Shown here: positions 1 through 64,000 of the stretch, in pieces
How the letters are laid out: each line of letters starts with the position of its first letter
Position numbering within the stretch: the first letter of the stretch is position 1
Assembly: GCF_008271745.1 (NCBI RefSeq)
Contig: NZ_VKKZ01000024.1
Span: 1-64,000 of the forward strand
From: Rufibacter glacialis
Lineage (GTDB): Bacteria; Bacteroidota; Bacteroidia; Cytophagales; Hymenobacteraceae
DNA length: 64,000 nt
Direction: 5' to 3'
Position numbers and translations under genes: made by a program
The notes under the pieces: model-generated
The model's input: only the letters and a program-made list of their open reading frames with translations
Databases searched by the model: none
Told to the model about the DNA's origin: nothing

Positions 1-1
1 G

Positions 2-187
2 AAAGGTCTCGCTGCAAAAGCTCCTGTAACTAATTCTACTGTCTTCCCAAATTCTCAGCCTAAAAACTATGCACAAGTTGTTATGTCGGAAACATTGGCC
101 CGGCCAATACAGGCACTACTGGATAAACGTGAACCTACGCTTATCTGCACTATGGCCGGAGGTAAACCTACGGTTTGCCTACCGTGA
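2..187 (+). CDS. Possible 3' end of a gene cut by the window edge
   Basis: An open frame runs in from the left edge (frame 2) for 61 codons and ends at TGA 185-187. The last residues read TMAGGKPTVCLP. I recognise no domain. The frame lacks a start because it is truncated, and its base composition is less GC-rich than the genes that follow. It could be the tail of a real gene or a chance open frame; only upstream sequence would tell. Confidence 0.3.
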   Translation, partial: KGLAAKAPVTNSTVFPNSQPKNYAQVVMSETLARPIQALLDKREPTLICTMAGGKPTVCLP

Positions 188-270
188 TTGACAGATAACC
201 GTAACTGGACTTCCGAATATACTATATAGAAATCATACTATAAAGCGATGCTTCCTTTCTCCTTTCAAAC

Positions 271-296
271 CCCTTTTCAGAAAGTAGCCCTAAAGC
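271..296. repeat. Dispersed quasi-palindromic repeat, family A
   Basis: The core CTTTTCAGAAAGTAGCCC followed by TAAAGC matches the family A right half (GAAAGTAGCCCTAAA). It lies 57 bp before the start chosen for the next gene. Confidence 0.6.
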
Positions 297-322
297 CAGG
301 CAGGGCCTGCAGGGGAAATCCG

Positions 323-330
323 TACCTTTG
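323..330 (+). promoter_or_regulatory. Putative Bacteroidota -7 element TACCTTTG
   Basis: TACCTTTG fits the TAnnTTTG -7 consensus and lies 23 bp upstream of the ATG at 353. No convincing -33 TTTG is seen at the right distance, so the call rests on the -7 box and its position. Confidence 0.45.
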
Positions 331-352
331 CGGAGTTTTGAGAAGTCAGCGT

Positions 353-871
353 ATGAGCGAGAACCTTTTTCCAGAGATGCAGCATTTGCCGGGGCTGCCC
401 TTAACCAAGACCACCCGCCTGGGGCAGGTGCAGTTCTTCCATTTCGGGAAGGCGCACATCATGAACGCAAGTGGCCTGGTCCTGGATGTGGGGGCCTGGA
501 CCCTGGAGGTAGCCTGCCATTGGCATCTGGAAGAGGCCGGAGCGGTTATTATCCGGTTTGAAGACGTGGAGATCCCTAAAGATGCGCAAGCGCTGGCAGA
601 CCCGGCCTTTGACCCGCAGGTACCCGGCAGCAACCTGCGGGACCGCAAACTGCAAGAACTGGTGCGGGGGCAGCAAGAGCCGATACGGGTTTGGCAAATA
701 ACCGCTTCGCCGGAGGGTGATCTGACCATTACCCTGGAAGGGAACCGGCTTCTCCATATCCAACCCAGCCAGGGCATATTAGAGGATACTGCCATTTTCT
801 GGCGCCTTTTCAGCAATCCCCAGCCTTCTGAGGCGGTTGGTTTCGGGCCCGATGGGGTGGAGCGGACCTAA
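353..871 (+). CDS. Hypothetical protein, 172 aa
   Basis: I do not recognise this family. The ATG at 353 (MSENLFPEM) is preferred over the upstream in-frame ATG at 248, because the extra 35 codons would run through a family A repeat and the putative -7 element at 323-330. There is no signal peptide or membrane segment, so it is probably cytosolic. The C-terminal half (WQITASPEGDLTITLEG, then LLHIQPSQ) looks like alternating beta strands, similar in feel to small DUF-type proteins of Bacteroidota. It stands alone, with spacers on both sides, and the following spacer holds another degenerate repeat near 892-920. Confidence 0.75.
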   Translation: MSENLFPEMQHLPGLPLTKTTRLGQVQFFHFGKAHIMNASGLVLDVGAWTLEVACHWHLEEAGAVIIRFEDVEIPKDAQALADPAFDPQVPGSNLRDRKLQELVRGQQEPIRVWQITASPEGDLTITLEGNRLLHIQPSQGILEDTAIFWRLFSNPQPSEAVGFGPDGVERT

Positions 872-1080
872 AACCCAGCGGCGCGTTTTGCGGTTCGTTT
901 TTTAAAAAAAGCCTAGAAAAGACCTTCTGCAGAAATGGGTTCTTGACAGGCTGCAACCCTCGTTCTACAGGAGGTAAGGCTGGCGGCTTTTTTATGGGTT
1001 CACCCTGCTGGTGGCATTGCACTTGGGTATGATTCAACTATATTGCTTCCTGAATATATAGTAAAGAGTCAACCAGGTTT

Positions 1081-2118
1081 ATGGGCAAGCACCTCCGGAA
1101 GTATCCCGTCTGCACCAATTGTGATTACACGTTTACCAAAGAGCAGCCAGATAATTTTTGTCCCCGGTGCGGGCAGGAGAACCATGACCTCAACGTCCCT
1201 TTCAAGCACGTGGCGCTGGAGGTGCTGGAAGGCACCATCCACTACGACACCAAGTTCTGGACCACCATCAAGTACCTGCTCTTCTACCCCGGTAAGCTCA
1301 CCAATGAGTTCCACCGGGGGCGGCGCATAGGTTATGTGCCGCCCATCAGGCTGTATGTATTCATCAATTTCGTGTTCTTCTTTCTGCTGTCCATGCGCGT
1401 GGGGCATGTGGAGAATGAGCAGCAGAACAGGAGCATTGCCGAGCAGGTGAAGTCTAAGAATGCTGCTGAGTTTTTAAATCAGGTAGAAGTTGCCAATGAC
1501 AGTGTCACGGCAGTTGTTGGGCAAAAGCAGCTGGCAGATTCTTTGGTCAAGGTTGGCAGAAGCGAAATGGTAAAGCAAAGCAAGACGTTAGAGAGTACTT
1601 TAGAGAAAATGGGCAGTGTCTCAGACTTCGCGCCGCAGGCTACCATTGACTCTTTGATCAGAGACGCTGACTTGTCCCCTAACTGGTATACCCAGTCTGC
1701 CATGCGCAAAGGTGTTCATTTAATTAAGCTTCCGCAGGAACAATTGATTACCAAGCTGCTTAAGTACTGGTCTGTGCTCATGTTCGTGCTCATGCCCATC
1801 TTCGCGCTCTTGCTCAAGCTGGTCTTCTTCAAGGCCCGGCGCTTTTACATAGAACACCTCATGTTCAGCATCCACCTGCACTGCTTTGTGTTTCTGCTGT
1901 TCATCATCTACATGCTCAGTCTGTACCTGTTCACCTCTTTTGATCTGTTCGCCTGGGTCAACCTGTTAGGTGCCCTTTACCTGTATCTAGGGCTTAAACG
2001 GGTGTTCCGGCGCAGTAGGCTGCGCACGCTGTTCAACATGGCCGCCGTGCTTTTCCTGTACTTTTTTGCCGGAATCATCACCTTGGGCCTAGGCTTGCTG
2101 GTAAGCGCGGTACTGTAA
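1081..2118 (+). CDS. DUF3667 family zinc-ribbon membrane protein
   Basis: This 345 aa protein carries an N-terminal zinc ribbon (C11-x2-C14, then C27-P-R-C30 in CPRCGQ) followed by a conserved soluble segment (HVALEVLEGTIHYDTKFWTT) and membrane helices. A first helix lies near residues 90-105 (LYVFINFVFFFLLSM), and a cluster of about four more fills residues 235-345. A charged loop of about 130 residues separates the two parts. The layout matches the DUF3667 family of Bacteroidota membrane proteins, whose function is unknown. The ATG at 1081 leaves a natural N-terminus just before the zinc ribbon. It appears to be a single-gene unit. Confidence 0.85.
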   Translation: MGKHLRKYPVCTNCDYTFTKEQPDNFCPRCGQENHDLNVPFKHVALEVLEGTIHYDTKFWTTIKYLLFYPGKLTNEFHRGRRIGYVPPIRLYVFINFVFFFLLSMRVGHVENEQQNRSIAEQVKSKNAAEFLNQVEVANDSVTAVVGQKQLADSLVKVGRSEMVKQSKTLESTLEKMGSVSDFAPQATIDSLIRDADLSPNWYTQSAMRKGVHLIKLPQEQLITKLLKYWSVLMFVLMPIFALLLKLVFFKARRFYIEHLMFSIHLHCFVFLLFIIYMLSLYLFTSFDLFAWVNLLGALYLYLGLKRVFRRSRLRTLFNMAAVLFLYFFAGIITLGLGLLVSAVL

Positions 2119-2205
2119 AGGCAGCGGGCAGGAGGGCGTGAAGCAACCTTTACCCCAAATCGGCATCTATGGAAGAAACAACCAGTTCATCAAATTCTTT
2201 ATCTT

Positions 2206-2913
2206 ATGGAAAAGACATTCTCGTTCCTCTTGTTGCTTCTTGCTTTGGTAGGTGTGGCCGCCCAGGCGCAAGCCCAGTCTGTAGAGGGCAACGGAAAAAT
2301 GACTACTCAAACCCGTTCTGTGGGTTCTTTTGACAAAGTGCGGGTTAGCGGCGGCTTTGAAGTGGAACTCACCCAAGGTGCCAAGGAAGGCCTTAAGCTG
2401 GAGGCCGAAGAAAACATCATGCCGCTGATTGAATCAACGGTGGAAAACGGCACGCTCGTTATCAAGACCAAACCCAACAGCATCCGGAATGCCAAACGCC
2501 TGAAAGCTTATATTACCGTGCGTGACCTGAAAGCCCTGGAGTTGGCGGGTGGCATCAAACTCACCTCTACCAATACCATCAACGGGTCTGCCTTAAAGCT
2601 GGACTTCGCCGGCGGCATAGACGTCACCCTGGCCCTGCAGGTGAAAAGCCTGGACGCTGACATGGCCGGCGGAACAAAAGTTACGCTCAGCGGCCGTGCC
2701 GAAACCGTGAAACTAGACTTGGCCGGCGCCACCGAACTGAAAGCCCTTGACCTGAAAACCGATTACCTGTCATTGGATGCCGCGGGCGCCAGCCGGGCAG
2801 AGGTAAACGTGGCGAAAGAGCTCAGCGTAGACGCCGCCGGAATTGCGCGCGTAGACTACAAAGGCTCGCCTAAAGTGAAGCACAGTGGCATGGGCAGAGT
2901 AAGGCCTATTTAG
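2206..2913 (+). CDS. Head-GIN domain (DUF2807) secreted protein
   Basis: This 235 aa protein begins with a signal peptide (about residues 1-24, ending AQAQAQ) and continues as a right-handed beta-solenoid-like domain. GSFDKVRVSGGFEVELTQG is the characteristic start of the head-GIN/DUF2807 domain, followed by repeated short strands with small and polar turns (LAGGIKLTS, FAGGIDVTL, MAGGTKVTL, LAGATELKA, AAGASRAEV). The protein is expected in the periplasm or at the outer membrane, and its biochemical role is not known. A strong terminator follows at 2941-2980, so it closes its transcript. Confidence 0.9.
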   Translation: MEKTFSFLLLLLALVGVAAQAQAQSVEGNGKMTTQTRSVGSFDKVRVSGGFEVELTQGAKEGLKLEAEENIMPLIESTVENGTLVIKTKPNSIRNAKRLKAYITVRDLKALELAGGIKLTSTNTINGSALKLDFAGGIDVTLALQVKSLDADMAGGTKVTLSGRAETVKLDLAGATELKALDLKTDYLSLDAAGASRAEVNVAKELSVDAAGIARVDYKGSPKVKHSGMGRVRPI

Positions 2914-2940
2914 GTTCCTCTGAATACTCTTATCCAAAGG

Positions 2941-2980
2941 AATGCCCCGGCTGCGCAAGTGGCCGGGGCATTCCTTTTTT
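2941..2980 (+). terminator. Rho-independent terminator after the DUF2807 gene
   Basis: AATGCCCCGG pairs with CCGGGGCATT around a 12-base loop and is followed by CCTTTTTT. Confidence 0.85.
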
Positions 2981-3415
2981 CTGCCTAATAGCACCAGAAG
3001 CCTGGCACTTGGAGTTATTCTAATATAGATTTAGTTCAATATTAGGAAAGCGGTAAAAGAGCCAAGGATCTACCTAGATAAAGGGCGGCCGCTTTGGTAT
3101 TTTTCAACCTTTTTACAAAAAACAGGAGCTAAATCAGCCTTTCACTTACGTGGATGAGTGGGTTCTTAACTATCAACAAGGAAGTAGCTTATATGGCAAA
3201 TTGAAAATGGAAATCGATTCATTCTTGCCAAAGTATTACTAATAGCGCCTTGGCGGCTTCTCAGAAGAACGGACGGTAGTGTAAGGGCTTTTCTCTGCTT
3301 TTGCTATTATTCAAATATAGCAAAACCTATTTGACATAATGTGCCGTAGGTACAACTTCAAATCCCATTACACACAACCAACTAACACATGTAAAACTTT
3401 TACCCTCTTTCCTTT
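2981..3415. other. Spacer with a degenerate repeat and a possible gene remnant
   Basis: The spacer contains a weak family A-like repeat at 3105-3135 (CTTTTTACAAAAAACAGG then AGCTAAAT). It also holds an open stretch, 3141-3242, reading FTYVDEWVLNYQQG and ending SFLPKYY before TAA. The stretch has protein-like composition but no start, and may be the 3' end of a decayed gene. No complete gene is seen. Confidence 0.4.
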
Positions 3416-6160
3416 ATGAGAAGAATTCTAGTAGTAGTGGCTTTCTGCCTCGCAACAGCAAGCCAAGCCTTTGCCCAGGCCTTTGTAGACCCTAAACTCA
3501 AGGCCGCCCTCGCTAACAGCCTCCTGCCCGTACAAGTAGTTGTTACCTTCAAAGGTGACGCAGCGCCCACGCTGTTGGATGTCGCCTCCCTCACCCGGGT
3601 AGGTATTGCCCAGGGACTTACCTTGCGCGCCCTCCCCATTGCTGGAGTAATCGCAACTGCCCCCCAGGTAGACGCGCTGGCCAAAGACGCCAGAGTGGTG
3701 TCTCTGTACCTGAATGAATCCTTGCGCCATGAGAATGATGGTGCTACGGCCCTTACCGGGGTAGACAAACTGCGCAACGAGCCTGGCTTTACCACTAAGA
3801 ATGGAGGTTTCCCCGTTTCTGGCAGAGGTATAGGCGTTTTAGTGAATGACAGTGGCGTAGATGGTACTCACCCAGATCTGCAGTTCGGTAAAAACCTGAA
3901 GCAAAACGTAACGGCTGCCACCAACCTGAGATCAGTGAATGGCATTCTGCCTTACACCCCTGTTGAAAACGTTCCTAACACAGATGCTACCGGCGGTCAT
4001 GGTACCCACGTGGCAGGTATTGTAGGTGGTACTGGCCAGGCCTCTAGCGGTAAGTACACCGGGGTGGCACCAGGCGCTGATCTGGTAGGGTATGGCTCCG
4101 GCGCAGCCCTTTTGCTGTTAGACGTGCTGTCTGGCTTTGACTACGCCATCATCAACCAGGCCCAATATAACATCAGAGTGATCACCAACTCCTTCGGGAC
4201 CACCAGTGACACCGGTACAGACGTAGACCCGGCTGATCCTATCACCATGGCCACCAAACGCTGCGTAGACCGCAACATCGTAGTGGTGTTCTCTGCGGGT
4301 AACTCTGGTCCTGGCTCAGGAACCATTACCGGCAAATACAAAAAAGCCCCCTGGATCATTGCCGTAGCCGCCGGAGATAAGTCTGGCCGCCTGGCAAGCT
4401 TCTCTTCCAGAGGAATCCAGGGCAGAGGCGGTTCTTTCACCTTAGATGGCGTGAACTACTCGTGGCAAGACCGTCCTACGGTTACTTCTCCTGGGGTAGA
4501 CATCATCTCCGCCAAAGTGACTGAGCCCTTAACGGCTTTGTCTCTTCAGCAAGATGCCGCTGCCATGGAGCCGGCGCATGTTCCTTTCTATACGCATAAA
4601 AGCGGTACGTCTATGGCGGCCCCGCACGTGGCGGGTATTGTCGCCTTGATTCTGGATGCCAACCCTTCCTTGTCCGTTGCTCAGGTGAAAGAGATCTTGC
4701 AGCAAACAGCCACCAACATCCCTAACCGCGCTTCCTGGGAAGTAGGGGCCGGATACGTGAACGCGTATGCAGCGGTAGACAGAGCGTTCAGAGCCGCTGC
4801 TCCCTATGGTTCTACGCTTAACCTCACCAGAAACTTCAACAGCAATGTGAATGCGAACAGTGAGTCTGAAAACTTTACCATCAACTACAACCCGGCTACT
4901 ACTGCCACCAACCGGTACAACTTTACTGTGGCGGCTGGTACCACGGCCTTAGAGGCCAAGATCAAAGCGACCGGGATAGAAGGTGAAACCGGTAACCCGG
5001 TTAGATTGACCCTTATCTCGCCTAGTGGTGTGAGAACCAGTGCCGGTATTCCGGTAACGTTCTCTTTGAGCTATGACCGGGGCGTGGCAGTGGCTTCTCC
5101 TGAAGCCGGCACCTGGACCGCGGAAATCTCTGGTTTGAACGGAGTCGCTTTTCCTGAAAGCATCAAGGGCGTAGTAAACAAGATGACGGCGGCCGGCACT
5201 ACCGGTCTGGCAGATATTGCCGGTCATCCGGCTGAGGCGTCTATCAAAATGGCCATCAGTGCCCGGCTAGCCGATGGTTTACCAGGTGGCACCTACAGCC
5301 CGGATGAACTCCTGAAACGTATTGACCTGGCCGACTACCTCATGATGGGCGAAGGCATCCGGCAGTTCTTGCCCGTAGATGGTTCCTTCACCCTCACAGA
5401 CGTGAAAGACAGAAAGCTGCTGGCCGAGTCTATCGTGGCCAAGGGTGGTGCCCTGCGGGACAGAGCGCATGCTTTCAACGGCATCATGCTGCCGGTAGCT
5501 CCTGGCAAATTCTCCCCGTCTGGCAAAGTAAACCGGGCCGAGTTGTCTTACTCGTTGGTACAAGCCTTGGGCCTGCAGAAATTCGCCCTGGAGCGCAATG
5601 GGAAAGCTCCTACGGTCACCGTAGATGGCGTGACGTATCCCATTGAAGATGCGGCCTCTATTCCTGCTGGTCTGGAAGGGTACGTGAGCGTGGCGCTGGA
5701 ACTGAACCTGATCAACGCCTACTACTCGGTAACCCAAGGGCCTTATGACCTGAAGCCTACCCTGCACGCCAGCTTCAAGCCGCTGCAAGACCTGACTAGA
5801 GGCGACTTTGCCGTCATCATCACCAGAACCCACGCCCAGTGGAACGCCGCAACGCAGCCAATTGCCGCAACAAGTACTTCAACGGCTGTGGCCGCGTCTG
5901 CAAACGACCGCGTGTACTCGTACCCGAACCCCTTCACGGGCAGAACCACCATCAGCTACGCCGTAGCGCAGGAAGGACCGGTTCAGATCCATGTGTATGA
6001 CATGATGGGCAACAAAGTACAGACCCTGGTAGCAGAGCGCAAAGCTCCCGGAAACCATTCAGTGGTGTTAGACGCCGCTCACCTGCCTAACGGAACCTAC
6101 CTGTATAAAGTAGAAACCGGAAACAAGGTGTACACTAACCGGGTAGTGCTGGCTAAATAG
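3416..6160 (+). CDS. Secreted subtilisin-like serine peptidase (S8) with T9SS sorting domain
   Basis: This 914 aa protein starts with a signal peptide (residues 1-21, ATASQAFAQA). The S8 catalytic domain follows, with Asp145 (NDSGVDGTHPD), His195 (GGHGTHVAG), oxyanion Asn296 (SAGNSGPG) and Ser399 (SGTSMAAPHVAG), so it should be an active endopeptidase. A beta-rich P-domain-like region follows (about 470-590). Residues 610-830 hold segments spaced like SLH-type modules (ADGLPGGTYSPDELLKRIDL). The last 80 residues (YSYPNPFTGRTTISY to NRVVLAK) are a type A sorting domain used by the type IX secretion system for surface export. It is a single-gene unit with its own terminator. The SLH-like assignment is weaker than the rest. 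Confidence 0.93.
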   Translation: MRRILVVVAFCLATASQAFAQAFVDPKLKAALANSLLPVQVVVTFKGDAAPTLLDVASLTRVGIAQGLTLRALPIAGVIATAPQVDALAKDARVVSLYLNESLRHENDGATALTGVDKLRNEPGFTTKNGGFPVSGRGIGVLVNDSGVDGTHPDLQFGKNLKQNVTAATNLRSVNGILPYTPVENVPNTDATGGHGTHVAGIVGGTGQASSGKYTGVAPGADLVGYGSGAALLLLDVLSGFDYAIINQAQYNIRVITNSFGTTSDTGTDVDPADPITMATKRCVDRNIVVVFSAGNSGPGSGTITGKYKKAPWIIAVAAGDKSGRLASFSSRGIQGRGGSFTLDGVNYSWQDRPTVTSPGVDIISAKVTEPLTALSLQQDAAAMEPAHVPFYTHKSGTSMAAPHVAGIVALILDANPSLSVAQVKEILQQTATNIPNRASWEVGAGYVNAYAAVDRAFRAAAPYGSTLNLTRNFNSNVNANSESENFTINYNPATTATNRYNFTVAAGTTALEAKIKATGIEGETGNPVRLTLISPSGVRTSAGIPVTFSLSYDRGVAVASPEAGTWTAEISGLNGVAFPESIKGVVNKMTAAGTTGLADIAGHPAEASIKMAISARLADGLPGGTYSPDELLKRIDLADYLMMGEGIRQFLPVDGSFTLTDVKDRKLLAESIVAKGGALRDRAHAFNGIMLPVAPGKFSPSGKVNRAELSYSLVQALGLQKFALERNGKAPTVTVDGVTYPIEDAASIPAGLEGYVSVALELNLINAYYSVTQGPYDLKPTLHASFKPLQDLTRGDFAVIITRTHAQWNAATQPIAATSTSTAVAASANDRVYSYPNPFTGRTTISYAVAQEGPVQIHVYDMMGNKVQTLVAERKAPGNHSVVLDAAHLPNGTYLYKVETGNKVYTNRVVLAK

Positions 6161-6195
6161 AAAGTAAGCACCTGATTTTAGTTTGCGCTCAACAA

Positions 6196-6232
6196 AAAGG
6201 CCGTCTCTTCAGACGGCCTTTTTTATTTACCG
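6196..6232 (+). terminator. Rho-independent terminator after the subtilase gene
   Basis: AAGGCCGTCT pairs with AGACGGCCTT around a CTTC tetraloop and is followed by TTTTATTT. Confidence 0.9.
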
Positions 6233-6423
6233 GAAAAATATCTTCTAGGTCAGAAAGGAAAGAGGGTCAGGGGCATGAAGGGAGTCTGTTTAGGCTCTGA
6301 ATTCTCAAAACAAGCCCTGAAACAGGAAACACCTCCTGGCCAATTCTTAGGTTGAAAGACTATTTCTACGGGAAATTCTTGCATTCCTGCTGAACAAAAA
6401 GTAAACTTAATGGGGCAAATTCC

Positions 6424-8106
6424 TTGCTCCTGAACCCTTCGCTTACCAAACAAAACAAACCCTTGAAAAGACGTGACTTTATTGGATTGACCGCTATGGG
6501 TGTGGGGGGGCTGCTGCTCTCCAACGTGCCTACCTTTGGTCATGAGATTGATCCGGCCCGTGCCCTGGAAACCGTGGACGTGGCCCTCAAAAAACGCCTG
6601 GCAGACGTGGCCCTCAACGCGGCCAAAAGCAAAGGCGCCACCTATACTGACGTACGCATAGGCCGTTACCTGGCTCAGAACCTGTTCACCCGTGAAAAGC
6701 AGGTGCAGGGCATCAGCACCACCGAGAGTTACGGCGTGGGCGTGCGTGTGATCGCCAACGGCACCTGGGGCTTTGCTGCCACCTCAGACGTGAGTGACAA
6801 AGGCATTGCCAAAGCCGCTGAGCAGGCCGTGGCCATTGCCAAAGCCAACTCCAAGCTGCAGAAAGAGCCGGTGCAACTGGCCCCGCAGCAAGGGTACGGG
6901 GAGGTTTCCTGGAAAACACCCATTAAACAGAACGCCTTCGCGGTGCCGGTCTCTGAGAAAGCCGACCTGCTTTTGGCGGCCAACGCCGCTGCTCTGGCGG
7001 GTGGCGCCAATTTCGTGAACTCGGCGCTGTTCCAGATCAACGAGCAGAAATACTTCGCCTCTACAGACGGTTCGTACATTGACCAGGACATTCACCGTAT
7101 CTGGCCCAATTTCACGGTGACGGCGGTAGACAAGGCCTCTGGCAAGTTCAAAACCCGCGATGCCCTGAGTGCGCCTATGGGCATGGGCTTTGAGTACCTC
7201 ACGGTGAAAGCGCCTACCAAAAAAGGCCCGGAAGGCACCGGCCTCATTGGCTATGACAAGTACTATGACATCGTTGCCGATGCCGGTCTGGCTGCCAAGC
7301 AGGCCAAAGAGAAACTGACGGCCAAGTCAGTCATGGCCGGTAAATATGATCTGGTGCTGGACCCCAACCACCTGGGCCTCACCATCCACGAAAGCGTGGG
7401 TCACCCATTGGAACTGGACCGCGTGCTGGGCTACGAGGCCAACTACGCCGGTACCTCCTTTGCCACCCTGGACAAGTGGAAAACCAAGAACTTCCCGTAC
7501 GGCAGCAAATTGGTGAACATCTTCGCCGACAAAGTACAGGAAGGATCGCTGGGCGCCGTGGGCTATGACGATGAAGGCGTGAAAACTAAGAAGTGGGACT
7601 TAATCAAAGACGGAACGCTGGTGAACTACCAGGCCACCCGTGATCAGGTCCACATCATTGGCGAGAAAGAATCGCACGGCTGCTCTTACGCCGATAACTG
7701 GAGCTCGGTGCAGTTCCAGCGCATGCCTAACGTCTCTTTAGCCGCCGGTAAACAGAAACTGAGCGTGGACGAGATGATCAAAGATGTGAAACGCGGCATC
7801 TACATTGCCGGGCGCGGGTCTTACTCCATTGACCAGCAGCGCTACAACTTCCAGTTTGGCGGGCAGCTCTTCTACGAGATCAAAGACGGCAAGATTGTGG
7901 GGCCTTTAGAGGACGTGGCTTACCAGAGCAATACCCAGGAATTCTGGAACTCCTGCGCCGCCATCTGCGACGAGAGTGACTACCGCATGTTCGGGTCGTT
8001 CTTTGACGGCAAGGGCCAGCCCAGCCAGGTCAGCGCCGTCTCGCACGGCTCCGCCCACACCCGCTTTAATGGGGTGAACGTGATCAACACGGGGCGGAAA
8101 ATCTAA
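6424..8106 (+). CDS. tldD: TldD-type metallopeptidase (TldD/PmbA family)
   Basis: This is the zinc-binding subunit type of the TldD/PmbA family, whose heterodimer digests unfolded or leader peptides. The HExxxH metal motif is at His322-Glu323-His327 (HESVGHPLELDRVLG), followed by the conserved YAGTSFA. The N-terminus carries a twin-arginine-like signal (LKRRDFIGLTAMGVGG), suggesting export. The start is uncertain: no ATG is available, TTG at 6424 gives 560 aa, and TTG at 6463 would give a canonical MKRRDFIG start. The partner subunit lies at 8616-9932, and a four-helix-bundle gene sits between the two. Confidence 0.9.
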   Translation: MLLNPSLTKQNKPLKRRDFIGLTAMGVGGLLLSNVPTFGHEIDPARALETVDVALKKRLADVALNAAKSKGATYTDVRIGRYLAQNLFTREKQVQGISTTESYGVGVRVIANGTWGFAATSDVSDKGIAKAAEQAVAIAKANSKLQKEPVQLAPQQGYGEVSWKTPIKQNAFAVPVSEKADLLLAANAAALAGGANFVNSALFQINEQKYFASTDGSYIDQDIHRIWPNFTVTAVDKASGKFKTRDALSAPMGMGFEYLTVKAPTKKGPEGTGLIGYDKYYDIVADAGLAAKQAKEKLTAKSVMAGKYDLVLDPNHLGLTIHESVGHPLELDRVLGYEANYAGTSFATLDKWKTKNFPYGSKLVNIFADKVQEGSLGAVGYDDEGVKTKKWDLIKDGTLVNYQATRDQVHIIGEKESHGCSYADNWSSVQFQRMPNVSLAAGKQKLSVDEMIKDVKRGIYIAGRGSYSIDQQRYNFQFGGQLFYEIKDGKIVGPLEDVAYQSNTQEFWNSCAAICDESDYRMFGSFFDGKGQPSQVSAVSHGSAHTRFNGVNVINTGRKI

Positions 8107-8114
8107 GATTTTCC

Positions 8115-8149
8115 AGTCCTGAGTTCTGAGTCTAGAGTCCTGAGTCTGA
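8115..8149. repeat. Heptamer-type array left of the four-helix-bundle gene
   Basis: Imperfect iterations of AGTCCTG / AGTTCTG / AGTCTAG occur 9 bp after the tldD stop. The array is inversely related to the array at 8543-8573. Confidence 0.7.
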
Positions 8150-8167
8150 AATAGAAAGTGTAATCCT

Positions 8168-8575
8168 ATGGCGGAGAGTATCATTGCAGTTAAGTCTTAC
8201 AGTTTCGCTTTGCGGATGATTAAATTATATAAGCATCTGCAGAAAGAGCAGCGGGAGTTTTATGTCTTGACCAAGCAGGTCTTGCGCAGTGGAACTTCCA
8301 TTGGAGCAAATGTAGAGGAGGCGTTGGGTAGTCCATCCGGTGCTGATTTCAGAAATAAACTTACTGTAGCTCTAAAGGAGGCAAGAGAAACCAGCTACTG
8401 GTTAAGACTTTTGAAAGACTCTGAAATTATTTCTTTGACTTCTTTCAACAGCATTCATGCAGAATGTCAGGAACTCATCAAAATCCTGAAAAGCATCATT
8501 CTGACCTCTAAAAAGAACGACAAGAAAGGTCTAACCCCTTCCACTCAGGACTCAGAACTCAAGACTCAGGACTAA
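8168..8575 (+). CDS. Four-helix-bundle protein (23S rRNA intervening-sequence protein family)
   Basis: This 135 aa protein has the features of the S23/IVP-like four-helix-bundle family: long amphipathic helices with FYVLTKQVLRSGTSIGANVEEA in helix 2 and ALKEARETSYWLRLL in helix 3. Members were first seen inside rRNA intervening sequences, but most are free-standing and of unknown function. The last 11 codons (STQDSELKTQD) are encoded by the right-hand heptamer array, so the tail appears acquired from the repeat. The gene separates the TldD and PmbA subunits, which would normally be expected close together, so I infer a later insertion. Confidence 0.88.
   Translation: MAESIIAVKSYSFALRMIKLYKHLQKEQREFYVLTKQVLRSGTSIGANVEEALGSPSGADFRNKLTVALKEARETSYWLRLLKDSEIISLTSFNSIHAECQELIKILKSIILTSKKNDKKGLTPSTQDSELKTQD
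8543..8573. repeat. Heptamer-type array right of the four-helix-bundle gene
   Basis: ACTCAGGACTCAGAACTCAA continues with GACTCAGGACT. It is close to the reverse complement of the array at 8115-8149, and it overlaps the 3' end of the reading frame. Confidence 0.7.
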
Positions 8576-8615
8576 AACAAATAGTTTCCATCAACATCAG
8601 ACGTTATTCAATCAA

Positions 8616-9932
8616 ATGGCAATACTAAGTAAAGACCAAGCCCAGGCGCTCCTGAAAAAAGCCCTGAGTTATTCAAAAGCCGATGAGTGTGAGGTGAACT
8701 TGAGCGGGTACAAAGGCGGCAACATCCGCTACGCCCGCAGCACGGTCAGCACCAGCGGCGAGGAAGAGAATATGTCCCTGGCCGTGGAGGCCCGCTTCGG
8801 TAAACGTTCAGGCGTGGCTACCATCAACGAGTTTGACGATGCTTCCTTGGAGAAAGTAGTGCGCCGCGCCGAAGAGGTGGCCCGCATCGCACCCGAGAGC
8901 CCGGAGTACGTGCCTATGCTGGGGCCGCAGAATTACCTGCCCAGCAACGCCTGGTTCAAGACTACGGCAGACATCAACCCGGAATACCGGGCCGAGGCCG
9001 CCCGTAAGAGCATGGCCCTGGCTGATAGCAAGAAGCTCACTTCGGCGGGTTTCTGGGAAGATCGCAGCGGCTTCAACGCCAAGATGAACTCCAAAGGCCT
9101 GTTCGCCTACAACCAAAACTCCGGGGTGGATTTCTCCGTGACCATGCGTACCGAAGACGGCACCGGCTCCGGCTACGTCACCCGCGATGTGAGCGATGTG
9201 AGCAAACTGGACACCGCCGCCGCCTCCGAGATTGCGGCCCAGAAAGCCTTGGGCTCCAAAGGCGCCAAAGCCATTGAGCCCGGCAAGTATACCGTGATTC
9301 TGGAGCCTACTGCGGCCGTAGATTTGCTGCAGAACATGTTCCGGAGCATGGACGCCCGCTCCGCGGAGGAAGGTCGCTCCTTCCTGAGCAAAACCGGGGG
9401 AGCCACCAAGTTGGGGGAGAAGATGTTCGATTCCCGCGTGACCATCACCTCAGACCCCACCAACCCCGAAATCCCCACCTCTACCTGGTCCGGCGACGGA
9501 CGCCCGCACGAGAAAGTCACCTGGATTGACAAAGGAGTCATCAAGAACATGCCGTATTCCCGCTTCTGGGCCGAAAAAAAAGGCGTGAAAGGTTTGCCCT
9601 CGCCGGGTGGGTTCATCATGGCCGGCGGCAACCAGAGCCTGGAAGACCTCATCAAAGGCACCCAGAAAGGCATCCTGGTCACCCGCCTCTGGTACATCAG
9701 AGCAGTAGACCCGCAGACCCTGCTCTACACCGGCCTCACCCGCGACGGAACCTTCTACATTGAGAACGGCAAAATCAAGCACCCGGTCAAGAACTTCCGC
9801 TTCAACGAGAGCCCGGTGATCATGCTCAACAACCTGGAGGCCCTGGGTAAACCGCAGCGCATTGGCGGCAACCTGGTACCCCCTATGAAAATCAGGGACT
9901 TCACCTTCACCAGTCTGTCAGACGCGGTGTAA
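8616..9932 (+). CDS. PmbA/TldE-type subunit of the TldD/PmbA peptidase
   Basis: This 438 aa protein belongs to the TldD/PmbA family but lacks the HExxxH motif of the partner at 6424, as expected for the PmbA/TldE-type subunit. Family features are the N-terminal YARSTVSTSGEEENMSLAV strand pattern, the central NSGVDFSVTMRTEDGTGSG, and the C-terminal PSPGGFIMAGG, TRLWYIRAVDP and GTFYIENGKI segments. Unlike the TldD partner it shows no signal sequence, so co-localisation of the pair is uncertain. It ends at a clear terminator (9955-9994). Confidence 0.9.
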   Translation: MAILSKDQAQALLKKALSYSKADECEVNLSGYKGGNIRYARSTVSTSGEEENMSLAVEARFGKRSGVATINEFDDASLEKVVRRAEEVARIAPESPEYVPMLGPQNYLPSNAWFKTTADINPEYRAEAARKSMALADSKKLTSAGFWEDRSGFNAKMNSKGLFAYNQNSGVDFSVTMRTEDGTGSGYVTRDVSDVSKLDTAAASEIAAQKALGSKGAKAIEPGKYTVILEPTAAVDLLQNMFRSMDARSAEEGRSFLSKTGGATKLGEKMFDSRVTITSDPTNPEIPTSTWSGDGRPHEKVTWIDKGVIKNMPYSRFWAEKKGVKGLPSPGGFIMAGGNQSLEDLIKGTQKGILVTRLWYIRAVDPQTLLYTGLTRDGTFYIENGKIKHPVKNFRFNESPVIMLNNLEALGKPQRIGGNLVPPMKIRDFTFTSLSDAV

Positions 9933-9954
9933 GGAAGGACAGAGCAACCATTTT

Positions 9955-9994
9955 AAATGCCGCAGGCCCACCGCGCCTGCGGCATTTCTTTATT
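9955..9994 (+). terminator. Rho-independent terminator after the pmbA-type gene
   Basis: AAATGCCGCAGGC pairs with GCCTGCGGCATTT, followed by CTTTATTT. Confidence 0.85.
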
Positions 9995-10018
9995 TCTCAG
10001 GACGAGATATAGGTATCC

Positions 10019-12355
10019 ATGACAAGAATTCCAGTATTGTGTTTCATAGTAGGTGTACTGCTTTCTTACGCCGGGCATGGGCAAGCAATTGACCCGGCCT
10101 TTCACCCCAAGATAGAGCGCGGAGCTGAAATCTATAGCATTACCAAACTCAGTGAGGGAAAGGTGCTGGTGGCCGGTAATTTTGAGCGGGCAGAGGGGCA
10201 GGAAGCTCCTGGCCTGGTGAAACTGGGCGCAGACGGAAAAGTAGATGCTTCTTTTAAATTAGTAGGTGCCCAATGGAGTATCAATGATCTTGTTACGGTA
10301 GAACAAAAAGACAAGCGTCTCTTAGTAGGAGGACCAATCTTTCCTACCCCCCAACAACCTAATATCGGCATTTGCCGCCTCCTGCAAGACGGCAGCTTAG
10401 ATAATACCTTTACCAGTCCGGTGGCCAGCGGCAGTGTTAGCACCATTCTTGAGCAGGCAGATGGGAAGATAATTATTGGGGGCTCCTTTACGCTGAAAGG
10501 CAACACCACCCTCAAAAATATGGCGCGTCTGCTCAGCAATGGTACTCTTGACAACACCTTTCAAGTTGCGGTGGGCGCGAACCAAGCCGTAAAAGTCATC
10601 AGGGAGCAACCAGATGGAAAGCTTTTGGTAGGAGGAGATTTTACCCAATTTGAGAACGCCGTCACCTATCGGAAACTGATAAGGTTGTCTTCTGCGGGTG
10701 CAGTAGATGCCACCTTTGGCTGGGCGAACCTCGTGCATGAGGCAAACGGTGTGGTGGATCTTTTACTTCTGCCAGATGGGAGAATCCTTTTTGCCACCAA
10801 GCAAAAAAGGTCCAGTGCAGATACCGGCTACATAGGCCTGGGTTGCCTCAACGGCTCCGGGGCGCAAGCCACTAGCTTTGAGAATCCGTTTTCTCCTACT
10901 ACTGGTTCAGTAAGCGGGAATATGCTTTCCCTGGCTCTGCAAGACGGCAAAGTGCTTGTTGGGGGTACACTGATCAATAAAGCCACCTCAGCGGCTGTGC
11001 CGGTAGTAAGAATTACGGCTGATGGCCTTCTGGACAACTCTTTTCTACAGGTGACTTCTTCTGGTGCCGTTATCTGCCGGAGCCTGGCGGTGCAAGCCGA
11101 TAACAGCATTCTAATGGGAGGTGCTTTTGATAACTTTTCCGGCGTACATTCCAACGGTATTAACTTATTGGGCAGAGACGGCGGCCTCCAGGTTACCTTC
11201 GTTCCTGATCTGAGAACCCGCGGTTGGGTAAGGCGTGTCCTGGTGCAGAAAGATGCAAAGATTATTATTGCCGGGGACTTTGACTTTGTCAACAACACCA
11301 GAATAACCAATGCGGCCCGCCTTCTCCCCAACGGGTCAGTAGATGCCTCCTTTGATTTCGGGCATCTTTTTCAGGGTACCTCACCCAACCTGGCTATTCA
11401 GGAGGATAAGATTATTCTCCCTGCTCCCGCAGGAGGAACCCTGATGCGCATTGGCTATGATGGCCGGGAAGATGCCTCTTTTATAAAGCTCCCGATAACC
11501 GCTGTCAATGCCCTGGCCGTGACACCTGACGGCAAAATCATGGTGGCTGGCCTTGTCAATGGAAAACGATTTGTTCGTTTACAGGCCAACGGCACCCTGG
11601 ACCAGACGTTTGAGATTGACCCTACCATTAGATTTCCCGCTCAAACCATGTCAGTACAAGCTGATGGCAAGGTAGTGGTAGGAAGAAGAGACCCTACTAC
11701 TACTACTACTACTACTACTATTTACCCCACCGACCTTCTATTTAGGCTTACTACCCACGGGGCGCTGGATAATTCTTTCCATATTGGAACAGGTCCGGCC
11801 AATGATGTTAACAACGCGCTACACATTTCTACTGTAGTTGCGGAGCCAAACGGGACGCTTTTGGTGACAGGGCAATTTGAATCCTTTAGCGGAAACACTA
11901 CTTCCGCCACCGGCGGGATTGTGCGGCTGCATGAGAACGGCAGTTTCTTGGCTCCATTTACAGTTCCTGGTACTGACCTTAACTTTGTGTATGACGTGGC
12001 CAGGGAGGCCGCCGGCTCGTATCTTTTAGCAACATACTATTTTGGGGGCACCTCAAGAGCGCTGGTGAGGGTGAGTGCTACGCCCTTGGCTACAGGTAAA
12101 GAGACAGCCCCTGCTTTGACATCCATTTACCCCAATCCATTCGCCGGCACATTAAATGTTTCGTTAAAAGAAAGGCGCTCTAACAACTATGAGATTCGCG
12201 TGCTATCTCTCCATGGCCGGGAACTTTACAAGGGTATTTACCAGAACCCGGAATTTTCCCTGCCGTTGAGTCTCTTAACCAACGGAGTCTATTTGCTGGA
12301 AACAAGTGCCAACGGGAAGCGAGAAACCCGAAGAATTATTAAGATCAGCCAGTAG
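10019..12355 (+). CDS. Delta-60 repeat surface protein with T9SS sorting domain
   Basis: This 778 aa protein has a signal peptide (to about residue 21, GHGQA) and then tandem units of about 55-60 residues of the delta-60 / DUF5122 type. The units share the pattern Dg-xLDxTF, then QxDGKILVGGxF, and probably form a beta-propeller. The tail (LTSIYPNPFAGTLNVSL to RRIIKISQ) is a type IX secretion sorting domain. Eight consecutive ACT codons (11696-11719) encode a threonine run. A paralogue with the same design is at 24129-26516. The ligand is unknown. Confidence 0.9.
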   Translation: MTRIPVLCFIVGVLLSYAGHGQAIDPAFHPKIERGAEIYSITKLSEGKVLVAGNFERAEGQEAPGLVKLGADGKVDASFKLVGAQWSINDLVTVEQKDKRLLVGGPIFPTPQQPNIGICRLLQDGSLDNTFTSPVASGSVSTILEQADGKIIIGGSFTLKGNTTLKNMARLLSNGTLDNTFQVAVGANQAVKVIREQPDGKLLVGGDFTQFENAVTYRKLIRLSSAGAVDATFGWANLVHEANGVVDLLLLPDGRILFATKQKRSSADTGYIGLGCLNGSGAQATSFENPFSPTTGSVSGNMLSLALQDGKVLVGGTLINKATSAAVPVVRITADGLLDNSFLQVTSSGAVICRSLAVQADNSILMGGAFDNFSGVHSNGINLLGRDGGLQVTFVPDLRTRGWVRRVLVQKDAKIIIAGDFDFVNNTRITNAARLLPNGSVDASFDFGHLFQGTSPNLAIQEDKIILPAPAGGTLMRIGYDGREDASFIKLPITAVNALAVTPDGKIMVAGLVNGKRFVRLQANGTLDQTFEIDPTIRFPAQTMSVQADGKVVVGRRDPTTTTTTTTIYPTDLLFRLTTHGALDNSFHIGTGPANDVNNALHISTVVAEPNGTLLVTGQFESFSGNTTSATGGIVRLHENGSFLAPFTVPGTDLNFVYDVAREAAGSYLLATYYFGGTSRALVRVSATPLATGKETAPALTSIYPNPFAGTLNVSLKERRSNNYEIRVLSLHGRELYKGIYQNPEFSLPLSLLTNGVYLLETSANGKRETRRIIKISQ
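11696..11719 (+). repeat. (ACT)8 microsatellite inside the delta-60 gene
   Basis: Eight perfect ACT triplets encode eight threonines in a loop between propeller units (DPTTTT...IYPTD). The period is three, so slippage would change length without breaking the frame. Confidence 0.95.
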
Positions 12356-12357
12356 CC

Positions 12358-12978
12358 TTGCCAACTCCCTTCACCTTTGTACGCCTGCAATACCGCTCCG
12401 GCAACTGGGACACCGACCAGCGCATGCCCTCCAACCTGCTGCACTCGCTGGTAGAATATACCACCGTGCCCGTGGTGGAACAGGAGAAAGTCATTTCACT
12501 GGAAAGTACCGAGCTGTTCCGGTATCCGTTCTGCTACCTGAGCGGCCACAAGCTGGTGCAGTTCAACGCCAAGGAGAAAGCCAATTTCATAAAATACGTG
12601 CAGAACGGCGGCTTCGTGTTTGTGGACGACTGCAACCATGACATTGACGGGCTGTTTGCTAGGTCTTTTGAGGAACAGATGCGGGTCTGCTTCGGCCCGA
12701 AGGCCTTGCGTAAAATCCCCAACAACCACGCGTTGTATAAGGCTTTCTTCAAATTTGAGGAAGGCCCACCCACCACGTCTTTTGAGCTCAACGGCTGGGG
12801 CGATGACCTGGTGCACGACTACCTCAAAGCCTACGAGGTGAACGGCCGCATTGGCGTATTGTATAGCAACAAAGACTATGGCTGCGAGTGGGACTACGAC
12901 TTCCGAAACAAGCGCTGGCTTGCCGAGGACAATACCAAATTCGGGGTGAATATCCTGATGTACGCGTTGACCAGTTAA
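12358..12978 (+). CDS. DUF4159 domain protein
   Basis: This 206 aa protein begins PTPFTFVRLQYRSGNWDTDQ and contains GGFVFVDDCNH and LYSNKDYGCEWDYD, the signature stretches of DUF4159, a glutamine-amidotransferase-like fold found beside MoxR/DUF58 gene sets in Bacteroidota. The start appears to be TTG at 12358, 2 bp after the previous stop; there is no ATG that keeps the conserved N-terminus. The MoxR ATPase follows after 345 bp of repeat-bearing spacer. Together with MoxR and DUF58 it probably forms a chaperone-like assembly system, but the substrate is not apparent here. Confidence 0.88.
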   Translation: MPTPFTFVRLQYRSGNWDTDQRMPSNLLHSLVEYTTVPVVEQEKVISLESTELFRYPFCYLSGHKLVQFNAKEKANFIKYVQNGGFVFVDDCNHDIDGLFARSFEEQMRVCFGPKALRKIPNNHALYKAFFKFEEGPPTTSFELNGWGDDLVHDYLKAYEVNGRIGVLYSNKDYGCEWDYDFRNKRWLAEDNTKFGVNILMYALTS

Positions 12979-13017
12979 GGCTTCTGCAGATTACAAAATA
13001 GGAAGGGTGAAAACTGA

Positions 13018-13059
13018 GCTTGTTTTTAGCCTGCTATCTGGAAACCAGGCCACAAGCGC
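13018..13059. repeat. Family A-like palindromic repeat
   Basis: GCTTGTTTTTAGCCTG is followed after a short gap by GGAAACCAGGCCACAAGC. The arms GCTTGT and ACAAGC and the inner AGCCTG and CAGGCC pair. It lies 40 bp after the DUF4159 stop. Confidence 0.6.
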
Positions 13060-13232
13060 AAGAGCATAGTTCTTTTTAAAGGGTAGAATGCGGGGATGGC
13101 GGGGCCTATTTGGTATTGCAGATTCTGTACGGACAGGTCGCTACCTGTCCTGATACGCATATTAGTTTCCAATACGCAGACCAGCGCCGGGCCTTTGCTT
13201 AGCGTTAGAGGCAAGCTGAGAAACCACTTTTT

Positions 13233-13263
13233 GGCCTGCTTTTCTAAAAACAGGAGTAAAACC
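13233..13263. repeat. Family A-like palindromic repeat
   Basis: GGCCTGCTTTTCTAAAAACA followed by GGAGTAAAACC has the family layout in the MoxR upstream spacer. Nothing else is recognised between 12979 and 13323. Confidence 0.5.
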
Positions 13264-13323
13264 CCGAGGTTAATCCAGTAACAATCGCTTACTTACTTTC
13301 CTTAACCATAGCTTCCGCCGCCT

Positions 13324-14319
13324 GTGACCGCACAAGAAGTAACCCAGCTTTTAGAAAAACTACCCCTTCTCCGGCAGGAAATCCATAAAGTCATTGTAGG
13401 CCAGCAGGAAGTGCTGGACGAGGTGCTCATCACGCTTTTGGCCGGCGGGCATGGCCTGCTGGAAGGCGTGCCGGGCCTGGCCAAAACGCTCTTGGTGCGT
13501 ACCCTGGCCAGCGCCGTGGAGTTGCCCTTCCGCCGCATCCAGTTCACCCCAGACCTCATGCCCACCGATATCCTGGGCACCGAAGTCCTGGAGGAGGACC
13601 ACACTACCGGCAAACGCTTCTTCCAGTTCAATGAAGGTCCCATCTTCGCCAGCATTGTGCTAGCCGATGAAATCAACCGCACGCCGCCCAAAACGCAGGC
13701 GGCCTTGCTGGAGGCCATGCAGGAATTTGAGGTAACCTACGCCGGCAAAACCTACCCGCTGCCGCGCCCCTTCTTCCTGCTTGCCACCCAGAACCCCATT
13801 GAGCAGAGCGGCACCTACCCCCTGCCCGAGGCGCAACTAGACCGTTTCCTGCTCTACATCAAAATCAAGTATCCCACGGAACTGGAGGAAATCTCCGTCC
13901 TGAAAAGCACCACCGGAGGAAACCGGGCCCAAGTGCAACCGGTCTTGTCTGGCCCGGAGATTCTGGCCCTGCAACGCTTGGTGCGCGAGGTGTCTATCTC
14001 AGATGAGCTGGTGGCCTACGTGGCACGCCTGGTACGCGCTACTCGTCCAGAGGAAACCCAGGTGCCCTTTGTACAGGAGTTTGTGCGCTGGGGAGCCGGT
14101 CCGCGGGCTGGGCAGGCCCTGATTCTGACTGCCAAAGCCCGCGCCCTGCTGCAAGGCCGCTTCGCCGTAACCTTGCCCGATTTGCACACTATGGCGTATC
14201 CCGTGCTTCGGCACCGTATTCTGGTCAACTTCTCGGCAGAGGCGGATAACATCATCACCGACAAGGTAGTGGAGGAACTAGTGAAAGGCGTTGAACTGCC
14301 GAGGGAGGTGTTGCGGTAA
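13324..14319 (+). CDS. MoxR family AAA+ ATPase
   Basis: This 331 aa ATPase has Walker A at GVPGLAKT (residues 48-55), Walker B at VLADE (Asp115, Glu116) within ADEINRTPPKTQAALLEAMQE, and sensor-1 region ATQNPIEQSGTYPLPEAQLDRF, the hallmarks of the MoxR branch. It starts at GTG (13324). MoxR proteins act with DUF58/VWA proteins as chaperones that activate or assemble other proteins; the DUF58 partner is at 14918-15802. The direct MoxR-DUF58 link is interrupted by the DUF559 gene at 14341. Confidence 0.95.
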   Translation: MTAQEVTQLLEKLPLLRQEIHKVIVGQQEVLDEVLITLLAGGHGLLEGVPGLAKTLLVRTLASAVELPFRRIQFTPDLMPTDILGTEVLEEDHTTGKRFFQFNEGPIFASIVLADEINRTPPKTQAALLEAMQEFEVTYAGKTYPLPRPFFLLATQNPIEQSGTYPLPEAQLDRFLLYIKIKYPTELEEISVLKSTTGGNRAQVQPVLSGPEILALQRLVREVSISDELVAYVARLVRATRPEETQVPFVQEFVRWGAGPRAGQALILTAKARALLQGRFAVTLPDLHTMAYPVLRHRILVNFSAEADNIITDKVVEELVKGVELPREVLR

Positions 14320-14340
14320 GCGAAAGATTATGTTCGTTTT

Positions 14341-14715
14341 ATGGCAGGCAATCATCGCTACAACAAGAACCTAAAGCCATTTGCCAAATCTTTGCGGGCG
14401 GACTCTACCAAAGCAGAAATCAGGCTTTGGAGCGAATTGCTGAGCAAAGGGAGAATGGGCATTTCTTTCCTCCGCCAGCGGCCGATAGGTAACTACATCG
14501 CAGATTTCATGTGTAAGGAGCTGATGTTGATTATTGAAGTGGACGGCTATTCACATAACTTTAAAACGGATGAAGACCCGCAGCGAGATAGAGATTTATC
14601 AGCATTAGGATTCACCGTCTTAAGGTTCACGGATGATGAAGTGATGAACGATTTACCCAATGTGCAGCGAACCTTAGAAACCTGGATTGAAGACAAGAAA
14701 GGTAGCGGGAGATGA
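14341..14715 (+). CDS. DUF559 (very-short-patch-repair-like nuclease fold) protein
   Basis: This 124 aa protein matches DUF559: AEIRLWSELLSKGRMGISFLRQ, then IGNYIADFMCKELMLIIEVDG (the D...E-x-D core of a PD-(D/E)XK-like nuclease) and RDRDLSALGFTVLRFTDDEV. The fold is related to Vsr endonucleases, but activity is unproven for most members. The gene sits between moxR and DUF58 and is followed by an inverted pair of CCCCCTT/AAGGGGG hairpins (14731-14867). I infer a passenger gene rather than an original part of the operon. Confidence 0.9.
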   Translation: MAGNHRYNKNLKPFAKSLRADSTKAEIRLWSELLSKGRMGISFLRQRPIGNYIADFMCKELMLIIEVDGYSHNFKTDEDPQRDRDLSALGFTVLRFTDDEVMNDLPNVQRTLETWIEDKKGSGR

Positions 14716-14730
14716 TTGGCACGCATTCCG

Positions 14731-14758
14731 TCCCCCTTAGAAGGGGGTAGGGGGATGA
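14731..14758. repeat. CCCCCTT hairpin, left arm of an inverted pair
   Basis: CCCCCTT-AG-AAGGGGG forms a hairpin and is followed by TAGGGGGATGA. The whole unit is repeated in inverted orientation at 14839-14867. Confidence 0.8.
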
Positions 14759-14838
14759 TGACTCGTGCAGATTATCGCATGCCGAGAATCATCTTTGCCT
14801 GTCTCCTTGCCGTTGCTTATGGTTCTTCTGCGGCCTCG

Positions 14839-14867
14839 GTCATCCCCCTACCCCCTTCAAAGGGGGA
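14839..14867. repeat. CCCCCTT hairpin, right arm of the inverted pair
   Basis: GTCATCCCCCTA is followed by CCCCCTT-CA-AAGGGGG. It is the inverted counterpart of 14731-14758, about 80 bp away. A related copy is at 51332-51360. Confidence 0.8.
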
Positions 14868-14917
14868 CGAAGAAGTTCATAAAGAAGGTCAACCATTAAA
14901 AACAATAACTCTAATCC

Positions 14918-15802
14918 ATGCCCCACCGCCTCCTCAACCCGCAAACGTTCGCTGCTATCAAAGACCTGCGCCTTATTGCAAAGGCGGTGGTGGATGGGTT
15001 TCTGTTGGGGCAGAACCAGAGCATCAGGCGGGGGCCGGGCATTGAGTTCGCGCAGTACCGGAGTTACCAACCCGGCGATGACCTTAGGCAATTGGACTGG
15101 AAAATGTTCGCGCGGTCAGACAGGTATTATATCCGGGAATCTGAGGTAGACAGCAGCGTGGCCGTGCGATTTGTGGTGGACGCCAGCGGCTCCATGGCGC
15201 ACCAGGACGGCACCCTCGCCAAGCTGGACTACGCCCGCTATCTGGTGGCGGCGCTCGCTTACCTGGCCACGCAGCAGGGCGATGCCGTCGGGTTGTTTGT
15301 GCTGCAGGAAGACCAGTTGGTGCCCTTGGCCCCGGGGCAGTCCACCCAGCACCTGCAGCGGCTCTTCCACCAGCTGGACCAGGTGAAACCGGGCGGACAG
15401 TTCCCCGCCGCTGACTGTTTAGCCCCTGTTTTCGCCAAAAAGCGGCAAAAGGAGCTGACCGTGCTGGTCACCGACATGTACGAACAGACCTCGGAGATTA
15501 CTGACACCCTGCGCAAAATAGGCGCCCGCGAGAAAGACACGCTGTTGTTCCATCTCATGGGGCAGAACGAACTGGAATTCAACTACCAGGGTCCGGTCTC
15601 ATTCCAGGACCTGGAAACGGGCCAAACCATTCAGGTGAGTTCTGAAACCCAACGCACCGAGTACCTCCAGAACCTCCACCAATGGCTCCAAGCCCTGGAA
15701 ACCGATGCCCGGAAAAAACAGATCCACTACGAGCGTTTCCACCTGCACGAACCTTTAGACAAAGCATTGCGGGCTTTCCTGCTGAGCCGGGCAAAGCAGT
15801 AA
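14918..15802 (+). CDS. DUF58 domain protein with VWA-type MIDAS
   Basis: This 294 aa protein contains the DUF58 signature RRGPGIEFAQYRSYQPGDDLRQLDWK, followed by a von Willebrand A-like fold with a MIDAS motif at Asp88-x-Ser90-x-Ser92 (VVDASGSM). DUF58 proteins partner with MoxR ATPases, and the moxR gene is 600 bp upstream. The next genes expected in such clusters (BatA-like membrane proteins) are absent; the sequence after the stop is a repeat-rich gene-free region instead. Confidence 0.93.
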   Translation: MPHRLLNPQTFAAIKDLRLIAKAVVDGFLLGQNQSIRRGPGIEFAQYRSYQPGDDLRQLDWKMFARSDRYYIRESEVDSSVAVRFVVDASGSMAHQDGTLAKLDYARYLVAALAYLATQQGDAVGLFVLQEDQLVPLAPGQSTQHLQRLFHQLDQVKPGGQFPAADCLAPVFAKKRQKELTVLVTDMYEQTSEITDTLRKIGAREKDTLLFHLMGQNELEFNYQGPVSFQDLETGQTIQVSSETQRTEYLQNLHQWLQALETDARKKQIHYERFHLHEPLDKALRAFLLSRAKQ

Positions 15803-15804
15803 GG

Positions 15805-15860
15805 GAGTCCTGAATTTTTAGTTCTGAGTCTTGAGTCCAGAGTTCTGAGTCTTGAGTTTG
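15805..15860. repeat. Orphan heptamer-type array
   Basis: GAGTCCTGA, TTCTGAGTCTTGAGTCCAGA and GTTCTGAGTCTTGAGTTTG repeat the motif that flanks the four-helix-bundle gene, but no such gene is present here. Confidence 0.7.
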
Positions 15861-15874
15861 GGGAAGATTGCGTT

Positions 15875-16465
15875 TAGGCGGTTGTTTTCAGGAAAGAGGC
15901 TCAAAACACAGGTTGCGAGGGGGACCGTTGTTGGCAGAGACACTCGTAGGTCCTCCAGACACTACGAGGTCATTGGAGAAAGGCATGGCGGAGGGCAACA
16001 AGGAGCTTTTATTTTTTGCTGGCGCGAGACTTGAGTCTCGTGACATGGGATGATGCGAGTCTCCAGACTCGCCGGGAACCACGAATAGATTGCTTCTGCT
16101 GGAGAATTAACCCAGAAGTTTCATTTTCCCCATTTCCAAAGTCTCTGAAATTTTTCCTCCTTCAGAAAACTATTCCCGGCATTTAAAGAGCAGAAGTGGT
16201 GATCTGCTGCCCCGCTTTCGCTGCTTGGCAGCGAGGGTAGTCAGAGACTACCCGTTATCCCTGGGTCACGAGTCTGGAGACTCGCGCCAGGAAATGCTCC
16301 TTCATTTTACTATACACCTCAGATTTCCCCTCCTAACCCAACTGCGCCCGCTCAAAAGACCTCGTAGTGTCTTGCAGACCTACGAGTGTCTACGCCAATA
16401 ACGGTTCCTCCTAAATCACAAAGAACCATTTTGAACGTGTTTTCCATAAAACCAGGCAGTAACCA
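15875..16465. repeat. Nested giant imperfect palindrome filling a gene-free spacer
   Basis: Segments on the left recur in inverted order on the right. 15918-15971 (ACCGTTGTTGGCAGAGACAC, then TCGTAGGTC...GACACTACGAGGTC) pairs with 16358-16411. 16019-16044 (CTGGCGCGAG...CTCGTGAC) pairs with 16264-16292. A GGGAT...GTCTC...GACT stretch near 16047-16073 pairs with 16230-16263. The outermost part includes a family A copy at 15875-15909. The centre lies near 16165. Each arm also contains its own small palindromes. No reading frame of note is present from 15803 to 16583. Confidence 0.7.
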
Positions 16466-16511
16466 AAGTGCTCCACTGGAGCCAGGGCATTATAAGCAAC
16501 ACCCCTAAAAG

Positions 16512-16566
16512 ATCGGCCCTGTTTTCGGCTCCTTTTCATCAAAAGGAGCCGAAAACAGGGCCGATA
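16512..16566 (-). terminator. 25-bp perfect hairpin after the M16 gene, a family A derivative
   Basis: ATCGGCCCTGTTTTCGGCTC plus CTTTT pairs without mismatch with its reverse complement around the loop CATC. It lies 17 bp beyond the stop of the minus-strand M16 gene and keeps the family A order (GTTTT, GGC, TTTTC / AAAA, GCC, AAAAC). No long T-run follows, so it may stall transcription or protect the transcript end. Confidence 0.75.
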
Positions 16567-16583
16567 CCACTGAGTAGGAAGCC

Positions 16584-18656
16584 TTATTTTATTTTGAAGA
16601 CCTCGTCTTTCAGGTTCTTGTTGATTTCTACGCTGGTCACGGTAGAGGAGATGACCTGGTTGCCGATGTGCAGGTCAATCTGGTGCGGGAACTTGATGCC
16701 GTTCACCTCGCGGTAATCTTTCAGGTCAATGGTCTGGTTGGCAGTGCCTACCGAGGTCTGCTCCGTGGCTACCTCACGTACTTTCAGGCCGGTTTCCTTA
16801 TCAAAGTAATGATAAGACTTCTTGCCGCTGGGAAGGGTCAGCTCTAGTTTGTAGGCATCACGTCCTTCTACTTTCTCTACCTGGTTCAGGGCCAGTTTCA
16901 CGCCCAATTGGTCATAGTTCAGGAAGCTCGTCCAGATGTCCAGTTTTTGGTCTTGAAGCTCGGCCGGCGACATTTCCTTTACCTGGCCCTGGGTGATGAT
17001 GGCGCCTTTGGAACCGTTGATGGCCACCCGATTGATCTCGTTTTCATTGAACTTGATGGTCATCAGAGACTTGTCAAGGCCTTTTTGCTGCATCAATACA
17101 TTGAGCTGGGCGCCGGGCACGTTCATGGTGCGCTTGATGGTGAGATCCTTCACCTTCTCCACGTTGGCTTTGCCGCCCAGAGCGTTGATGTAGGCCGCTA
17201 ACACCGTTTGCACGTTCACGCCGGCGGGCAATGACATCAAAGGAGCCTCGGTCTTTTCCCCAAACGCGTTGTAGAACGAGATAGGCTGGTTGGCGTTGAA
17301 GCGCTTCAGCTTGTCGGTGATCTCGCGGGCGTTGCCTACGGCCACCAGGTACGCCTTCTCGGGCTGAAGGTACTGCTGGGCCACGCGCTGAATGTCTGCG
17401 GGCGTCACGGCGGCTACGTTCTTGAGGTAGTTGGCGTAGTAGTCTTTGGGCAAGTCATAGCGGGCGGTGTTAATGGCGAACATGGCCACAGTAAGCGGGT
17501 TCTCCAGGGAACGGGCGAAAGAGCCGGTGATCATGTTCTTTACTTTCTGCAGTTCCTGGGCCGGTACCGGCTCTTTGCGCAGGCGGTCCATTTCATGCAT
17601 GATCTGCGTGAAGGCGCTGTCGGTGACGGTGTTGCGTACGCTGGCGAAAGCGCTGAAACGGCCGGAAAGGCGGTCATTAGACAAAGAAGAATTAGAGCCA
17701 TAGGTGTAGGCGTGCTTCTCGCGTAGGTTGGCATCCAGGCGGGCGAAGGAACCTCCCAGGATGTTGTTCATCAAAGAAGCCGCAATGGCATCTGGGCTGC
17801 CTGGTTTCAGGTCAACGGCGTAAGAAACCGAGATGTTGGATTGCACCGAGTTAGGCCGGTCCACAATAGCCACCTGATTGGCCGTCAACGCAGCCGGAGC
17901 AGGGAACGTGGTTTGCTTTACCTCAGCTTTCTTCCATTTGCCAAAGTACTGTTTCACCAGCTTCTTGGCTTCTTTGGGGGTGATGTCGCCTACAATGGCC
18001 AGGTAGCCGATGTTGGGCTTGAAGTACGTGTTGTAGTACTGCTGCACGTCTGGCAGGGAGATGTTCTGCACGGTTTTCTCGGTGAGCACCTCGCCGTAGG
18101 GGTGGTTCTTGCCATAGAGCAGGGCCTGCTGCACGTTGCTTTCAATGGTAGCCGGGTCATCTTTAGACGAAGCCAGGTTAGAGGCCATCTGCTTTTTGAA
18201 CTTGTCCAGCTCTTCCTGGGTGAATTTGGGGTTCAACACCACATCCGCGGAAAGCTCCAGCAGTTTAGGAAAGTGCTTTTTCAGACCCGAGGCCGTGAAA
18301 CCGGTAGACGAAGTGTTCAGAGAGGCGCCAATGAAGTCTACCTGCTCGTCTAGCTGGTCTTTGGTGCGGGTGGTGGTGCCGCTCCGCATGAGGTAACCGG
18401 CGGCTCCGGTCAGGCCGGCTTTCTCGCCTTCCAGCACCGGGGCGCGGTCCAGCACCAGGCTCAAGGCCACGGTGGGCAGCTTGTGGTTTTCCACCACGTA
18501 CACCTTGAGGCCGTTGGGCAGCGTGAAGAACTCGTATTTGCCTAGCTCAATGGTAGGCGCCGGCCCCGCAGGCGGGGGCGTTTGCTTCGTGGTTTGGGCC
18601 GTGCCGCTAAAGGAGACAGCCAGCGCCAACAGGAAAATCGAAATATATTTTTTCAT
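16584..18656 (-). CDS. M16 peptidase-like subunit without the zinc motif, with C-terminal LolA-like domain
   Basis: This 690 aa exported protein (signal peptide to about residue 20) has the M16 fold: FTLPNGLKVYVVENHKLPTVAL in the N-terminal lobe and YLAIVGDITPKEAKKLVKQYFG before the second lobe. Where the active enzyme has HxxEH it reads AAGYLMRSGTTTRT, so it should be inactive. Bacterial M16B enzymes often pair an active with an inactive subunit, and the active partner is directly upstream (18690-20015, 33 bp apart). The last roughly 230 residues (after NVQTVLAAYINALGG) form an extra beta-rich domain resembling LolA/outer-membrane-sorting proteins. Confidence 0.88.
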   Translation of the reverse strand: MKKYISIFLLALAVSFSGTAQTTKQTPPPAGPAPTIELGKYEFFTLPNGLKVYVVENHKLPTVALSLVLDRAPVLEGEKAGLTGAAGYLMRSGTTTRTKDQLDEQVDFIGASLNTSSTGFTASGLKKHFPKLLELSADVVLNPKFTQEELDKFKKQMASNLASSKDDPATIESNVQQALLYGKNHPYGEVLTEKTVQNISLPDVQQYYNTYFKPNIGYLAIVGDITPKEAKKLVKQYFGKWKKAEVKQTTFPAPAALTANQVAIVDRPNSVQSNISVSYAVDLKPGSPDAIAASLMNNILGGSFARLDANLREKHAYTYGSNSSLSNDRLSGRFSAFASVRNTVTDSAFTQIMHEMDRLRKEPVPAQELQKVKNMITGSFARSLENPLTVAMFAINTARYDLPKDYYANYLKNVAAVTPADIQRVAQQYLQPEKAYLVAVGNAREITDKLKRFNANQPISFYNAFGEKTEAPLMSLPAGVNVQTVLAAYINALGGKANVEKVKDLTIKRTMNVPGAQLNVLMQQKGLDKSLMTIKFNENEINRVAINGSKGAIITQGQVKEMSPAELQDQKLDIWTSFLNYDQLGVKLALNQVEKVEGRDAYKLELTLPSGKKSYHYFDKETGLKVREVATEQTSVGTANQTIDLKDYREVNGIKFPHQIDLHIGNQVISSTVTSVEINKNLKDEVFKIK

Positions 18657-18689
18657 GGAATTCTGTGAATAAGGGAAAGGAACAGGCGC

Positions 18690-20015
18690 TTATCTGGCTT
18701 GGCTGGCCTTGGGCAGGTAATGCAGCACGGCGCGGTTCTCTTTGGTAAAGTATTTCTTGGCTACCCGCATGAGGTCATCTTTGGTCACTGCCAGGATCTT
18801 GTCCAGCTCTGTGTTGATGAGGTTGGTGTTGCCGTACAGGGCGTGGTAAGAAGCCAGTTTCTCAGTGCGGCCTTCCAAGGTAGAGAGACCGTTGATGTAG
18901 TCGGTCTCCATCTGGTTGCGCAGTTTCTGGAACTCCTGGTCAGAGATGGTCTCGTTCTTCACGCGGTCTACCTCAACGTCCATGGCCCGCTCCAGGTCAT
19001 GCACATCTACGCCCATGTTGGCAATGGCCAGGTTAATGAACAAGCCTGGGTCTTCCAGTGACAACGGAATAGAGGCCACGGTCACGGCTTTCTGCTGCTT
19101 GTCCACCAAGGCCTTGTTCAGGCGCGAGCTGGGGCCGCCGGCCAGCAGGGTGGTAAGCATGTTGATGGCGTAGGAGTCCTCAGAGCCCTGGGCCGGAATA
19201 TGGTAGGCCTGTATCACCGCCGGTAGCTGGATGTTGTCAAACACTACCTTGCGGCCTTCCTCCATCTGGGGCGGTTCTACCACGCTGGGGCGCGGAATAG
19301 TGCCTGTTCCCTTAGGAATAGCGCCGAAATACTGCTCTACCCACGCCTTGGTCTGGTTGATGTCCAGGTCGCCGGCAATGGTGAGGGTGGCGTTGTTGGG
19401 TACGTAGAACGTTTTGTAGAACTGCTCAAACTCGCGGGCCGAGGCTCTGTCAATGTACTGCGCGGAGCCGATGGGCACCCAGCGGTACGGGTGCACCGCG
19501 TAGGCCGTAGCGAAGGTGTTCTCCAGCAACGTACCATACGGCTGGTTGTCTATGCGCTGTTTCTTTTCTTCTTTCACCACCTGGCGCTGCGTCTCAATGC
19601 CCTGCTGGTCAATCTTGGCGGCCCGCAGACGGTCGGCTTCCATCCAGAGGCCCAGGGCCAGTTGGTTAGACGGCAGAATCTGGTAATAGTAAGTGCGGTC
19701 AAAGGAGGTGTTGGCGTTCACGGCCCCACCGGCGCTCTGGATCATGTTGATGTACTTGCCGCGCTCCACGTTCTCAGAGCCCTCAAACATCAAATGTTCA
19801 AAGAAGTGCGCGAAACCGGTACGGTCTGCGTTCTCGTTCTTGGAGCCCACGTGGTACATCATGGTCACGGCCACGGTAGGCGTAGTTTTGTCCTGGTGCA
19901 GGATCACGTGCAGCCCGTTGGGCAGGTCGTACTCCGTGAACTCAATTTTGTTGCTCTGTGCGGCCGCCGTCAAGCTGGCACCCAGCAACAGGAGACTCAA
20001 AATCTTACGTTTCAT
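18690..20015 (-). CDS. M16 family zinc metallopeptidase, active subunit
   Basis: This 441 aa enzyme has a signal peptide (to about residue 20, TAAAQ) and the inverted zinc motif HxxEH at His70-Phe-Phe-Glu73-His74 (FAHFFEHLMFEGS), with the distal conserved VVKEEKKQRIDNQPYG. The second M16 lobe begins near residue 200 (NATLTIAGDLDINQTKAWVEQYF). It should act in the periplasm on peptides or small proteins, together with the inactive subunit encoded next. This gene is first in the two-gene operon. Confidence 0.93.
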   Translation of the reverse strand: MKRKILSLLLLGASLTAAAQSNKIEFTEYDLPNGLHVILHQDKTTPTVAVTMMYHVGSKNENADRTGFAHFFEHLMFEGSENVERGKYINMIQSAGGAVNANTSFDRTYYYQILPSNQLALGLWMEADRLRAAKIDQQGIETQRQVVKEEKKQRIDNQPYGTLLENTFATAYAVHPYRWVPIGSAQYIDRASAREFEQFYKTFYVPNNATLTIAGDLDINQTKAWVEQYFGAIPKGTGTIPRPSVVEPPQMEEGRKVVFDNIQLPAVIQAYHIPAQGSEDSYAINMLTTLLAGGPSSRLNKALVDKQQKAVTVASIPLSLEDPGLFINLAIANMGVDVHDLERAMDVEVDRVKNETISDQEFQKLRNQMETDYINGLSTLEGRTEKLASYHALYGNTNLINTELDKILAVTKDDLMRVAKKYFTKENRAVLHYLPKASQAR

Positions 20016-20391
20016 TCAAAAAGCATTAAAAATAAAAAAGGGTCGTTGGTCAGGTTTGGCGCGTTTTTGGCTAAGTAGCCAGAAAACGTCCTTAAAATTA
20101 AGGCAATTTTTTAGAAAACTGTTCCATCGCCTTGATTGCCTTTCAGATAGTTCTGTTTTTTTTACCCAGGCATTAAACCAAAGACCGGTATTTCTCTCTA
20201 ACAGCAGGTTTACATTTGTCTTTTGCGCTGCAAAATTCCATAGCAAGAACCTGCGTTCATCTTTTCTCGCCCCGTAGCGCTGCTAGGCGGCTCAAAAATG
20301 CTTCCGCAGAACCTTACTCTGGCCTTTTTCGCTCGCAAAATCAAAAGTTAAACAACTTCTAATCTGCAAACCCTTACCCAACCACAATAGT
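20016..20391. other. Divergent spacer with one hairpin
   Basis: The spacer lies between the divergent M16 and Spy/CpxP-like genes. CGTTTTTGGCT-AAGT-AGCCAGAAAACG at about 20062-20088 forms a hairpin resembling family A. A second weak inverted stretch is near 20290. No gene or clear promoter consensus is seen. Confidence 0.5.
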
Positions 20392-20832
20392 ATGAAAACT
20401 CTACAAAAATTAACCACGCTCGCTTTCCTGTTCGTAGCGCTGTTGGCCGGAACCTCGGCCTTCGCCCAGCAAACCCAGTCGCCGCAGGGCCAGGGCCGCG
20501 CCAGGCTCACCGCCGAAGAGCGGGCCATGATGCAGCTGGAGCGGTACCAGAAACAACTGGAACTGACCCCAGATCAGACCACTAAGATCAAAGCCATTGT
20601 GCTGGAATCTGCCCAGGAAATGGACAAGATGCGCGCCGCCGGCGGACGTCCTGACCGGGCCGCCATGCAAGCCGAAGCCCAGAAACGCGCCACACAAATC
20701 AACACCCTCCTGACCCCTGCCCAGCAAGAGAAATTCGCCAAAATGCTGGCCGAACAAATGGAAAGAGGCCAGAACGGCGGCGGACAAGGCCAGGGAGGCC
20801 CGCGCCGTCAAAACAGCCAAGGCAACCAATAA
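20392..20832 (+). CDS. Small Spy/CpxP-like periplasmic protein
   Basis: This 146 aa protein has a signal peptide (residues 1-25, ending SAFAQ). Its helical body contains two LTxxQ-type motifs (ELTPDQTTKIKAI and LLTPAQQEKFAKML), characteristic of Spy/CpxP-like and DUF4890-type proteins. The C-terminus is a Gly/Gln-rich tail. Members bind unfolded envelope proteins or metals; which applies here is not visible. It is a monocistronic unit followed by a terminator. Confidence 0.8.
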   Translation: MKTLQKLTTLAFLFVALLAGTSAFAQQTQSPQGQGRARLTAEERAMMQLERYQKQLELTPDQTTKIKAIVLESAQEMDKMRAAGGRPDRAAMQAEAQKRATQINTLLTPAQQEKFAKMLAEQMERGQNGGGQGQGGPRRQNSQGNQ

Positions 20833-20854
20833 GCCTTCCCCGTTCAAGAACCAT

Positions 20855-20886
20855 CAAAGCCGGAGACTTTCTCCGGCTTTTTTTGT
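20855..20886 (+). terminator. Rho-independent terminator after the Spy/CpxP-like gene
   Basis: AAAGCCGGAG pairs with CTCCGGCTTT around ACTTT and is followed by a run of T. Confidence 0.9.
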
Positions 20887-20900
20887 GCCCGTTCACGTAG

Positions 20901-20960
20901 CAGGTACCTAGTATTTGAATGCTGTAGAGACCAGGCACTGCCTTGTCTCCACGGTACCTG
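20901..20960. repeat. GTAGAGAC-type intergenic palindrome inside a CAGGTACC inverted repeat
   Basis: GTAGAGACCAGGCACTGCC then TTGTCTCCAC form a hyphenated palindrome. CAGGTACC (20901) and GGTACCTG (20953) bracket it. A related copy is at 51465-51492. Confidence 0.7.
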
Positions 20961-20986
20961 ATCACCGGTATTTGATTTATCTGATT

Positions 20987-21057
20987 GTAAGGGCAATCCT
21001 TGTGGTTGCCCAGGACGGTTATCTACAGCAAAGGGCAACCAGAAGGGATTGCCCTAC
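20987..21057. repeat. GGGCAATCC-type hyphenated palindrome
   Basis: GTAAGGGCAATCCTTGTGGT plus TGCCC (20987-21011) is inverted at 21033-21057 (GGGCAACCAGAAGGGATTGC plus CCTAC) with a few mismatches and a 21-base centre. Confidence 0.75.
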
Positions 21058-21144
21058 ATTGTCCTCTGCCGTTTTACTGTTGTATGTAGGCCCAGATTAC
21101 GGCACCCCGAGACGGCCAATTCTCTAACAGGCGCACTACACCAT

Positions 21145-21182
21145 GCGTTTGGCGCCTCTTTCCTGGAAAACAGCTTCAAAAC
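21145..21182. repeat. Family A repeat upstream of the acylase gene
   Basis: GTTTGGCGCCTCTTTCCTGG followed by AAAACAGCTTCAAAAC keeps the family layout, 80 bp upstream of the ATG at 21262. Confidence 0.6.
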
Positions 21183-21261
21183 AGAAGAACCATCATCGGC
21201 TTGCCATTGCTTGGGGAAGAACCTATCTTACCAGGAGATTCTACCCCTGCCTGCTGCCTCT

Positions 21262-23670
21262 ATGAAATGGATGAAAGCTCTTGTTGCCGTTGCCATCACG
21301 GTTCTTCTGGTGTACGCCCTTAACCGCACCTATGGCGTAGTGCCAGCCTTGGGGCCGTTCCTGAGCCCGTATGAAGGGTTTTGGCGCAGCGGGGCAGACA
21401 AGGACTTCACCTCAGAGGAATTGGCGCTGGATGGGTTGCAAGCCCCGGTGCAGGTGCGGTTTGACTCTTTGCGGGTGCCGCACATCTTCGCGCAGAACGA
21501 CCATGACCTGTACTATACCCAAGGCTACCTCACGGCCAAAGACCGGCTGTGGCAGATGGAGTTCATGACCCACGCCGCCGCCGGCCGCCTTTCTGAGATC
21601 ATCGGGGACCGCACCCTGGAGATGGACCGCTACCAGCGCCGCATGGGCATGGGAACCGCTGCCCAAAAATCCCTGGAAAAGATGATGGCCGATCCCCAGA
21701 GCCGGGCGGTTATGGAAGCCTATACCGCAGGGGTGAACGCCTATATTGACCAACTCGCGCGGCGCGATTTTCCCTTTGAATACAAGCTGCTGCATTACGC
21801 TCCGGAGAAATGGCGCCCCCTCAAGATTGCGCTGTTGCTCAAGATGCTGGCCTATGACATGACCGGGTACTCAGATGACTTGCGCATGACCAACAACCTC
21901 CGCAAGTACGGGGCGGCCGTGGTGCGAGACCTTTTTCCTGATTATCCCTTCCGGGAGGAACCCATTGTGCCGCTGGGCAGCAAACCAGATTTCAGACCGC
22001 TTCCTATTCCGCCTACCCCCGCTGATTTCATGGCCGCGGCGGCTTCCCATTCCCTGGAGCGCCAGAAGCCCGAGAACCTGGGCAGTAACAACTGGGCGAT
22101 CACCGGCGCGCGTACCGCCAACGGCTACCCGCTGCTGGCCTCAGACCCGCACCTGAACCTGAGCCTGCCTTCTATCTGGCACGTTGTGCAGTTGCATGCG
22201 CCGGGCATTAACACCTACGGCGTGATTATTCCTGGCGCGCCGGGCGTGGGCATAGGTTTCAACGAGCACATTGCCTGGGGCATGACCAACGTAGGCGCCG
22301 ATGTGCTGGACTGGTACGAAATCAAATTCAAAGACGGGAAACGGCAGCAGTACTGGCATGACAACCAGTGGAAGCCGATGCGCCGCGTGGTGGAGAAAAT
22401 CAGGGTAAAAGGCGGGCCGGATATCCTTGACACGGTGTTGTACACGCATCATGGCCCGGTGGCGTATCTGCCCCATGAAACCGCCTTCCGCAGTGGCAGC
22501 ACCCCCACCGGACATGCCCTGCGCTGGATTGCCCATGACCCGCAGAATGAACTCAAGACGTTGATCCAGATCAACCGGGCTAAAAATTATCCACAGTTCC
22601 GGCAGGCCCTGACTACCTGGGCGGCCCCGGCCTTCAACTTCGTCTACGCCGATAGCCAGAACATTGCCATCGTCTCTAACGGGCTGTACCCGCTCAAATG
22701 GAAAGAACAGGGCAAGTTCCTGCTGGACGGCTCCAACCGCGCGCACGACTGGCAGGGCTGGGTGCCCATGGATCAGGTGCCCTTCGTGCTCAACCCCTCG
22801 CGCGGGTTTGTGAGCTCCGCGAACCAGTCGCCGGTGAGCCCGCAAGATTACCCGTATTACCTAGGCTCCAGCTTTGCCGGGTATGAACGCAGCGCCCGTA
22901 TCAATCAACGGCTTTCGGCCATGACCCAGGCCACGCCAGACTCGTTCCGGCTCATGCAGATGGATAACTACAGCTTTGTGCCGAAGAACGTGCTGCCCAC
23001 CCTGCTGCCCTTGATAGACCAGGCTTCGCTTTCTGAGGGACAGAAGCGAGCATACCAAATCTTAGCTGAGTGGGACTACCGCTATGACCCAGACAAAACC
23101 GCGCCTTACTTATTTGAGCAATGGTGGCAGGCTTTGGGTCGCTCTATTTGGGCAGATGACTTCCCCGTAGAAAAATTCAAAGCCCCCGCCCGCGACCGCC
23201 TGGTGCAGATGCTCCTGCGCGAACCTGAAAGCCGCTGGTATGATGACGTGACCACGCCGCAGAGAGAAACGCTGGCAGGTTTGGTAAACGTCACCTTCCG
23301 GGAGGTAGCGGATAGCCTGGCAGAAGGCCGGGGCGAAAAAGAGTGGGGGTTCTCCCGAAACTCGCAGATCCGGCACATGGCGCAGTTACCGGGCTTCGGG
23401 CAGGTCTTGTATGCCGGGGGAAGCGCTAATTCCATCAATGCCTTGAATGCGAGCCATGGCCCTTCGTGGCGCATGGTGGTGCAGATGGGGCCGCAAATTC
23501 AAGCCTGGGGCGTGTACCCCGGCGGGCAGAGCGGCAACCCCGGCAGCCGTTTCTATGACAATCTGCTGAACGACTGGCAAAGCGGCAAACTGCACCAACT
23601 CCTGTTTTTACGCTCTGCCCAAGACCAACCCGCCGCTACTTCCGTTCTCTGGACCCTAACCAAAAACTAA
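21262..23670 (+). CDS. Penicillin acylase family (Ntn hydrolase) protein
   Basis: This 802 aa protein has a short hydrophobic N-terminus (MKWMKALVAVAITVLLVYAL), then an alpha chain beginning VQVRFDSLRVPHIFAQNDHD. The predicted autocleavage site precedes Ser275 in ENLGSNNWAI; that serine becomes the N-terminal nucleophile of the beta chain. Conserved LLASDPHLNLSLPSIWH, PGAPGVGIGFNEHIAWGMTN and PGGQSGNPGS segments follow. It should be a periplasmic or membrane-anchored amide hydrolase; the substrate cannot be inferred. The ATG at 21262 is chosen because upstream in-frame codons translate a repeat region. The next gene starts 2 bp after the stop. Confidence 0.93.
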   Translation: MKWMKALVAVAITVLLVYALNRTYGVVPALGPFLSPYEGFWRSGADKDFTSEELALDGLQAPVQVRFDSLRVPHIFAQNDHDLYYTQGYLTAKDRLWQMEFMTHAAAGRLSEIIGDRTLEMDRYQRRMGMGTAAQKSLEKMMADPQSRAVMEAYTAGVNAYIDQLARRDFPFEYKLLHYAPEKWRPLKIALLLKMLAYDMTGYSDDLRMTNNLRKYGAAVVRDLFPDYPFREEPIVPLGSKPDFRPLPIPPTPADFMAAAASHSLERQKPENLGSNNWAITGARTANGYPLLASDPHLNLSLPSIWHVVQLHAPGINTYGVIIPGAPGVGIGFNEHIAWGMTNVGADVLDWYEIKFKDGKRQQYWHDNQWKPMRRVVEKIRVKGGPDILDTVLYTHHGPVAYLPHETAFRSGSTPTGHALRWIAHDPQNELKTLIQINRAKNYPQFRQALTTWAAPAFNFVYADSQNIAIVSNGLYPLKWKEQGKFLLDGSNRAHDWQGWVPMDQVPFVLNPSRGFVSSANQSPVSPQDYPYYLGSSFAGYERSARINQRLSAMTQATPDSFRLMQMDNYSFVPKNVLPTLLPLIDQASLSEGQKRAYQILAEWDYRYDPDKTAPYLFEQWWQALGRSIWADDFPVEKFKAPARDRLVQMLLREPESRWYDDVTTPQRETLAGLVNVTFREVADSLAEGRGEKEWGFSRNSQIRHMAQLPGFGQVLYAGGSANSINALNASHGPSWRMVVQMGPQIQAWGVYPGGQSGNPGSRFYDNLLNDWQSGKLHQLLFLRSAQDQPAATSVLWTLTKN

Positions 23671-23672
23671 CC

Positions 23673-24005
23673 ATGCTTTTCGTCCTTATTCTTGTGGTCA
23701 GCCTGTTGGCGCAATTTTTCCTGCCGTGGTGGAGCATTGCCCTAGTCTGTTTTGCCTTGGCCTTCTGGAAGGCGCGATACGGCGGGCAGGCATTCCTGGC
23801 CGGTTTCCTGGCCATTGGCCTGACCTGGTTGGGCGGGGCATTATTCTGGCACCTGGCCACCGATGGCCTTTTAAGCAGCCGCGTGGCCGCCATGCTCACC
23901 GTCAATTCGCCCTGGATTCTGATGGCGGTGACCGTACTGGTGGGTGCCTTGGTAGGCGGGACAAGCGCCTTGTCTGGCTATCTGGTGCGGCGGCTGTGGG
24001 GGTGA
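23673..24005 (+). CDS. Small membrane protein, 110 aa
   Basis: I do not recognise the family. Hydrophobic segments cover about residues 3-32, 41-62 and 75-103 with a short basic tail (VRRLWG), so it is probably an inner membrane protein with three to four helices. It begins 2 bp after the acylase stop, and the two are very likely co-transcribed. Confidence 0.75.
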   Translation: MLFVLILVVSLLAQFFLPWWSIALVCFALAFWKARYGGQAFLAGFLAIGLTWLGGALFWHLATDGLLSSRVAAMLTVNSPWILMAVTVLVGALVGGTSALSGYLVRRLWG

Positions 24006-24050
24006 GTTTTTTGAAGCAGCCTTTGATAAGTTGAGATCAAAAAGTTATCC

Positions 24051-24058
24051 TATATTTG
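24051..24058 (+). promoter_or_regulatory. Putative Bacteroidota -7 element TATATTTG
   Basis: TATATTTG fits TAnnTTTG, 71 bp upstream of the delta-60 gene at 24129. The upstream TTG at 24031 is slightly too close for an ideal -33. Confidence 0.45.
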
Positions 24059-24128
24059 AATGGCCTATACTAAATTATTATAATCCAATATCTTATCTAA
24101 GCTTTCTTTAAAGTTATTTTTTACTTGA

Positions 24129-26516
24129 ATGAAAAACTTTTACGCTTTACAAACCCTCCTGTTCTTTGTTTTTTCCATCGTCTCCCGCTCTGTTACAGGA
24201 CAATGCCTTGATGTTTCTTTTGATCCAGTTCTGGAAACCGGGGCTTCCATTCAATCCATTTTAGTAGAGCCAGACGGACGGGTTATGGCAGGAGGAGTCA
24301 TCTACAAAGCAAATGGAGTATCTGTCACCAATTTAGTTCGGCTGCAGGCCAATGGTACACTGGACCAGACTTTTGGAAATGGCTCTCCCGTAAACTTCAA
24401 CTCCACCATCAGAGTCATCAAAAAGCAGGCAGATGGAAAACTCTTGATAGCTGGTGCTTTTACCAAGTTCAATGACATTACTGCCAACAGAATTGTTCGT
24501 TTAAACAGCGATGGTACGCTGGATAACTCATTCAACTATACTGGAACCAATGGCTTTATTTCCACTTTGGTAATCCAATCTGACGGCAAAATCATAATTG
24601 GGGGTGCTTTTACCTTGGTCAACAATACACCCAGCAACAGGATTGCCCGGCTTTTACCCAATGGAGATCTGGATGAGACTTTCTCAGTTGGCTCAGGTGC
24701 CAATAATTCAGTGAGTTTGGCAGCACTGCAAGCAGACGGAAAGATTCTTCTGACCGGGAGCTTTACTTCCTTCAATGGATATAACTATAACCGGTTGCTT
24801 AGGTTAATGCCTACGGGGCACATAGATGGCACCTTCCAAACTGGTCAGGGAATGTCAAGCCCTAGCGGAACCTTAACCGTTCTCTCCAATGGACAAATCA
24901 TAGTAACTGGTTACACTTATAATGGAACTAACCTGAGGGAAGGAATGGCTCGTTTAAATGAAAACGGTAGTCATGATCTTTCGTTTCCAGCTTCTTACCT
25001 GGGTTTAAATGCGCCCGTCTCAGCTTTAACGCAAATAGCAGATGGCAGCCTCTTGGTGGCAGGCTCAATCTATACGGCTGTTGTAAAATTGAATCCGGAC
25101 GGTAGCAGAAGCGCCACCCTCCAGCCAGAAGATTATACGAATTCACAAACGACTACCAACCTTTCAATGGTACTTGCCCTTGCGGTAGATGCACAGGGCA
25201 AGATACTGGTTGGGGGAGATTTACAAAGAATCCAGAACCAGTATGTCAGCGGGATTGCCAGACTTCATGCAGATGGCCGCTTTGACAACTCTTTTGCCCC
25301 AGACCTTAGAACCAAAGGCACCATAAATACCGTGGTTGGGCAGCCAGATGGGAAAGTCCTGTTGGAAGGAAACATTACCTATGTCAACAACAAACAAGTG
25401 AACACGTTTGTCCGCTTGCTCTCCAATGGCTTATTAGATGAGTCGTTTGCCAATGGGGGGAAAGAGTTCCACCAATTTTCAAATATAGCGCTTCAGTCAA
25501 CCGGCAAGATCATCACCCTCAGTAACGTAGTGATGAACGGAAGTAAGCAAATAGGATTCAAACGCCTCCACCCAGATGGAACGCCAGATGTTGATTTCTC
25601 CATTAGAACGGGTAGTTCTGTGACCTCAATGGCCACTCAGCCAGACAACAAGATTCTTGTAGGAGGTACCATTTCAGAAGACGGGTCTGCAGCTACCGCT
25701 AGGAATTATCTTGGCCGGCTCAATGCAGATGGAACCATGGATCAGAGCTTTGAAACCGGGAGAGGGCCAAGCTTCTTTGTGCAAGCGATTGCTGTACAGT
25801 CTGATAAGAAGATAGTGATAGGAGGCATCAAAAGCTTTCTTTCCAGTTACAACGGCCTCCCCATCCCTGGCATTGCCCGGATACATGAAGATGGCACCTT
25901 AGATCAGAGCTTCCAAGTAGGCACCGGCCCTGGTTACTCAAATTCGGTGGTGTCCCCCACTATTGCCTCCATCCTATCTCTACCGTCGGGAAACCTGTTA
26001 GTGACTGGAGTGTTTGATTCGTTCAATGGGGTGCCCTGCGACGGGCTGATCCTCCTCAATACTGATGGTTCCGTCTCAAGTCCGGTGAATGTGCACTGTG
26101 CTATCGCTCCTAACCAACTAGCAAAAGGAGCTGTACGCTCTATGGCTTTGCTGCCCGGTAACAAGTTGGTTCTGGCCGGCAATCTCCCATTGACAGATGG
26201 CACTCTTAAAACCATTGTCAAGCTTGAACCGCCTATTCTTTTGGCCAGTAAGGATAAAACGTCCTCTCTCCACAAAAGGGGGGCTTTCCCTAATCCGTTC
26301 CAAGAAGAAGTTAGTTTTACCCTAGACAAAAGCAGCGTTGGCCCAGCTGAGGTGAAAGTGTATAGCCTCACAGGAACTCTGGTCTTCTCAAAAGCTATGG
26401 GGCAATCCTCAGGCGATGTGTTTACCCTTTCATTGAGCCATCTGACCCCAGGTACCTATTTGGTAGAAGTAACTTTAGGCAATAGCGTTCAGCGGCATAG
26501 AATCTTAAAGTATTAG
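24129..26516 (+). CDS. Delta-60 repeat surface protein with T9SS sorting domain (second copy)
   Basis: This 795 aa paralogue of the protein at 10019-12355 has a signal peptide (about residues 1-24), tandem delta-60 units (GRVMAGG, GKLLIAGAFT, GKIIIGGAFT, GKILLTGSFT, each followed by an LxxDGxLDxSF element) and a T9SS sorting tail (FPNPFQEEVSFTL to HRILKY). It is AT-richer than its paralogue. Both are probably exported to the cell surface, with a beta-propeller-like body of unknown ligand. Confidence 0.9.
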   Translation: MKNFYALQTLLFFVFSIVSRSVTGQCLDVSFDPVLETGASIQSILVEPDGRVMAGGVIYKANGVSVTNLVRLQANGTLDQTFGNGSPVNFNSTIRVIKKQADGKLLIAGAFTKFNDITANRIVRLNSDGTLDNSFNYTGTNGFISTLVIQSDGKIIIGGAFTLVNNTPSNRIARLLPNGDLDETFSVGSGANNSVSLAALQADGKILLTGSFTSFNGYNYNRLLRLMPTGHIDGTFQTGQGMSSPSGTLTVLSNGQIIVTGYTYNGTNLREGMARLNENGSHDLSFPASYLGLNAPVSALTQIADGSLLVAGSIYTAVVKLNPDGSRSATLQPEDYTNSQTTTNLSMVLALAVDAQGKILVGGDLQRIQNQYVSGIARLHADGRFDNSFAPDLRTKGTINTVVGQPDGKVLLEGNITYVNNKQVNTFVRLLSNGLLDESFANGGKEFHQFSNIALQSTGKIITLSNVVMNGSKQIGFKRLHPDGTPDVDFSIRTGSSVTSMATQPDNKILVGGTISEDGSAATARNYLGRLNADGTMDQSFETGRGPSFFVQAIAVQSDKKIVIGGIKSFLSSYNGLPIPGIARIHEDGTLDQSFQVGTGPGYSNSVVSPTIASILSLPSGNLLVTGVFDSFNGVPCDGLILLNTDGSVSSPVNVHCAIAPNQLAKGAVRSMALLPGNKLVLAGNLPLTDGTLKTIVKLEPPILLASKDKTSSLHKRGAFPNPFQEEVSFTLDKSSVGPAEVKVYSLTGTLVFSKAMGQSSGDVFTLSLSHLTPGTYLVEVTLGNSVQRHRILKY

Positions 26517-26545
26517 ATAAGCGATGGAGGTGAAGAGCAGGATTA

Positions 26546-26579
26546 TGGTTTCTTTCTGAAAAAAGCAGCGGGAAACAGG
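26546..26579. repeat. Family A-like repeat
   Basis: GGTTTCTTTCTGAAAAAAGC followed by AGCGGGAAACAGG lies 30 bp after the delta-60 stop. Confidence 0.5.
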
Positions 26580-26616
26580 AGAAGAAAATTTGCAAGGGGA
26601 GTTTTAATAGCAACTT

Positions 26617-27090
26617 ATGGAAATAGCTACCTTGATAGTGATATGCCTGGTGACGGTTTGTTTTATACTTACTGTAGTATTTCTATTGAGCTACTTGATT
26701 AGAAGAAATAAATCAAAGTTAAAGAATGCCGGCATTGCTTTCTCGGCAACAGTAATAGGACTAAGTACATTATTGGTACTTGAAGAACAGCTTTTCTCCT
26801 ATAATACTGCTAACAAGAAAGAAATATTGGTTGCCTCCAGAGAATCATCAATTGGAGGGGTTTTACTCAAACTTTATGCAGACAGTACATTTGAGATAGG
26901 AGGTTTAAGACAAGTGACATCAGCAGGAATGTTCTCCTTAAAGAAGGATACCTTGTTTATGACTACAATCATTACGGAGGAGAATGAAGAGTTTAGCATG
27001 AGATCTTTCCTAATCAAAGAAGACCATTTGGAGGAAACAACTGATACCGGGATTGAATTCTTAGAAATACACGAAAATAGTCTAAAATAA
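26617..27090 (+). CDS. Hypothetical membrane protein, 157 aa
   Basis: No family is recognised. Two hydrophobic segments (about residues 3-29 and 41-56) precede a soluble domain of about 100 residues with beta-strand character (GGVLLKLYADSTFEIGG, GMFSLKKDTLFMTTII). The topology suggests an extracytoplasmic or cytosolic sensor-like module, but no function is assigned. The gene is AT-rich compared with its neighbours. Confidence 0.7.
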   Translation: MEIATLIVICLVTVCFILTVVFLLSYLIRRNKSKLKNAGIAFSATVIGLSTLLVLEEQLFSYNTANKKEILVASRESSIGGVLLKLYADSTFEIGGLRQVTSAGMFSLKKDTLFMTTIITEENEEFSMRSFLIKEDHLEETTDTGIEFLEIHENSLK

Positions 27091-27505
27091 AATAAGAAAG
27101 ACTTCCTGCTGCAAGATACAAGTGTTGTGGTTTGGCCGCCCCTTGCTAGGCTAATTTGCTTCTAATGCACGAAGAAGAACGCGTTTTAACCTATTTTATC
27201 TCTATTTGGCTTCGGACTAACAGACATACTTTTGGTCTGCTCCGTTGCTTTGATGCATCTTGCTGTTCTTCTCAGAATTCTTTCTGCCCCGCACGGATGT
27301 CCTCCAGGAGCTGCTCACCATGTTGGGCAGCCTGCCGTTACTGGTGATTTTAATACCTATTGTCAACCTATTTCCCGTCCATTTTCCTGAAATCAGGCTT
27401 TTATCGTCTTTCTATCTGACTCAAAACTCAAGACTCAGAACTAGTTTCAAAATTTATTTTGAAACTTCTGTAATGACTTCTCGCCTCAATCGTCTCTGTT
27501 AATGA
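27091..27505. other. Spacer upstream of the sigma factor gene
   Basis: No supported gene is seen; short open frames here show no domain. The only structure is an orphan heptamer-type array at 27418-27443 (GACTCAAAACTCAAGACTCA then GAACTAG), related to the arrays flanking the four-helix-bundle gene. Confidence 0.5.
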
Positions 27506-28015
27506 ATGGACTTACAAGAGTTTAAAACCAAGGTACTCCCGGCCAAGCAGAAGCTGTACAGAATGGCGCTGTTCCTGTTGCAGAACAAGGAAGAGGCCGA
27601 GGATATCTTGCAGGATGTTTTCCTGAAACTCTGGTCTAACAAACACAAGCTCCACGCCTACGCCAGTATTGAGGCGTTTGCCATGAGCATCACCAAAAAC
27701 CTGTGCCTTGACAAAATCAAAAGCCGCAAGCACAAGCACGTGGTAGATGTGGTAGGCATGGAGATTGACTCAGCGGAGGCGAACCCGTACCAGCGCTATG
27801 AACTCACCGATCAGGTGAACAAGGTGCACGAGCTCGTGAAACTACTCCCCGAACAACAGCGCCTGATCCTGCACCTGCGCGATGTGGAAGGCTACGGCTA
27901 CGAGGAGATTGAGCAGGTCACGGGAGTCAACGTCAACGCCATACGGGTGGCGTTGTCCAGAGCCCGGAAAAGTGTGCGAGACGGACTTTTAAAGATGGAA
28001 AACTATGCCCTTTGA
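27506..28015 (+). CDS. ECF-type RNA polymerase sigma factor
   Basis: This 169 aa protein has region 2 (EEAEDILQDVFLKLWSNK, residues about 29-46, and the following AFAMSITKNLCLDKIKSRK) and region 4 (LPEQQRLILHLRDVEGYGYE, then EIEQVTGVNVNAIRVALSRA, residues about 114-155). Regions 1 and 3 are absent, as in group IV sigma factors. It overlaps the next gene by 11 bp (ATG at 28005), which implies translational coupling with the putative anti-sigma factor. Confidence 0.95.
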   Translation: MDLQEFKTKVLPAKQKLYRMALFLLQNKEEAEDILQDVFLKLWSNKHKLHAYASIEAFAMSITKNLCLDKIKSRKHKHVVDVVGMEIDSAEANPYQRYELTDQVNKVHELVKLLPEQQRLILHLRDVEGYGYEEIEQVTGVNVNAIRVALSRARKSVRDGLLKMENYAL

Positions 28016-28937
28016 ACAGATAGAAACCTTGCTGGAGAAGTACTACAACGGCGAGACGTCCTTGGAGGAAGAAGACCAACTGAAGGCGTTCTTCCGGCAG
28101 ACCAAACTGTTGCCCGACAGCCTGAAGGCGCACGCGGTGCAGTTCCAATTCTATGGCCAGGAGCAGAACCTGGAAATGGATAAGTTCCTGGCAGACGATT
28201 GGCTGTTTGAGAAAATTGAGCGGCCTGCGCCGTCCACTGGCGGGGTTTCCCCGAAGGCGGAAAGCGGCAGCTTCTTCAGAACATACGCCTGGCAGATAGC
28301 CGCCAGCATCAGTTTGCTGATCATCGCATTCTGGACGGGGAATTACTTTACACAAAGCGACAGCGTTCCCAACAGCCTCGCCCCAGTGGTGGCCCAGCGG
28401 CAACCAGTCCCAGAAACAAGGCAGGAGGCAGAACCCTACGCGCCGGTAGAACATCTGGAGGACACGGCCCCGGCCATGGAAACCACAGCGCCTAGAGAAG
28501 CAGAAACGGTTGCCCTTTCCAGAAAACAGCCGGTAAAACAGGTGCTCACCGCACATGCCGCGGTCAGAAGTGCCTCAGCGAGTGAGCGGTTGCAACTGGT
28601 AAGCCAAGACCTCAAAACCGAAGGGCTCACGCCCCAGGAAAGCAAGAAAGTGATCAGGCTCCTGATAAAAACCATGAACCAGGACGGCAACCTGAATGTG
28701 CGGCTGGCCTCGTGTGAAGCCCTGTATCAGTTCAGGGAGCACAAAGAAGTCCGGAAAGCCTTTATCCAGGCCCTGGGCACCCAAACCGAGCCGCTCATGC
28801 AACTCACCCTCATTGAGATGGTCGTCAAGCTCAAAGAGGCTGATGCCGTGTCACAGCTGGAGATGCTCATGCACAAAAAAGGCCTGTTACCTATTGTCAA
28901 ATACAAAGCGCAAGAGGGCCTTGGAACCCTCATCTAA
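28005..28937 (+). CDS. Putative anti-sigma factor with C-terminal HEAT-like repeats
   Basis: This 310 aa protein has three parts. An N-terminal cytosolic segment (ETLLEKYYNGETSLEEEDQL, then KAFF) resembles the start of Bacteroidota anti-sigma proteins. A single membrane helix lies near residues 93-112 (WQIAASISLLIIAFW). A proline-rich linker leads to a C-terminal alpha-helical region (about 200-310), where NLNVRLASCEALYQFREH and LMQLTLIEMVVKLKEADA look like HEAT repeats. Overlap with the sigma gene supports the regulatory role. The N-terminal anti-sigma assignment is inference from position and general sequence character. Confidence 0.75.
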   Translation: MPFEQIETLLEKYYNGETSLEEEDQLKAFFRQTKLLPDSLKAHAVQFQFYGQEQNLEMDKFLADDWLFEKIERPAPSTGGVSPKAESGSFFRTYAWQIAASISLLIIAFWTGNYFTQSDSVPNSLAPVVAQRQPVPETRQEAEPYAPVEHLEDTAPAMETTAPREAETVALSRKQPVKQVLTAHAAVRSASASERLQLVSQDLKTEGLTPQESKKVIRLLIKTMNQDGNLNVRLASCEALYQFREHKEVRKAFIQALGTQTEPLMQLTLIEMVVKLKEADAVSQLEMLMHKKGLLPIVKYKAQEGLGTLI

Positions 28938-28959
28938 CCACGAAATACTCTCTACTTTT

Positions 28960-29835
28960 ATGAAAAAACCAATTGTACTGGCATGGGCTGTCCTCATGCT
29001 TACCGGAAACTGCCTTGTCTCAGAAAAAGCAACAGCCGCTGACCAACCTACCCTATTAACGCAGGAAGGGAAGCCGCAAAATGCTCCCAAGGAAGGCGAA
29101 CTGCGCTCCTACAAAGTAAAACTGGGCAACGGCAAAGACAAGCAAGTGCAGCTCTCCATGTCCAAGAGCAACGTCAAAATTGTGGGGCACACCGGCGACG
29201 AGGTAATCATTGAAACCAGGGATTACAGTGCTCCGCCCAAACGGGCCGAAGGACTGAAACCCCTCTACAACCAGGAAGAGGACAATACTAACCTGGGCCT
29301 GTCCGTAGCTAAAAGCAACAATACCCTTACTATTGCCAAAGCGTCGCGGGCGTATGCCGATTATGTGATCAGAATCCCCAAAAACGCTGCTGTGGTATAC
29401 AAAGAAACCAATTGGGAAAGTAGTGAGATCTCCTTCGCTGACCTGGACGGGGAAATTGAATTAAAACTGAACAATTCAGACGTTACCTTGACCAACATCT
29501 CTGGGCCGGTGGTGGCCAACAATACCGGTGGCTCTATCAAAGTGGTTTTTTCTTCCCTGAACCAGAGCAAGCCCAGTGCCATCTCTACCGTGAACGGCGA
29601 CATAGACATCACGTTACCCGCCAAAGACAAAGCCAATTTCAAACTTAAGTCCCTGCAAGGCGAAATCTACACTGACTTTGACATAGAAATACAACGGCAA
29701 AAGGAAGAGGACGATGACGAAGGACTGGCCCTGGTTGGCGGTGGTGGCAACATTGTGGGCAAGGTGAACGGCGGCGGCGTGGAAATGAACATCCAGACCA
29801 TCTCCAGCGACATCTTCATCCGGAAAAAGAAATAA
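28960..29835 (+). CDS. DUF4097-like beta-repeat exported protein (first copy)
   Basis: This 291 aa protein starts at the ATG at 28960 (MKKPIVLAWAVLML...), 22 bp after the previous stop; longer in-frame starts would overlap the HEAT gene. A signal peptide covers about residues 1-27. The body has short repeated strands typical of DUF4097/DUF4098-type beta-solenoids (SSEISFADLDGEIELKLNNS, DVTLTNISGPVVANNTGG, STVNGDIDITLPA, LKSLQGEIYTDFD). It is a likely envelope output or sensor of the sigma/anti-sigma module. Confidence 0.8.
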   Translation: MKKPIVLAWAVLMLTGNCLVSEKATAADQPTLLTQEGKPQNAPKEGELRSYKVKLGNGKDKQVQLSMSKSNVKIVGHTGDEVIIETRDYSAPPKRAEGLKPLYNQEEDNTNLGLSVAKSNNTLTIAKASRAYADYVIRIPKNAAVVYKETNWESSEISFADLDGEIELKLNNSDVTLTNISGPVVANNTGGSIKVVFSSLNQSKPSAISTVNGDIDITLPAKDKANFKLKSLQGEIYTDFDIEIQRQKEEDDDEGLALVGGGGNIVGKVNGGGVEMNIQTISSDIFIRKKK

Positions 29836-29862
29836 TCCCTAGGCACCTAAAAAACCGCTCTT

Positions 29863-30573
29863 ATGAAAAATGTACTGTTGTTGGCCCTGCTCCTGCTGGG
29901 CATAGGGAACCTCCATGCCCAGAAAAAAACGGTGGAGAAAACCTTGGTGGTACCCGCCTCCAAGAAAGTGCACCTGAACCTGAAGTTCGGGAACGAGGTG
30001 AAAGTAACCGGCTGGGACAAAAAAGAGGCGTACGTGAAAGTGACGTATGAGCTCAACGGCGGTACGCTGAACCAGGCCATGCTGCTCACCTTTGACCCCG
30101 GCAAAGACCAACTGAGCGTCACCGCCGACCTGGACGAGAAACTCCTGAAGAACAGCACCTATGAAGGCAATTGTGATGGCGGCGCTACCACCACCTTCGG
30201 GAATTACGCCAACGGGAAGATGAAAAGCGGGGTCTGCACGCGTATTGACTACGAGATCTTCTTGCCCCGCGACGCCAACCTCACGCTGGAGACCATCAAC
30301 GGCAACCTGGAACTGCGGGGCATCCACGGCACCGTGCAGGCCAAATCCATCAGCGGTTTCGTAGACATGGACTGGCCTACCCAGAAAGGCGCCACCGTGG
30401 CCCTGAAAACCATCACCGGCGAGGTGTATTCAGACCTGGCCCTCACCTTACCTGAAAAGAAGAAAGAAACCCCTATGGTAGGCTACCAACTGAAAGGCAA
30501 TGTGCACAACGGCGGCCCTAAAATCCAGCTGGAAACCATCAGCAACAACATCTACTTCCGCCAGAAAAAGTAA
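29863..30573 (+). CDS. DUF4097-like beta-repeat exported protein (second copy)
   Basis: This 236 aa paralogue of the previous protein starts 27 bp downstream and is presumably in the same operon. A signal peptide ends at about residue 19 (GNLHAQ). The repeated strands TLETINGNLELRGIHGTVQA, KSISGFVDMDW, ALKTITGEVYSDL and QLETISNNIYFRQKK mirror those of the neighbour, including a near-identical terminus (ETISNNIYFRQKK versus QTISSDIFIRKKK), which points to tandem duplication. Confidence 0.8.
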   Translation: MKNVLLLALLLLGIGNLHAQKKTVEKTLVVPASKKVHLNLKFGNEVKVTGWDKKEAYVKVTYELNGGTLNQAMLLTFDPGKDQLSVTADLDEKLLKNSTYEGNCDGGATTTFGNYANGKMKSGVCTRIDYEIFLPRDANLTLETINGNLELRGIHGTVQAKSISGFVDMDWPTQKGATVALKTITGEVYSDLALTLPEKKKETPMVGYQLKGNVHNGGPKIQLETISNNIYFRQKK

Positions 30574-30580
30574 CCCCTGT

Positions 30581-30614
30581 TTGGGGCCTGCTTTTCCAGA
30601 AAGAAGCCCAAAAC
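30581..30614. repeat. Family A repeat after the DUF4097-like operon
   Basis: TTGGGGCCTGCTTTTCCAGA plus AAGAAGCCCAAAAC lies 8 bp after the stop. The arms TTGGGGC and GCCCAA pair. Confidence 0.7.
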
Positions 30615-30804
30615 CAAGCTGTCTTTTTGGTAATCAGGTGGTGGGCTTCCTGTTCCAGAGGAGTAGGTGGAAAGCAAAAGTTCAAGGAAGGCGCGGCGGA
30701 GTTGTTTCAGGCTTGTTTTAGGTAAACCGGAAGGAAAACGTGGAGGGTGTACGTGGTTTTTGCGCTGATTTTCTCAAATTTGCCCCTCACCTTATTTACC
30801 CTCC

Positions 30805-31956
30805 ATGCGCTTCGCTTTCACTAACGGCACCATCTACTCAGGCTATACCACCGCACAAGGCTATGCGGTACTCGTAGAAGACGGAAAGATCAAAGACCTC
30901 GTCCAGGCAGACGAAATCCCCGCTGATACCACTATCATTGATGTAAACGGCGGAGTCATCTGTCCGGGCTTTGTAGACTTGCAGGTGAACGGCGGCGGCG
31001 GCGTGTATTTTACCCAGTACCCTACGCTGGAGAGCCTGAACACCATCAGAGACGCGCACCTGCAGTTTGGCACCACCAGCTTTCTGCCCACGGTGATCTC
31101 GGCGTTCCAGGAGAAGATCCTGGAAACCATCTCGGCGGTAAGGGAAGGAATGCAGCAGTACCCCAGCACTTTTCTGGGCATGCACCTGGAAGGCCCTTAT
31201 TTCAACCCGGGCAAAGCGGGCGCGCATGATACCGCCTGCATCAGGGTGGCTACGCACGAAGAGCTGGACGTGCTGCTGGAAGCCGGCAAAGACGTGATCA
31301 CCTACCTGACCCTGGCCCCCGAGTGCGTGGAGGAAAGTGTGCTGCAACGGTTGGTGGAAAGCGGCATCGTGCTGTCGGCGGGGCACAGTCTGGCTACGTA
31401 TGACCAGGCCATGCATTTCTTCCGGAACGGGGTCACTGCCATTACCCACCTCTACAACGCCATGAGCGGCCTGGACACCAAACAGCCCGGGCTGGCCGCC
31501 GCGGCCCTGGACTACGGTCAGGCCTGGACTGGTATCATCGTAGACGGCGAACACTGCCACCCGTACGCGGTGCGCCTGGCCAAGAAAATGCTGGGCGAGA
31601 AACTGCTGCTCATCTCTGACTGTGCCGCCTGCGTGGGCTCAGATATTCCGTTCACGGACTTCGGGAATTTCAAGGCCTATTACCGCAACGGCCGCTGCGA
31701 GACCGAAGACGGTCGTTTGGCGGGTTCTGCCCTCACCATGCTGGAAGCCGTGCAGAACACGGTGAAGATGGTAGGCCTGCCCCTAGACGAAGCCCTCAGG
31801 ATGGCGACCCTGTACCCGGCGCAGGTCTTGAAGCTGGAGGACAAAGTAGGCCAGTTGGTGCCGGGCTCGGCGGCCAACCTGGTCGTGCTTACGCCAGACC
31901 TACAGTTGCAACAGGTGTGGGTAGACGGCGAAGCGGTGGCCTTGCACAAGAAGTAG
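30805..31956 (+). CDS. nagA: N-acetylglucosamine-6-phosphate deacetylase
   Basis: This 383 aa amidohydrolase converts GlcNAc-6-phosphate to GlcN-6-phosphate plus acetate. Visible motifs are GFVDLQVNGGGG, MHLEGPYFNPGKAGAHD (His127, Glu129 metal region), AGHS (His194), ITHLYNAMS (His215), VDGEHCHP and the catalytic LISDCAACVG (Asp272), followed by LAGSALTMLEAVQN. The protein is cytosolic and has the usual family length. The PfkB kinase gene follows 286 bp downstream, which suggests amino-sugar or hexose-phosphate use, but no transporter or nagB is next to it. Confidence 0.96.
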   Translation: MRFAFTNGTIYSGYTTAQGYAVLVEDGKIKDLVQADEIPADTTIIDVNGGVICPGFVDLQVNGGGGVYFTQYPTLESLNTIRDAHLQFGTTSFLPTVISAFQEKILETISAVREGMQQYPSTFLGMHLEGPYFNPGKAGAHDTACIRVATHEELDVLLEAGKDVITYLTLAPECVEESVLQRLVESGIVLSAGHSLATYDQAMHFFRNGVTAITHLYNAMSGLDTKQPGLAAAALDYGQAWTGIIVDGEHCHPYAVRLAKKMLGEKLLLISDCAACVGSDIPFTDFGNFKAYYRNGRCETEDGRLAGSALTMLEAVQNTVKMVGLPLDEALRMATLYPAQVLKLEDKVGQLVPGSAANLVVLTPDLQLQQVWVDGEAVALHKK

Positions 31957-32154
31957 ACTTAGTCGTTTTCTGCCCGTTTTAAGTAAAACAGGTTGTTTTT
32001 GGGAGGAGTATGGTGCGGTTTAAGCTCAACGGGCCTGCTCTGCCTTGTTAATTCAGATATCAGTTTTGGGAGACAGGTGGAGCGGTTTAAACCCAGCTGG
32101 GGCATATTTTTTTCAAGGTAATTCCCAGCAATAGCCCTGGTTCCCGTAAAAGGT

Positions 32155-32190
32155 GTTTCAGAGCCCTTTCCTGAAAAGTAGCCTTGAAAC
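32155..32190. repeat. Family A repeat upstream of the PfkB gene
   Basis: GTTTCAGAGCCCTTTCCTGA plus AAAGTAGCCTTGAAAC is one of the clearest copies; the outer arms GTTTCA and TGAAAC pair. A weaker relative is at 31964-31998, directly after nagA. Confidence 0.8.
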
Positions 32191-32242
32191 ATCTTTCACC
32201 CCGCAGCCCTTTTAAGGGACTGTCCCAACTTGCCTAGCTGCC

Positions 32243-33175
32243 ATGAGAATCCTCACCATCACCGTCAATCCTGCCTTAGATAAGAGCACCCGCGTACAGA
32301 AGCTAGCCCCTGAAAAGAAGCTTCGGTGCGAAGAGCCTACCTATGAGCCCGGCGGCGGCGGCATCAACGTATCCAGGGCCATCAAGAAACTGGGCGGCGA
32401 GTCCTGTGCCTGGTACCTCTCTGGCGGAGCGGCCGGGGAACGCATTGGGCAACTCCTGCAAGCTGAAGGCGTGAGTTACCGCAAATTCGAATGCGCCAAC
32501 TGGACCCGGGAGAGCCTCATGGTGCTGGAAACCGCCACCGGCGACCAGTACCGTTTCGGGATGCCGGGACCGCACATCGCGGAGCATGAATGGCGGCAAC
32601 TCATAGACGCCCTGGAGGCGCTGGAGAAAACCCCCGAGTTTGTGGTGGCCAGCGGTAGCATCTCGCCAGGCGTGCCAGATGATTTTTATGCCCAGCTCGC
32701 GGCCATAGCCGTGCGCAAAGGATTCAAGCTGGTAGTAGACACCTCGGGCGAGGCCCTCATCAAATCCGCCGGCGAAGGCATTTTCCTGCTCAAGCCTAAC
32801 CTGAATGAATTGGCTGCCTTGGCTGGCAAGGAGTACATCAACGCCCAGGAACAGGAAGCCCTGGCCAGAAAAGTGATTGGCGAAGGCAAAAGCCAGGCGC
32901 TGGTGGTATCATTGGGGCCGCGCGGCGCCATGCTGGCCACCAAAGACGGGTTCCAGTACGTAACCCCGCCCACCGTGAAGCAGGAAAGCGCCGTGGGCGC
33001 CGGCGACAGCATGGTAGGCGGCATGGTCTTGAAACTTACCCAAGGCTGGGCCTGGCCCGAGGTAATCCGTTACGGGGTAGCCACCGGAACCGCCACCACC
33101 ATGACCCCCGGCTCAGAACTTTGCCGCCTGCAAGACGTGGAAGAGATCTATGGCTGGATCAAAGACCGCAGTTAA
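32243..33175 (+). CDS. 1-phosphofructokinase family (PfkB) hexose kinase
   Basis: This 310 aa PfkB-type kinase begins ILTITVNPALDKSTRV, with the substrate-binding PGGGGINVSRAIKKLGG, and has the catalytic GAGDSMVGG with general base Asp255. These are typical of the LacC/FruK branch (1-phosphofructokinase, tagatose-6-phosphate kinase). The exact sugar phosphate cannot be told from sequence alone. It follows nagA on the same strand, separated by spacer with family A repeats, so co-transcription is possible but not shown. Confidence 0.92.
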   Translation: MRILTITVNPALDKSTRVQKLAPEKKLRCEEPTYEPGGGGINVSRAIKKLGGESCAWYLSGGAAGERIGQLLQAEGVSYRKFECANWTRESLMVLETATGDQYRFGMPGPHIAEHEWRQLIDALEALEKTPEFVVASGSISPGVPDDFYAQLAAIAVRKGFKLVVDTSGEALIKSAGEGIFLLKPNLNELAALAGKEYINAQEQEALARKVIGEGKSQALVVSLGPRGAMLATKDGFQYVTPPTVKQESAVGAGDSMVGGMVLKLTQGWAWPEVIRYGVATGTATTMTPGSELCRLQDVEEIYGWIKDRS

Positions 33176-33222
33176 GCTGCCCAAGACCTGCCCCAGAGAG
33201 GTGCGGTGTTGGTTAAAAGATT

Positions 33223-33258
33223 GTTTCAGGCCCGGTTTCCAGATTTAAGGCCGAAAAC
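33223..33258. repeat. Family A repeat between convergent genes
   Basis: GTTTCAGGCCCGGTTTCCAG plus ATTTAAGGCCGAAAAC lies between the PfkB kinase (+) and RlpA (-) stops and could serve both transcripts as a terminator. Confidence 0.7.
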
Positions 33259-33277
33259 GGGATGCGACTGCCCGCCT

Positions 33278-33685
33278 TTATTTTCCTTCCTTGATTACCT
33301 TCATCTGCACCGGCACCACGCCGCTGTTGACCATGTCCAGCTTGCGGGCGGCAGACTTGGAAAGGTCAATGATGCGGCCCGGCGAGAACGGACCGCGGTC
33401 GGTGATCATCACTTTGACGGATCTTCCGTTCTGGGGGTTGATGACCTTGACCTTGGTGCCGAAGGGGAGTTTTTTGTGGGCAGCCGTGCGCTTGCCGGGC
33501 TTGTACCGCTCGCCGTTGGCCATTTTGTTTCCCTTGAGTTTATCAGAGTAGTAAGAAGCCTTGCCGGTTTCTGTGTAGCCACGTTTGCCAAAGGCGGGCG
33601 CGCTGGAGGTACAGTTGGTGGTGAAAAAGGCCAGGACCAGCAAACAAAGGAGGTTCCGGAAGAAAAGGAGTGAGGGGTTACGCAT
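33278..33685 (-). CDS. RlpA-like lipoprotein with double-psi beta-barrel
   Basis: This 135 aa protein has a lipoprotein signal with the modified cysteine at residue 25 (AFFTTNC). The RlpA-type DPBB domain follows: GKASYYSDKLKGNKMANGER, LPFGTKVKVINPQNG, VMITDRGPFSPGRIIDLSK. RlpA proteins bind peptidoglycan and in some species act as septal lytic transglycosylases. No SPOR domain is present. The start overlaps the end of the upstream alpha/beta hydrolase gene by 8 bp, so the two are coupled. Confidence 0.92.
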   Translation of the reverse strand: MRNPSLLFFRNLLCLLVLAFFTTNCTSSAPAFGKRGYTETGKASYYSDKLKGNKMANGERYKPGKRTAAHKKLPFGTKVKVINPQNGRSVKVMITDRGPFSPGRIIDLSKSAARKLDMVNSGVVPVQMKVIKEGK

Positions 33686-34370
33686 AAGAAAAGAAGTGCT
33701 GCAAGGCGTGGGCTAGTTGGGGCCAGTCCACTGCCTCCAGGGGGTGCTTGGTATTGGGTAAAACATGGAATTGCCCGTTGGGCAACTGACGGTACGCTGC
33801 CAGAGATTCCTCCACTGAAACCATCTGGTCTTTGTCGCCAACGGCAATACGTACGGGTACCTCCAGGCGGCTAAGTTCATGGGGAGAAAGCAAGGGCTTT
33901 TGGCCCAACTGGTGCATCAGGTGGGCGGTGCGGTACAGAACCTCCTGCCAGTCTTGCGGGGCGTGGCGGGCCTGCAAGACCTGCGCATAGGCGGGGACTT
34001 TGGCAGCCAGCACCTGCGGGTCTAACTTCTGGGTCTCTTTGCGGGCTACCTCCGGGGACCAGTCAAACTTGGTGGCCAGGGTGAAGATCCTGGAGAAACG
34101 CTGAGGCTGTTGGCGGGCGGCCTGCAGGGCCACGTAACCACCCAGGCTGTACCCAAACACCTGCACCCGGTCCAGGCGCTGTTCCTCTAGCCAGTTCAGC
34201 AAAAAGTCTGCAAAACCTTCTATGTGGAACGTGTCGGTGGGGCAAGGGGCGCCACCGTGCCCGGGCAGATTCACGGAAAGGACCGGTAAGTTGTCTGACA
34301 GCAAAGGCAACAGAGGGCCAAATTGGTCTTTCGCGCCCAGCGCCCCATGAAGCAACAGCAGTGGTTCCAT
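33678..34370 (-). CDS. Alpha/beta hydrolase
   Basis: This 230 aa cytosolic hydrolase begins MEPLLLLHGALGAKDQFGPL and has the nucleophile elbow GYSLGG (Ser75), the acid loop VGDKDQMV and a late His in NTKHPLEAVDW. The ATG at 34370 is chosen because it leaves the conserved HG oxyanion motif near the N-terminus; the in-frame upstream extension runs through a family A repeat. The substrate is unknown. It is first in an operon with the RlpA gene. Confidence 0.9.
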   Translation of the reverse strand: MEPLLLLHGALGAKDQFGPLLPLLSDNLPVLSVNLPGHGGAPCPTDTFHIEGFADFLLNWLEEQRLDRVQVFGYSLGGYVALQAARQQPQRFSRIFTLATKFDWSPEVARKETQKLDPQVLAAKVPAYAQVLQARHAPQDWQEVLYRTAHLMHQLGQKPLLSPHELSRLEVPVRIAVGDKDQMVSVEESLAAYRQLPNGQFHVLPNTKHPLEAVDWPQLAHALQHFFSYA

Positions 34371-34413
34371 ACGGTAAGGTACTAGTTCTTGCTTTCTTCT
34401 CCCAAACGCTTTT

Positions 34414-34449
34414 GTTTTACCCCTTATTTTCTGAAAAGGCCCCAAAAAC
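34414..34449. repeat. Family A repeat upstream of the alpha/beta hydrolase gene
   Basis: GTTTTACCCCTTATTTTCTG plus AAAAGGCCCCAAAAAC lies 44 bp before the hydrolase start. Confidence 0.65.
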
Positions 34450-34536
34450 ACCAAATGCTACCTGAAGTCTCCAGGGTGGAATGGAAAGATAGGGCAGCAA
34501 GTAGGGCTGTTGGGTGTAGGCGGGTGACAAAGGAAT

Positions 34537-34571
34537 GTTTCTAGCCTTGTTTCTGAAAAGAGGCCTGAAAC
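34537..34571. repeat. Family A repeat after the GNAT gene
   Basis: GTTTCTAGCCTTGTTTCTGA plus AAAGAGGCCTGAAAC is among the best matches to the consensus, 59 bp beyond the GNAT stop. Confidence 0.8.
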
Positions 34572-34629
34572 CGCAAGAAGTCAGAGGATTTTTGCGATTT
34601 GGCTGCGGCCGGGTAGCAGCGGGTCAGAC

Positions 34630-35064
34630 TTAGCCCAACTTCTTCAGGAAATGGAAGCCCTTGATCACAAACCCTTCGCGCAGGTAGAATTTATGGGCGG
34701 CGTTGTTGACCACGTAGGCATCTAGCATCATGGTTTCACAGTGTTGGCGGGTGGCTTCCTGGGTAAGCCAGTCCAGCAGGAGCTTACCTATGCCTTTAGA
34801 GCGGTGTTGTTCACCTATCACAAAGTTGTCTACCTCTAAATATGGGCCGCTGTACAGTTTGGTGCCTATCCAGAAGCCGGAAAGGCCCAGGCAGGTGGTA
34901 TGGTCAAAGACACACACCATGCGGTAGTGGAGCGGTAGCATCTGCCGGAGCAGGGCCTCATACCGGGCAGGCTCCATGTGCGGGTTCAGGTACTGGATCA
35001 ACGGGAACTGCGCTACCATCTCAGATAGCTCAGTGATCTCCCTTATTTGGAAAGATGTTGCCAT
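34630..35064 (-). CDS. GNAT family N-acetyltransferase
   Basis: This 144 aa protein has the acetyl-CoA-binding motif A (YLEVDNFVIGEQHRSKGIGK, then LLLDWL), followed by MMLDAYVVNNAAHKFYLREGF, the motif B region of GNAT enzymes. The ATG at 35064 (MATSFQIREITE) is preferred over the one 21 bp upstream, which is only 5 bp from the putative -7 box at 35083-35090. The acceptor substrate is unknown. The gene appears to be monocistronic. Confidence 0.9.
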   Translation of the reverse strand: MATSFQIREITELSEMVAQFPLIQYLNPHMEPARYEALLRQMLPLHYRMVCVFDHTTCLGLSGFWIGTKLYSGPYLEVDNFVIGEQHRSKGIGKLLLDWLTQEATRQHCETMMLDAYVVNNAAHKFYLREGFVIKGFHFLKKLG

Positions 35065-35082
35065 GGGGTCTGAAAAAGAAAA

Positions 35083-35090
35083 CAAAAGTA
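35083..35090 (-). promoter_or_regulatory. Putative -7 element for the GNAT gene
   Basis: The minus strand reads TACTTTTG, a fit to TAnnTTTG, 19 bp upstream of the ATG at 35064. Confidence 0.45.
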
Positions 35091-35189
35091 AAAAGAGCGC
35101 GATGGCAGTAAAAGAAATGCTAACAAAATGTTAAAGAAAAAGCACCAGGCTTCTACTACGTTAAATATCTGTTAATTACGGATAAAGCC

Positions 35190-35221
35190 TTGGTTTTAAG
35201 CTAAAATGCCTTTTATATTTG
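35190..35221 (+). promoter_or_regulatory. Bacteroidota promoter with no gene directly downstream
   Basis: TTGG (35190-35193), a 20-base spacer and TATATTTG (35214-35221) match the -33/-7 consensus exactly. The nearest plus-strand gene starts at 35827, so this promoter probably drives the structured transcript described next. Confidence 0.65.
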
Positions 35222-35227
35222 ATCCGG

Positions 35228-35500
35228 TAATTCATTGATAATCAGAGGAGCAAAGAGCTTTATTTTACCGGGAATAGGAAAAGTAAAGTACGTGTAGAGA
35301 CATATGTAGAAGAGGGGCTCTGTTCATGCTCTTACTATATGTGGAATAACCCCTACCGGGGCTGCCGGTAGCTAAACAAAGAGAGGTAAACCAGTGCTCG
35401 GTCCGGCACCAAAGCGTGTTCGGTTTTAGCAGGAAAGTGTCCGGCAACGGACAAGACGGTTGTTGAAAATGGCCTAAAAAAGCAAAAGGAAGCCCTTTTT
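35228..35500 (+). ncRNA. Candidate structured RNA, unknown family
   Basis: Five stems fall between a consensus promoter and a terminator-like hairpin. They are CCGGTAA/TTACCGG (35224-35230 with 35265-35271), ACATAT...AAGAG with CTCTT...ATATGT (35300-35342), CTACCGG/CCGGTAG (35353-35371), GTCCG-GCAA-CGGAC with a GNRA loop (35439-35452), and AAAAGG/CCTTTT followed by T (35484-35500). No coding potential is convincing on either strand. The first stem begins at or just before the expected transcription start. I do not recognise it as tmRNA, RNase P or SRP RNA; a 6S-like or novel RNA remains possible. Confidence 0.5.
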
Positions 35501-35505
35501 ATTAA

Positions 35506-35521
35506 TGGCACGCGACTTGTA
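35506..35521 (+). promoter_or_regulatory. Putative sigma-54 promoter
   Basis: TGGCACG-CGAC-TTGTA matches the -24/-12 pattern TGGCACG-N4-TTGYW with correct spacing. It would start transcription near 35533, giving a leader of about 295 nt before the SH3 gene at 35827. That leader (35522-35826) is very AT-rich and holds no other feature I can name. Confidence 0.5.
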
Positions 35522-35826
35522 ATTCATCTGGCAGAAATCACCACAGAACGTTAGGCGGCAGTAATGCAGGAACAAAAAGCAGACAATACCTGAGGCCAAT
35601 AAAAAAAAGAAAATAATTCTCATCTCTCAAGCAACCTTCTTTTAGAATCGGCATCTATTAGAATATAACACAAACATAAAAAAACAATGATAAAAAAATA
35701 ATAGGCGCTTTTTGTGCCCCTGATCTGTATGTCCTTTTGGTAAATAAAGGTGTTTTAAATGAAGTAATAATATCAAAAAAATAAGAGTGTCTTTCTTGTC
35801 ATTAACCCATTAAAATCTAAAAAATC

Positions 35827-36141
35827 ATGAAACGTTTATTTGTCATTCTCGCCCTTATCTGTGTTCAAGTAGTATCAGGTTTCGCCCAAGGCCCCACCAG
35901 CCGCGTCAACACTGAGAAAGTTAAAATGTACCGTCAGCCCACCATTGGGGGAGAGGTAATGCGCCTTTTGGGTTCTGAAGATGAAATCATAGTGATGCGG
36001 AAACAAGGCCAGGAATGGACATTGGTGCAGATTGACGGCGAAGCCGGCTATGTGCTGAACTCTTACCTGAAAGCTAAAAAAGCCAAAAAAATAGCCTCTG
36101 CCAAAAACCAGGTTTCTCCTGCCAAAAGCGCCAAACTATAG
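35827..36141 (+). CDS. Small secreted SH3-domain protein
   Basis: This 104 aa protein has a signal peptide (residues 1-20, ending SGFAQ), a bacterial SH3-type domain (KVKMYRQPTIGGEVMRLLGS, EWTLVQIDGEAGYVLNSYLK) and a lysine-rich tail (KAKKAKKIASAKNQ). Such domains bind cell-wall peptides or serve as protein docking modules. The gene stands alone behind a long AT-rich leader with a sigma-54-like promoter, suggesting regulated expression. Confidence 0.85.
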   Translation: MKRLFVILALICVQVVSGFAQGPTSRVNTEKVKMYRQPTIGGEVMRLLGSEDEIIVMRKQGQEWTLVQIDGEAGYVLNSYLKAKKAKKIASAKNQVSPAKSAKL

Positions 36142-36193
36142 TAGGTGAAGTACCCGCCTTTCCGCTGGTGGGGTTTGATAAAATAAGTAATCT

Positions 36194-36237
36194 AAAGCAG
36201 AAGGCCCCCTCTGAAAAGAGCGGGCCTTCTGCTTTTA
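36194..36237. terminator. Bidirectional terminator between convergent genes
   Basis: AAAGCAGAAGGCCC pairs with GGGCCTTCTGCTTT around a 14-base loop, lying between the SH3 gene (+) and the next gene (-). Confidence 0.85.
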
Positions 36238-36256
36238 AAGAACATTGGAATATGAC

Positions 36257-37012
36257 TTAATTCTGTGGGGTATAATTGTAGAGTTCAATGGCTTCTGAGA
36301 GCTTGTCTTTCTTCACCAGCCTGAACAGTTGCGGAAGCAGCGAGATGCCCGCACCCACCAACAGCAGCGGAGACACCGAGGAGCCGGAATACCCGCTTCT
36401 GAATTGCTGTGCCACACCCGCCACCATCAGGCCAGCCCCAGCCACGTACATGCCGGTCTGTATGTTCTGGCCTTTTTTGTAGTCATGCAGGCTTTCCATG
36501 CTGCCGGGGTTGTCAGAGAGGGCCACCCGCAGGTTCTTGTAGGTAAGCGGTTGCAGCGGGCCTTTCTCCTTCTCAAAATAATATACCCGCCGTTGGGTAG
36601 GGTACCCATAGCCCCCCATGCCATAACCGCCCATGCCGTAGCCTCCCATTCCTATGCCAATGCCCGGGGAGTAGGAGTTATATTCTGTGCGGTACACGTA
36701 ATAGGTAGAGATGCGCCCAGCCTGTTCCCGTTGGGCAAAGTTGCTGAAGCGGCGGCCGGCATCCACGCGGGCATAATACCCGTCCTGGCTCTGGAAATAC
36801 TTGACGGCTTCTGGGGCGTACCGGAGGGTGTCATCCAGCAGGAAGAAGTTCTGTTTGAAGACGGGGCTTTTGAACTGCAGTCGCTGCGCGTAGACGCGTT
36901 CCCCGTTATGCAGTTCTATGAAAAAAGGCTGCCCAGACGTGACATTCTGGCTCCAGGCACATTCTACTGCTACCCAGCAAAAGAAGACTAAAAAGTATAA
37001 TTTTTTTATCAT
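36257..37012 (-). CDS. Hypothetical exported protein with Gly/Tyr/Met-rich repeat
   Basis: This 251 aa protein starts at the ATG at 37012 (MIKKLYFLVFFCWVAV...); the longer open frame upstream would put extra residues before a normal signal peptide. The signal peptide ends at about residue 22 (CAWSQ). A soluble domain follows, then a repeat of GYGMG units (GIGMGGYGMGGYGMGGYGYP, about residues 122-141), then further beta-rich sequence and a hydrophobic segment near the end (SPLLLVGAGISLLPQLF). The family is unknown; it is likely periplasmic or outer-membrane associated. Confidence 0.75.
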   Translation of the reverse strand: MIKKLYFLVFFCWVAVECAWSQNVTSGQPFFIELHNGERVYAQRLQFKSPVFKQNFFLLDDTLRYAPEAVKYFQSQDGYYARVDAGRRFSNFAQREQAGRISTYYVYRTEYNSYSPGIGIGMGGYGMGGYGMGGYGYPTQRRVYYFEKEKGPLQPLTYKNLRVALSDNPGSMESLHDYKKGQNIQTGMYVAGAGLMVAGVAQQFRSGYSGSSVSPLLLVGAGISLLPQLFRLVKKDKLSEAIELYNYTPQN

Positions 37013-37173
37013 AGCAAATAGAAAACGGAAAAGAGGTATTTCTATGATAAAGCTAAAGAAAAAAAGAGAAACAAGGGTCAAAAATGGATTTTAGGAAAGA
37101 TAAGCGCAACAGCAGGCCCCCATCAAGAGTAAAAAGAAAAGGGCGTACTTGTTTTACCTAACCAGAAGAGACT

Positions 37174-37422
37174 ATGTTCATTGCATTAACTATTTTACTT
37201 ATAATAGCTTTGTTTATCACGGTCTATTACGTGAGGGCCAACAAAGCAGGGGCTTCTTCCCCAGAAGGCACCACCACCCGTATTTCTGGCGGCGGCCCAG
37301 ACCAGCCGGCCACTCCGGGGCAAACCACCAAAACCTCTTTCAACCCGGGCAGTGTGCCAGACGGTTCAGGGCATGACAAAGGCCAGGGCGGCGCAGCCAT
37401 GAGCAGTGGCATGCAAGGCTAG
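37174..37422 (+). CDS. Small single-pass membrane protein, 82 aa
   Basis: An N-terminal membrane helix (residues 2-20, FIALTILLIIALFITVYYV) is followed by a low-complexity Gly/Pro/Ser-rich tail that should be disordered. No family is recognised. It ends before a strong bidirectional terminator, which supports a real transcription unit. Confidence 0.65.
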   Translation: MFIALTILLIIALFITVYYVRANKAGASSPEGTTTRISGGGPDQPATPGQTTKTSFNPGSVPDGSGHDKGQGGAAMSSGMQG

Positions 37423-37470
37423 CTTCGGGCAAAGCGGCTGCCGCAAGAGGCACAGAGGTTTGCCGGGCAA

Positions 37471-37524
37471 AAGCCCGGAAACAGAAAGGCCCCACCAAGG
37501 TGGGGCCTTTCTGTTTCCGGGCTT
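37471..37524. terminator. 24-bp perfect bidirectional terminator
   Basis: AAGCCCGGAAACAGAAAGGC plus CCCA pairs perfectly with its complement around CCAAGG. It separates the 82-aa gene (+) from the Hsp20 gene (-). Confidence 0.9.
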
Positions 37525-37536
37525 TCTGGGCCAATC

Positions 37537-38097
37537 TTAATGGGTGCCATCTTCCTGCGAAAGGGAACCCTGTTTCTTTTTAGCAGAAGAGCCGCTGCCT
37601 TTGGCTTCCTGGCCGGTGGCATTCGTGCCTTTGTTCAGCTGCATGGGCTGGGAAGTACCTTCCCGCACCTCAATGCGTCGGCGGGCCGTTTTCTGCTCAT
37701 CCTTAGGAATGCGTACGTGCAGCACCCCGTTCTCAAACATCGCTTCAATGCTATCTGCTTTCACGGTGTCTGGGAATTGGAAAGACCGGCTGAAAGAGCC
37801 GTACTGGCTCTCAATCAAATGATAGCGCTTGTTTTTCTGCTCCTGGTTGAACTGCCGCTCGCCGGAGATGGTAAGACGGCCTTGTTGGAAATCAAGGTGG
37901 ATGTCTTCTTTCTTCATGCCCGGCAGAGCCATTTCCAGCTCATATCCGTTTTCAGTTTCACAGGTGTCTACCTGCGGACTGAACTTGTTCAGCCGCTCGC
38001 GGCTGTTCACAGTGTCATTAAAAAAGCGGTCCAGCATACTGCTGAAGGTCTGCGGCATCATGTCTTCAAAGCCGCTTCCCAAACGTTGAATAGCCAT
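37537..38097 (-). CDS. Hsp20/alpha-crystallin small heat shock protein
   Basis: This 186 aa protein carries an alpha-crystallin domain (about residues 42-140): ENGYELEMALPGMKKEDIHL, LTISGER, and the conserved GVLHVRIPK near its end. The N-terminus is short, and a long disordered C-terminal tail (about 40 residues, Gly/Ser/Lys-rich) is unusual for the family. It acts as an ATP-independent holdase. A second, more divergent Hsp20 gene lies 148 bp upstream on the same strand. Confidence 0.93.
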   Translation of the reverse strand: MAIQRLGSGFEDMMPQTFSSMLDRFFNDTVNSRERLNKFSPQVDTCETENGYELEMALPGMKKEDIHLDFQQGRLTISGERQFNQEQKNKRYHLIESQYGSFSRSFQFPDTVKADSIEAMFENGVLHVRIPKDEQKTARRRIEVREGTSQPMQLNKGTNATGQEAKGSGSSAKKKQGSLSQEDGTH

Positions 38098-38177
38098 CGT
38101 TTTACATTTTTAAGTGTGAAACATAGAACAGGCAGCCTACCTGCCTCAACTAACTATTTTTCCGTCTCGCTAGGGCC

Positions 38178-38212
38178 GTTTCAAGCCTGGTTTCAGAAAA
38201 AGAGCCTGAAAG
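38178..38212. repeat. Family A repeat between the two Hsp20 genes
   Basis: GTTTCAAGCCTGGTTTCAGA plus AAAAGAGCCTGAAAG is a clear family member. Confidence 0.75.
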
Positions 38213-38245
38213 CCCCTGGCCAGGGACCTTCTAAGCCTTTGTGGG

Positions 38246-38626
38246 TTATTGCTGTTCAATCTCCAGTACCCGGGGGCCTTGGGCTAGGTACGGGATGTGC
38301 ACCCGCAGCTCATGGCCTTCATGCACCACCCGCAGCCGGGTGAAATCTGTGAAGGGCGGCAGCAGGAAATTCTGGTGAAACAGCGGGATCTGCCCGGCCG
38401 GGTGCTGTTCGCTCTGGTGCAGGGCCATTACGGTAAGCTGGTTTTTGTCCAGAATCACCTGGCACTGCTCAGCAGATACGCCCGGCAGCAACACCTGCAG
38501 CACCGCTTCTTTTTTGCGCTTCACCATGTTCACCCGCGGCTGAATCACCCCACCGCCAATGGTGCTGGTTAAATCTATATAATGAGCAATGTTCTGTAAG
38601 AACTTTTTATCTTTAATCAGTTTCAT
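38246..38626 (-). CDS. Divergent Hsp20-like protein
   Basis: This 126 aa protein shows the alpha-crystallin-type order in diverged form: VNMVKRKKEAVLQVLLPGVS (strand 2-3 region with the LPG turn), CQVILDKNQLTVMA and VVHEGHELRVHIPYL in place of the usual GVLxVxxPK. It is shorter than its neighbour, lacks the disordered tail and is probably the first gene of the pair. Hetero-oligomer formation with the downstream Hsp20 is plausible but inferred only from adjacency. Confidence 0.75.
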   Translation of the reverse strand: MKLIKDKKFLQNIAHYIDLTSTIGGGVIQPRVNMVKRKKEAVLQVLLPGVSAEQCQVILDKNQLTVMALHQSEQHPAGQIPLFHQNFLLPPFTDFTRLRVVHEGHELRVHIPYLAQGPRVLEIEQQ

Positions 38627-39167
38627 GACGCTTCTCCTCTGCCTTTCTTATTGTACATAGGCAGTAATGCAAAGGGCATACCAAGGCTGAAAACACGGTT
38701 TTAGGGCGATGTATAAGACAGAATGGCAACATCTGGAAGTAGTATTAATGCTATTTTGGCAGGGTGATGACAGCCGGCTTCCGGGGGTTTGGTAAATTGC
38801 AGCGCGGGAGGTAATTTGAGGGGCAGAAGGTATGTTAGGCTGGAGGGTATTGAACAAGTACCTTCCTGTCTTTCTTGCGTATAAACCAGCTAACAGCGAC
38901 TTTCTATTAAATGAAAAAGCGGTTGTTGGGTGCAATCCCGTAACAGCCTAAGGCGGAAAGAGGGTGGAGGAAGAAGCCAGGGCCGCAGCAGGAAAACCTG
39001 TCTTCCTTCATTTTGACCCTATTTGGTTTTAGGAAAGGAGACCTTGGTGCCTGTCTTTAGGGCAGGTAGTGGAATGACATGGAATTCGCTTACCAACTTT
39101 AGAAGGTCATTCTCTTGGCGGCGCCCTTCGGCCCTGCCAGCTTTTGACCTGGCGTCCGTTTACTCTT
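38627..39167. other. Spacer without a supported gene
   Basis: The region lies between the divergent Hsp20-like gene and the first STAS/SEC14-like gene. A 95-codon frame on the minus strand (38648-38935) has no domain, no plausible N-terminus and no conserved pattern. No repeat of the named families is present. Confidence 0.5.
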
Positions 39168-39593
39168 ATGAGAATAGCATACTTCAAATCAAGCGGGCTT
39201 ACCCTTAGTTATGACCACCAGCATACCGCCTATGCCGTCTGGAACGGGTTCCTGAGCAGCCAGGTATTTCGGGAGTCAGCCTTGAAATGCCTGGAGCTCC
39301 TGGAGGAGAAAGGTATTGAGCGGTGGCTGGCTGACAACCGTAAAATGAAAGCCATACGGCAGGCCGACCAGCATTGGTTTGTAGAGAACATCATGCCCCG
39401 CATCTTGCAGAGTAACCTGCGGCGCATGGCAACCCTAGTATCTGATGATTTATTCAACAAGATGGCCGTAGAGCAGATGCTCAAGCGCGCCGGCCACCCA
39501 GACCACCTGTTGCTCCGTGATTTCCAAGACGAGGCCGAGGCGGTTTCATGGCTCATGGTCTCTTCGCCGGGCCAGGTCATGGCGCAAGAGTAG
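39168..39593 (+). CDS. STAS/SEC14 (SpoIIAA-like) domain protein, tandem copy 1
   Basis: This 141 aa protein (ATG at 39168, MRIAYFKSS) has the fold pattern of small SpoIIAA-like/STAS-SEC14 proteins of Bacteroidota. A first strand with Y-x-x-x-x-x-x-x-x-W (TAYAVWNGF) is followed by a helix (CLELLEEKGIERWL), the conserved ADNRKMK with DQHWF, then PRILQSNLRRMATLVS and a final FQDEAEAVSWLM. Two paralogues follow on the same strand (39815, 40443). Function is unknown; partner-switch or lipid-binding roles are known for parts of the superfamily. Confidence 0.75.
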   Translation: MRIAYFKSSGLTLSYDHQHTAYAVWNGFLSSQVFRESALKCLELLEEKGIERWLADNRKMKAIRQADQHWFVENIMPRILQSNLRRMATLVSDDLFNKMAVEQMLKRAGHPDHLLLRDFQDEAEAVSWLMVSSPGQVMAQE

Positions 39594-39814
39594 GGGTGGC
39601 TGTTGGCGATAAAGCGCTGTTAAACGGCCCTTCTTTCAAAAAGGATCCTTTTTGAATAATTATAGCATATCAAGAAAGTTGGTCCAGGAACAATGCCTTG
39701 TGTTTTCTCCTGGCCCTATGAAGAGGTTCTGGTTGCGTCCCCCGCGCAGAAGTTTCACCTGGCAGATGTGTGGTTGCCCTGGCACTCTGTAAACAAATGC
39801 TATCTGGCTACGGC

Positions 39815-40249
39815 ATGATCTTAAAGAACAGCAACGTTTACTATCAAAGCCCTTCCGTCACCATCTCCTATCATGAGGAGCAGGAAATAGGCCTGTCTGT
39901 CTGGAACAGCCCAGTGGGCAGCCATGAGGTACGGGAGGCAGTGCTTCTGATCTGCCACACCATAGAACGGTTTGGCCTTACCCGGTGGCTCTCTGATACC
40001 AGGAACCTGCGGGCGTTCCAGGAACAGGACCGCCAGTGGACCATGGAGCACATTGCGCCCTCTTTGCTCTCTGGGGCACTTAGGAAGGTGGCGGTGCTTT
40101 TGCCGCCAGACCGCGAGAACAGTGCCCAGACCAACCACATCCTGCACCAGTTGCCAGAAGTTAGGCAGTACCTGCTGATCCAGGACTTTTATGAGCCCCA
40201 GGAAGCCTTGGCCTGGTTGCTGCAGGAGTCTCTACAGCCGCAGCCGTAA
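39815..40249 (+). CDS. STAS/SEC14 (SpoIIAA-like) domain protein, tandem copy 2
   Basis: This 144 aa protein (ATG at 39815, MILKNSNVYY) aligns by eye along its length with the copies at 39168 and 40443: YHEEQEIGLSVWNS, LTRWLSDTRNLRAFQEQDRQ plus W, PSLLSGALRKVAVLLP and FYEPQEALAWLL. The 221 bp to the previous copy contain no obvious terminator. Confidence 0.75.
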   Translation: MILKNSNVYYQSPSVTISYHEEQEIGLSVWNSPVGSHEVREAVLLICHTIERFGLTRWLSDTRNLRAFQEQDRQWTMEHIAPSLLSGALRKVAVLLPPDRENSAQTNHILHQLPEVRQYLLIQDFYEPQEALAWLLQESLQPQP

Positions 40250-40338
40250 GCCCAATCGGTTAAGGGCGTGTTTGGCCAAAAGAAGCAGAAAATCACCTGG
40301 CCCGTCCTTGCTGGCAGACCCGGGCAGATACCCGCATG

Positions 40339-40369
40339 TTGGCTGGGCTGCTTTTTTGACGTACTTTTG
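40339..40369 (+). promoter_or_regulatory. Promoter for the third STAS/SEC14-like gene
   Basis: TTGG (40339-40342), a 19-base spacer and TACTTTTG (40362-40369) fit the Bacteroidota consensus, 73 bp upstream of the ATG at 40443. The third copy may therefore be expressed independently. Confidence 0.55.
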
Positions 40370-40442
40370 CAAAGAGAGGATCTTTCCTCTTGCAGGCCGC
40401 GCCTTCTATGGGGCAGTTCTGCTTTTTTTTTGCCCGTTTTGC

Positions 40443-40859
40443 ATGCCCCTTAACTTACCTTCTGTTTATTTTAAAAGTCATGCTTTTACGGTTAAATATG
40501 ACCAGGAACGTTCATTAGGCACTGCTGTCTGGCGGGGGAAGCTGGCGGGTGCCGATCTGCAGGAAGCCTTGCTGATCTGTGCCTACGTGATGGAGAAATA
40601 CCGCCTTACCCGCTGGCTCGCCGATGACCGGAAGATGCGGTCCTTTTCTGAGGAAGACCAGCGCTGGATTTCAGAGAACGTGGTACCCTCTTACCTGAAC
40701 GGCCCCTTGCGGCGTATGGCGTTCCTGCCCTCAGAAGACAGTAAGCAGGTAGAAGCCATTGAGCACCTCATTGAACGCGCCGGCGACCTGGATGACCTCT
40801 CCCTTAAATGGTTCAAGACCGAAGAAGAGGCCCTAGAATGGCTGATGCGGGCGTTCTGA
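40443..40859 (+). CDS. STAS/SEC14 (SpoIIAA-like) domain protein, tandem copy 3
   Basis: This 138 aa protein (ATG at 40443, MPLNLPSVYF) shares the family frame: YDQERSLGTAVWRGKL, LTRWLADDRKMRSFSEEDQR plus W, PSYLNGPLRRMAFLPSE and FKTEEEALEWLM. It looks slightly closer to copy 1 than to copy 2 in the WLADDRKM and LRRMA segments. It has its own putative promoter. Confidence 0.75.
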   Translation: MPLNLPSVYFKSHAFTVKYDQERSLGTAVWRGKLAGADLQEALLICAYVMEKYRLTRWLADDRKMRSFSEEDQRWISENVVPSYLNGPLRRMAFLPSEDSKQVEAIEHLIERAGDLDDLSLKWFKTEEEALEWLMRAF

Positions 40860-41094
40860 ACACCCTTTGGCCCAAACCTTCTCCGGTTCCTTACCGTCTT
40901 GCCCTTCCTACGCTATTTTCACTAAGTCACTGCACGGAAATGCCCTCCGGTTTATGGGCTGATTTTCTGAAACCCACCTTTTTCTGCAAGGCTTTGCTAG
41001 CTATTTCCTGGCCTTTTCTTCCTGGGGTGTTAATGGCCAGGGCAAGGCCTTGGCAACCGCAACTCTCCCGCCGGGGTGCCGTTTGAGGGGAAGA

Positions 41095-41604
41095 ATGGAA
41101 ACGATAGAGACAATCTTAGGACTTGACCAGACAGACCTTACCTGGTGGCAGATGGCCGTGCGGGCCGTATTGGTCTTCTTTATTTCTTTAGGGTATATAC
41201 GGCTTGCCAACAAGCGTATCTTTGGGCAGCACAGTGCCTTTGACATTGTGCTGGGCGTCATGTACGGCTCCATCATGAGCCGGTCCGTGACAGGGAACTC
41301 TCCTTTTTTCCCTACCTTGTTGGCCGGCTTGGTGTTGGTGGTCCTGCACCGTTTCCTGGCTTCTTTGGCCTATCAATCTGGGCAAGGGCAAGGCATCAGT
41401 AACCTCATCAAAGGAAGGACCTTTACGCTGGCCAAAGACGGAAAGCTGATCAGGGAGGTGATGCAGGCCAACAGCATCACAGAGAATGACCTGGTGGAAA
41501 GCATGCGTTCGCAGGGCGGCCCCACAGACATTACCAAGATAGAAACGGCCTGCCTGGAGCGCAACGGAAAAATCAGCATTATCTTCAAACAAGAAGAGAA
41601 ATAA
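41095..41604 (+). CDS. DUF421 (YetF-like) membrane protein
   Basis: This 169 aa protein (ATG at 41095, METIETILG) has three membrane helices in the first 100 residues and the DUF421 signatures KRIFGQHSAFDIVLGVMYGS and LIKGRTFTLAKDGKLIREVM, ending in a small C-terminal domain. YetF-type proteins reside in the inner membrane; some relatives influence spore germination in Firmicutes, but the role in Bacteroidota is not established. Confidence 0.88.
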   Translation: METIETILGLDQTDLTWWQMAVRAVLVFFISLGYIRLANKRIFGQHSAFDIVLGVMYGSIMSRSVTGNSPFFPTLLAGLVLVVLHRFLASLAYQSGQGQGISNLIKGRTFTLAKDGKLIREVMQANSITENDLVESMRSQGGPTDITKIETACLERNGKISIIFKQEEK

Positions 41605-41782
41605 GCAGACCGGCTCCTCAACCCGCGTACCGGTTTGCCTTGTGTTTCTAGCCGGTAGCACTGGCCGGAGGGATCACCGCAGGGTTGCACAGAGAGTTGG
41701 CACTAACAGGCATCCCATTCCTGAGGCCAGCCCTGCTACTTGCGTGCCCGCCAGGTACCTTTCCCCTGAAAGTGAAAGACGC

Positions 41783-41831
41783 GGCCGTGATGGGTTAAAG
41801 AAATGTTATGTTTTTTTAACCCACCACGGCC
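41783..41831. terminator. Long hairpin upstream of the PAS gene
   Basis: GGCCGTGATGGGTTAAA pairs with TTTAACCCACCACGGCC (16 of 17 positions) around a 15-base AT-rich loop. It lies between the DUF421 and PAS genes. A T-run lies inside the loop rather than after the stem, so it could be a leader structure instead of a terminator. The rest of the spacer 41605-41905 shows nothing else. Confidence 0.5.
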
Positions 41832-41905
41832 TTTCCGCTAAAACCTTTTATTTTAAGTGTAGTTATAACCTTTCATTACTCCACCCCCGGTAATTCTCTT
41901 TCTAG

Positions 41906-43171
41906 ATGGATTTTTCTAAACTGTTCCAATACGTTCCAGACAACCTAGTGGTCATTACCCCGGATTTCAAAATCGTGGCCGCCACAGAGGCCTATCTGCG
42001 CACCACCATGCGCCAGATAGATGACCTGCGGGGGCTTCATTTCCTGCTGGAGGCTTTCCCTGACAAGAACTACACCTTTGAAGAAAACCCCGTGCGCAAG
42101 TCCATTGACAAGGTGCTGCAGACCAAACAGGTAGACTACATGGACCTGGTGCGCTACACCATTGCCCGTCCGGCAGCCGAGGGCGGGGGAGAATATGAAA
42201 GCATCTGGGAGGCATCGCACACGCCCGTGCTAGACCCGCAAGGCAACATAGAATTCATCATCCAGAAAACCATGGATGTGACGGAGCGGGAACAAGCCAA
42301 ACTGGCCCACCAGGAAAGCGAGAACAAGTTCAGGATCATGACCGATGCCGTGCCCCAGCTGATTTATACTGTGCACCCGGAGGGCAGGGTAACGTTTGTG
42401 AACGAGCGGTTCGTGAAATACACTGGAACCCCGGCCGAAGAGATTTTAGCCTCTCCTACCGGCTTTTTAAACGCTATTCACCCCGACGACCAGGAAACCT
42501 TTCTGGCAAAAGCCCAGGAAAGCTTCCAAAGCCAGGTGGAGTTTCAGGCGGAGATCCGTTTGCGGGACCGCGAGGGTAATTACCGCTGGTTTGTGAAGAA
42601 GTGCTCACCGGTGGCGCTCACCGCCGGCAAGGTTTCTCTATGGGTGGGCAGCGCCACAGATATTCAGGCCACCAAACAGATGGTGCAGGAGCTTCTGGAA
42701 AGCAATGAGCAGATGGCGTACCTTTCTGACCAGGTGCACGCGGCCTTGCAGAAAGCTGAATCTGAGCGAAAGACCCTGGAGAACATGATCATGAACGCCC
42801 CGGCCATCTTCTGTACGCTTACCGGGCCAGAGCATCGCTTTGACCTGATCAACCCCTATTACCAGGCGCTCTTCCCCGACAGGGAGCTCAAAGGCAAGAC
42901 CGTGAAGAAAGCAGTGCCAGAGGCCGCTGAGCAAGGCTTTGTAGATTTGCTGAACAACGTGTACCAAACGGGTACCCCTTTCTCAGCCGATGAGGTCCAT
43001 TTCCAGCGGAAGCGCCAAGACACCGGTGCCGTGGAAGATGTGTACCTCACCCTCAATTACCAGCCCATTTACGGGGAGAACATGAAAACCATTGGGGTGC
43101 TGGTGTTTGGGTATGAGACCACCGAGCACGTGAAACTGCGGGAACGCTTTCAGCAAAAAGAGAAAGGATAA
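41906..43171 (+). CDS. Multi-PAS domain sensor without an output domain
   Basis: This 421 aa protein holds three PAS-like segments: about 8-128 (YVPDNLVVITPDFKIVAATE), about 145-265 (MTDAVPQLIYTVHPEGRVTF and REGNYRWFVKKCSPV) and about 290-410 (MIMNAPAIFCTLTGPEHRFD). A coiled coil (VQELLESNEQMAYLSDQVHA) separates the last two. No kinase, methyl-accepting or GGDEF domain follows, so signalling must pass to a partner protein. The gene 36 bp downstream encodes a CZB-like protein and is the obvious candidate. Confidence 0.88.
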   Translation: MDFSKLFQYVPDNLVVITPDFKIVAATEAYLRTTMRQIDDLRGLHFLLEAFPDKNYTFEENPVRKSIDKVLQTKQVDYMDLVRYTIARPAAEGGGEYESIWEASHTPVLDPQGNIEFIIQKTMDVTEREQAKLAHQESENKFRIMTDAVPQLIYTVHPEGRVTFVNERFVKYTGTPAEEILASPTGFLNAIHPDDQETFLAKAQESFQSQVEFQAEIRLRDREGNYRWFVKKCSPVALTAGKVSLWVGSATDIQATKQMVQELLESNEQMAYLSDQVHAALQKAESERKTLENMIMNAPAIFCTLTGPEHRFDLINPYYQALFPDRELKGKTVKKAVPEAAEQGFVDLLNNVYQTGTPFSADEVHFQRKRQDTGAVEDVYLTLNYQPIYGENMKTIGVLVFGYETTEHVKLRERFQQKEKG

Positions 43172-43207
43172 AAGGGCGCATGGGTTCTATCATTATACAA
43201 GCTTTAC

Positions 43208-43555
43208 ATGAACGCCGCGCAAAGTGACCTTCAGCAACTCAGGATAAAGCTGATCCTTTTCAAATCAAAGGTGCGGTCTGCCGTTTACGGTGGCACCCCA
43301 GATGAGGCGTTCCTTTCGCCCGGCGGACCGGTAAGCCAGTGGTTCAGTACCATTGGTGGGGTGCGCTATGCCCACCTGCCGGAGTTCACCACCATGGCCC
43401 GGCTCTACAAGGAGCTGCTGGCCACGGCTAACCGGCTCATCAGCCTGTACCGGTCTGGTAAGATAGAAGAAGCGCATGACGGCCTCCAGGAAATTGACAA
43501 GCTAGCCGAGCAACTGACCCGGTTGATTTCTTCGCTGGAGGTGCGGTTGGTATAG
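43208..43555 (+). CDS. CZB-like helical protein with the zinc ligands replaced
   Basis: This 115 aa protein resembles the chemoreceptor zinc-binding (CZB) domain: LFKSKVRSAVYGG, the LSPxx..W turn, RYAHLPEF and a long helix ending GLQEIDKLAEQL. By my alignment from memory the four usual zinc ligands (His, Cys, His, His) are replaced by Leu15, Gly40, Tyr67 and Leu71. It starts 36 bp after the PAS gene and is likely co-transcribed. If the alignment is right, it has kept the fold but cannot bind zinc in the usual way. Confidence 0.6.
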   Translation: MNAAQSDLQQLRIKLILFKSKVRSAVYGGTPDEAFLSPGGPVSQWFSTIGGVRYAHLPEFTTMARLYKELLATANRLISLYRSGKIEEAHDGLQEIDKLAEQLTRLISSLEVRLV

Positions 43556-43742
43556 ATTGATACCTGCTTGTAAAGTAAGCCAGTATCCTGAAACCACATC
43601 AGCTGCTGGTGTCCATTCTCCCTCACCCGCAGCTTAATGGTTTCATAGCAACTTCTGTTTAGGAGTTGGACCTGTTGTTAAAGATCCAGATTTAGTCTGT
43701 TTAAGGCTTATTTTCTGATTTAGACTTGAAAGCAGAAGGCGC

Positions 43743-44249
43743 TTAGCTGCAAAGCTGAATCATCTCTTCAATGCGTTTTTCTGCTTCTTCTTTGCTGATG
43801 CCGTGGTAAAAGTCTTTCACAAGGGGGTGCTCAAAATCCTCGAACGGAAAAACAAGTGGTCTCCTGTTTTCTATTTGAGTTACTACCGTTGACGGAACAT
43901 GAAGCGTCTCTTCATACCCTAACAGGTTATTACAAACATATCCAAAGTAGGAAGTTTCATATTGCTCATCATGGTAATGCTCTTGGTAATCATGGAAAGT
44001 CTTTTCACTTACAGATACCCACAGGCCATAGTCTAAATTCTCACAGTGGTCATTCACTGGAATGGTCATGACTACTCTAATAAATCGGTCTATATCATTT
44101 TCATGGGTGATGGTGCAGAAGTCTCCTTCCAGCCAACCTTTGGTTTCTTTCTCTTCTTCTGATAAGTCATTGTAGTGCTTGGGCGACGTATAGGTCAGCG
44201 CGGGCCAGTTTTCATGTTCTTGGCCGCAATCTGCGCAGGTGTAGGGCAT
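43743..44249 (-). CDS. DUF2199 domain protein
   Basis: This 168 aa cytosolic protein begins with a CxxC zinc-knuckle-like element (YTCADCGQEHENWPAL) and contains LEGDFCTITHENDIDRFIRV, LDYGLWVSVSEKTFHDYQ and RPLVFPFEDFEHPLVKDFYH, the conserved stretches of DUF2199. Function is unknown. The gene is AT-richer than most of the window. A degenerate family A-like sequence is at 43689-43731, just beyond its stop. Confidence 0.88.
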   Translation of the reverse strand: MPYTCADCGQEHENWPALTYTSPKHYNDLSEEEKETKGWLEGDFCTITHENDIDRFIRVVMTIPVNDHCENLDYGLWVSVSEKTFHDYQEHYHDEQYETSYFGYVCNNLLGYEETLHVPSTVVTQIENRRPLVFPFEDFEHPLVKDFYHGISKEEAEKRIEEMIQLCS

Positions 44250-44308
44250 AGATTCTAAGATAGTGAAGTAATTCTAAACCTGATACAGAAGAAAGGGAGT
44301 TGGCGTAT

Positions 44309-44338
44309 CCCCTTGCTGGTGTTATCACCAGCAAGGGG
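44309..44338. repeat. GGTGTTATCACC hairpin, first of an inverse pair
   Basis: CCCCTTGCTGGTG-TTAT-CACCAGCAAGGGG is a perfect 13-bp stem. The central GGTGTTATCACC is the reverse complement of the centre of the hairpin at 44370-44393. Confidence 0.8.
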
Positions 44339-44365
44339 AGTTAAGGCTGTTATAAGAATCACAGT

Positions 44366-44569
44366 TTAGATTGTTGGTGATAACACCAACAATGGGAAAA
44401 GGGTATTTTCAAGCTCTTGGTCTAGTTGATCTAGGTCTATGAAATCTGCCTCACCGTTCTCTAGTTGAGTTAAATCTTGCCTCAGTTCTTTTTGGGTAGC
44501 AGTGAAGGCATCATCTTCTTCAATCATCTCTAGTTTTTCTTTGGTGAACTTGCGCAGAAACCACATCAA
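44366..44569 (-). CDS. Possible small acidic protein, 67 aa
   Basis: The frame reads MWFLRKFTKEKLEMIEEDDA and continues with acidic helical sequence (LTQLENGEADFIDLDQLDQE). The composition is protein-like and resembles small antitoxin-type proteins, but no domain is recognised and no toxin gene is adjacent. The last codons run through the hairpin at 44370-44393, so the true end may have been altered by that insertion. Confidence 0.4.
   Translation of the reverse strand: MMWFLRKFTKEKLEMIEEDDAFTATQKELRQDLTQLENGEADFIDLDQLDQELENTLFPLLVLSPTI
44370..44393. repeat. GGTGATAACACC hairpin, second of an inverse pair
   Basis: ATTGTTGGTG-ATAA-CACCAACAAT is a perfect 10-bp stem, inverse to the centre of the hairpin 30 bp away. 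Confidence 0.8.
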
Positions 44570-44705
44570 ATGCTAATATACTTTCTTTTTCATCCATGGC
44601 CATATGGATTGCCTAGCAATTCTGTTTAGGAGTTGCTTGTTTTGAAGATAAGTATCTACCTTGAATATAGCTTCATTTCAAGAATAGAAGGCGAAGACAG
44701 AATAA

Positions 44706-44999
44706 TTACTCCACTACTTCAAAAGCATATTTAACAGAAGTACCATGGACCCAGATAGAATCTCTCTCCACTGGTTTATGATATACAATGCCTGATAAAT
44801 AGTGGGTACCTAGCTTTTTGGGAACAAATTTGAATGTAAAGGTTTTGTTGTCTTTTGAATAGAGTGTGTCTAGTACTTTGGTGATTTTGGGATGCTTATT
44901 CCGATACTGGTCTGACTCACCCACTACCGCATGTAATTCTCCTCTGATAGCCTCTGCAAACGAAATGGTGAAGGTGTGCTCTTGCCCAAGTTTTAAAGG
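44706..44999 (-). pseudogene. C-terminal domain separated from the YwqK-like gene by an in-frame stop
   Basis: Reading on past the TAA at 45000-45002 in the same frame gives PLKLGQEHTFTISFAEAIRG, then KTFTFKFVPKKLGTHYLSGI and a terminal KYAFEVVE, 98 codons with no further stop until the end. The sequence looks like an Ig-like beta domain of an exported protein. The simplest reading is that the upstream gene once encoded both domains and a nonsense change cut it. Confidence 0.55.
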
Positions 45000-45506
45000 T
45001 TACTTTTTATCCAGTAGGTCAGGAAGGTAATAGGCCATTTCCCTTGTGCCGGTTGTGTCATATCTTTCACCATAAAACTGGCTGCCAGTTTCATCATACC
45101 GATTCAACTGCGCTAGTTTACCTGTTTCATAGTAGTAGAGAATTTCATCTCCGCAAAGTTTTCCCTTGCAGTAGTTTGCAGTGTAAATTAACCTGCCTTC
45201 CTCGCTGTAACCTTTGAAGATTCCGTCATATTCGTCGTTCTTCATATTCACTTCTATTCTTTTCTGGCCGTTTGGATGATAGACGGTGCTCTTCCCATTT
45301 TGCAGGCCAGCTTCCCAATAAGATTCTGACTTTAAAGCTCCGCTTTCATAGTAGGAAAGTAAAAGCCCATCCTGCTTTCCATCTTCCACCTCACCTTTCA
45401 TTCTGAGCGTCCCGTCAGGATAATATTCTTCTACTGTTTCTTTGCCGCAGGAAAAGCACAGAAAGGAAATCAATAACAATATGAGTGGCAAACGAAAGCA
45501 TTTCAT
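45000..45506 (-). CDS. YwqK/MORN-repeat lipoprotein
   Basis: This 168 aa protein has a lipoprotein signal (LCFSC, Cys20) and repeats of the form YYPDGTLRMKGEVEDGKQDG, YYESGALKSESYWEAGLQNG, YHPNGQKRIEVNMKNDEYDG and YYETGKLAQLNRYDETG, i.e. MORN-like repeats found in YwqK-family proteins. It is outer-membrane or periplasmic. YwqK is annotated as an antitoxin in Bacillus, but most lipoprotein members are not toxin-linked. It stops at a TAA that may be recent (see the open frame just downstream). Confidence 0.85.
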   Translation of the reverse strand: MKCFRLPLILLLISFLCFSCGKETVEEYYPDGTLRMKGEVEDGKQDGLLLSYYESGALKSESYWEAGLQNGKSTVYHPNGQKRIEVNMKNDEYDGIFKGYSEEGRLIYTANYCKGKLCGDEILYYYETGKLAQLNRYDETGSQFYGERYDTTGTREMAYYLPDLLDKK

Positions 45507-45569
45507 GTGCTGAGTAAGCTTTAAGTTGAAATAACGTTTTTAGGATGGAAGGCGAAAAATACTTTATAC

Positions 45570-45601
45570 AAAAAAGGAGGCCGTTTCGGGCCTCCTTTTT
45601 C
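45570..45601 (-). terminator. Rho-independent terminator after nrdA
   Basis: AAAAAGGAGGCC pairs with GGCCTCCTTTTT around a short loop. On the minus strand a T-run follows. It lies 24 bp beyond the nrdA stop. Confidence 0.85.
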
Positions 45602-45624
45602 TATTTCTAGGCTAGAACTGCTTC

Positions 45625-48006
45625 TTAGCTACCACACGCCTCGCAGGCGTCTGGGTTATCCAGGCTACAGGCCATGTCGCTCATGTTCTGCTCTACGGCG
45701 GTGTACATGGGCGCCAGGGTTTCGGCGGCTTGTTTCTCTACCGTGAACTTGATGGCGTCAGCGGCGGCTTTGGTACGCAGGTAGTACATACCGGTTTTCA
45801 GGCCGCGCTTCCAGCTGTGGAAGTGCATAGAGGTCAGCTTCCCGAAGTTCACGTTAGACACGTGCAGGTTCAGGCTTTGGCTCTGGCAGATGTAGGCACC
45901 ACGGTCGGCAGACATGTCAATGATGGTACGCTGGCTGATTTCCCACACCGTCTTGTACAGGTCTTTGATGTGCTGCGGAATGTTGGTGATGCCCTGCACT
46001 GATCCGTTGGCGGCGATGATGGCATTCTTCATCTGGTCGTTCCACAGGTTCAGAGCGATCAGGTCATTCAACAAGTGCTTGTTCACCACCATGAACTCCC
46101 CACTCAGCACACGACGTACGTAGATGTTAGAGGTGTAAGGCTCAAACCCTTCGTTGTTGCCCAGAATCTGCGAGGTAGAAGCCGTTGGCATAGGCGCTAC
46201 CAAAAGCGAGTTGCGTACCCCGTGCTCCACTACTTCCTGCCGAAGCGCTTCCCAGTCCCAGCGGCCGCTGTCTGGCGTAACGCCCCACATGTCAAACTGG
46301 AAGATACCCCGGCTGATAGGCGAGCCCTCAAACGTCTCATACGGTCCCAGTTTCTTTGACAGATCCTTGGAAGCCGTCATGGCCGCGAAGTAAATGGTCT
46401 CAAAGATCTCTTTGTTCAGGCGGGCGGCCTCTTCGCTTTCAAACGGCATGCGCAATTGCAGGAACGCATCTGCCAAGCCCTGCACGCCCAACCCAATAGG
46501 GCGGTGGCGCATGTTGGACTTCTTCGCCTCTGGTACCGGGTAGTAGTTGATGTCAATAACCTTGTTCAGGTTCTTGGTTACTGTGTAGGTTACTTCGTAG
46601 AGTTTGTCGTGGTCAAATTTCTTAACCCCGTTTTCTTCTTTGATGTAGCGCGGAAGGGCCAGAGAAGCCAGGTTACACACCGCAATCTCATCAGCGTCTG
46701 TGTATTCAATGATCTCGGTGCAAAGGTTAGAGCTCTTGATGGTACCCAGGTTCTGCTGGTTAGACTTGCCGTTGGCGTGGTCCTTGAAGAGCATGTACGG
46801 GGTACCGGTCTCCGTTTGGGCCTCTAAGATGGCAAACCATAGTTCCTGGGCTTTGATGGTCTTGCGGGCACGGCCTTCTTTCTCGTATTTCTCATAGAGA
46901 CGCTCAAAGTCCTTGCCCCAGCTGTCAGACAAGCCCGGGCACTCGTTGGGGCACATCAGGCTCCAGTCACCGTTGGCTTCTACGCGCTTCATGAACAAGT
47001 CGGGCGTCCAGAGGGCCAGGAACAGGTCACGGGTACGCATCTCTTCTTTGCCGTGGTTCTTGCGCAGATCCAGGAACTCAAAGATATCCGCGTGCCATGG
47101 CTCCAGGTAGATGGCGAACGCACCCTTGCGCTTTCCGCCGCCCTGGTCCACGTAACGGGCCGTGTCGTTGAACACTTTCAGCATCGGCACTAAGCCGTTA
47201 GACGTGCCGTTGGTGCCTTTGATGTAAGAACCCGTGGCTCTGATGTTGTGGGCCGCCAAACCAATACCACCCGCGCTCTGCGAGATCAAGGCACAGTTCT
47301 TCAGGGTGTCATAGATACCCGGAATGCTGTCTTCTTTCATGGTGAGCAGGAAGCAGCTGGACAACTGCGGCTTGGGCGTGCCCGCGTTGAACAACGTAGG
47401 CGTGGCGTGCGTGAACCACTTCTCAGACATGAGGTTGTAGGTCTCAATGGCCGCGTCAATGTCTTCTTTGTGAATGCCTACCGCTACCCGCATGAGCATG
47501 TGCTGCGGACGCTCCACTACCTTGCCGTGCAGGCGCAGAAGATACGAGCGCTCCAGGGTCTTGTACCCGAAGTAGTCATAGTTGTAGTCACGGTCATAGA
47601 TGATGCTGGAATCCAGCACCGCCGCGTGTTTCTTGATGATGTCAAACACATCCTTCGCAATCAATGACGCATTCTCACCAGTCTTAGGGTCTTCATAGGT
47701 GTAGAGTTGCTTCATGGTGTTGAAGAACGACTTCTGCGTGACCTTGTGCAGGCTGGAGATCGCGATCCGGGCCGCCAGAATGGCGTAGTCGGGGTGCTTG
47801 GTCGTGAGCGAGGCAGAGGTTTCGGCCGCCAGGTTATCCAGTTCCACGGTGGTCACGCCATCATAGATTCCGTCAATCACCTTTTTTGCCACCTCAATAG
47901 GGCTCACAAACGACATGTTCAGGCCGTAGCACAATTTCTCTATACGGGCCGTGATTTTATCAAATTTGACCGACTCCCTGCGGCCATCTCTCTTTATAAC
48001 TAACAT
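45625..48006 (-). CDS. nrdA: Ribonucleoside-diphosphate reductase class Ia, alpha subunit
   Basis: This 793 aa R1 subunit reduces NDPs to dNDPs. The N-terminus ([20 protein letters not shown]) is an ATP-cone allosteric domain. The redox cysteine is in QLSSCFLL, the catalytic NLCTEI carries Asn, Cys and Glu, and the partner cysteine is in [25 protein letters not shown] is the substrate-binding PTAS loop. The C-terminus CEACGS provides the swinging cysteine pair. nrdB lies upstream on the same strand across a 409 bp spacer with two family A repeats. Confidence 0.97.
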
Positions 48007-48138
48007 ACGCTTACACTAATTAGGTGACGGATGGCGTACCACCCAGATATTTCTTTCCCCTGCGCTCACAGGCGCCAGGGCGGGATTCTTGAATGTAAAT
48101 GGATTCTGAGAAAAGAAGCGCTAAACCCGGTGGGGAGC

Positions 48139-48174
48139 GTTTCTGGCCGGTTTTTCTGAAAAAGCCGCCAAAGC
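48139..48174. repeat. Family A repeat in the nrdB-nrdA spacer
   Basis: GTTTCTGGCCGGTTTTTCTG plus AAAAAGCCGCCAAAGC. Confidence 0.7.
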
Positions 48175-48356
48175 ACCCACTTCTGAACGGGCCGTTCTTT
48201 TCCCGTTGGCATCTTGGAAAGGTCTTGCGGAGGGGGCGAAAAAGCCGTTTGCGCGCCAGGTGGCCCCGTGGGGAAAGATCTTTTCAGGATGTCAAGACAA
48301 AGGAACCGCAAAACATGGTGCTTCTTCCCTCTTGAAAACCCAACCGTCTGTTGGGT

Positions 48357-48392
48357 GCTTTGGGCTTGTTTTCAAAGAAACAGCCCCAAAGC
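48357..48392. repeat. Family A repeat after nrdB, well-paired arms
   Basis: GCTTTGGGCTTGTTTTCAAA plus GAAACAGCCCCAAAGC. The outer arms GCTTTGGGCT and AGCCCCAAAGC pair almost completely, 24 bp beyond the nrdB stop. Confidence 0.8.
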
Positions 48393-48415
48393 GCTTCAGG
48401 GCTGTTTAGAGGTAT

Positions 48416-49375
48416 TTAAAAATCTTCGTCCAGAGAGAACACGTTAGAGTCACGGTCGCTCATCACGCCCGATTTCTGGTACTCACCCACGCGTTTCTCA
48501 AAGAAGTTGGTTTTGCCTTGCAGGGAGATCATCTCCATGAAGTCAAATGGATTGGTGGAATGGTAAATTTTGCCACAGCCTAATGATACCAGCAGGCGGT
48601 CGGCCACAAACTCGATGTATTGGCTCATCAGTTTTGCATTCATTCCTATCAGGTCTACGGGCAAGGCATCGGTCACAAACTCCTGCTCAATGCTCACCGC
48701 GTCACGAATGATGGTTTGTACGCGGTCCTCTGGTAACTTGTTCTGCAGCATAGAGTACAGAAGGCAGGCGAAGTCACAGTGCAGCCCTTCGTCACGGGAG
48801 ATCAACTCATTAGAGAAGGTGAGGCCGGGCATCAGGCCACGTTTCTTCATCCAGAAAATAGAGCAGAAAGAACCGGAGAAGAAAATGCCTTCTACGGCGG
48901 CAAACGCGATCAATCGCTCGGTGAAGTTCTCAGAGTTGATCCACTTGAGGGCCCACTCGCCTTTTCTCTTCACGCAGTCAACGGTCTCCAACGCATTGAA
49001 CAGGCGGTCTTTCTCCTGGGGGTCTTTGATGTAGGTATCAATAAGCAGAGAGTAGGTCTCAGAGTGGATGTTCTCCATCATGATCTGGAACCCGTAGAAA
49101 CAGCGGGCCTCTGGCAGCTGCACCTCTTGCATGAAGTTGATGGCCAGGTTCTCGTTCACGATTCCGTCTGAGGCGGCGAAGAACGCCAGCACGTGCGAAA
49201 TGAAGTGACGCTCCCCGTCATTGAGCTTCTCCCAGTCCTTCAGGTCCGGGGACAGGTCAATCTCCTCGGCCGTCCAAAAGCTAGCCTCTGCTTTCTTATA
49301 CATCTGCCATACGGCATCGTTTTGGATGGGGAACAGGACAAAGCGGTTCGGGTTTTCTTGCAATAAAGGCTCCAT
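48416..49375 (-). CDS. nrdB: Ribonucleoside-diphosphate reductase class Ia, beta subunit
   Basis: This 319 aa R2 subunit houses the diiron-tyrosyl radical cofactor. Iron ligands are visible in [20 protein letters not shown], the [15 protein letters not shown] segment (Glu, His and the radical Tyr) and [20 protein letters not shown]. The C-terminal tail ([10 protein letters not shown]) is the R1-docking peptide. It precedes nrdA and diverges from rplU across a spacer of about 960 bp. Confidence 0.97.
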
Positions 49376-50277
49376 AGACTAAACGGTTTCTTGCTCTTAC
49401 TTACTTTTATTTAAACGGGTAGCGCCGCGCATGCGCTAATACCGGGGCGTGGCAGCCGCAGAATTCCCTCGTCAGGAAAGCGGCTGCTTCGGCTTGAGAT
49501 TTCAAATATAGGGACAAATACGTTGGTAGCCCGTTTAGAAAAGCCGAATTTATCCATTTCTTATACAGCAGTTATCAACATTATAATTACTTGAAAATCA
49601 ATGTGTTGAAATTTTATCAAAATTAGAAACCCCGTATATAGCTTTAAGTCTATAGCCTTGATGGTGGTTTCTTTAAGGATAGCAGCCCGAGGTTGTAAAA
49701 TACCCGGCAGGGATTCGGGCCAGGCGACCGCGGAGAGGTTTGACCAGCTTTTTCTGCCCTGTACGTTGGTAAACCCTTCAAAAGAATCAGGGAAGAAGCC
49801 GCGCGGCAGGGCAAAAAAGCAGAACGGCAGAGGAAGAGGCTACCCAGGGAAGTTGCCAGAGAATCAGTCAAGCCATCACAAGGCAAAGTCGGAGCCCAGG
49901 TCCTGTATCTCCCGGAGAAGGGGCAGGACCAAAAGCCAGGGCAGATGAGGTAAACGGCGGCAAGTCGCCGGGGAAAGTCTCTGGGGTGGTGCCAAAAACA
50001 AATCTGCTGTATCTCTTGACTTTAGCCAGGCGGTTGGTTATTTTCATCTATGTTTTCACCGGCCAGCCTCCCTTGCTGGCCCGGTTATTTTACCCCGTCT
50101 CAGCCGCCTTTTCTGGGTGGCCTTCTCTGTTTTTGTCTTTATCCACGCGTAACTGCCTGAGCCTCATTGCGTGTTTAGGTTGTCCACCATAGTTATCCAC
50201 ATGTCAGGGGATAACTCGCAACTGCTTTGAAACCAATCAGGTACCGGTAAATTGCAGGTCAAAATAACGCCGGGCTA
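49376..50277. other. Long divergent spacer with DnaA-box-like sites
   Basis: No supported gene lies between nrdB (-) and rplU (+). The right part has TTATCCACG (50139-50147), TTGTCCACC (50180-50188), perfect TTATCCACA (50193-50201) and an inverse TTATCCCC (50207-50215). The AT-rich left part (49550-49640) has TTATCCATT, TTATCAACA and TTATCAAAA. A minus-strand TATATTTG (49503-49510) could be the nrdB -7 box. I cannot see a clear NrdR box. Confidence 0.5.
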
Positions 50278-50309
50278 TTTGGATATTAGGTGGACTGGTG
50301 GTACCTTTG
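50278..50309 (+). promoter_or_regulatory. Promoter of rplU-rpmA
   Basis: TTTG (50278-50281), a 20-base spacer and TACCTTTG (50302-50309) fit the Bacteroidota promoter, 33 bp upstream of the rplU start. Confidence 0.75.
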
Positions 50310-50341
50310 CGGTTCAATTTTTTAAAAAATATCGTAAGCTG

Positions 50342-50650
50342 ATGTACGCAATTGTAGAAATCGCTGGGGTCCAGACGAAAGTAGAGAGCGGTAAGTTCTT
50401 CTACACTAACAAGCTTTCCGGCAATGAGGGTGACGCCGTAGAGTTCGCCAATGTTCTTTTAACTGATGACAACGGTACTTTATCTGTAGGTGCTCCGTTC
50501 CTTGACAACATCAAGGTGACTGGCACTATCCAGGGACACGCCAAAGCCGACAAGGTGATCGTCTTCAAGAAGAAAAGAAGAAAAGGCTACAAGAAGAAAA
50601 ACGGTCACCGCCAACAGTACACCAAAGTGTTGATCAACACCATTGGTTAA
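50342..50650 (+). CDS. rplU: 50S ribosomal protein L21
   Basis: This 102 aa protein starts MYAIVEIAGVQTKVESGKFF (ATG at 50342; the upstream in-frame extension covers the promoter) and has the L21 features GAPFLDNIKVTGTIQGHAKA and the basic KKKRRKGYKKKNGHRQQYT loop that contacts 23S rRNA. It is followed by rpmA in the conserved order. Confidence 0.97.
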   Translation: MYAIVEIAGVQTKVESGKFFYTNKLSGNEGDAVEFANVLLTDDNGTLSVGAPFLDNIKVTGTIQGHAKADKVIVFKKKRRKGYKKKNGHRQQYTKVLINTIG

Positions 50651-50721
50651 TTTTTGAGGTAAGTAGTAATTATTGTAGAACCTATTCCTGGAGTTTTTCC
50701 CGGGATTAAAATAGACTAGAA

Positions 50722-51027
50722 ATGGCTCACAAAAAAGGTGTCGGTAGTTCTAACAACGGCCGCGAATCACATTCCAAACGCCTAGGCGTAAAAATCTTCG
50801 GTGGCCAAGCCATCAACGCTGGTAACATCATCGTGCGCCAGCGCGGTACAGCCCACCACCCAGGTGCTAACGTAGGTATTGGCAAAGACCATACTCTGTT
50901 CGCCCTGACTGATGGTGTTGTATCTTTCAAAAAAGGCGTGAAGAACCGTTCTTTCGTATCTGTTCTTCCCCGCGAAGTAGATGCTGCTCAGGTGACCACT
51001 TCTCCTTCAGACGAAGTATCTGCCTAA
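50722..51027 (+). CDS. rpmA: 50S ribosomal protein L27
   Basis: This 101 aa protein begins [20 protein letters not shown] with [20 protein letters not shown] and [20 protein letters not shown], the conserved L27 core at the peptidyl transferase centre. There is no N-terminal extension requiring cleavage. It ends before a strong terminator. Confidence 0.97.
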
Positions 51028-51060
51028 GCGCCCCCTCGGCTTCCGCCGATCAAAATCCTT

Positions 51061-51093
51061 AAAGAAGGCTGCCCCACAAGGCAGCCTTCTTTG
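51061..51093 (+). terminator. Rho-independent terminator after rpmA
   Basis: AAAGAAGGCTGCC pairs with GGCAGCCTTCTTT around CCACAA, followed by GTTTT. Confidence 0.9.
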
Positions 51094-51128
51094 TTTTAGG
51101 GCCGTTTTGCAGAAAAGTAGCTCTAAAC
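51093..51128. repeat. Family A repeat directly after the rpmA terminator
   Basis: GTTTTAGGGCCGTTTTGCAG plus AAAAGTAGCTCTAAAC. Confidence 0.8.
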
Positions 51129-51214
51129 ACCTGGCAAGAAAGCTGCCCCTCTACGCCACCAAAGATGTATTGCCTGGATGATCTTTGGATTTAGCGGGTG
51201 TTTTTGAGAAAACG

Positions 51215-51292
51215 GGAAGGGAACGGCTGTGGCACAGACACTCGCAGGTCTTGCAGACACTACGAGGTCTTTTGAGCAGACGGTTTTGGGGA
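51215..51292. repeat. Single copy of the GACACTCG-type repeat arm
   Basis: GGGAACGGCTGTGGCACAGA, then CACTCGCAGGTC...GACACTACGAGGTCTTTTGAGC, matches each arm of the giant palindrome at 15918-16411 over about 75 bp. It sits in a gene-free spacer (51028-51789). Confidence 0.75.
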
Positions 51293-51331
51293 GGAAACAG
51301 CCAAGGGAAGGGGGTAACCGGAATATGTAAA

Positions 51332-51360
51332 CATCCCCCTTTGCCCCCTTCAAAGGGGAG
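51332..51360. repeat. CCCCCTT-type hairpin, orphan copy
   Basis: CATCCCCCTTTGCCCCCTTC plus AAAGGGGAG resembles the right arm beside the DUF559 gene (14839-14867), but no DUF559 gene is near. Confidence 0.65.
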
Positions 51361-51464
51361 TATGGGGAATGCGTGGGAGACGCCAAATAAATGCGCAGGA
51401 CAGCGGATAGCAATGGGTAAGAGACAACAATTGAATGGGAAAGAGCAATAGAAGGAAATGCGCG

Positions 51465-51492
51465 GGAGACAAGGCGGTGCCGTTGTCTCTAC
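51465..51492. repeat. GTAGAGAC-type intergenic palindrome, second copy
   Basis: GGAGACAAGGCGGTGCCGTT plus GTCTCTAC is a hyphenated palindrome related to 20924-20952. Nothing gene-like is seen from 51500 to 51789. Confidence 0.6.
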
Positions 51493-51789
51493 AGAGGGCT
51501 CATCACCTTCACCTTTGATAACTTTCCCTTGTTCCAGTCTTTCCCGAGCGCGCCTCGCTTTTGGCCCTAGATGAACGTTTACCAAGAGCAATAGACGCCT
51601 CAGGCCGAAAGGGCAGTGCGAGAGGGGAAGACGGGGCCTCGCGGCCGTGAGCGCACGGAGGGTGGCGATGAAAAGACCAAGCATAAGGGCCTCGCAGGCA
51701 GCAGCCACTACGCCAGCTATGGCAAAAGGCATGCACCGGCGTAAGGCATGCCTTGGGGTAAGGCCTGCACCCCAACTACAGCAATTCCA

Positions 51790-52602
51790 TCAATGCGGCG
51801 CCTCTGCAAAAGAAACAGATGAGTCAACCCCAGAAGAAACAGGCGTAAGGGCATACAACACCGGCTTACTAGGGCTGGCATCCAGGACTAAACTGGTCAC
51901 CTGCAGGTTCAACAGATACCATCCATCTTCCACGGCATCGGGCACAAAAATGAGTTCAGTAATGGTGGCGTGGGTGCGGGTTTTAAACGGATACTGCCAA
52001 AACGCATGGTGCGCGAGCAAAGCCCCGCCGTCTTCCTCACGGTCCACGGAGGGCAAGTCCAGGAGCAGGTGCTCTATCCCGTGCTGGGCCAGGTACTGCG
52101 CGAGCGAAGGTTCCAGGTAGGTGGGGTTGGTGCCGGAATACTGGGCGGTGCGCTTCTCCCCTCCGTTAGGCAGGGTGCGTACCACCAGGGCTTCGGGCAG
52201 GAACTGCGGGTCTAACTGCGCCTGCACCTCCTCCGCCATGACGACCGCATCACCGTTCTCCTGCACGCGGGGCGTCACCGAGACCACCTGAGCCACGAAC
52301 AGGAACCGGTCCAGGCATTGATCCAGCGTGGCGGCAGGATCGGGTGAGATGTGGCCGTAGCACTCGGTGTGGGTGCCGTTGCCATGGGGCGTGAGGTGCA
52401 CGCGCTGGTAATTGGTGGAGCCGCCCAGGGCCACGCTGCCCACAAAACTGCCTACCGTGATGGTTTCTACCTGTACCGGTTCGGCCCAGAAGCAGTTTAC
52501 GTTTTCTGGGCCCGGCGCCAGGGGCAGCGAGATATCCAGCGGTTGCAGCGGGTTGAACTGGTACGTGCGGTGCTTGAAGGTGAGGGAGGCGGCAGACAGC
52601 AT
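51790..52602 (-). CDS. Cyclase family protein (kynurenine formamidase-like)
   Basis: This 270 aa protein has the metal motif HxxxxGTHxxxxxH in LTPHGNGTHTECYGHISPDP, the signature of the cyclase/kynurenine formamidase family, plus DISLPLAPGPENVNCFW near the N-terminus and LLLDLPSVDREEDGG. The ATG at 52602 is chosen; a longer frame upstream would cross a family A repeat. It is a likely cytosolic amide or cyclic-ester hydrolase, and no tryptophan-catabolism genes are beside it, so the substrate remains open. Confidence 0.85.
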   Translation of the reverse strand: MLSAASLTFKHRTYQFNPLQPLDISLPLAPGPENVNCFWAEPVQVETITVGSFVGSVALGGSTNYQRVHLTPHGNGTHTECYGHISPDPAATLDQCLDRFLFVAQVVSVTPRVQENGDAVVMAEEVQAQLDPQFLPEALVVRTLPNGGEKRTAQYSGTNPTYLEPSLAQYLAQHGIEHLLLDLPSVDREEDGGALLAHHAFWQYPFKTRTHATITELIFVPDAVEDGWYLLNLQVTSLVLDASPSKPVLYALTPVSSGVDSSVSFAEAPH

Positions 52603-52609
52603 AGACAAC

Positions 52610-52644
52610 GTTTTAGACCTGTTTTGGCTAAAATAAGGGAAAAC
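52610..52644. repeat. Family A repeat upstream of the cyclase gene
   Basis: GTTTTAGACCTGTTTTGGCT plus AAAATAAGGGAAAAC, 8 bp before the start codon of the minus-strand gene. Confidence 0.65.
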
Positions 52645-52761
52645 AGGAAGCAACACCACTTTTACTTTAGCACCAGGAAGTAGGTAAGGGTCTGTGAGTA
52701 GTGGCCAATGCCATGGTGGCTACAGTAGACCGGCTTTACTTCTTCCGCTGATCAGACGGCC

Positions 52762-53334
52762 TTACTTGATTACCAGGTTATATTTCGCCAGCAGACCCAG
52801 TGCCCCTTGCGGCGAGAACTTGGCTTTCTTCACGCGGTTCAGCTCGGGGTCCAGGGTGTAGTTATGGGCCGTCCTGAAATCGGCTTTCTCCAGGTTGGTG
52901 CGCTGGAACACGGTGCGGTCCAGGTCACAGGACTGGAAAGAGGCCTCGGTGAGGTCCGCGTCCGTGAAGTTGGCTTCTTTGATGCTGCAGGTCTCAAACA
53001 GCGTCTTTTTCAGGTTCTTTTTCCCGAAGTAGGTGTAATCAAGGGAGCAGCCTTTGAACCGAACCGAGAACAGGAAATCATGGCAGTGACTGAAGTCTAC
53101 GCCCACCAGCTTACAGTTCACAAAGGAGACATCCTGCAGCTTGGAGTAGCTTAGCTGCACCATGCTCAAATTGCAGTCCTCAAACTTACAGTCCGTGAAG
53201 CTGTTCTGGGAGAAGTTGGAGTTGGAGAAGTCACAGTGCGTGAAGGTACAGTTCTCAAACTCGCGGCCCGCCACGGTTTTGTCAGCGTAGCTGATCTGGT
53301 CAAAAGTCTTGTCTTGATGGAACGTCTCAGTCAT
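52762..53334 (-). CDS. Pentapeptide repeat protein
   Basis: This 190 aa protein is built largely of A(D/N)LxX-type five-residue repeats (EFENCTFTHCDFSNSNFSQN, SFTDCKFEDCNLSMVQLSYS, ANFTDADLTEASFQSCDLDR), forming a right-handed quadrilateral helix. Qnr/MfpA relatives of similar length mimic DNA and protect gyrase, but most family members have unknown targets. The C-terminal helix (LDPELNRVKKAKFSPQGALG) probably serves dimerisation. A family A-like sequence (53379-53406) with a minus-strand TACTTTTG lies just upstream. Confidence 0.88.
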   Translation of the reverse strand: MTETFHQDKTFDQISYADKTVAGREFENCTFTHCDFSNSNFSQNSFTDCKFEDCNLSMVQLSYSKLQDVSFVNCKLVGVDFSHCHDFLFSVRFKGCSLDYTYFGKKNLKKTLFETCSIKEANFTDADLTEASFQSCDLDRTVFQRTNLEKADFRTAHNYTLDPELNRVKKAKFSPQGALGLLAKYNLVIK

Positions 53335-53515
53335 GGGAAAAGGGGCCGCTATTGGGGGCGAAGAGAAATGCGATAAGCGGCTGTTTTGGCAAAAGTAGGT
53401 GAAAAATAGAGTTTTACCGGCCTTGCGTTTCTCACTTCTTCCTATCCAAACTGCTCCTGTACCAAGCAGAAAAGCCTTTCCGGGCGCTGCTGCAACTACC
53501 CTTTCTCCCGCGGTT

Positions 53516-54616
53516 TTACCAGTTGATCTTTTTCTGGAGAAACTGGATGAGTTGGTTGGCCAGCGCCTGCTGCTCTTCTACCCGCGGGTGGCCCGGGGTG
53601 TCTTTGTAAGGCGCGAACAGGGTGTACACCTTCTGGTCCTGGAGGCCGGCCACGGCTTTCTCCACGTAACCCGGCCACGGCGAGCCGGCGCGGGTGATGT
53701 CCATGTTGCCCAGCATGGCCACAATATGGGCGTGGGGGTATTTGGCTCTAATGCTTTTCACGAAGTTCTGGTAGGCGGTGATCAGGAACTCCTCAGAGGG
53801 TTTGGTGGTGCCAAACCGGCGCTTGAACTGGGCGTGGTTGGGCTGGTTCACAAGCCAGGAATCGTTCTGGAAGAGGTTGATCACCACCACGTCAGGCTGC
53901 TTCTGCTGGGCGAAGTCCCATTTGCTGCTGGGGTCTGAGGGGTTGAGGCGGTCATACAGCTCCGGCATGATAAGCGGCTCCCAACTAATCGTGACGCCTA
54001 TGCCGCTCTTGCAGACACAGGTATAGTCGGCGTCAAAGAAGCGGGCGGCCAGGGCGGCGTAACTCACGTAGTGGTTCGTGTTGGTGCCGGCCCAGGAGTC
54101 TTTGCCCGAGTAATCTTCCACGGCATAGCCGGCCGTGATGGAGTTGCCGTAAAACTCCATCCTTCTGGTTTTGGGAGCGGCCGCGGGGAGCGTTTTGCCC
54201 CCGTTTTCCAATTCAAAGCCATAAAACGTGGTGGTACCTTTGTCCCACTCGGTGCGCTTGAACAGCTCTACCGTATGCTTGCCCGGGGCCAGCCTAGTGG
54301 CCAGTGTGTACAGTTTGGAGGTAGTGTCTGGTTGCAAGATAGAGAGGCTGTCGCCGTCAATGATCACGTTGTAGTAGCTTTTGCCGCTGCTGTCTTTCAG
54401 GCGCGCCTTTACTCCCGTTCCCTCAAAATTCAGCTTCACCGAGGTACCCGACCAGTACAGTTCAGCCGTCTCCTGCGATGGTTTCCCTACTCGGCCCATA
54501 TAGGCCACCTGCTTGTCTTGGGGTGCAACAGAAACGCTTTTTTGGGGGACACAGCCGATGGTCCAGAGAAGGACGGCCACAAAAGCCGGTAACCTGAGCA
54601 AGGCAGAAAGACGCAT
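53516..54616 (-). CDS. SGNH/GDSL esterase lipoprotein, carbohydrate esterase family 2-like
   Basis: This 366 aa protein has a lipobox (WTIGC, Cys22), an N-terminal beta-sandwich (about 40-150, VGKPSQETAELYWSGTSVKL) and an SGNH hydrolase domain with the nucleophile in MEFYGNSITAGYA (Ser) and the late catalytic pair region PGHPRVEEQ. The two-domain order matches CE2-type acetyl-xylan or deacetylase enzymes. It is expected at the outer membrane or periplasm and to remove acetyl groups from polysaccharides. Confidence 0.88.
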   Translation of the reverse strand: MRLSALLRLPAFVAVLLWTIGCVPQKSVSVAPQDKQVAYMGRVGKPSQETAELYWSGTSVKLNFEGTGVKARLKDSSGKSYYNVIIDGDSLSILQPDTTSKLYTLATRLAPGKHTVELFKRTEWDKGTTTFYGFELENGGKTLPAAAPKTRRMEFYGNSITAGYAVEDYSGKDSWAGTNTNHYVSYAALAARFFDADYTCVCKSGIGVTISWEPLIMPELYDRLNPSDPSSKWDFAQQKQPDVVVINLFQNDSWLVNQPNHAQFKRRFGTTKPSEEFLITAYQNFVKSIRAKYPHAHIVAMLGNMDITRAGSPWPGYVEKAVAGLQDQKVYTLFAPYKDTPGHPRVEEQQALANQLIQFLQKKINW

Positions 54617-54748
54617 AGAAAGAAAGTTGGCAGGGTGAAAAGTGGTGCCGGTAAAGATGAGGAGAACCCCTTTTGTTTCAAAGCCCCCTGCCAGGAAAAC
54701 CTGCTTCCCAGCCTTCCGCTCCTGGCCAACTTTCTCTCTGAACGCGGG

Positions 54749-55108
54749 CTATTTAAGCTTTCCTTCCCATTTCTCCGGCCTAAAAATGAGCGGCATGGAA
54801 TCTGGCAGTTGCTGTTGCAACGGCGCGAACATAGGATGGCTCGCCAGATCAGCCGTGGTACCCATGACTTGCCCGGATGGGGCAGTATTCGGCAGGTCTG
54901 TTGCTCTTGGTGCCGTTATCTCAGGCCCGGCAGTGGCTGGTGCAACAGAGGTGGTGCTATCAAGGGTGGCAGGCTGCGGTGAAGTAGTTTTGAAAAGGAA
55001 CATGGCTCCGCCGAGGAGGGCCAAAAGCAGGAGGGCAAACCCAACGGAGAAGAATGACTTTTTCTGCCGGGCAGCACTGGCAGGGCTGGGGTGGGTGAGT
55101 GGTTCCAT
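54749..55108 (-). CDS. Hypothetical single-pass membrane protein, 119 aa
   Basis: The ATG at 55108 (MEPLTHPSPAS) is chosen. A membrane helix covers residues about 21-40 (FFSVGFALLLLALLGGAMFLF), followed by a Pro/Thr/Ala-rich stretch and a short C-terminal element (LASHPMFAPLQQQLPDSMPL). The family is unknown. It is bounded by spacers, with a family A repeat at 55141. Confidence 0.65.
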   Translation of the reverse strand: MEPLTHPSPASAARQKKSFFSVGFALLLLALLGGAMFLFKTTSPQPATLDSTTSVAPATAGPEITAPRATDLPNTAPSGQVMGTTADLASHPMFAPLQQQLPDSMPLIFRPEKWEGKLK

Positions 55109-55140
55109 CGTCAGTAGTGGTTGGTTTCCCAGAAGATGCA

Positions 55141-55174
55141 TTTAGAGGCCGTTTTTCATAAAGCAGCCCTAAAC
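55141..55174. repeat. Family A repeat
   Basis: TTTAGAGGCCGTTTTTCATA plus AAGCAGCCCTAAAC, between the MBL-fold gene and the 119-aa gene. Confidence 0.75.
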
Positions 55175-55237
55175 AAACGCGCTCCTGCTCAGGCAGGGAA
55201 AACCCTCTGAAAACGGAACCTGACCCCTAAACAGGGT

Positions 55238-56362
55238 TTACTCCAGCCCTTTCCACCATGGGGTCTGCGGTAAATTCTCCTGAAGGCTCCAGCGTTGCCC
55301 AATGAGCGGCGTGGCCAGTTGGATGTTGTGCTGCCGTGCGGCTTTGGAGAGGCGTTCAATAGGGTCTTTCCAGTGGTGCAGCGCCAGCGAGAAAGCGCCC
55401 CAGTGGGTGGACATGAGCACTTTCCCTTTCAGGTCCAGGTGGGCCTGGGCGGTTTGCTCGGGCATCATGTGAATGTAGCGCCAGGCTTCGTTGTACTGGC
55501 CGCACTCCAGCAAGGTGAGGTCAAAGGGACCGTATTTCTTGCCTATTTCCTTGAAATGCATGTCATACCCAGAGTCGCCGCCGAAGTAGACCGAGCTCTC
55601 CCCGCTTTTCACCACCCAGGAACACCACAGGGTCTCGTCCCGGTCGGTGAGGCCGCGGCCCGAGAAGTGGCGGGCGGGGGTGGAAGCCAGGAACAGGCCC
55701 TCTATCTCGGTGGTTTCCCACCAGTCCAGCTCGGTGATCTTGCCGGCGTCTACGCCCCAGCGTTGCAGGTGCGCAGCCACCCCCAACGGTACCACAAAGC
55801 GGGCGGTTTTTTCTTTCAGCTTCAGAATGGTGCCGCGGTCCAGGTGGTCATAGTGGTCATGCGAGAGCAGCACGATGTCTAGCGGCGGCAAATCTTCTAT
55901 GGCCAGGGGAAGCTTTTCATTAAAGCGCTTGCTCCCGATAAAGGAAACCGGCGAGGCCCGCTGCCCCAGCATAGGATCGGCGAAGATGCGTTTCCCGTTT
56001 ACTTCCAGCAATACCGCTGAATGCCCGAACCAGGTGACGGTGATTCCCTTGGCCGGCGTTCCGGCAAAATCTTCTTTCTTCAAAGGCGCCATGGGCAAGA
56101 GCTGGGCCGGCGTGGCGCCTTCGGTGCCGCCAATGAACTTGGCAAAGATCTTCACCTTGTCCAGGAACGGGGCCTCGTCCATCATGGGAGTGGGAGAGAT
56201 ATTCTGGAACTTGCCGTCGCGGTAGTGCTTTGATTTCTGGATGCGGTCAAGACTCTGGCCCTGGGCGGCCGCCCCAAACTGCGGGGCCAGCGCCAGAAAA
56301 AGGAGGCCGCCAATGGTGGCCGTGGCAAGAAAGGAAAGCAGGAAGTACATAAATTTCTTCAT
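55238..56362 (-). CDS. MBL-fold metallo-hydrolase (NAPE-PLD/UlaG-like)
   Basis: This 374 aa protein begins with a membrane-inserting or signal segment (residues 1-28) and has the zinc motif HxHxDH as LSHDHYDH (His168, His170, Asp172, His173), with WFGHSAVLLEVNG before it and FGGDSGYDMHF, MMPEQTAQAH and STHWGAFSL after it. The arrangement is that of NAPE-PLD-like phosphodiesterases and UlaG-like lactonases. It should act in the envelope; the substrate is not clear. Confidence 0.9.
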   Translation of the reverse strand: MKKFMYFLLSFLATATIGGLLFLALAPQFGAAAQGQSLDRIQKSKHYRDGKFQNISPTPMMDEAPFLDKVKIFAKFIGGTEGATPAQLLPMAPLKKEDFAGTPAKGITVTWFGHSAVLLEVNGKRIFADPMLGQRASPVSFIGSKRFNEKLPLAIEDLPPLDIVLLSHDHYDHLDRGTILKLKEKTARFVVPLGVAAHLQRWGVDAGKITELDWWETTEIEGLFLASTPARHFSGRGLTDRDETLWCSWVVKSGESSVYFGGDSGYDMHFKEIGKKYGPFDLTLLECGQYNEAWRYIHMMPEQTAQAHLDLKGKVLMSTHWGAFSLALHHWKDPIERLSKAARQHNIQLATPLIGQRWSLQENLPQTPWWKGLE

Positions 56363-56448
56363 TGGCGATCTGGAACTATGACAAATACCACGGGCACAGG
56401 CGAATTGTTTAGGAATACCTTAACGGGGCGCGGCAGATGGTTAAAAAA

Positions 56449-56506
56449 AGATATCCTCTGTTTCAGGGCATCTTTTACGAAAGTAGCCCTAAAACAGAGG
56501 ATATCT
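56449..56506 (-). terminator. 21-bp hairpin built on a family A repeat
   Basis: AGATATCCTCTGTTTCAGGG plus C pairs (20 of 21 positions) with GCCCTAAAACAGAGGATATC plus T around a 16-base loop. The inner part (GGGC...TTTTACGAAAGTAGCCC) is a family A core. It lies 42 bp beyond the stop of the minus-strand lipoprotein gene. Confidence 0.75.
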
Positions 56507-56548
56507 GGAAAAGCGTTTCCGGCGGATTTCTGCCAGAAGGGGCACCCG

Positions 56549-57223
56549 TTAGTTAACTCTCAACGACCCAGGTTTTTTGAAGTGAAACGGAGCGGTGGAC
56601 GGTGCCTTGCGCAGGTTCGTTTTCACGTCGTCATCGTCATCGAGGTCTATCGGAATAGCGGCAACCTCACCGGCATAAAAGGCTTTCACGCCTTTGTTGT
56701 TCTCCAGCTGAAGATCACAGTCAATGGTGTAGTTGGGCTCTGCGCCTGATACCCTGATGGTGCCGCCGGTGATCATGAACTCCTCTTCGTTGTCTTCGGT
56801 GTCGCCGTCGCCGTTGGCGTCAATGTAGAAGGACGATTCTACAAAGACGTTTTGGGTTTTGAATTTGGCTTCGGCCTCTGTGTCGCTGGTCACCTTGCTC
56901 AGGTCGCCGTAGGCAAAGGTGCCCGCTTTGAACGAGGCAGTGCCGGCGGAGAGGAGGTAAAGCTCTAGGGTTACTTTAGGTTGCACGGTGGGGCCCACAG
57001 TATCTACCAGCGCAAAAGCCTTGAAATAATGGGTGTTCGAGTTTCGCACAAAGCCGAAGGGGCCAAAGTCTACCGTAAACGCCTGGTTCAGGCCATACTT
57101 GGCATTGTTGTACTCCAGTTCATTGGGGCGGGGAGTGTCATCATCGTCGTCACCGCAAGACACCGCCAAAAAACTGAACAGGAGCAAGGTCATTGCTCTA
57201 AAGGTAAGGGTACGTTTTTTCAT
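56549..57223 (-). CDS. Hypothetical 'SCGDDDDD' lipoprotein
   Basis: This 224 aa protein has a lipoprotein signal with Cys23 (FLAVSCGDDDDD), the acidic post-cysteine stretch that often marks surface-exposed lipoproteins in Bacteroidota. A beta-rich domain follows (KVTLELYLLSAGTASFKAG, YIDANGDGDTEDNEEEFMIT, the latter looking like a calcium-loop-like segment). No named domain is recognised. It is a single-gene unit with a long hairpin downstream. Confidence 0.8.
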   Translation of the reverse strand: MKKRTLTFRAMTLLLFSFLAVSCGDDDDDTPRPNELEYNNAKYGLNQAFTVDFGPFGFVRNSNTHYFKAFALVDTVGPTVQPKVTLELYLLSAGTASFKAGTFAYGDLSKVTSDTEAEAKFKTQNVFVESSFYIDANGDGDTEDNEEEFMITGGTIRVSGAEPNYTIDCDLQLENNKGVKAFYAGEVAAIPIDLDDDDDVKTNLRKAPSTAPFHFKKPGSLRVN

Positions 57224-57646
57224 GGGAGAGGTAATTGAAAAAGGTTAAGCTGAAAGAATAAGGTATACGCGTAGGTTGGTCTGACGTGGAAGAAGGTGTG
57301 GCATCTGTTTCTGTACCGTTTTTCTGCGGAAACGGTTGCTTCTTTACGGCCCGTTTTCCTTGAAACAGGCGCAAAACAGGACCTGAAGCAGAGGGCGCAC
57401 AAAGGGCATTACACTGGCAATAACCTGGTTTTTCAGCGCAACTCCAAACCATGGGGTAAAGGAAAGGCAGAACCCATGCTTTTTTACGGGCTTGCCCTTT
57501 TCTTCTTCTACGGGTGTCTTGGTTATTACGCCACCTGAGCCGCCCATAGGTGTGTTTCTGTCCGTAAGTTGTGCGGTGGATAAGTGATTCTCTCCTGAAA
57601 ACAGTTTATTGCCTGATTCTGATAAAAGGGGGCGTAAACGCGGGGG
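57224..57646. other. Spacer with a family A repeat
   Basis: The spacer between hemW and the lipoprotein gene carries a family A copy at 57343-57380 (TTTACGGCCCGTTTTCCTTG plus AAACAGGCGCAAAACAGG) and a smaller CCGTTTTTCTGCGGAAACGG palindrome at about 57317-57336. Short frames on both strands lack domains and are not supported as genes. Confidence 0.55.
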
Positions 57647-58786
57647 CTACACTTCTTCCTTCAGTAAGAACAGGTCCAGGGCAATTTCATCGGCGAGCAG
57701 CTTACCGGCCTCTGTGAGAACCAAAATCCTTTGCTCTTTTCGCAGCAACCCCTGGGCTTCTATTTTTTGAAGGTAAGGTGCGTGCAGGGTGACCAGGTCT
57801 ACGCCCCATTTCTCCTGGATGTAGGCCGTGTCACAGCCCCAGCTGGTGCGCAGGGTGGTCATCACGTACTCGTTCACCCGGTCTTCCACGGTAAGTTCTT
57901 CTACGGTGCACGGCAGTTGCCCCGCGGCCAGCGCCTGCACGTATTTGGGGTTGTGGGCGATGTTGAACTGGCGGCTCACTCCGTTGAAGGAATGCGCGCT
58001 GGGGCCTAGGCCCAGGTACGGCACCTGTTTCCAGTAGCTGCTGTTGTGCTTGCTCTCAAAACCGGGCTGGCAGAAGTTGGAGATCTCATAGTGCAGGAAG
58101 CCGTGGGCTTTGGCCTGGCTCATGAGCAACTCAAACTGCTGGGCCACGCGCTCCTCCTCGGCAGGTGTGAACTGGCCCTTCTTCAGCCGGTTCCCGAAGA
58201 CAGTGTTGGGTTCAATGGTGAGCGCGTAGCAGGAAAGGTGTTGCACGTTCAGGGCGAAGGCCTTGGCTAAATCCTGCTCCCACAGCGCTGCGTCCTCGGC
58301 CGGAATGCCGTAGATCAGGTCTAGGGAGATGTTGTCAAAGCCCAGCTCCTGCGCCATCTGAATGCAGGCCGCGGCCTCTGTGGCCGTATGCGGGCGGTTC
58401 ATGAGCTGCAGATGCGGGTCATGGAACGACTGCACCCCAATGCTGAGGCGGTTGATGCGGGTCTGGCGCAGGGCCTGCAGCTTCTCCAGGGTAAGGTCGT
58501 CTGGGTTGGCTTCCAGGGTGATCTCTGCAGCCGGGTTTACCGGGTGTTTTGCGTAAATGGCCTCTAAAAGACCGTTCAATTCCGCCACCGATAAGATAGA
58601 CGGCGTGCCGCCTCCAAAGTAAATGGTGTTGATGGTCTCGCCGCCCAGGTAGTCTTTTTGCAGGGCCAGTTCCTGGTGCATGGCCCGGAGCACCTGCTCT
58701 TTGAGGCCCATAGACGTACTGAAATGGAAATCGCAGTAGTGACAGGCTTGTTTGCAGAATGGGATATGAAGATAGATTCCGGCCAA
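57647..58786 (-). CDS. hemW: Radical SAM family heme chaperone HemW
   Basis: This 379 aa protein starts MAGIYLHIPFCKQACHYCDF, with the 4Fe-4S cysteines at 11, 15 and 18 and the HemW-type fourth cysteine missing after CDF (replaced by HFSTS). IYFGGGTPSIL, LEANPDDL, RLSIGVQSFHD and DLIYGIPAE are the usual radical-SAM and family motifs. HemW binds heme and delivers it to respiratory proteins; it was formerly annotated as an oxygen-independent coproporphyrinogen oxidase. The gene diverges from the BamA/TamA-type gene with 85 bp between starts. Confidence 0.93.
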   Translation of the reverse strand: MAGIYLHIPFCKQACHYCDFHFSTSMGLKEQVLRAMHQELALQKDYLGGETINTIYFGGGTPSILSVAELNGLLEAIYAKHPVNPAAEITLEANPDDLTLEKLQALRQTRINRLSIGVQSFHDPHLQLMNRPHTATEAAACIQMAQELGFDNISLDLIYGIPAEDAALWEQDLAKAFALNVQHLSCYALTIEPNTVFGNRLKKGQFTPAEEERVAQQFELLMSQAKAHGFLHYEISNFCQPGFESKHNSSYWKQVPYLGLGPSAHSFNGVSRQFNIAHNPKYVQALAAGQLPCTVEELTVEDRVNEYVMTTLRTSWGCDTAYIQEKWGVDLVTLHAPYLQKIEAQGLLRKEQRILVLTEAGKLLADEIALDLFLLKEEV

Positions 58787-58871
58787 AATATAATAGGGCT
58801 ATGGAAAGCGTTAGAGGTAAATGAAAGGGCCGTGGCCAACATTTGCCGCCTGCCCCGTACCTTTAGAAACA

Positions 58872-60668
58872 ATGAAGAGCAGGTCTAGTTCCCGTCTGTA
58901 CCAAAAGGTTGAGTGGCAAAGATACGCAATTCTGGGGCTGTTCCTGGGCTTGCTGCTTTGGTGTGGCCCTGGGCAGGCGCAAGACCGCAAATTGGTGGTG
59001 CAGGTCTCCTCTCCTGACCCTGAGGCGGTCAAGATCTGGCAGCGCCTTCAACCCAAATTCTCTTCCCGTGACTCGGTGGGGCTGCAGCAGCACCTGCGTA
59101 GCTGGCTAGCCCGGGTGCAGGAAGAAGGCTACCTCACCGCCTCTATTGACAGCCTGCGCCAGCGCCGTGATTCTGTGTGGCTGCAGGTGTACGTGGGCCG
59201 GCCGTATAACTGGGCATCGCTTAGGAATGGCAACGTGGGCGAAGGCTTGCTGGAGAAAGTGGGCTTCCGGGAGAAACTCTATAGTGGCCAACCGTTCCGG
59301 CCCGCCGAATTCGCGCAATTGCAGGAGTCCTTGTTGCGGGAGGCCGAGAACAGTGGTTTCCCTTATGCCGCCGTGCACCTGGACAGTCTGCGCCTGTACC
59401 AGGATTCCCTCAGCGGGGTGTTGCGGGTGGTGCGTGGTCCTTTGATGGTGATTGACTCCGTGCAGATCATCGGGAGTAGTCGTATGCAGCTGAAAACGCT
59501 GTACCGCTATACCCAACTGGCGCCCGGACAGCCGTATTCCTTGCAACGGATAGAGGCCGCCATGCGGGCGTTGCGGCAATTGCCGTTTGTGCGCATCACG
59601 GGCGAACCCCAGGTGCTCTTCGCCAAAAACCAGGCCCGCGTGTATTTCTTCCTGGACGAGAAAAAGGCGAACCAGTTTGACGGCATCATCGGGTTTCTGC
59701 CTGATCCAAGCTCCACCAAGGCTAAGCTGCTGATCACCGGCGAGGTGAACCTGCAGGTGCGCAACCTGCGGGGCAGCGGCAAGCAGATTGGCCTGCACTG
59801 GCGCAAGGTGGAACGCAATTCGCAGCTTCTGGATGTAGAATACCGGCACCCGCACTTCCTGAAATCGCCGTTTGAGGTGGCCGGGCTTTTCCATCTCTAC
59901 AAACAGGACACGTCTTTCCTGAACCTTCGGCCCCGCCTGGAAATCGGGTACCCCTTGTCTACCACCAGCCGGGTCACCTTTTTTGCCGAGGTGGTGAGCA
60001 CCCAATTGCTCTCGCCGGAGGCATTGCGGCAGCGCCGGTCAGATTCCTCGGCCATTGATGCCAACTTCACCTCTTATGGGGTGGCCTATGCCTGGGGCAA
60101 CTTAGATGACCTGTATTTTCCGCGCCGGGGCAGCCAAGCCTTTCTACAAGGCGCGGTAGGCAACAAGCGCGTGCAGCGTAACGCGCGGGTAGAGGCCAGT
60201 TACTATGATACGCTCCAGATGAAGACCTCGCAGGCTTCTCTGTCAGGAAGGGTAGAGCGGTATTGGCCTGTCTCTAAAAATGGGGTGGTGCTGACGCGCC
60301 TGCGGGCAGAGGCTCTGATCAACGAGCGGCTGTACCTGAACGAACTGTTCCGGCTGGGAGGCCTGGCTTCTCTGCGGGGTTTTGATGATTATGCGTTTTA
60401 TGCCTCTTCATACGCCATCAGTACCCTGGAGTACCGGCTGTACACCGGCCAGGATTCGTATGTTTTGCTCTTATATGACCAGGGCTACCTGCGCCGGGAC
60501 CTAAAAAGCGAAAAAAATATTCAGTGGCCCAGCGGCGTGGGCGGCGGCATCAGCTTTTCAACGGGAGCCGGTGTGTTTCAGCTAGTTTACTCCGTAGGAA
60601 GGACTTCGCAAGAGGCCTTTAGCTTATCCAGGGGCAAGATCCATTTCGGGATTACGGGCCGTTTTTAG
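58872..60668 (+). CDS. BamA/TamA-family outer membrane protein
   Basis: This 598 aa protein (ATG at 58872, MKSRSSSRLY) has a signal segment ending at about residue 38 (GPGQA), then POTRA-like domains (about 60-230; VIDSVQIIGSSRMQLKTLYR) and a C-terminal 16-strand-type barrel with the conserved LRGFDDYAF loop motif (the VRGF/IRGF insertion signature). The terminal strand KIHFGITGRF ends in phenylalanine. It is shorter than BamA and lacks five POTRA domains, so it is more like TamA or a BamA paralogue. A TACCTTTA sequence at 58858 may be a -7 box. Confidence 0.85.
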   Translation: MKSRSSSRLYQKVEWQRYAILGLFLGLLLWCGPGQAQDRKLVVQVSSPDPEAVKIWQRLQPKFSSRDSVGLQQHLRSWLARVQEEGYLTASIDSLRQRRDSVWLQVYVGRPYNWASLRNGNVGEGLLEKVGFREKLYSGQPFRPAEFAQLQESLLREAENSGFPYAAVHLDSLRLYQDSLSGVLRVVRGPLMVIDSVQIIGSSRMQLKTLYRYTQLAPGQPYSLQRIEAAMRALRQLPFVRITGEPQVLFAKNQARVYFFLDEKKANQFDGIIGFLPDPSSTKAKLLITGEVNLQVRNLRGSGKQIGLHWRKVERNSQLLDVEYRHPHFLKSPFEVAGLFHLYKQDTSFLNLRPRLEIGYPLSTTSRVTFFAEVVSTQLLSPEALRQRRSDSSAIDANFTSYGVAYAWGNLDDLYFPRRGSQAFLQGAVGNKRVQRNARVEASYYDTLQMKTSQASLSGRVERYWPVSKNGVVLTRLRAEALINERLYLNELFRLGGLASLRGFDDYAFYASSYAISTLEYRLYTGQDSYVLLLYDQGYLRRDLKSEKNIQWPSGVGGGISFSTGAGVFQLVYSVGRTSQEAFSLSRGKIHFGITGRF

Positions 60669-60697
60669 CCTTTTTTTGCAAAAACTTTCCCTTGGCG

Positions 60698-60729
60698 TTT
60701 GGAGCGTATAGAAAAAGCCCCTACATTTG
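60698..60729 (+). promoter_or_regulatory. Promoter of the initiator tRNA gene
   Basis: TTTG (60698-60701), a 20-base spacer and TACATTTG (60722-60729) match the Bacteroidota consensus and place the start a few bases before the tRNA. Confidence 0.75.
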
Positions 60730-60741
60730 TATTACAAACAG

Positions 60742-60814
<73 letters not shown>

Positions 60815-60830
60815 CCTAAAGTAAGATAAA

Positions 60831-60862
60831 CCCTTGTAAGCTAAAACTTGCAAGGGTTTTTT
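60831..60862 (+). terminator. Terminator after the initiator tRNA
   Basis: CCCTTGTAAG pairs with CTTGCAAGGG (one wobble) around CTAAAA, followed by TTTTTT. Confidence 0.85.
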
Positions 60863-61313
60863 CGTTTTACAGGTGACTAAAAAGGTGACATTTTCTAAGA
60901 ATCATATCTTAATGCTTCTTAGAAGTTAGGTTGACATTCCGTAGTTCTCTAAAATTCCTGTATCCATTCCCTTTTAGGTGGACTTGGATTTAGCTTCTTT
61001 ACAAAAAAATTACAGAAAACTGAGGAGTCTCCCTTCTTCATAAGAACGTGCCTGTCTCTTCGGGTACAGCGTCTCAACCTGATGTTCATTTAGCTCTGTG
61101 ATGTTTTAAATAAGGTTGAAGTTTGTACATAAGTGCCAATTTGGCAAACTGAAAATAAGACTCTATTTTAGAGAGAGGGAGAATAGTGGCATTAATACAT
61201 CTATTATGCAGAGAGTTATTATAGGGAGTTGCACTAGGTTCTTTAAAGGAATGCAACTTTTTAGTTGCATTCAAAGTTAAGAGGTGATAGTTTTGGGAAC
61301 TGAACAAACAAGG
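60863..61313. other. AT-rich spacer upstream of the toxin operon
   Basis: Base composition falls sharply here compared with the chromosome to the left. GTGACTAAAAAGGTGAC (60873-60889) contains a short direct repeat of GTGAC just after the tRNA terminator, which may be a relic of an insertion. No integrase or gene is visible. Confidence 0.4.
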
Positions 61314-61721
61314 ATGCCATTTCTAGAGGAGGTAGAAGAATTTCTAAAAGAGCTACACTTTAAAATTGGATTTCGTGACAATGTCTTCTTTGAAGATGAT
61401 AGGTTGAAAAACCGACTAGCACTTGCAGAGTTGCGCGATTGGGGCTATACGGGGCAAGACAGAATTAAATTTATTCAGAGTCTAACGGTCGCGAATTATT
61501 CTGAAGGGCCAAAAGCAGACAATCAAAATATCCCAAGCCAAGGAAATCTATGGATATTTGGTCTTGTTATCCAATCACAATTCAAAAAGAAAAAGAAGCT
61601 TGAATATTACATCAAGGTTCAATTAGGAAGTCCTGACTCTAACGTAGTGTGTATCTCATTTCACCCGGCGGAATCCCCTATCCAGTACCCAAAGCTACGG
61701 TCACAAAAAGCAACAATATGA
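61314..61721 (+). CDS. MqsR-family toxin of a toxin-antitoxin-chaperone operon
   Basis: This 135 aa protein (ATG at 61314; a GTG 30 bp upstream is the alternative) fits the longer MqsR-like toxin group. It shows VEEFLKEL, then KNRLALAELRDWGYTGQDRI, FIQSLTVANYSEGPKADNQN, GNLWIFGLVIQSQ, YYIKVQLG and CISFHPAESPIQYP. MqsR is an mRNA interferase that cuts mainly at GCU. The stop overlaps the antitoxin start by 4 bp (ATGA). A chaperone gene follows the antitoxin. Coding sequence and spacers are AT-rich, consistent with transfer. Confidence 0.82.
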   Translation: MPFLEEVEEFLKELHFKIGFRDNVFFEDDRLKNRLALAELRDWGYTGQDRIKFIQSLTVANYSEGPKADNQNIPSQGNLWIFGLVIQSQFKKKKKLEYYIKVQLGSPDSNVVCISFHPAESPIQYPKLRSQKATI

Positions 61722-62320
61722 AAAGCCCATATACAGGCGGGAAGGTAGAAATTATTACCGAACGCCAATCAGTACCTTTCAAAGGAGAGACTTTTGAAAT
61801 GGATGTTGAAACCTTAGTGTGTGTTGACAGCAAAAAGAGGTTTACGACAGGTGAAATGGATGATAAATTTGTTGATACTCTTCACTCTTTATGGCGAGAA
61901 CGCTATAAAGTACCTACAGCTCAACAGTTGAAGGCAGCTCGAGAAAAACTTGGGCTAAGCCTCAGGAGAATGTCTACCCTTTTAGGATTAGGTATCAACC
62001 AATATAGACACTATGAAGCTGGAAAGTTGCCAAAGCCTTCTCATCAGTTACTGCTTCGCTTGCTTGTTAATGAAGGGGCTCTTTCTTATATCTTAGCCCT
62101 ACAATGCGATAAAGTGCCCAAAAAGACTCTTAAAGCATGGGAAAGCTACATTCATGGTGAAAAGAGCATCATAGAGGTTGAACATACCCCTAAGGTTAAC
62201 AGGAAGCCTCTAATCAAAACTCCCGTACATGAAGAGGAGTATTACCGGTCAAACAATTATAAGGACATAATTGAAGCGGGTACTTCTTTAGAGTACTCAG
62301 AACTATATTCAGCAGCTTAG
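61718..62320 (+). CDS. MqsA-like antitoxin with HTH and C-terminal extension
   Basis: This 200 aa protein begins MKSPYTGGKVEIITERQSVP, a form of the MqsA N-terminal domain in which the zinc CxxC is replaced (SPYTG); one cysteine remains in LVCVDSKKRFTTGEMDD. The XRE-type HTH follows at about residues 70-112 (AAREKLGLSLRRMSTLLGLG, INQYRHYEAGKLP). About 60 residues after the HTH are not typical of plain MqsA and may be the chaperone-addiction segment that makes the antitoxin depend on the SecB-like chaperone. It neutralises the toxin and represses the operon. A longer frame upstream would overlap the toxin out of frame. Confidence 0.82.
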   Translation: MKSPYTGGKVEIITERQSVPFKGETFEMDVETLVCVDSKKRFTTGEMDDKFVDTLHSLWRERYKVPTAQQLKAAREKLGLSLRRMSTLLGLGINQYRHYEAGKLPKPSHQLLLRLLVNEGALSYILALQCDKVPKKTLKAWESYIHGEKSIIEVEHTPKVNRKPLIKTPVHEEEYYRSNNYKDIIEAGTSLEYSELYSAA

Positions 62321-62321
62321 T

Positions 62322-62849
62322 ATGACAACTGCAACAAGACCGATCATCGATTTCTCAAAAGTAATCTTGACCGAAGCCTCCTTTATAGAATTCAGCATAA
62401 AGAATTTAAAACCTACTGATAATCGCGATAATACTGTTGTTTCATTTAATAGCAAAGTAATTACACGTCATACTTTTAATGTTGAAGAAAAAGGAATCAA
62501 AGTAGAGATTGAAGTCACCGGACAAGGTGTTAACCAAGCTAATGAGCCAGCTGGCGCAGAAGCAACTTTCCATATTGGGTTCACTTACTTTATTGAAAAC
62601 TTTGAAGAGTATTTGATACACTTCAATGACTCTGAAGAAGCGATACCTAGTCCTGTGATTATGATTCCATTAGTTGGAGCCGCGTATTCAACAGCTAGAG
62701 GTATGATAATTATCAAGGCTCAGGGTACCGCATTCGAAGGCTTTTCCTTACCCATTGTTAATGCTCAAAGTTTGATTACCCCGCCTGAAAGTCTGGTTAA
62801 GAAGAAAAAGGCTCCTAAAAAGTCAAAAAAAGATACAACTTCAAATTAA
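62322..62849 (+). CDS. SecB-like chaperone of the toxin-antitoxin-chaperone operon
   Basis: This 175 aa protein starts 1 bp after the antitoxin stop. The SecB fold is suggested by the N-terminal strand ASFIEFSIKNLKP, the middle GAEATFHIGFTYFIENFEEY and especially the last part: MIPLVGAAYSTARGMIIIKA followed by FEGFSLPIVNAQSL, where secretory SecB has LFPYAREC...LAPVNF. The tail is lysine-rich (KKKKAPKKSKKD). In TAC systems a solitary SecB-like chaperone protects the antitoxin from degradation. I infer this role from the operon; a housekeeping SecB is not expected in this phylum. Confidence 0.8.
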   Translation: MTTATRPIIDFSKVILTEASFIEFSIKNLKPTDNRDNTVVSFNSKVITRHTFNVEEKGIKVEIEVTGQGVNQANEPAGAEATFHIGFTYFIENFEEYLIHFNDSEEAIPSPVIMIPLVGAAYSTARGMIIIKAQGTAFEGFSLPIVNAQSLITPPESLVKKKKAPKKSKKDTTSN

Positions 62850-63297
62850 TTGTACCAAGTCTTCCTTAACTCAGTGACTTTGCCATATGGTAGGGTTTTC
62901 TGTTTTAGCAGAGAAACTAAAACAAATAATTGGCCTGGTTCATTTCTAATCAGGATCTTAAACTTAATGCAAAACTCTAGATATTAGTAAATAAGCGTGC
63001 CAGATCACTAAAGACCCATCAAATAATAAGGCGCTAGGACTAAAGCTAAGCTCTGCCCAAATCGTCAACAAGCTTAAAAGAATAGACTTCCTCATTAGAA
63101 GAGGCAAGTAGTTCAACCTAAAATTGGCCCATAAGCTTTACTACATTAAGCTCTAACTTAGACGTAGTATCGTTTATTCGGATTCCGTTTGGCAGCTTAC
63201 CTCCCAACAGCAATACATGGTTGCTACCTTATAAAAATGCGGCCGGCAGGAAACCCATTGGGGCTCCTTGCCGGCCGCACAAAAATAAAAGCACCGC
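62850..63297. other. AT-rich gene-free spacer right of the operon
   Basis: Only broken frames are present. One short stretch ending at a TAG near 63108 (GLKLSSAQIVNKLKRIDFLI...) looks protein-like and could be a decayed gene end. TTTTCTGTTTTAGCAGAGAA then ACTAAAAC (about 62896-62924) recalls family A. The spacer ends with the hairpin at 63231-63281. Confidence 0.4.
63231..63281 (-). terminator. Terminator of the broken TolC-like gene
   Basis: TGCGGCCGGCA...TGCCGGCCGCA forms an 11-bp core stem; on the minus strand TTTTTATAAGG follows. It lies just beyond the minus-strand gene remnant. Confidence 0.8.
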
Positions 63298-63834
63298 TTA
63301 TTGCCAGCCGCCGCCTAAAGAACGGTACAGGTGCACCGTGGACTGCAACACCAGTTTCTGGGTGTTCACCAGGTTCAGTTCGGCCTCCAGCACGCTTCTT
63401 TGCGCGGTGATGATCTCCAGGTAAGAGGCATAGCCCGCCCTGTACAACTCATTGGAAGTGCTCACCGCATTCTGCAGCACCTCTACTTCTTTGGCCTAGG
63501 TTTCTTAAGCTGAGCTGAAATTCTCAAAAGCCCTCAAATTCGTCATAACTTCCCAAGATCCCGTTTGCCCTGCCTTCTGGTAGTCGTAATAAGCCTGTAG
63601 TTTCTGAGCTTCAGAGTGGCTTAGTTGCGTTTTCAACCCGTTTCTATTGAGCAGCGGCGCCGACAAATTACCTACAATCCCGTATACCAATGATGTCGGC
63701 ATAGAGAAAAGCAAAGAGGCTTTGAAGTCGCCCATTCCTATATAGGTGAGAGGTTCAGCGAAGGGAGAAACGCTTTTTGGGATGCAGGACCCACTAAACT
63801 TAATAAAGTACAGGAAAAAAGAACTCCCATTCAC
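63298..63834 (-). pseudogene. TolC/NodT-type outer membrane efflux protein, broken remnant
   Basis: Two open stretches lie in the same minus-strand frame. The first (63834-63505) has LVYGIVGNLSAPLLNRNGLK, then EAQKLQAYYDYQKA and SWEVMTNLRAFENF; the second (63480-63298) has LQNAVSTSNELYRAGYASYL, EIITAQRSVLEAELNL and YRSLGGGW at the end. These are the middle and C-terminus of an RND-type outer membrane factor (OMF) lipoprotein. They are separated by TAA, two codons and TAG in frame, with spacing that would be right for an intact helix. The 5' half is missing. It was presumably once the outer membrane part of an efflux operon. Confidence 0.8.
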
Positions 63835-64000
63835 CAGGAAGCTTACCCAGTTTAGCTAGAGTAAAAGATTTTATAATAAAAAGATATAAAAAATTATAAA
63901 TATGATTCAACTTTCGTATTATTACCAGCGTAAGATTTCAGCAGGAGGCAGTAATAAAACACTAGCGCGAGGGTGGCAACGCTAGCACCTGCTTCTGGCT
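63835..64000. other. Right-edge sequence, nothing assigned
   Basis: AT-rich sequence is followed by CTAGCG...CGCTAG (63962-63985), a short palindrome near the edge that could belong to a mobile element continuing outside the window. Confidence 0.3.

What the first reader, a model, noticed from the sequence alone, without database searches (positions are those of the whole stretch)
271..57380. Family A: a roughly 36-40 bp quasi-palindromic repeat at about twenty intergenic sites
By eye, copies fit GTTTnnGGCCTGTTTTC-nn-GAAAAnAGgCCnnAAAC. The clearest are 32155-32190, 33223-33258, 34414-34449, 34537-34571, 38178-38212, 48139-48174, 48357-48392, 51093-51128, 52610-52644, 55141-55174, 30581-30614 and 15875-15909. 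None falls inside a gene whose start I trust, and in several cases they explain why an upstream in-frame start is wrong. Many lie within 60 bp downstream of a stop codon. Several contain GAAAGTAG or CAAAAGTA, whose complement resembles the TACTTTTG -7 box, so some copies could also act as promoters. No transposase or RAYT-like gene is in the window.
Basis: seen in the sequence. Interest (0 to 1): 0.75.

Follow-up and report, generated by a model that had tools for sequence, protein, structure and literature searches.

The report
Genus-wide palindromic gene-boundary DNA sites
Every Rufibacter genome examined carries roughly one to two thousand copies of a 36-base mirror-like DNA site, nearly always between genes, many of them at matching places in different species but spelled in a species-specific dialect, which suggests that a still unknown protein reads them.

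Summary
The unit is a 36-bp palindrome, GTTTTNGGSCTGTTTT-YYRR-AAAACAGSCCNAAAAC. 33 places in the window score 20 or more (31 intergenic; surrogate mean 0.1), including all 12 listed. A 14-base architecture pattern finds 809-2249 copies in each of 16 Rufibacter genomes (reversed control 3-15) and background in 23 other genomes of the order. Sites sit in orthologous gaps while their flanks diverge, yet the consensus differs by species. 52 of 808 copies lie in genes. In 592 of 719 copies the arms show almost no pairing covariation, so most look like double-stranded DNA sites with independently read halves, not RNA hairpins. About 9% (67 of 719) have palindromic flanks and paired arms; about half of these are followed by a T-run and look like co-opted intrinsic terminators. 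REP/RAYT, uptake-sequence, promoter and MITE readings fail tests. Best explanation: binding site of an unidentified symmetric DNA-binding protein in the spacers between transcription units. The protein was not found; no binding was shown. A new variant of a known kind, the abundant extragenic palindrome.

The parts
262..296 (.). family A palindrome, loop 3
   Evidence: score 26.6, intergenic
885..920 (.). family A palindrome, 13 bp after a stop
   Evidence: score 29.5
3100..3134 (.). weak family A palindrome
   Evidence: score 22.3
6288..6323 (.). family A palindrome
   Evidence: score 25.8
13022..13057 (.). family A palindrome, 43 bp after a stop
   Evidence: score 24.7
13227..13262 (.). family A palindrome
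   Evidence: score 33.9
   Evidence: score 29.6
16428..16464 (.). family A palindrome, loop 5
   Evidence: score 25.2
16521..16556 (.). family A palindrome with 9-bp palindromic flanks (terminator-like class)
   Evidence: score 34.1; extended flanks and T-run test
21147..21182 (.). family A palindrome
   Evidence: score 33.7
26541..26576 (.). weak family A palindrome, 24 bp after a stop
   Evidence: score 21.9
27370..27405 (.). weak family A palindrome
   Evidence: score 20.4
30579..30614 (.). family A palindrome (listed), 5 bp after a stop
   Evidence: score 33.8
30704..30739 (.). family A palindrome
   Evidence: score 29.5
32155..32190 (.). family A palindrome (listed)
   Evidence: score 30.4
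33223..33258 (.). family A palindrome (listed), between convergent genes
   Evidence: score 23.0
34414..34449 (.). family A palindrome (listed)
   Evidence: score 30.7
34537..34571 (.). family A palindrome, loop 3 (listed)
   Evidence: score 36.1, best in the window
38178..38213 (.). family A palindrome (listed)
   Evidence: score 34.3
40259..40293 (.). weak family A palindrome, 9 bp after a stop
   Evidence: score 22.4
43699..43732 (.). weak family A palindrome, loop 2
   Evidence: score 22.6
48139..48174 (.). family A palindrome (listed)
   Evidence: score 27.5
48357..48392. family A palindrome (listed), 23 bp after the stop of the ribonucleotide reductase small-chain gene
   Evidence: score 33.9; orthologous site in 7 of 8 genomes whose stretch covers that gene
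51093..51128 (.). family A palindrome (listed)
   Evidence: score 35.7
51189..51224 (.). weak family A palindrome
   Evidence: score 22.5
52610..52645. family A palindrome (listed), just upstream of the called start of the cyclase-family gene
   Evidence: score 27.6; at the same place in 16 of 16 genus genomes (14 of 16 with loop exactly 4)
53372..53407 (.). weak family A palindrome
   Evidence: score 21.8
55140..55175 (.). family A palindrome (listed)
   Evidence: score 28.0; orthologous site in 15 of 16 genomes
56460..56495 (.). family A palindrome with 11-bp palindromic flanks and an A-run on the left, i.e. a T-run for the minus-strand gene (terminator-like class)
   Evidence: score 31.5; orthologous site in 14 of 16 genomes; alignment
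57342..57377 (.). family A palindrome
   Evidence: score 34.7
57604..57639. family A palindrome, 7 bp after the stop of a HemN-like gene
   Evidence: score 29.3; orthologous site in 13 of 15 genomes
15417..15451 (.). match inside a called gene, chance or decayed copy
   Evidence: score 24.4
58535..58570 (.). match inside the HemN-like gene; weak matches at the corresponding place of this gene recur in relatives, so probably coding sequence
   Evidence: score 25.9

Best explanation
Family A is a genus-wide family of double-stranded DNA sites: two 16-bp half-sites (GTTTTNGGSCTGTTTT) in mirror orientation around a 4-bp YYRR centre. I infer that one genus-wide protein, a symmetric dimer or a pair of dimers, reads the two halves independently and occupies about 800 to 2,250 sites per chromosome in the spacers between transcription units, often a little past the terminator. 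There it would act as a fixed boundary or anchor, for example limiting the spread of supercoils or of read-through between neighbours. About 9% of the sites have palindromic flanks and paired arms, and about half of those are followed by a T-run, so a minority (about 5 to 9%) look co-opted as intrinsic terminators. Shown by sequence: copy number, intergenic place, conserved positions, species dialects, near-absence of pairing constraint in most copies, the two halves occurring together, the terminator-like subset. Inferred: a protein, its symmetry, and the boundary function.
For: Counts 809-2249 in 16 of 16 genus genomes, reversed control 3-15. Orthologous sites kept in 14/16, 13/15, 14/16, 15/16 and 7/8 genomes, element identity 0.69 versus flank identity 0.39 and 0.30 (five sites picked because they looked shared). 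Unpicked test: in 39 orthologous gaps of G000 and G006, 18 have the element in both, 12 in neither, 9 in one only, p=0.0013, and the position shifts by at most 15 bp in 11 of 13 single-element gaps. The consensus differs by species, and held-out copies fit their own species profile best in 7/7 (G005), 6/6 (G013), 6/8 (G014), 6/9 (G006), 5/10 (G001) and 2/7 (G007, whose dialect is near that of G014). Position 9 is G or C with the four main combinations about equal (CG 158, CC 132, GG 121, GC 111) in 592 copies without palindromic flanks, as for a base contact without base pairing. Isolated half-sites are at chance level in five of eight species (19 versus 19 in surrogates) and few beside paired ones elsewhere (G001: 16 versus 297 in palindromes). 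Convergent gaps hold 161 elements in 165 gaps (4.24 per kb), co-directional 2.52, divergent 1.50 per kb. In 61 of 79 element-terminator pairs of co-directional gaps the element lies downstream of the terminator. A weak 10-bp phased G+C variation in the flanks (p about 2e-5 for filtered copies, 24-80 bp from the centre) would fit bent or wrapped DNA.
Against: No binding protein was found and there are no binding data. Thousands of sites changing dialect together is hard for point mutation plus selection alone. In the six high-information species same-species copies at different sites (0.739) are hardly more alike than orthologous copies (0.733) once two double counts are removed; over all 16 genomes orthologues are more alike (0.694 versus 0.643), so concerted change is visible in the profiles but not dominant. 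In the window's own genome sites are degraded (half-site information 14.2 bits versus 21.4 in R. ruber). Isolated half-sites exceed the surrogates in G000 (137 versus 37), G003 (17 versus 9) and G001 (16 versus 8; 9 versus 1 at the stricter cut); I take them as half-decayed copies, untested. Weak pairing remains at positions 5 and 6 in the unpaired class (z 2.7 and 2.1). The phased signal is absent in the window's genome alone (p 0.29) and fades when the range is widened to 105 bp (p 0.08). Elements also lie in divergent gaps (80 in 165), so a pure gene-end role is excluded.
Confidence: 0.5

Rival explanations
1. A REP- or MITE-like selfish repeat that spread in the Rufibacter ancestor, is tolerated in free spacer DNA and keeps turning over, with dialects made by successive bursts.
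For: Genus-restricted, hundreds to thousands of copies, intergenic, palindromic; lineage-specific extra copies, such as a fully palindromic one in G011 192 bp upstream of the metallo-hydrolase gene; many near-consensus copies in G001 (1374 strict matches).
Against: No GTAG or CGTC tag (20 and 16 of 1616 ends versus 45 and 18 of 1612 control stretches); direct flank repeats only weakly in excess (2-mers 39 versus 17.8, 4-mers 4 versus 1.1 in 451 copies) against strong inverted flanks; few isolated ends; no Y1 transposase match in G007; positions kept across a genus whose metallo-hydrolase orthologues are 69-86% identical to the window's.
Confidence: 0.27
2. The copies are mainly transcription terminators working as RNA hairpins.
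For: Gene-end enrichment; 67 of 719 copies have palindromic flanks and paired arms, and 37 of 69 such copies beside a gene end are followed by a T-run; pooled alignment of 79 copies shows covariation above shuffles.
Against: Copies without palindromic flanks: T-run in 35 of 571, next to no arm covariation in 592. Terminator-like hairpins with T-run are about as dense in the genus (79-271 per Mb, 8 species) as in four sister genera (100-250) and independent of the element (co-directional gaps 63/293 with, 42/190 without; convergent 41/105 and 10/19, p 0.32). Elements lie in divergent gaps too.
Confidence: 0.1
3. Strong DNA gyrase (or other topoisomerase) sites, functionally like BIME-2 of E. 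coli: fixed places to remove supercoils between transcription units.
For: Place between transcription units; 4-bp centre; weak 10-bp phased G+C variation in flanks; E. coli gyrase has a motif with phased 10-bp G+C variation and cuts in BIME-2 (PMC6379681, abstract and passages).
Against: Gyrase is universal (recalled) but the site is genus-specific with dialects; phasing is weak (amplitude about 1.5%) and not seen in the window's own genome alone.
Confidence: 0.08
4. Uptake sequences for natural transformation, with dialects as in Neisseriaceae.
For: Thousands of copies, a conserved core and species dialects, as described for DUS (PMC3630211, passages, which also mention DUS in dyad pairs in one species); ComEC-type gene in 16 of 16 genomes.
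Against: Half-sites hardly occur alone; only 52 of 808 copies in genes; a type IV pilus/type II secretion ATPase (PF00437) is over its cut-off in 0 of 16 genomes, with sub-threshold matches in 8.
Confidence: 0.05

Closest known systems
REP elements and RAYT transposases (GTAG/CGTC repeats)
   Same: Short, palindromic, intergenic, hundreds to thousands of copies, enriched after genes; CGTC repeats, reported also from Bacteroidetes, lack a dedicated transposase (PMC3733652, passages)
   Different: No GTAG/CGTC tag, 16-bp arms with next to no pairing constraint in most copies, no link to RAYT genes found; the RAYT-type gene of G006 has other palindromes on both sides
BIME-2 / gyrase sites of E. 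coli
   Same: Palindromic DNA between transcription units; a DNA-level role is proposed
   Different: Genus-specific dialects, protein unknown; whether copies form mosaic arrays was not examined
DNA uptake sequences of Neisseriaceae
   Same: Thousands of copies, conserved core, dialects by species
   Different: Both halves nearly always together, rarely in genes, no type IV pilus ATPase over cut-off
Bidirectional intrinsic terminators of Bacteroidota
   Same: Palindromes common in convergent gaps; a minority of family A copies (67 of 719 with palindromic flanks, about half with a T-run) look like hairpin terminators
   Different: Arm order is reversed (T-tract at the left end, A-tract at the right end), no T-run and no pairing constraint in most copies

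Membership tests
REP/RAYT repeats | GTAG or CGTC at one end | tested here: not met
   20 and 16 of 1616 ends versus 45 and 18 of 1612 control stretches; definition from passages of PMC3733652
REP/RAYT repeats | repeat flanks a RAYT gene | tested here: not met
   8 of 45 genus Y1 matches had their loci read: G006 has other palindromes on both sides, G005 and G012 on one side; family A lies on both sides within about 300 bp in 3 of 8 (G008, G013, G005), which I judge unremarkable at its general density, without a formal test
REP/RAYT repeats | RAYT present where the repeat is | tested here: not met
   G007: 561 strict copies, no Y1_Tnp match at E 0.001; 15 of 16 genus genomes have one or more
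REP/RAYT repeats | intergenic, many copies | tested here: met
MITE | target-site duplication | tested here: not met
   451 best-preserved copies: 2-mers 39 versus 17.8 expected, 4-mers 4 versus 1.1; inverted flanks far stronger (6-mers 59 versus 1.6); offsets inside the arms not tested
MITE | ends shared with an autonomous transposon | tested here: inconclusive
   isolated half-sites at chance level in five of eight species, in excess in G000, G003 and G001; only part of each genome was read and no search for a carrier transposon was made
Intrinsic terminator | hairpin followed by T-run | tested here: not met
   35 of 571 for copies without palindromic flanks; met by 37 of 69 copies with them
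DNA uptake sequence | single units, also in genes, type IV pilus machinery | tested here: not met
Gyrase site (BIME-2-like) | cleavage or binding by gyrase | not testable with these tools
   only a weak phased G+C signal
Rfam RNA families | match over gathering score | tested here: not met
   only a tRNA in the window

The most novel reading that the evidence does not exclude
Rufibacter chromosomes carry a boundary code: an unknown genus-wide DNA-binding protein occupies about 800 to 2,250 palindromic 36-bp sites in the spacers between transcription units, and protein and sites have co-evolved into species dialects. This would be a sequence-specific, chromosome-wide insulator or anchor system in bacteria.
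Probability: 0.33. Interest if true: 0.85.

Novelty: new variant of a known kind. Interest (0 to 1): 0.64.

Why it matters
Extragenic palindromes are usually filed as selfish REPs or as terminators. Here 16 species give a natural experiment: many positions stay, dialects change, pairing is not needed in most copies, and the two halves go together. That makes the open question of what abundant extragenic palindromes are for testable: the sequence predicts a protein that can be fished out with a 40-bp bait, and dialect swaps between species give the control.

Tried and rejected
Promoter reading: the -7 box is not enriched. RAYT link: rejected. RNA hairpin for the main class: rejected by species-stratified covariation; a pooled alignment of 79 copies from eight species (79 of 145 drawn references) does show covariation above shuffles, which I put down to mixed dialects and the palindromic-flank class. 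Replacement of ordinary terminators: rejected. Uptake sequences: disfavoured. Analogous palindromes in 100-kb samples of four sister-genus genomes: mostly terminator-like ones and no comparable abundant long-spaced dyad. A sequence-only model saturated at 150 scored candidates in each of the 16 genus genomes, so it gave no copy numbers; in the 23 other genomes it gave 0 to 17 matches at E 0.1 or better, the best 6e-6 in G022. Partner protein: not found; beyond PF01797, PF00437 and PF03772 I ran no search for one, as no whole proteome could be compared. Papers: six were opened (PMC12306157 abstract, outline and passages; PMC2267715 abstract and outline; PMC3733652, PMC3630211, PMC6379681 and PMC2817692 passages), the rest seen in listings only. 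Searches for Rufibacter plus palindromic, extragenic palindromes plus Bacteroidetes plus RAYT and wider term sets listed no paper whose title or abstract start describes this family; papers outside that library were not searched.
Full report
WHAT IS THERE. The window is the first 64 kb of contig 23 of an unnamed 5.32 Mb genome. Contig lengths identify G001 as R. ruber, G003 as R. latericius, G004 as R. hautae, G005 as R. immobilis, G011 as R. sediminis and G012 as Sabulibacter ruber.

HOW MANY AND WHERE. A strict 36-mer pattern gives 58 copies in the window's genome, 28 to 1374 in the 15 congeners, and none in 23 genomes of other genera. In 200 genomes of the family, 4 of 184 outside the genus have one match each to a related pattern. 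A pattern with 14 near-invariant bases, one mismatch allowed, gives 809 to 2249 per genome in 16 of 16 (reversed control 3 to 15), and 1 to 39 in the 23 others (control 1 to 38). Profile density at score 20 in samples of eight species is 364 to 592 per Mb. Of 808 copies scoring 24 or more, 52 lie mostly in a called gene, although 76% of the DNA is called coding. In gaps of 30 to 700 bp: convergent 161 copies in 165 gaps (78% of gaps have one), co-directional 371 in 645 (47%), divergent 80 in 165 (41%). Leaving out 100 bp before each start, densities are 4.18, 2.85 and 2.23 per kb, so gene ends are preferred up to about two-fold but are not required. In 88 co-directional gaps of 250 to 600 bp with one copy, 48 copies have their centre within 90 bp of the upstream stop.

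CONSERVED PLACE, CHANGING SPELLING. In a syntenic block of 16 genomes (window about 48 to 61 kb) copies sit at the same places relative to orthologous genes. Five sites were scored with loop exactly 4: present in 14 of 16, 13 of 15, 14 of 16, 15 of 16 and 7 of 8 genomes whose stretch holds the flanking gene; element identity between orthologues 0.69, ungapped flank identity 0.39 (left, partly coding) and 0.30 (right). These five were chosen by eye as shared sites, so the rates are not a random sample. The unpicked test is the 39 gaps shared by G000 and G006: both 18, one only 9, none 12, p=0.0013; no other pair of samples shared 8 or more gaps. The half-site consensus differs by species: GTTTTNGGSCTGTTTT (G001), GTTTAGGGGCTSTTTT (G005), GTTTTTGGCCTRTTTT (G014), GTTTTCGGGCTCATTT (G013). 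Held-out copies score best with their own species profile in 7/7 (G005), 6/6 (G013), 6/8 (G014), 6/9 (G006), 5/10 (G001) and 2/7 (G007, whose consensus is near that of G014). Identity of same-species copies at different sites, of orthologous copies and of unrelated copies is 0.739, 0.733 and 0.693 in six species, and 0.643, 0.694 and 0.637 in all 16 (two double-counted elements removed): both descent and dialect are visible, and dialect is not dominant.

DNA SITE RATHER THAN HAIRPIN. Copies with a 4-bp loop and score 24 or more number 719. In 592 whose flanks are not palindromic, arm positions pair no more often than when right arms are shuffled within species, except weakly at positions 5 and 6 (z 2.7 and 2.1); position 9 is CG 158, CC 132, GG 121, GC 111. 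The centre tends to YYRR. In 67 copies with palindromic flanks the arms do covary (for example positions 5, 6, 7, 9 and 12, z 3.4 to 6.6); the 60 intermediate copies were left out. Of 69 copies with palindromic flanks beside a gene end (all loop lengths), 37 are followed by a T-run, versus 35 of 571 without such flanks (odds ratio 17.7). So a minority look like co-opted intrinsic terminators, and these probably carry part of the covariation seen in a pooled alignment. At the lower cut-off isolated half-sites number 19 versus 19 in surrogates for G005, G006, G007, G013 and G014 together, 16 versus 8 in G001, 17 versus 9 in G003 and 137 versus 37 in G000; at the stricter cut-off 4 versus 3 for the five, then 9 versus 1, 4 versus 0 and 41 versus 5. 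I read the excess as half-decayed copies, which was not tested.

NEIGHBOURHOOD. Terminator-like hairpins with T-run are about as common in the genus (79 to 271 per Mb in eight species) as in four sister-genus samples (100 to 250). Co-directional gaps with and without the element have one equally often (63/293, 42/190); convergent gaps 41/105 and 10/19 (p 0.32). Where both occur in a co-directional gap the element is downstream in 61 of 79 pairs, 32 of them 28 to 58 bp away. The flanks show a weak 10-bp phased G+C variation between 24 and 80 bp from the centre (p about 2e-5 after removing terminator-like and palindromic flanks; not significant in G000 alone, p 0.29, nor over 24 to 105 bp, p 0.08).

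WHAT IT IS NOT. No GTAG or CGTC tag; no clear target duplication. Y1 transposases are matched in 15 of 16 genus genomes but not in G007, and also in other genera without the repeat. Of 8 genus loci read around such genes, G006 has other palindromes on both sides and G005 and G012 on one side. No promoter box. A type IV pilus/type II secretion ATPase is over the family cut-off in 0 of 16 genomes, though all 16 have a ComEC-type gene.

INTERPRETATION. The features fit a site read on double-stranded DNA by a symmetric protein, placed in spacers and kept by selection, with a subset re-used as terminators. The protein, its number of subunits and the boundary function are inference. A mobile, REP-like origin in the genus ancestor is likely in any case; the question is whether the copies now do something, and long retention of position with loss of flanks argues that they do. 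The window's own species is a poor representative: its sites are degraded (14.2 versus 21.4 bits per half-site in R. ruber), which may mean relaxed selection.

Noticed in passing
window 15921-15978 and 51219-51276: A 58-bp pair, 81% identical, near family A copies; possibly a second dispersed repeat.
   Followed up: no
window 8115-8152 and 15806-15857: Imperfect 14-bp direct repeats (AGTCCTGAGTTCTG-like) at two places.
   Followed up: no
window 10019-12355 and 24129-26516: Two long ORFs (778 and 795 aa) sharing several 30- to 64-bp internal repeats; probably repeat proteins of one family.
   Followed up: no
L076 (G006) 929-2075, L081 (G005) 1229-1256, L080 (G012) 1253-1363: RAYT-type transposase genes with their own nearby palindromes, e.g. 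CTTTCGGATTTGCAATCCGAAAG on both sides in G006, unlike family A.
   Followed up: partly
G025 (another family of the order), e.g. L279, L281: An asymmetric 35- to 52-bp repeat with a similar layout of T- and A-tracts, 58 plus 57 matches, in 1 of 11 genomes of its family.
   Followed up: partly
flanks of family A copies, 24-80 bp from the centre: Weak 10-bp phased G+C variation.
   Followed up: partly
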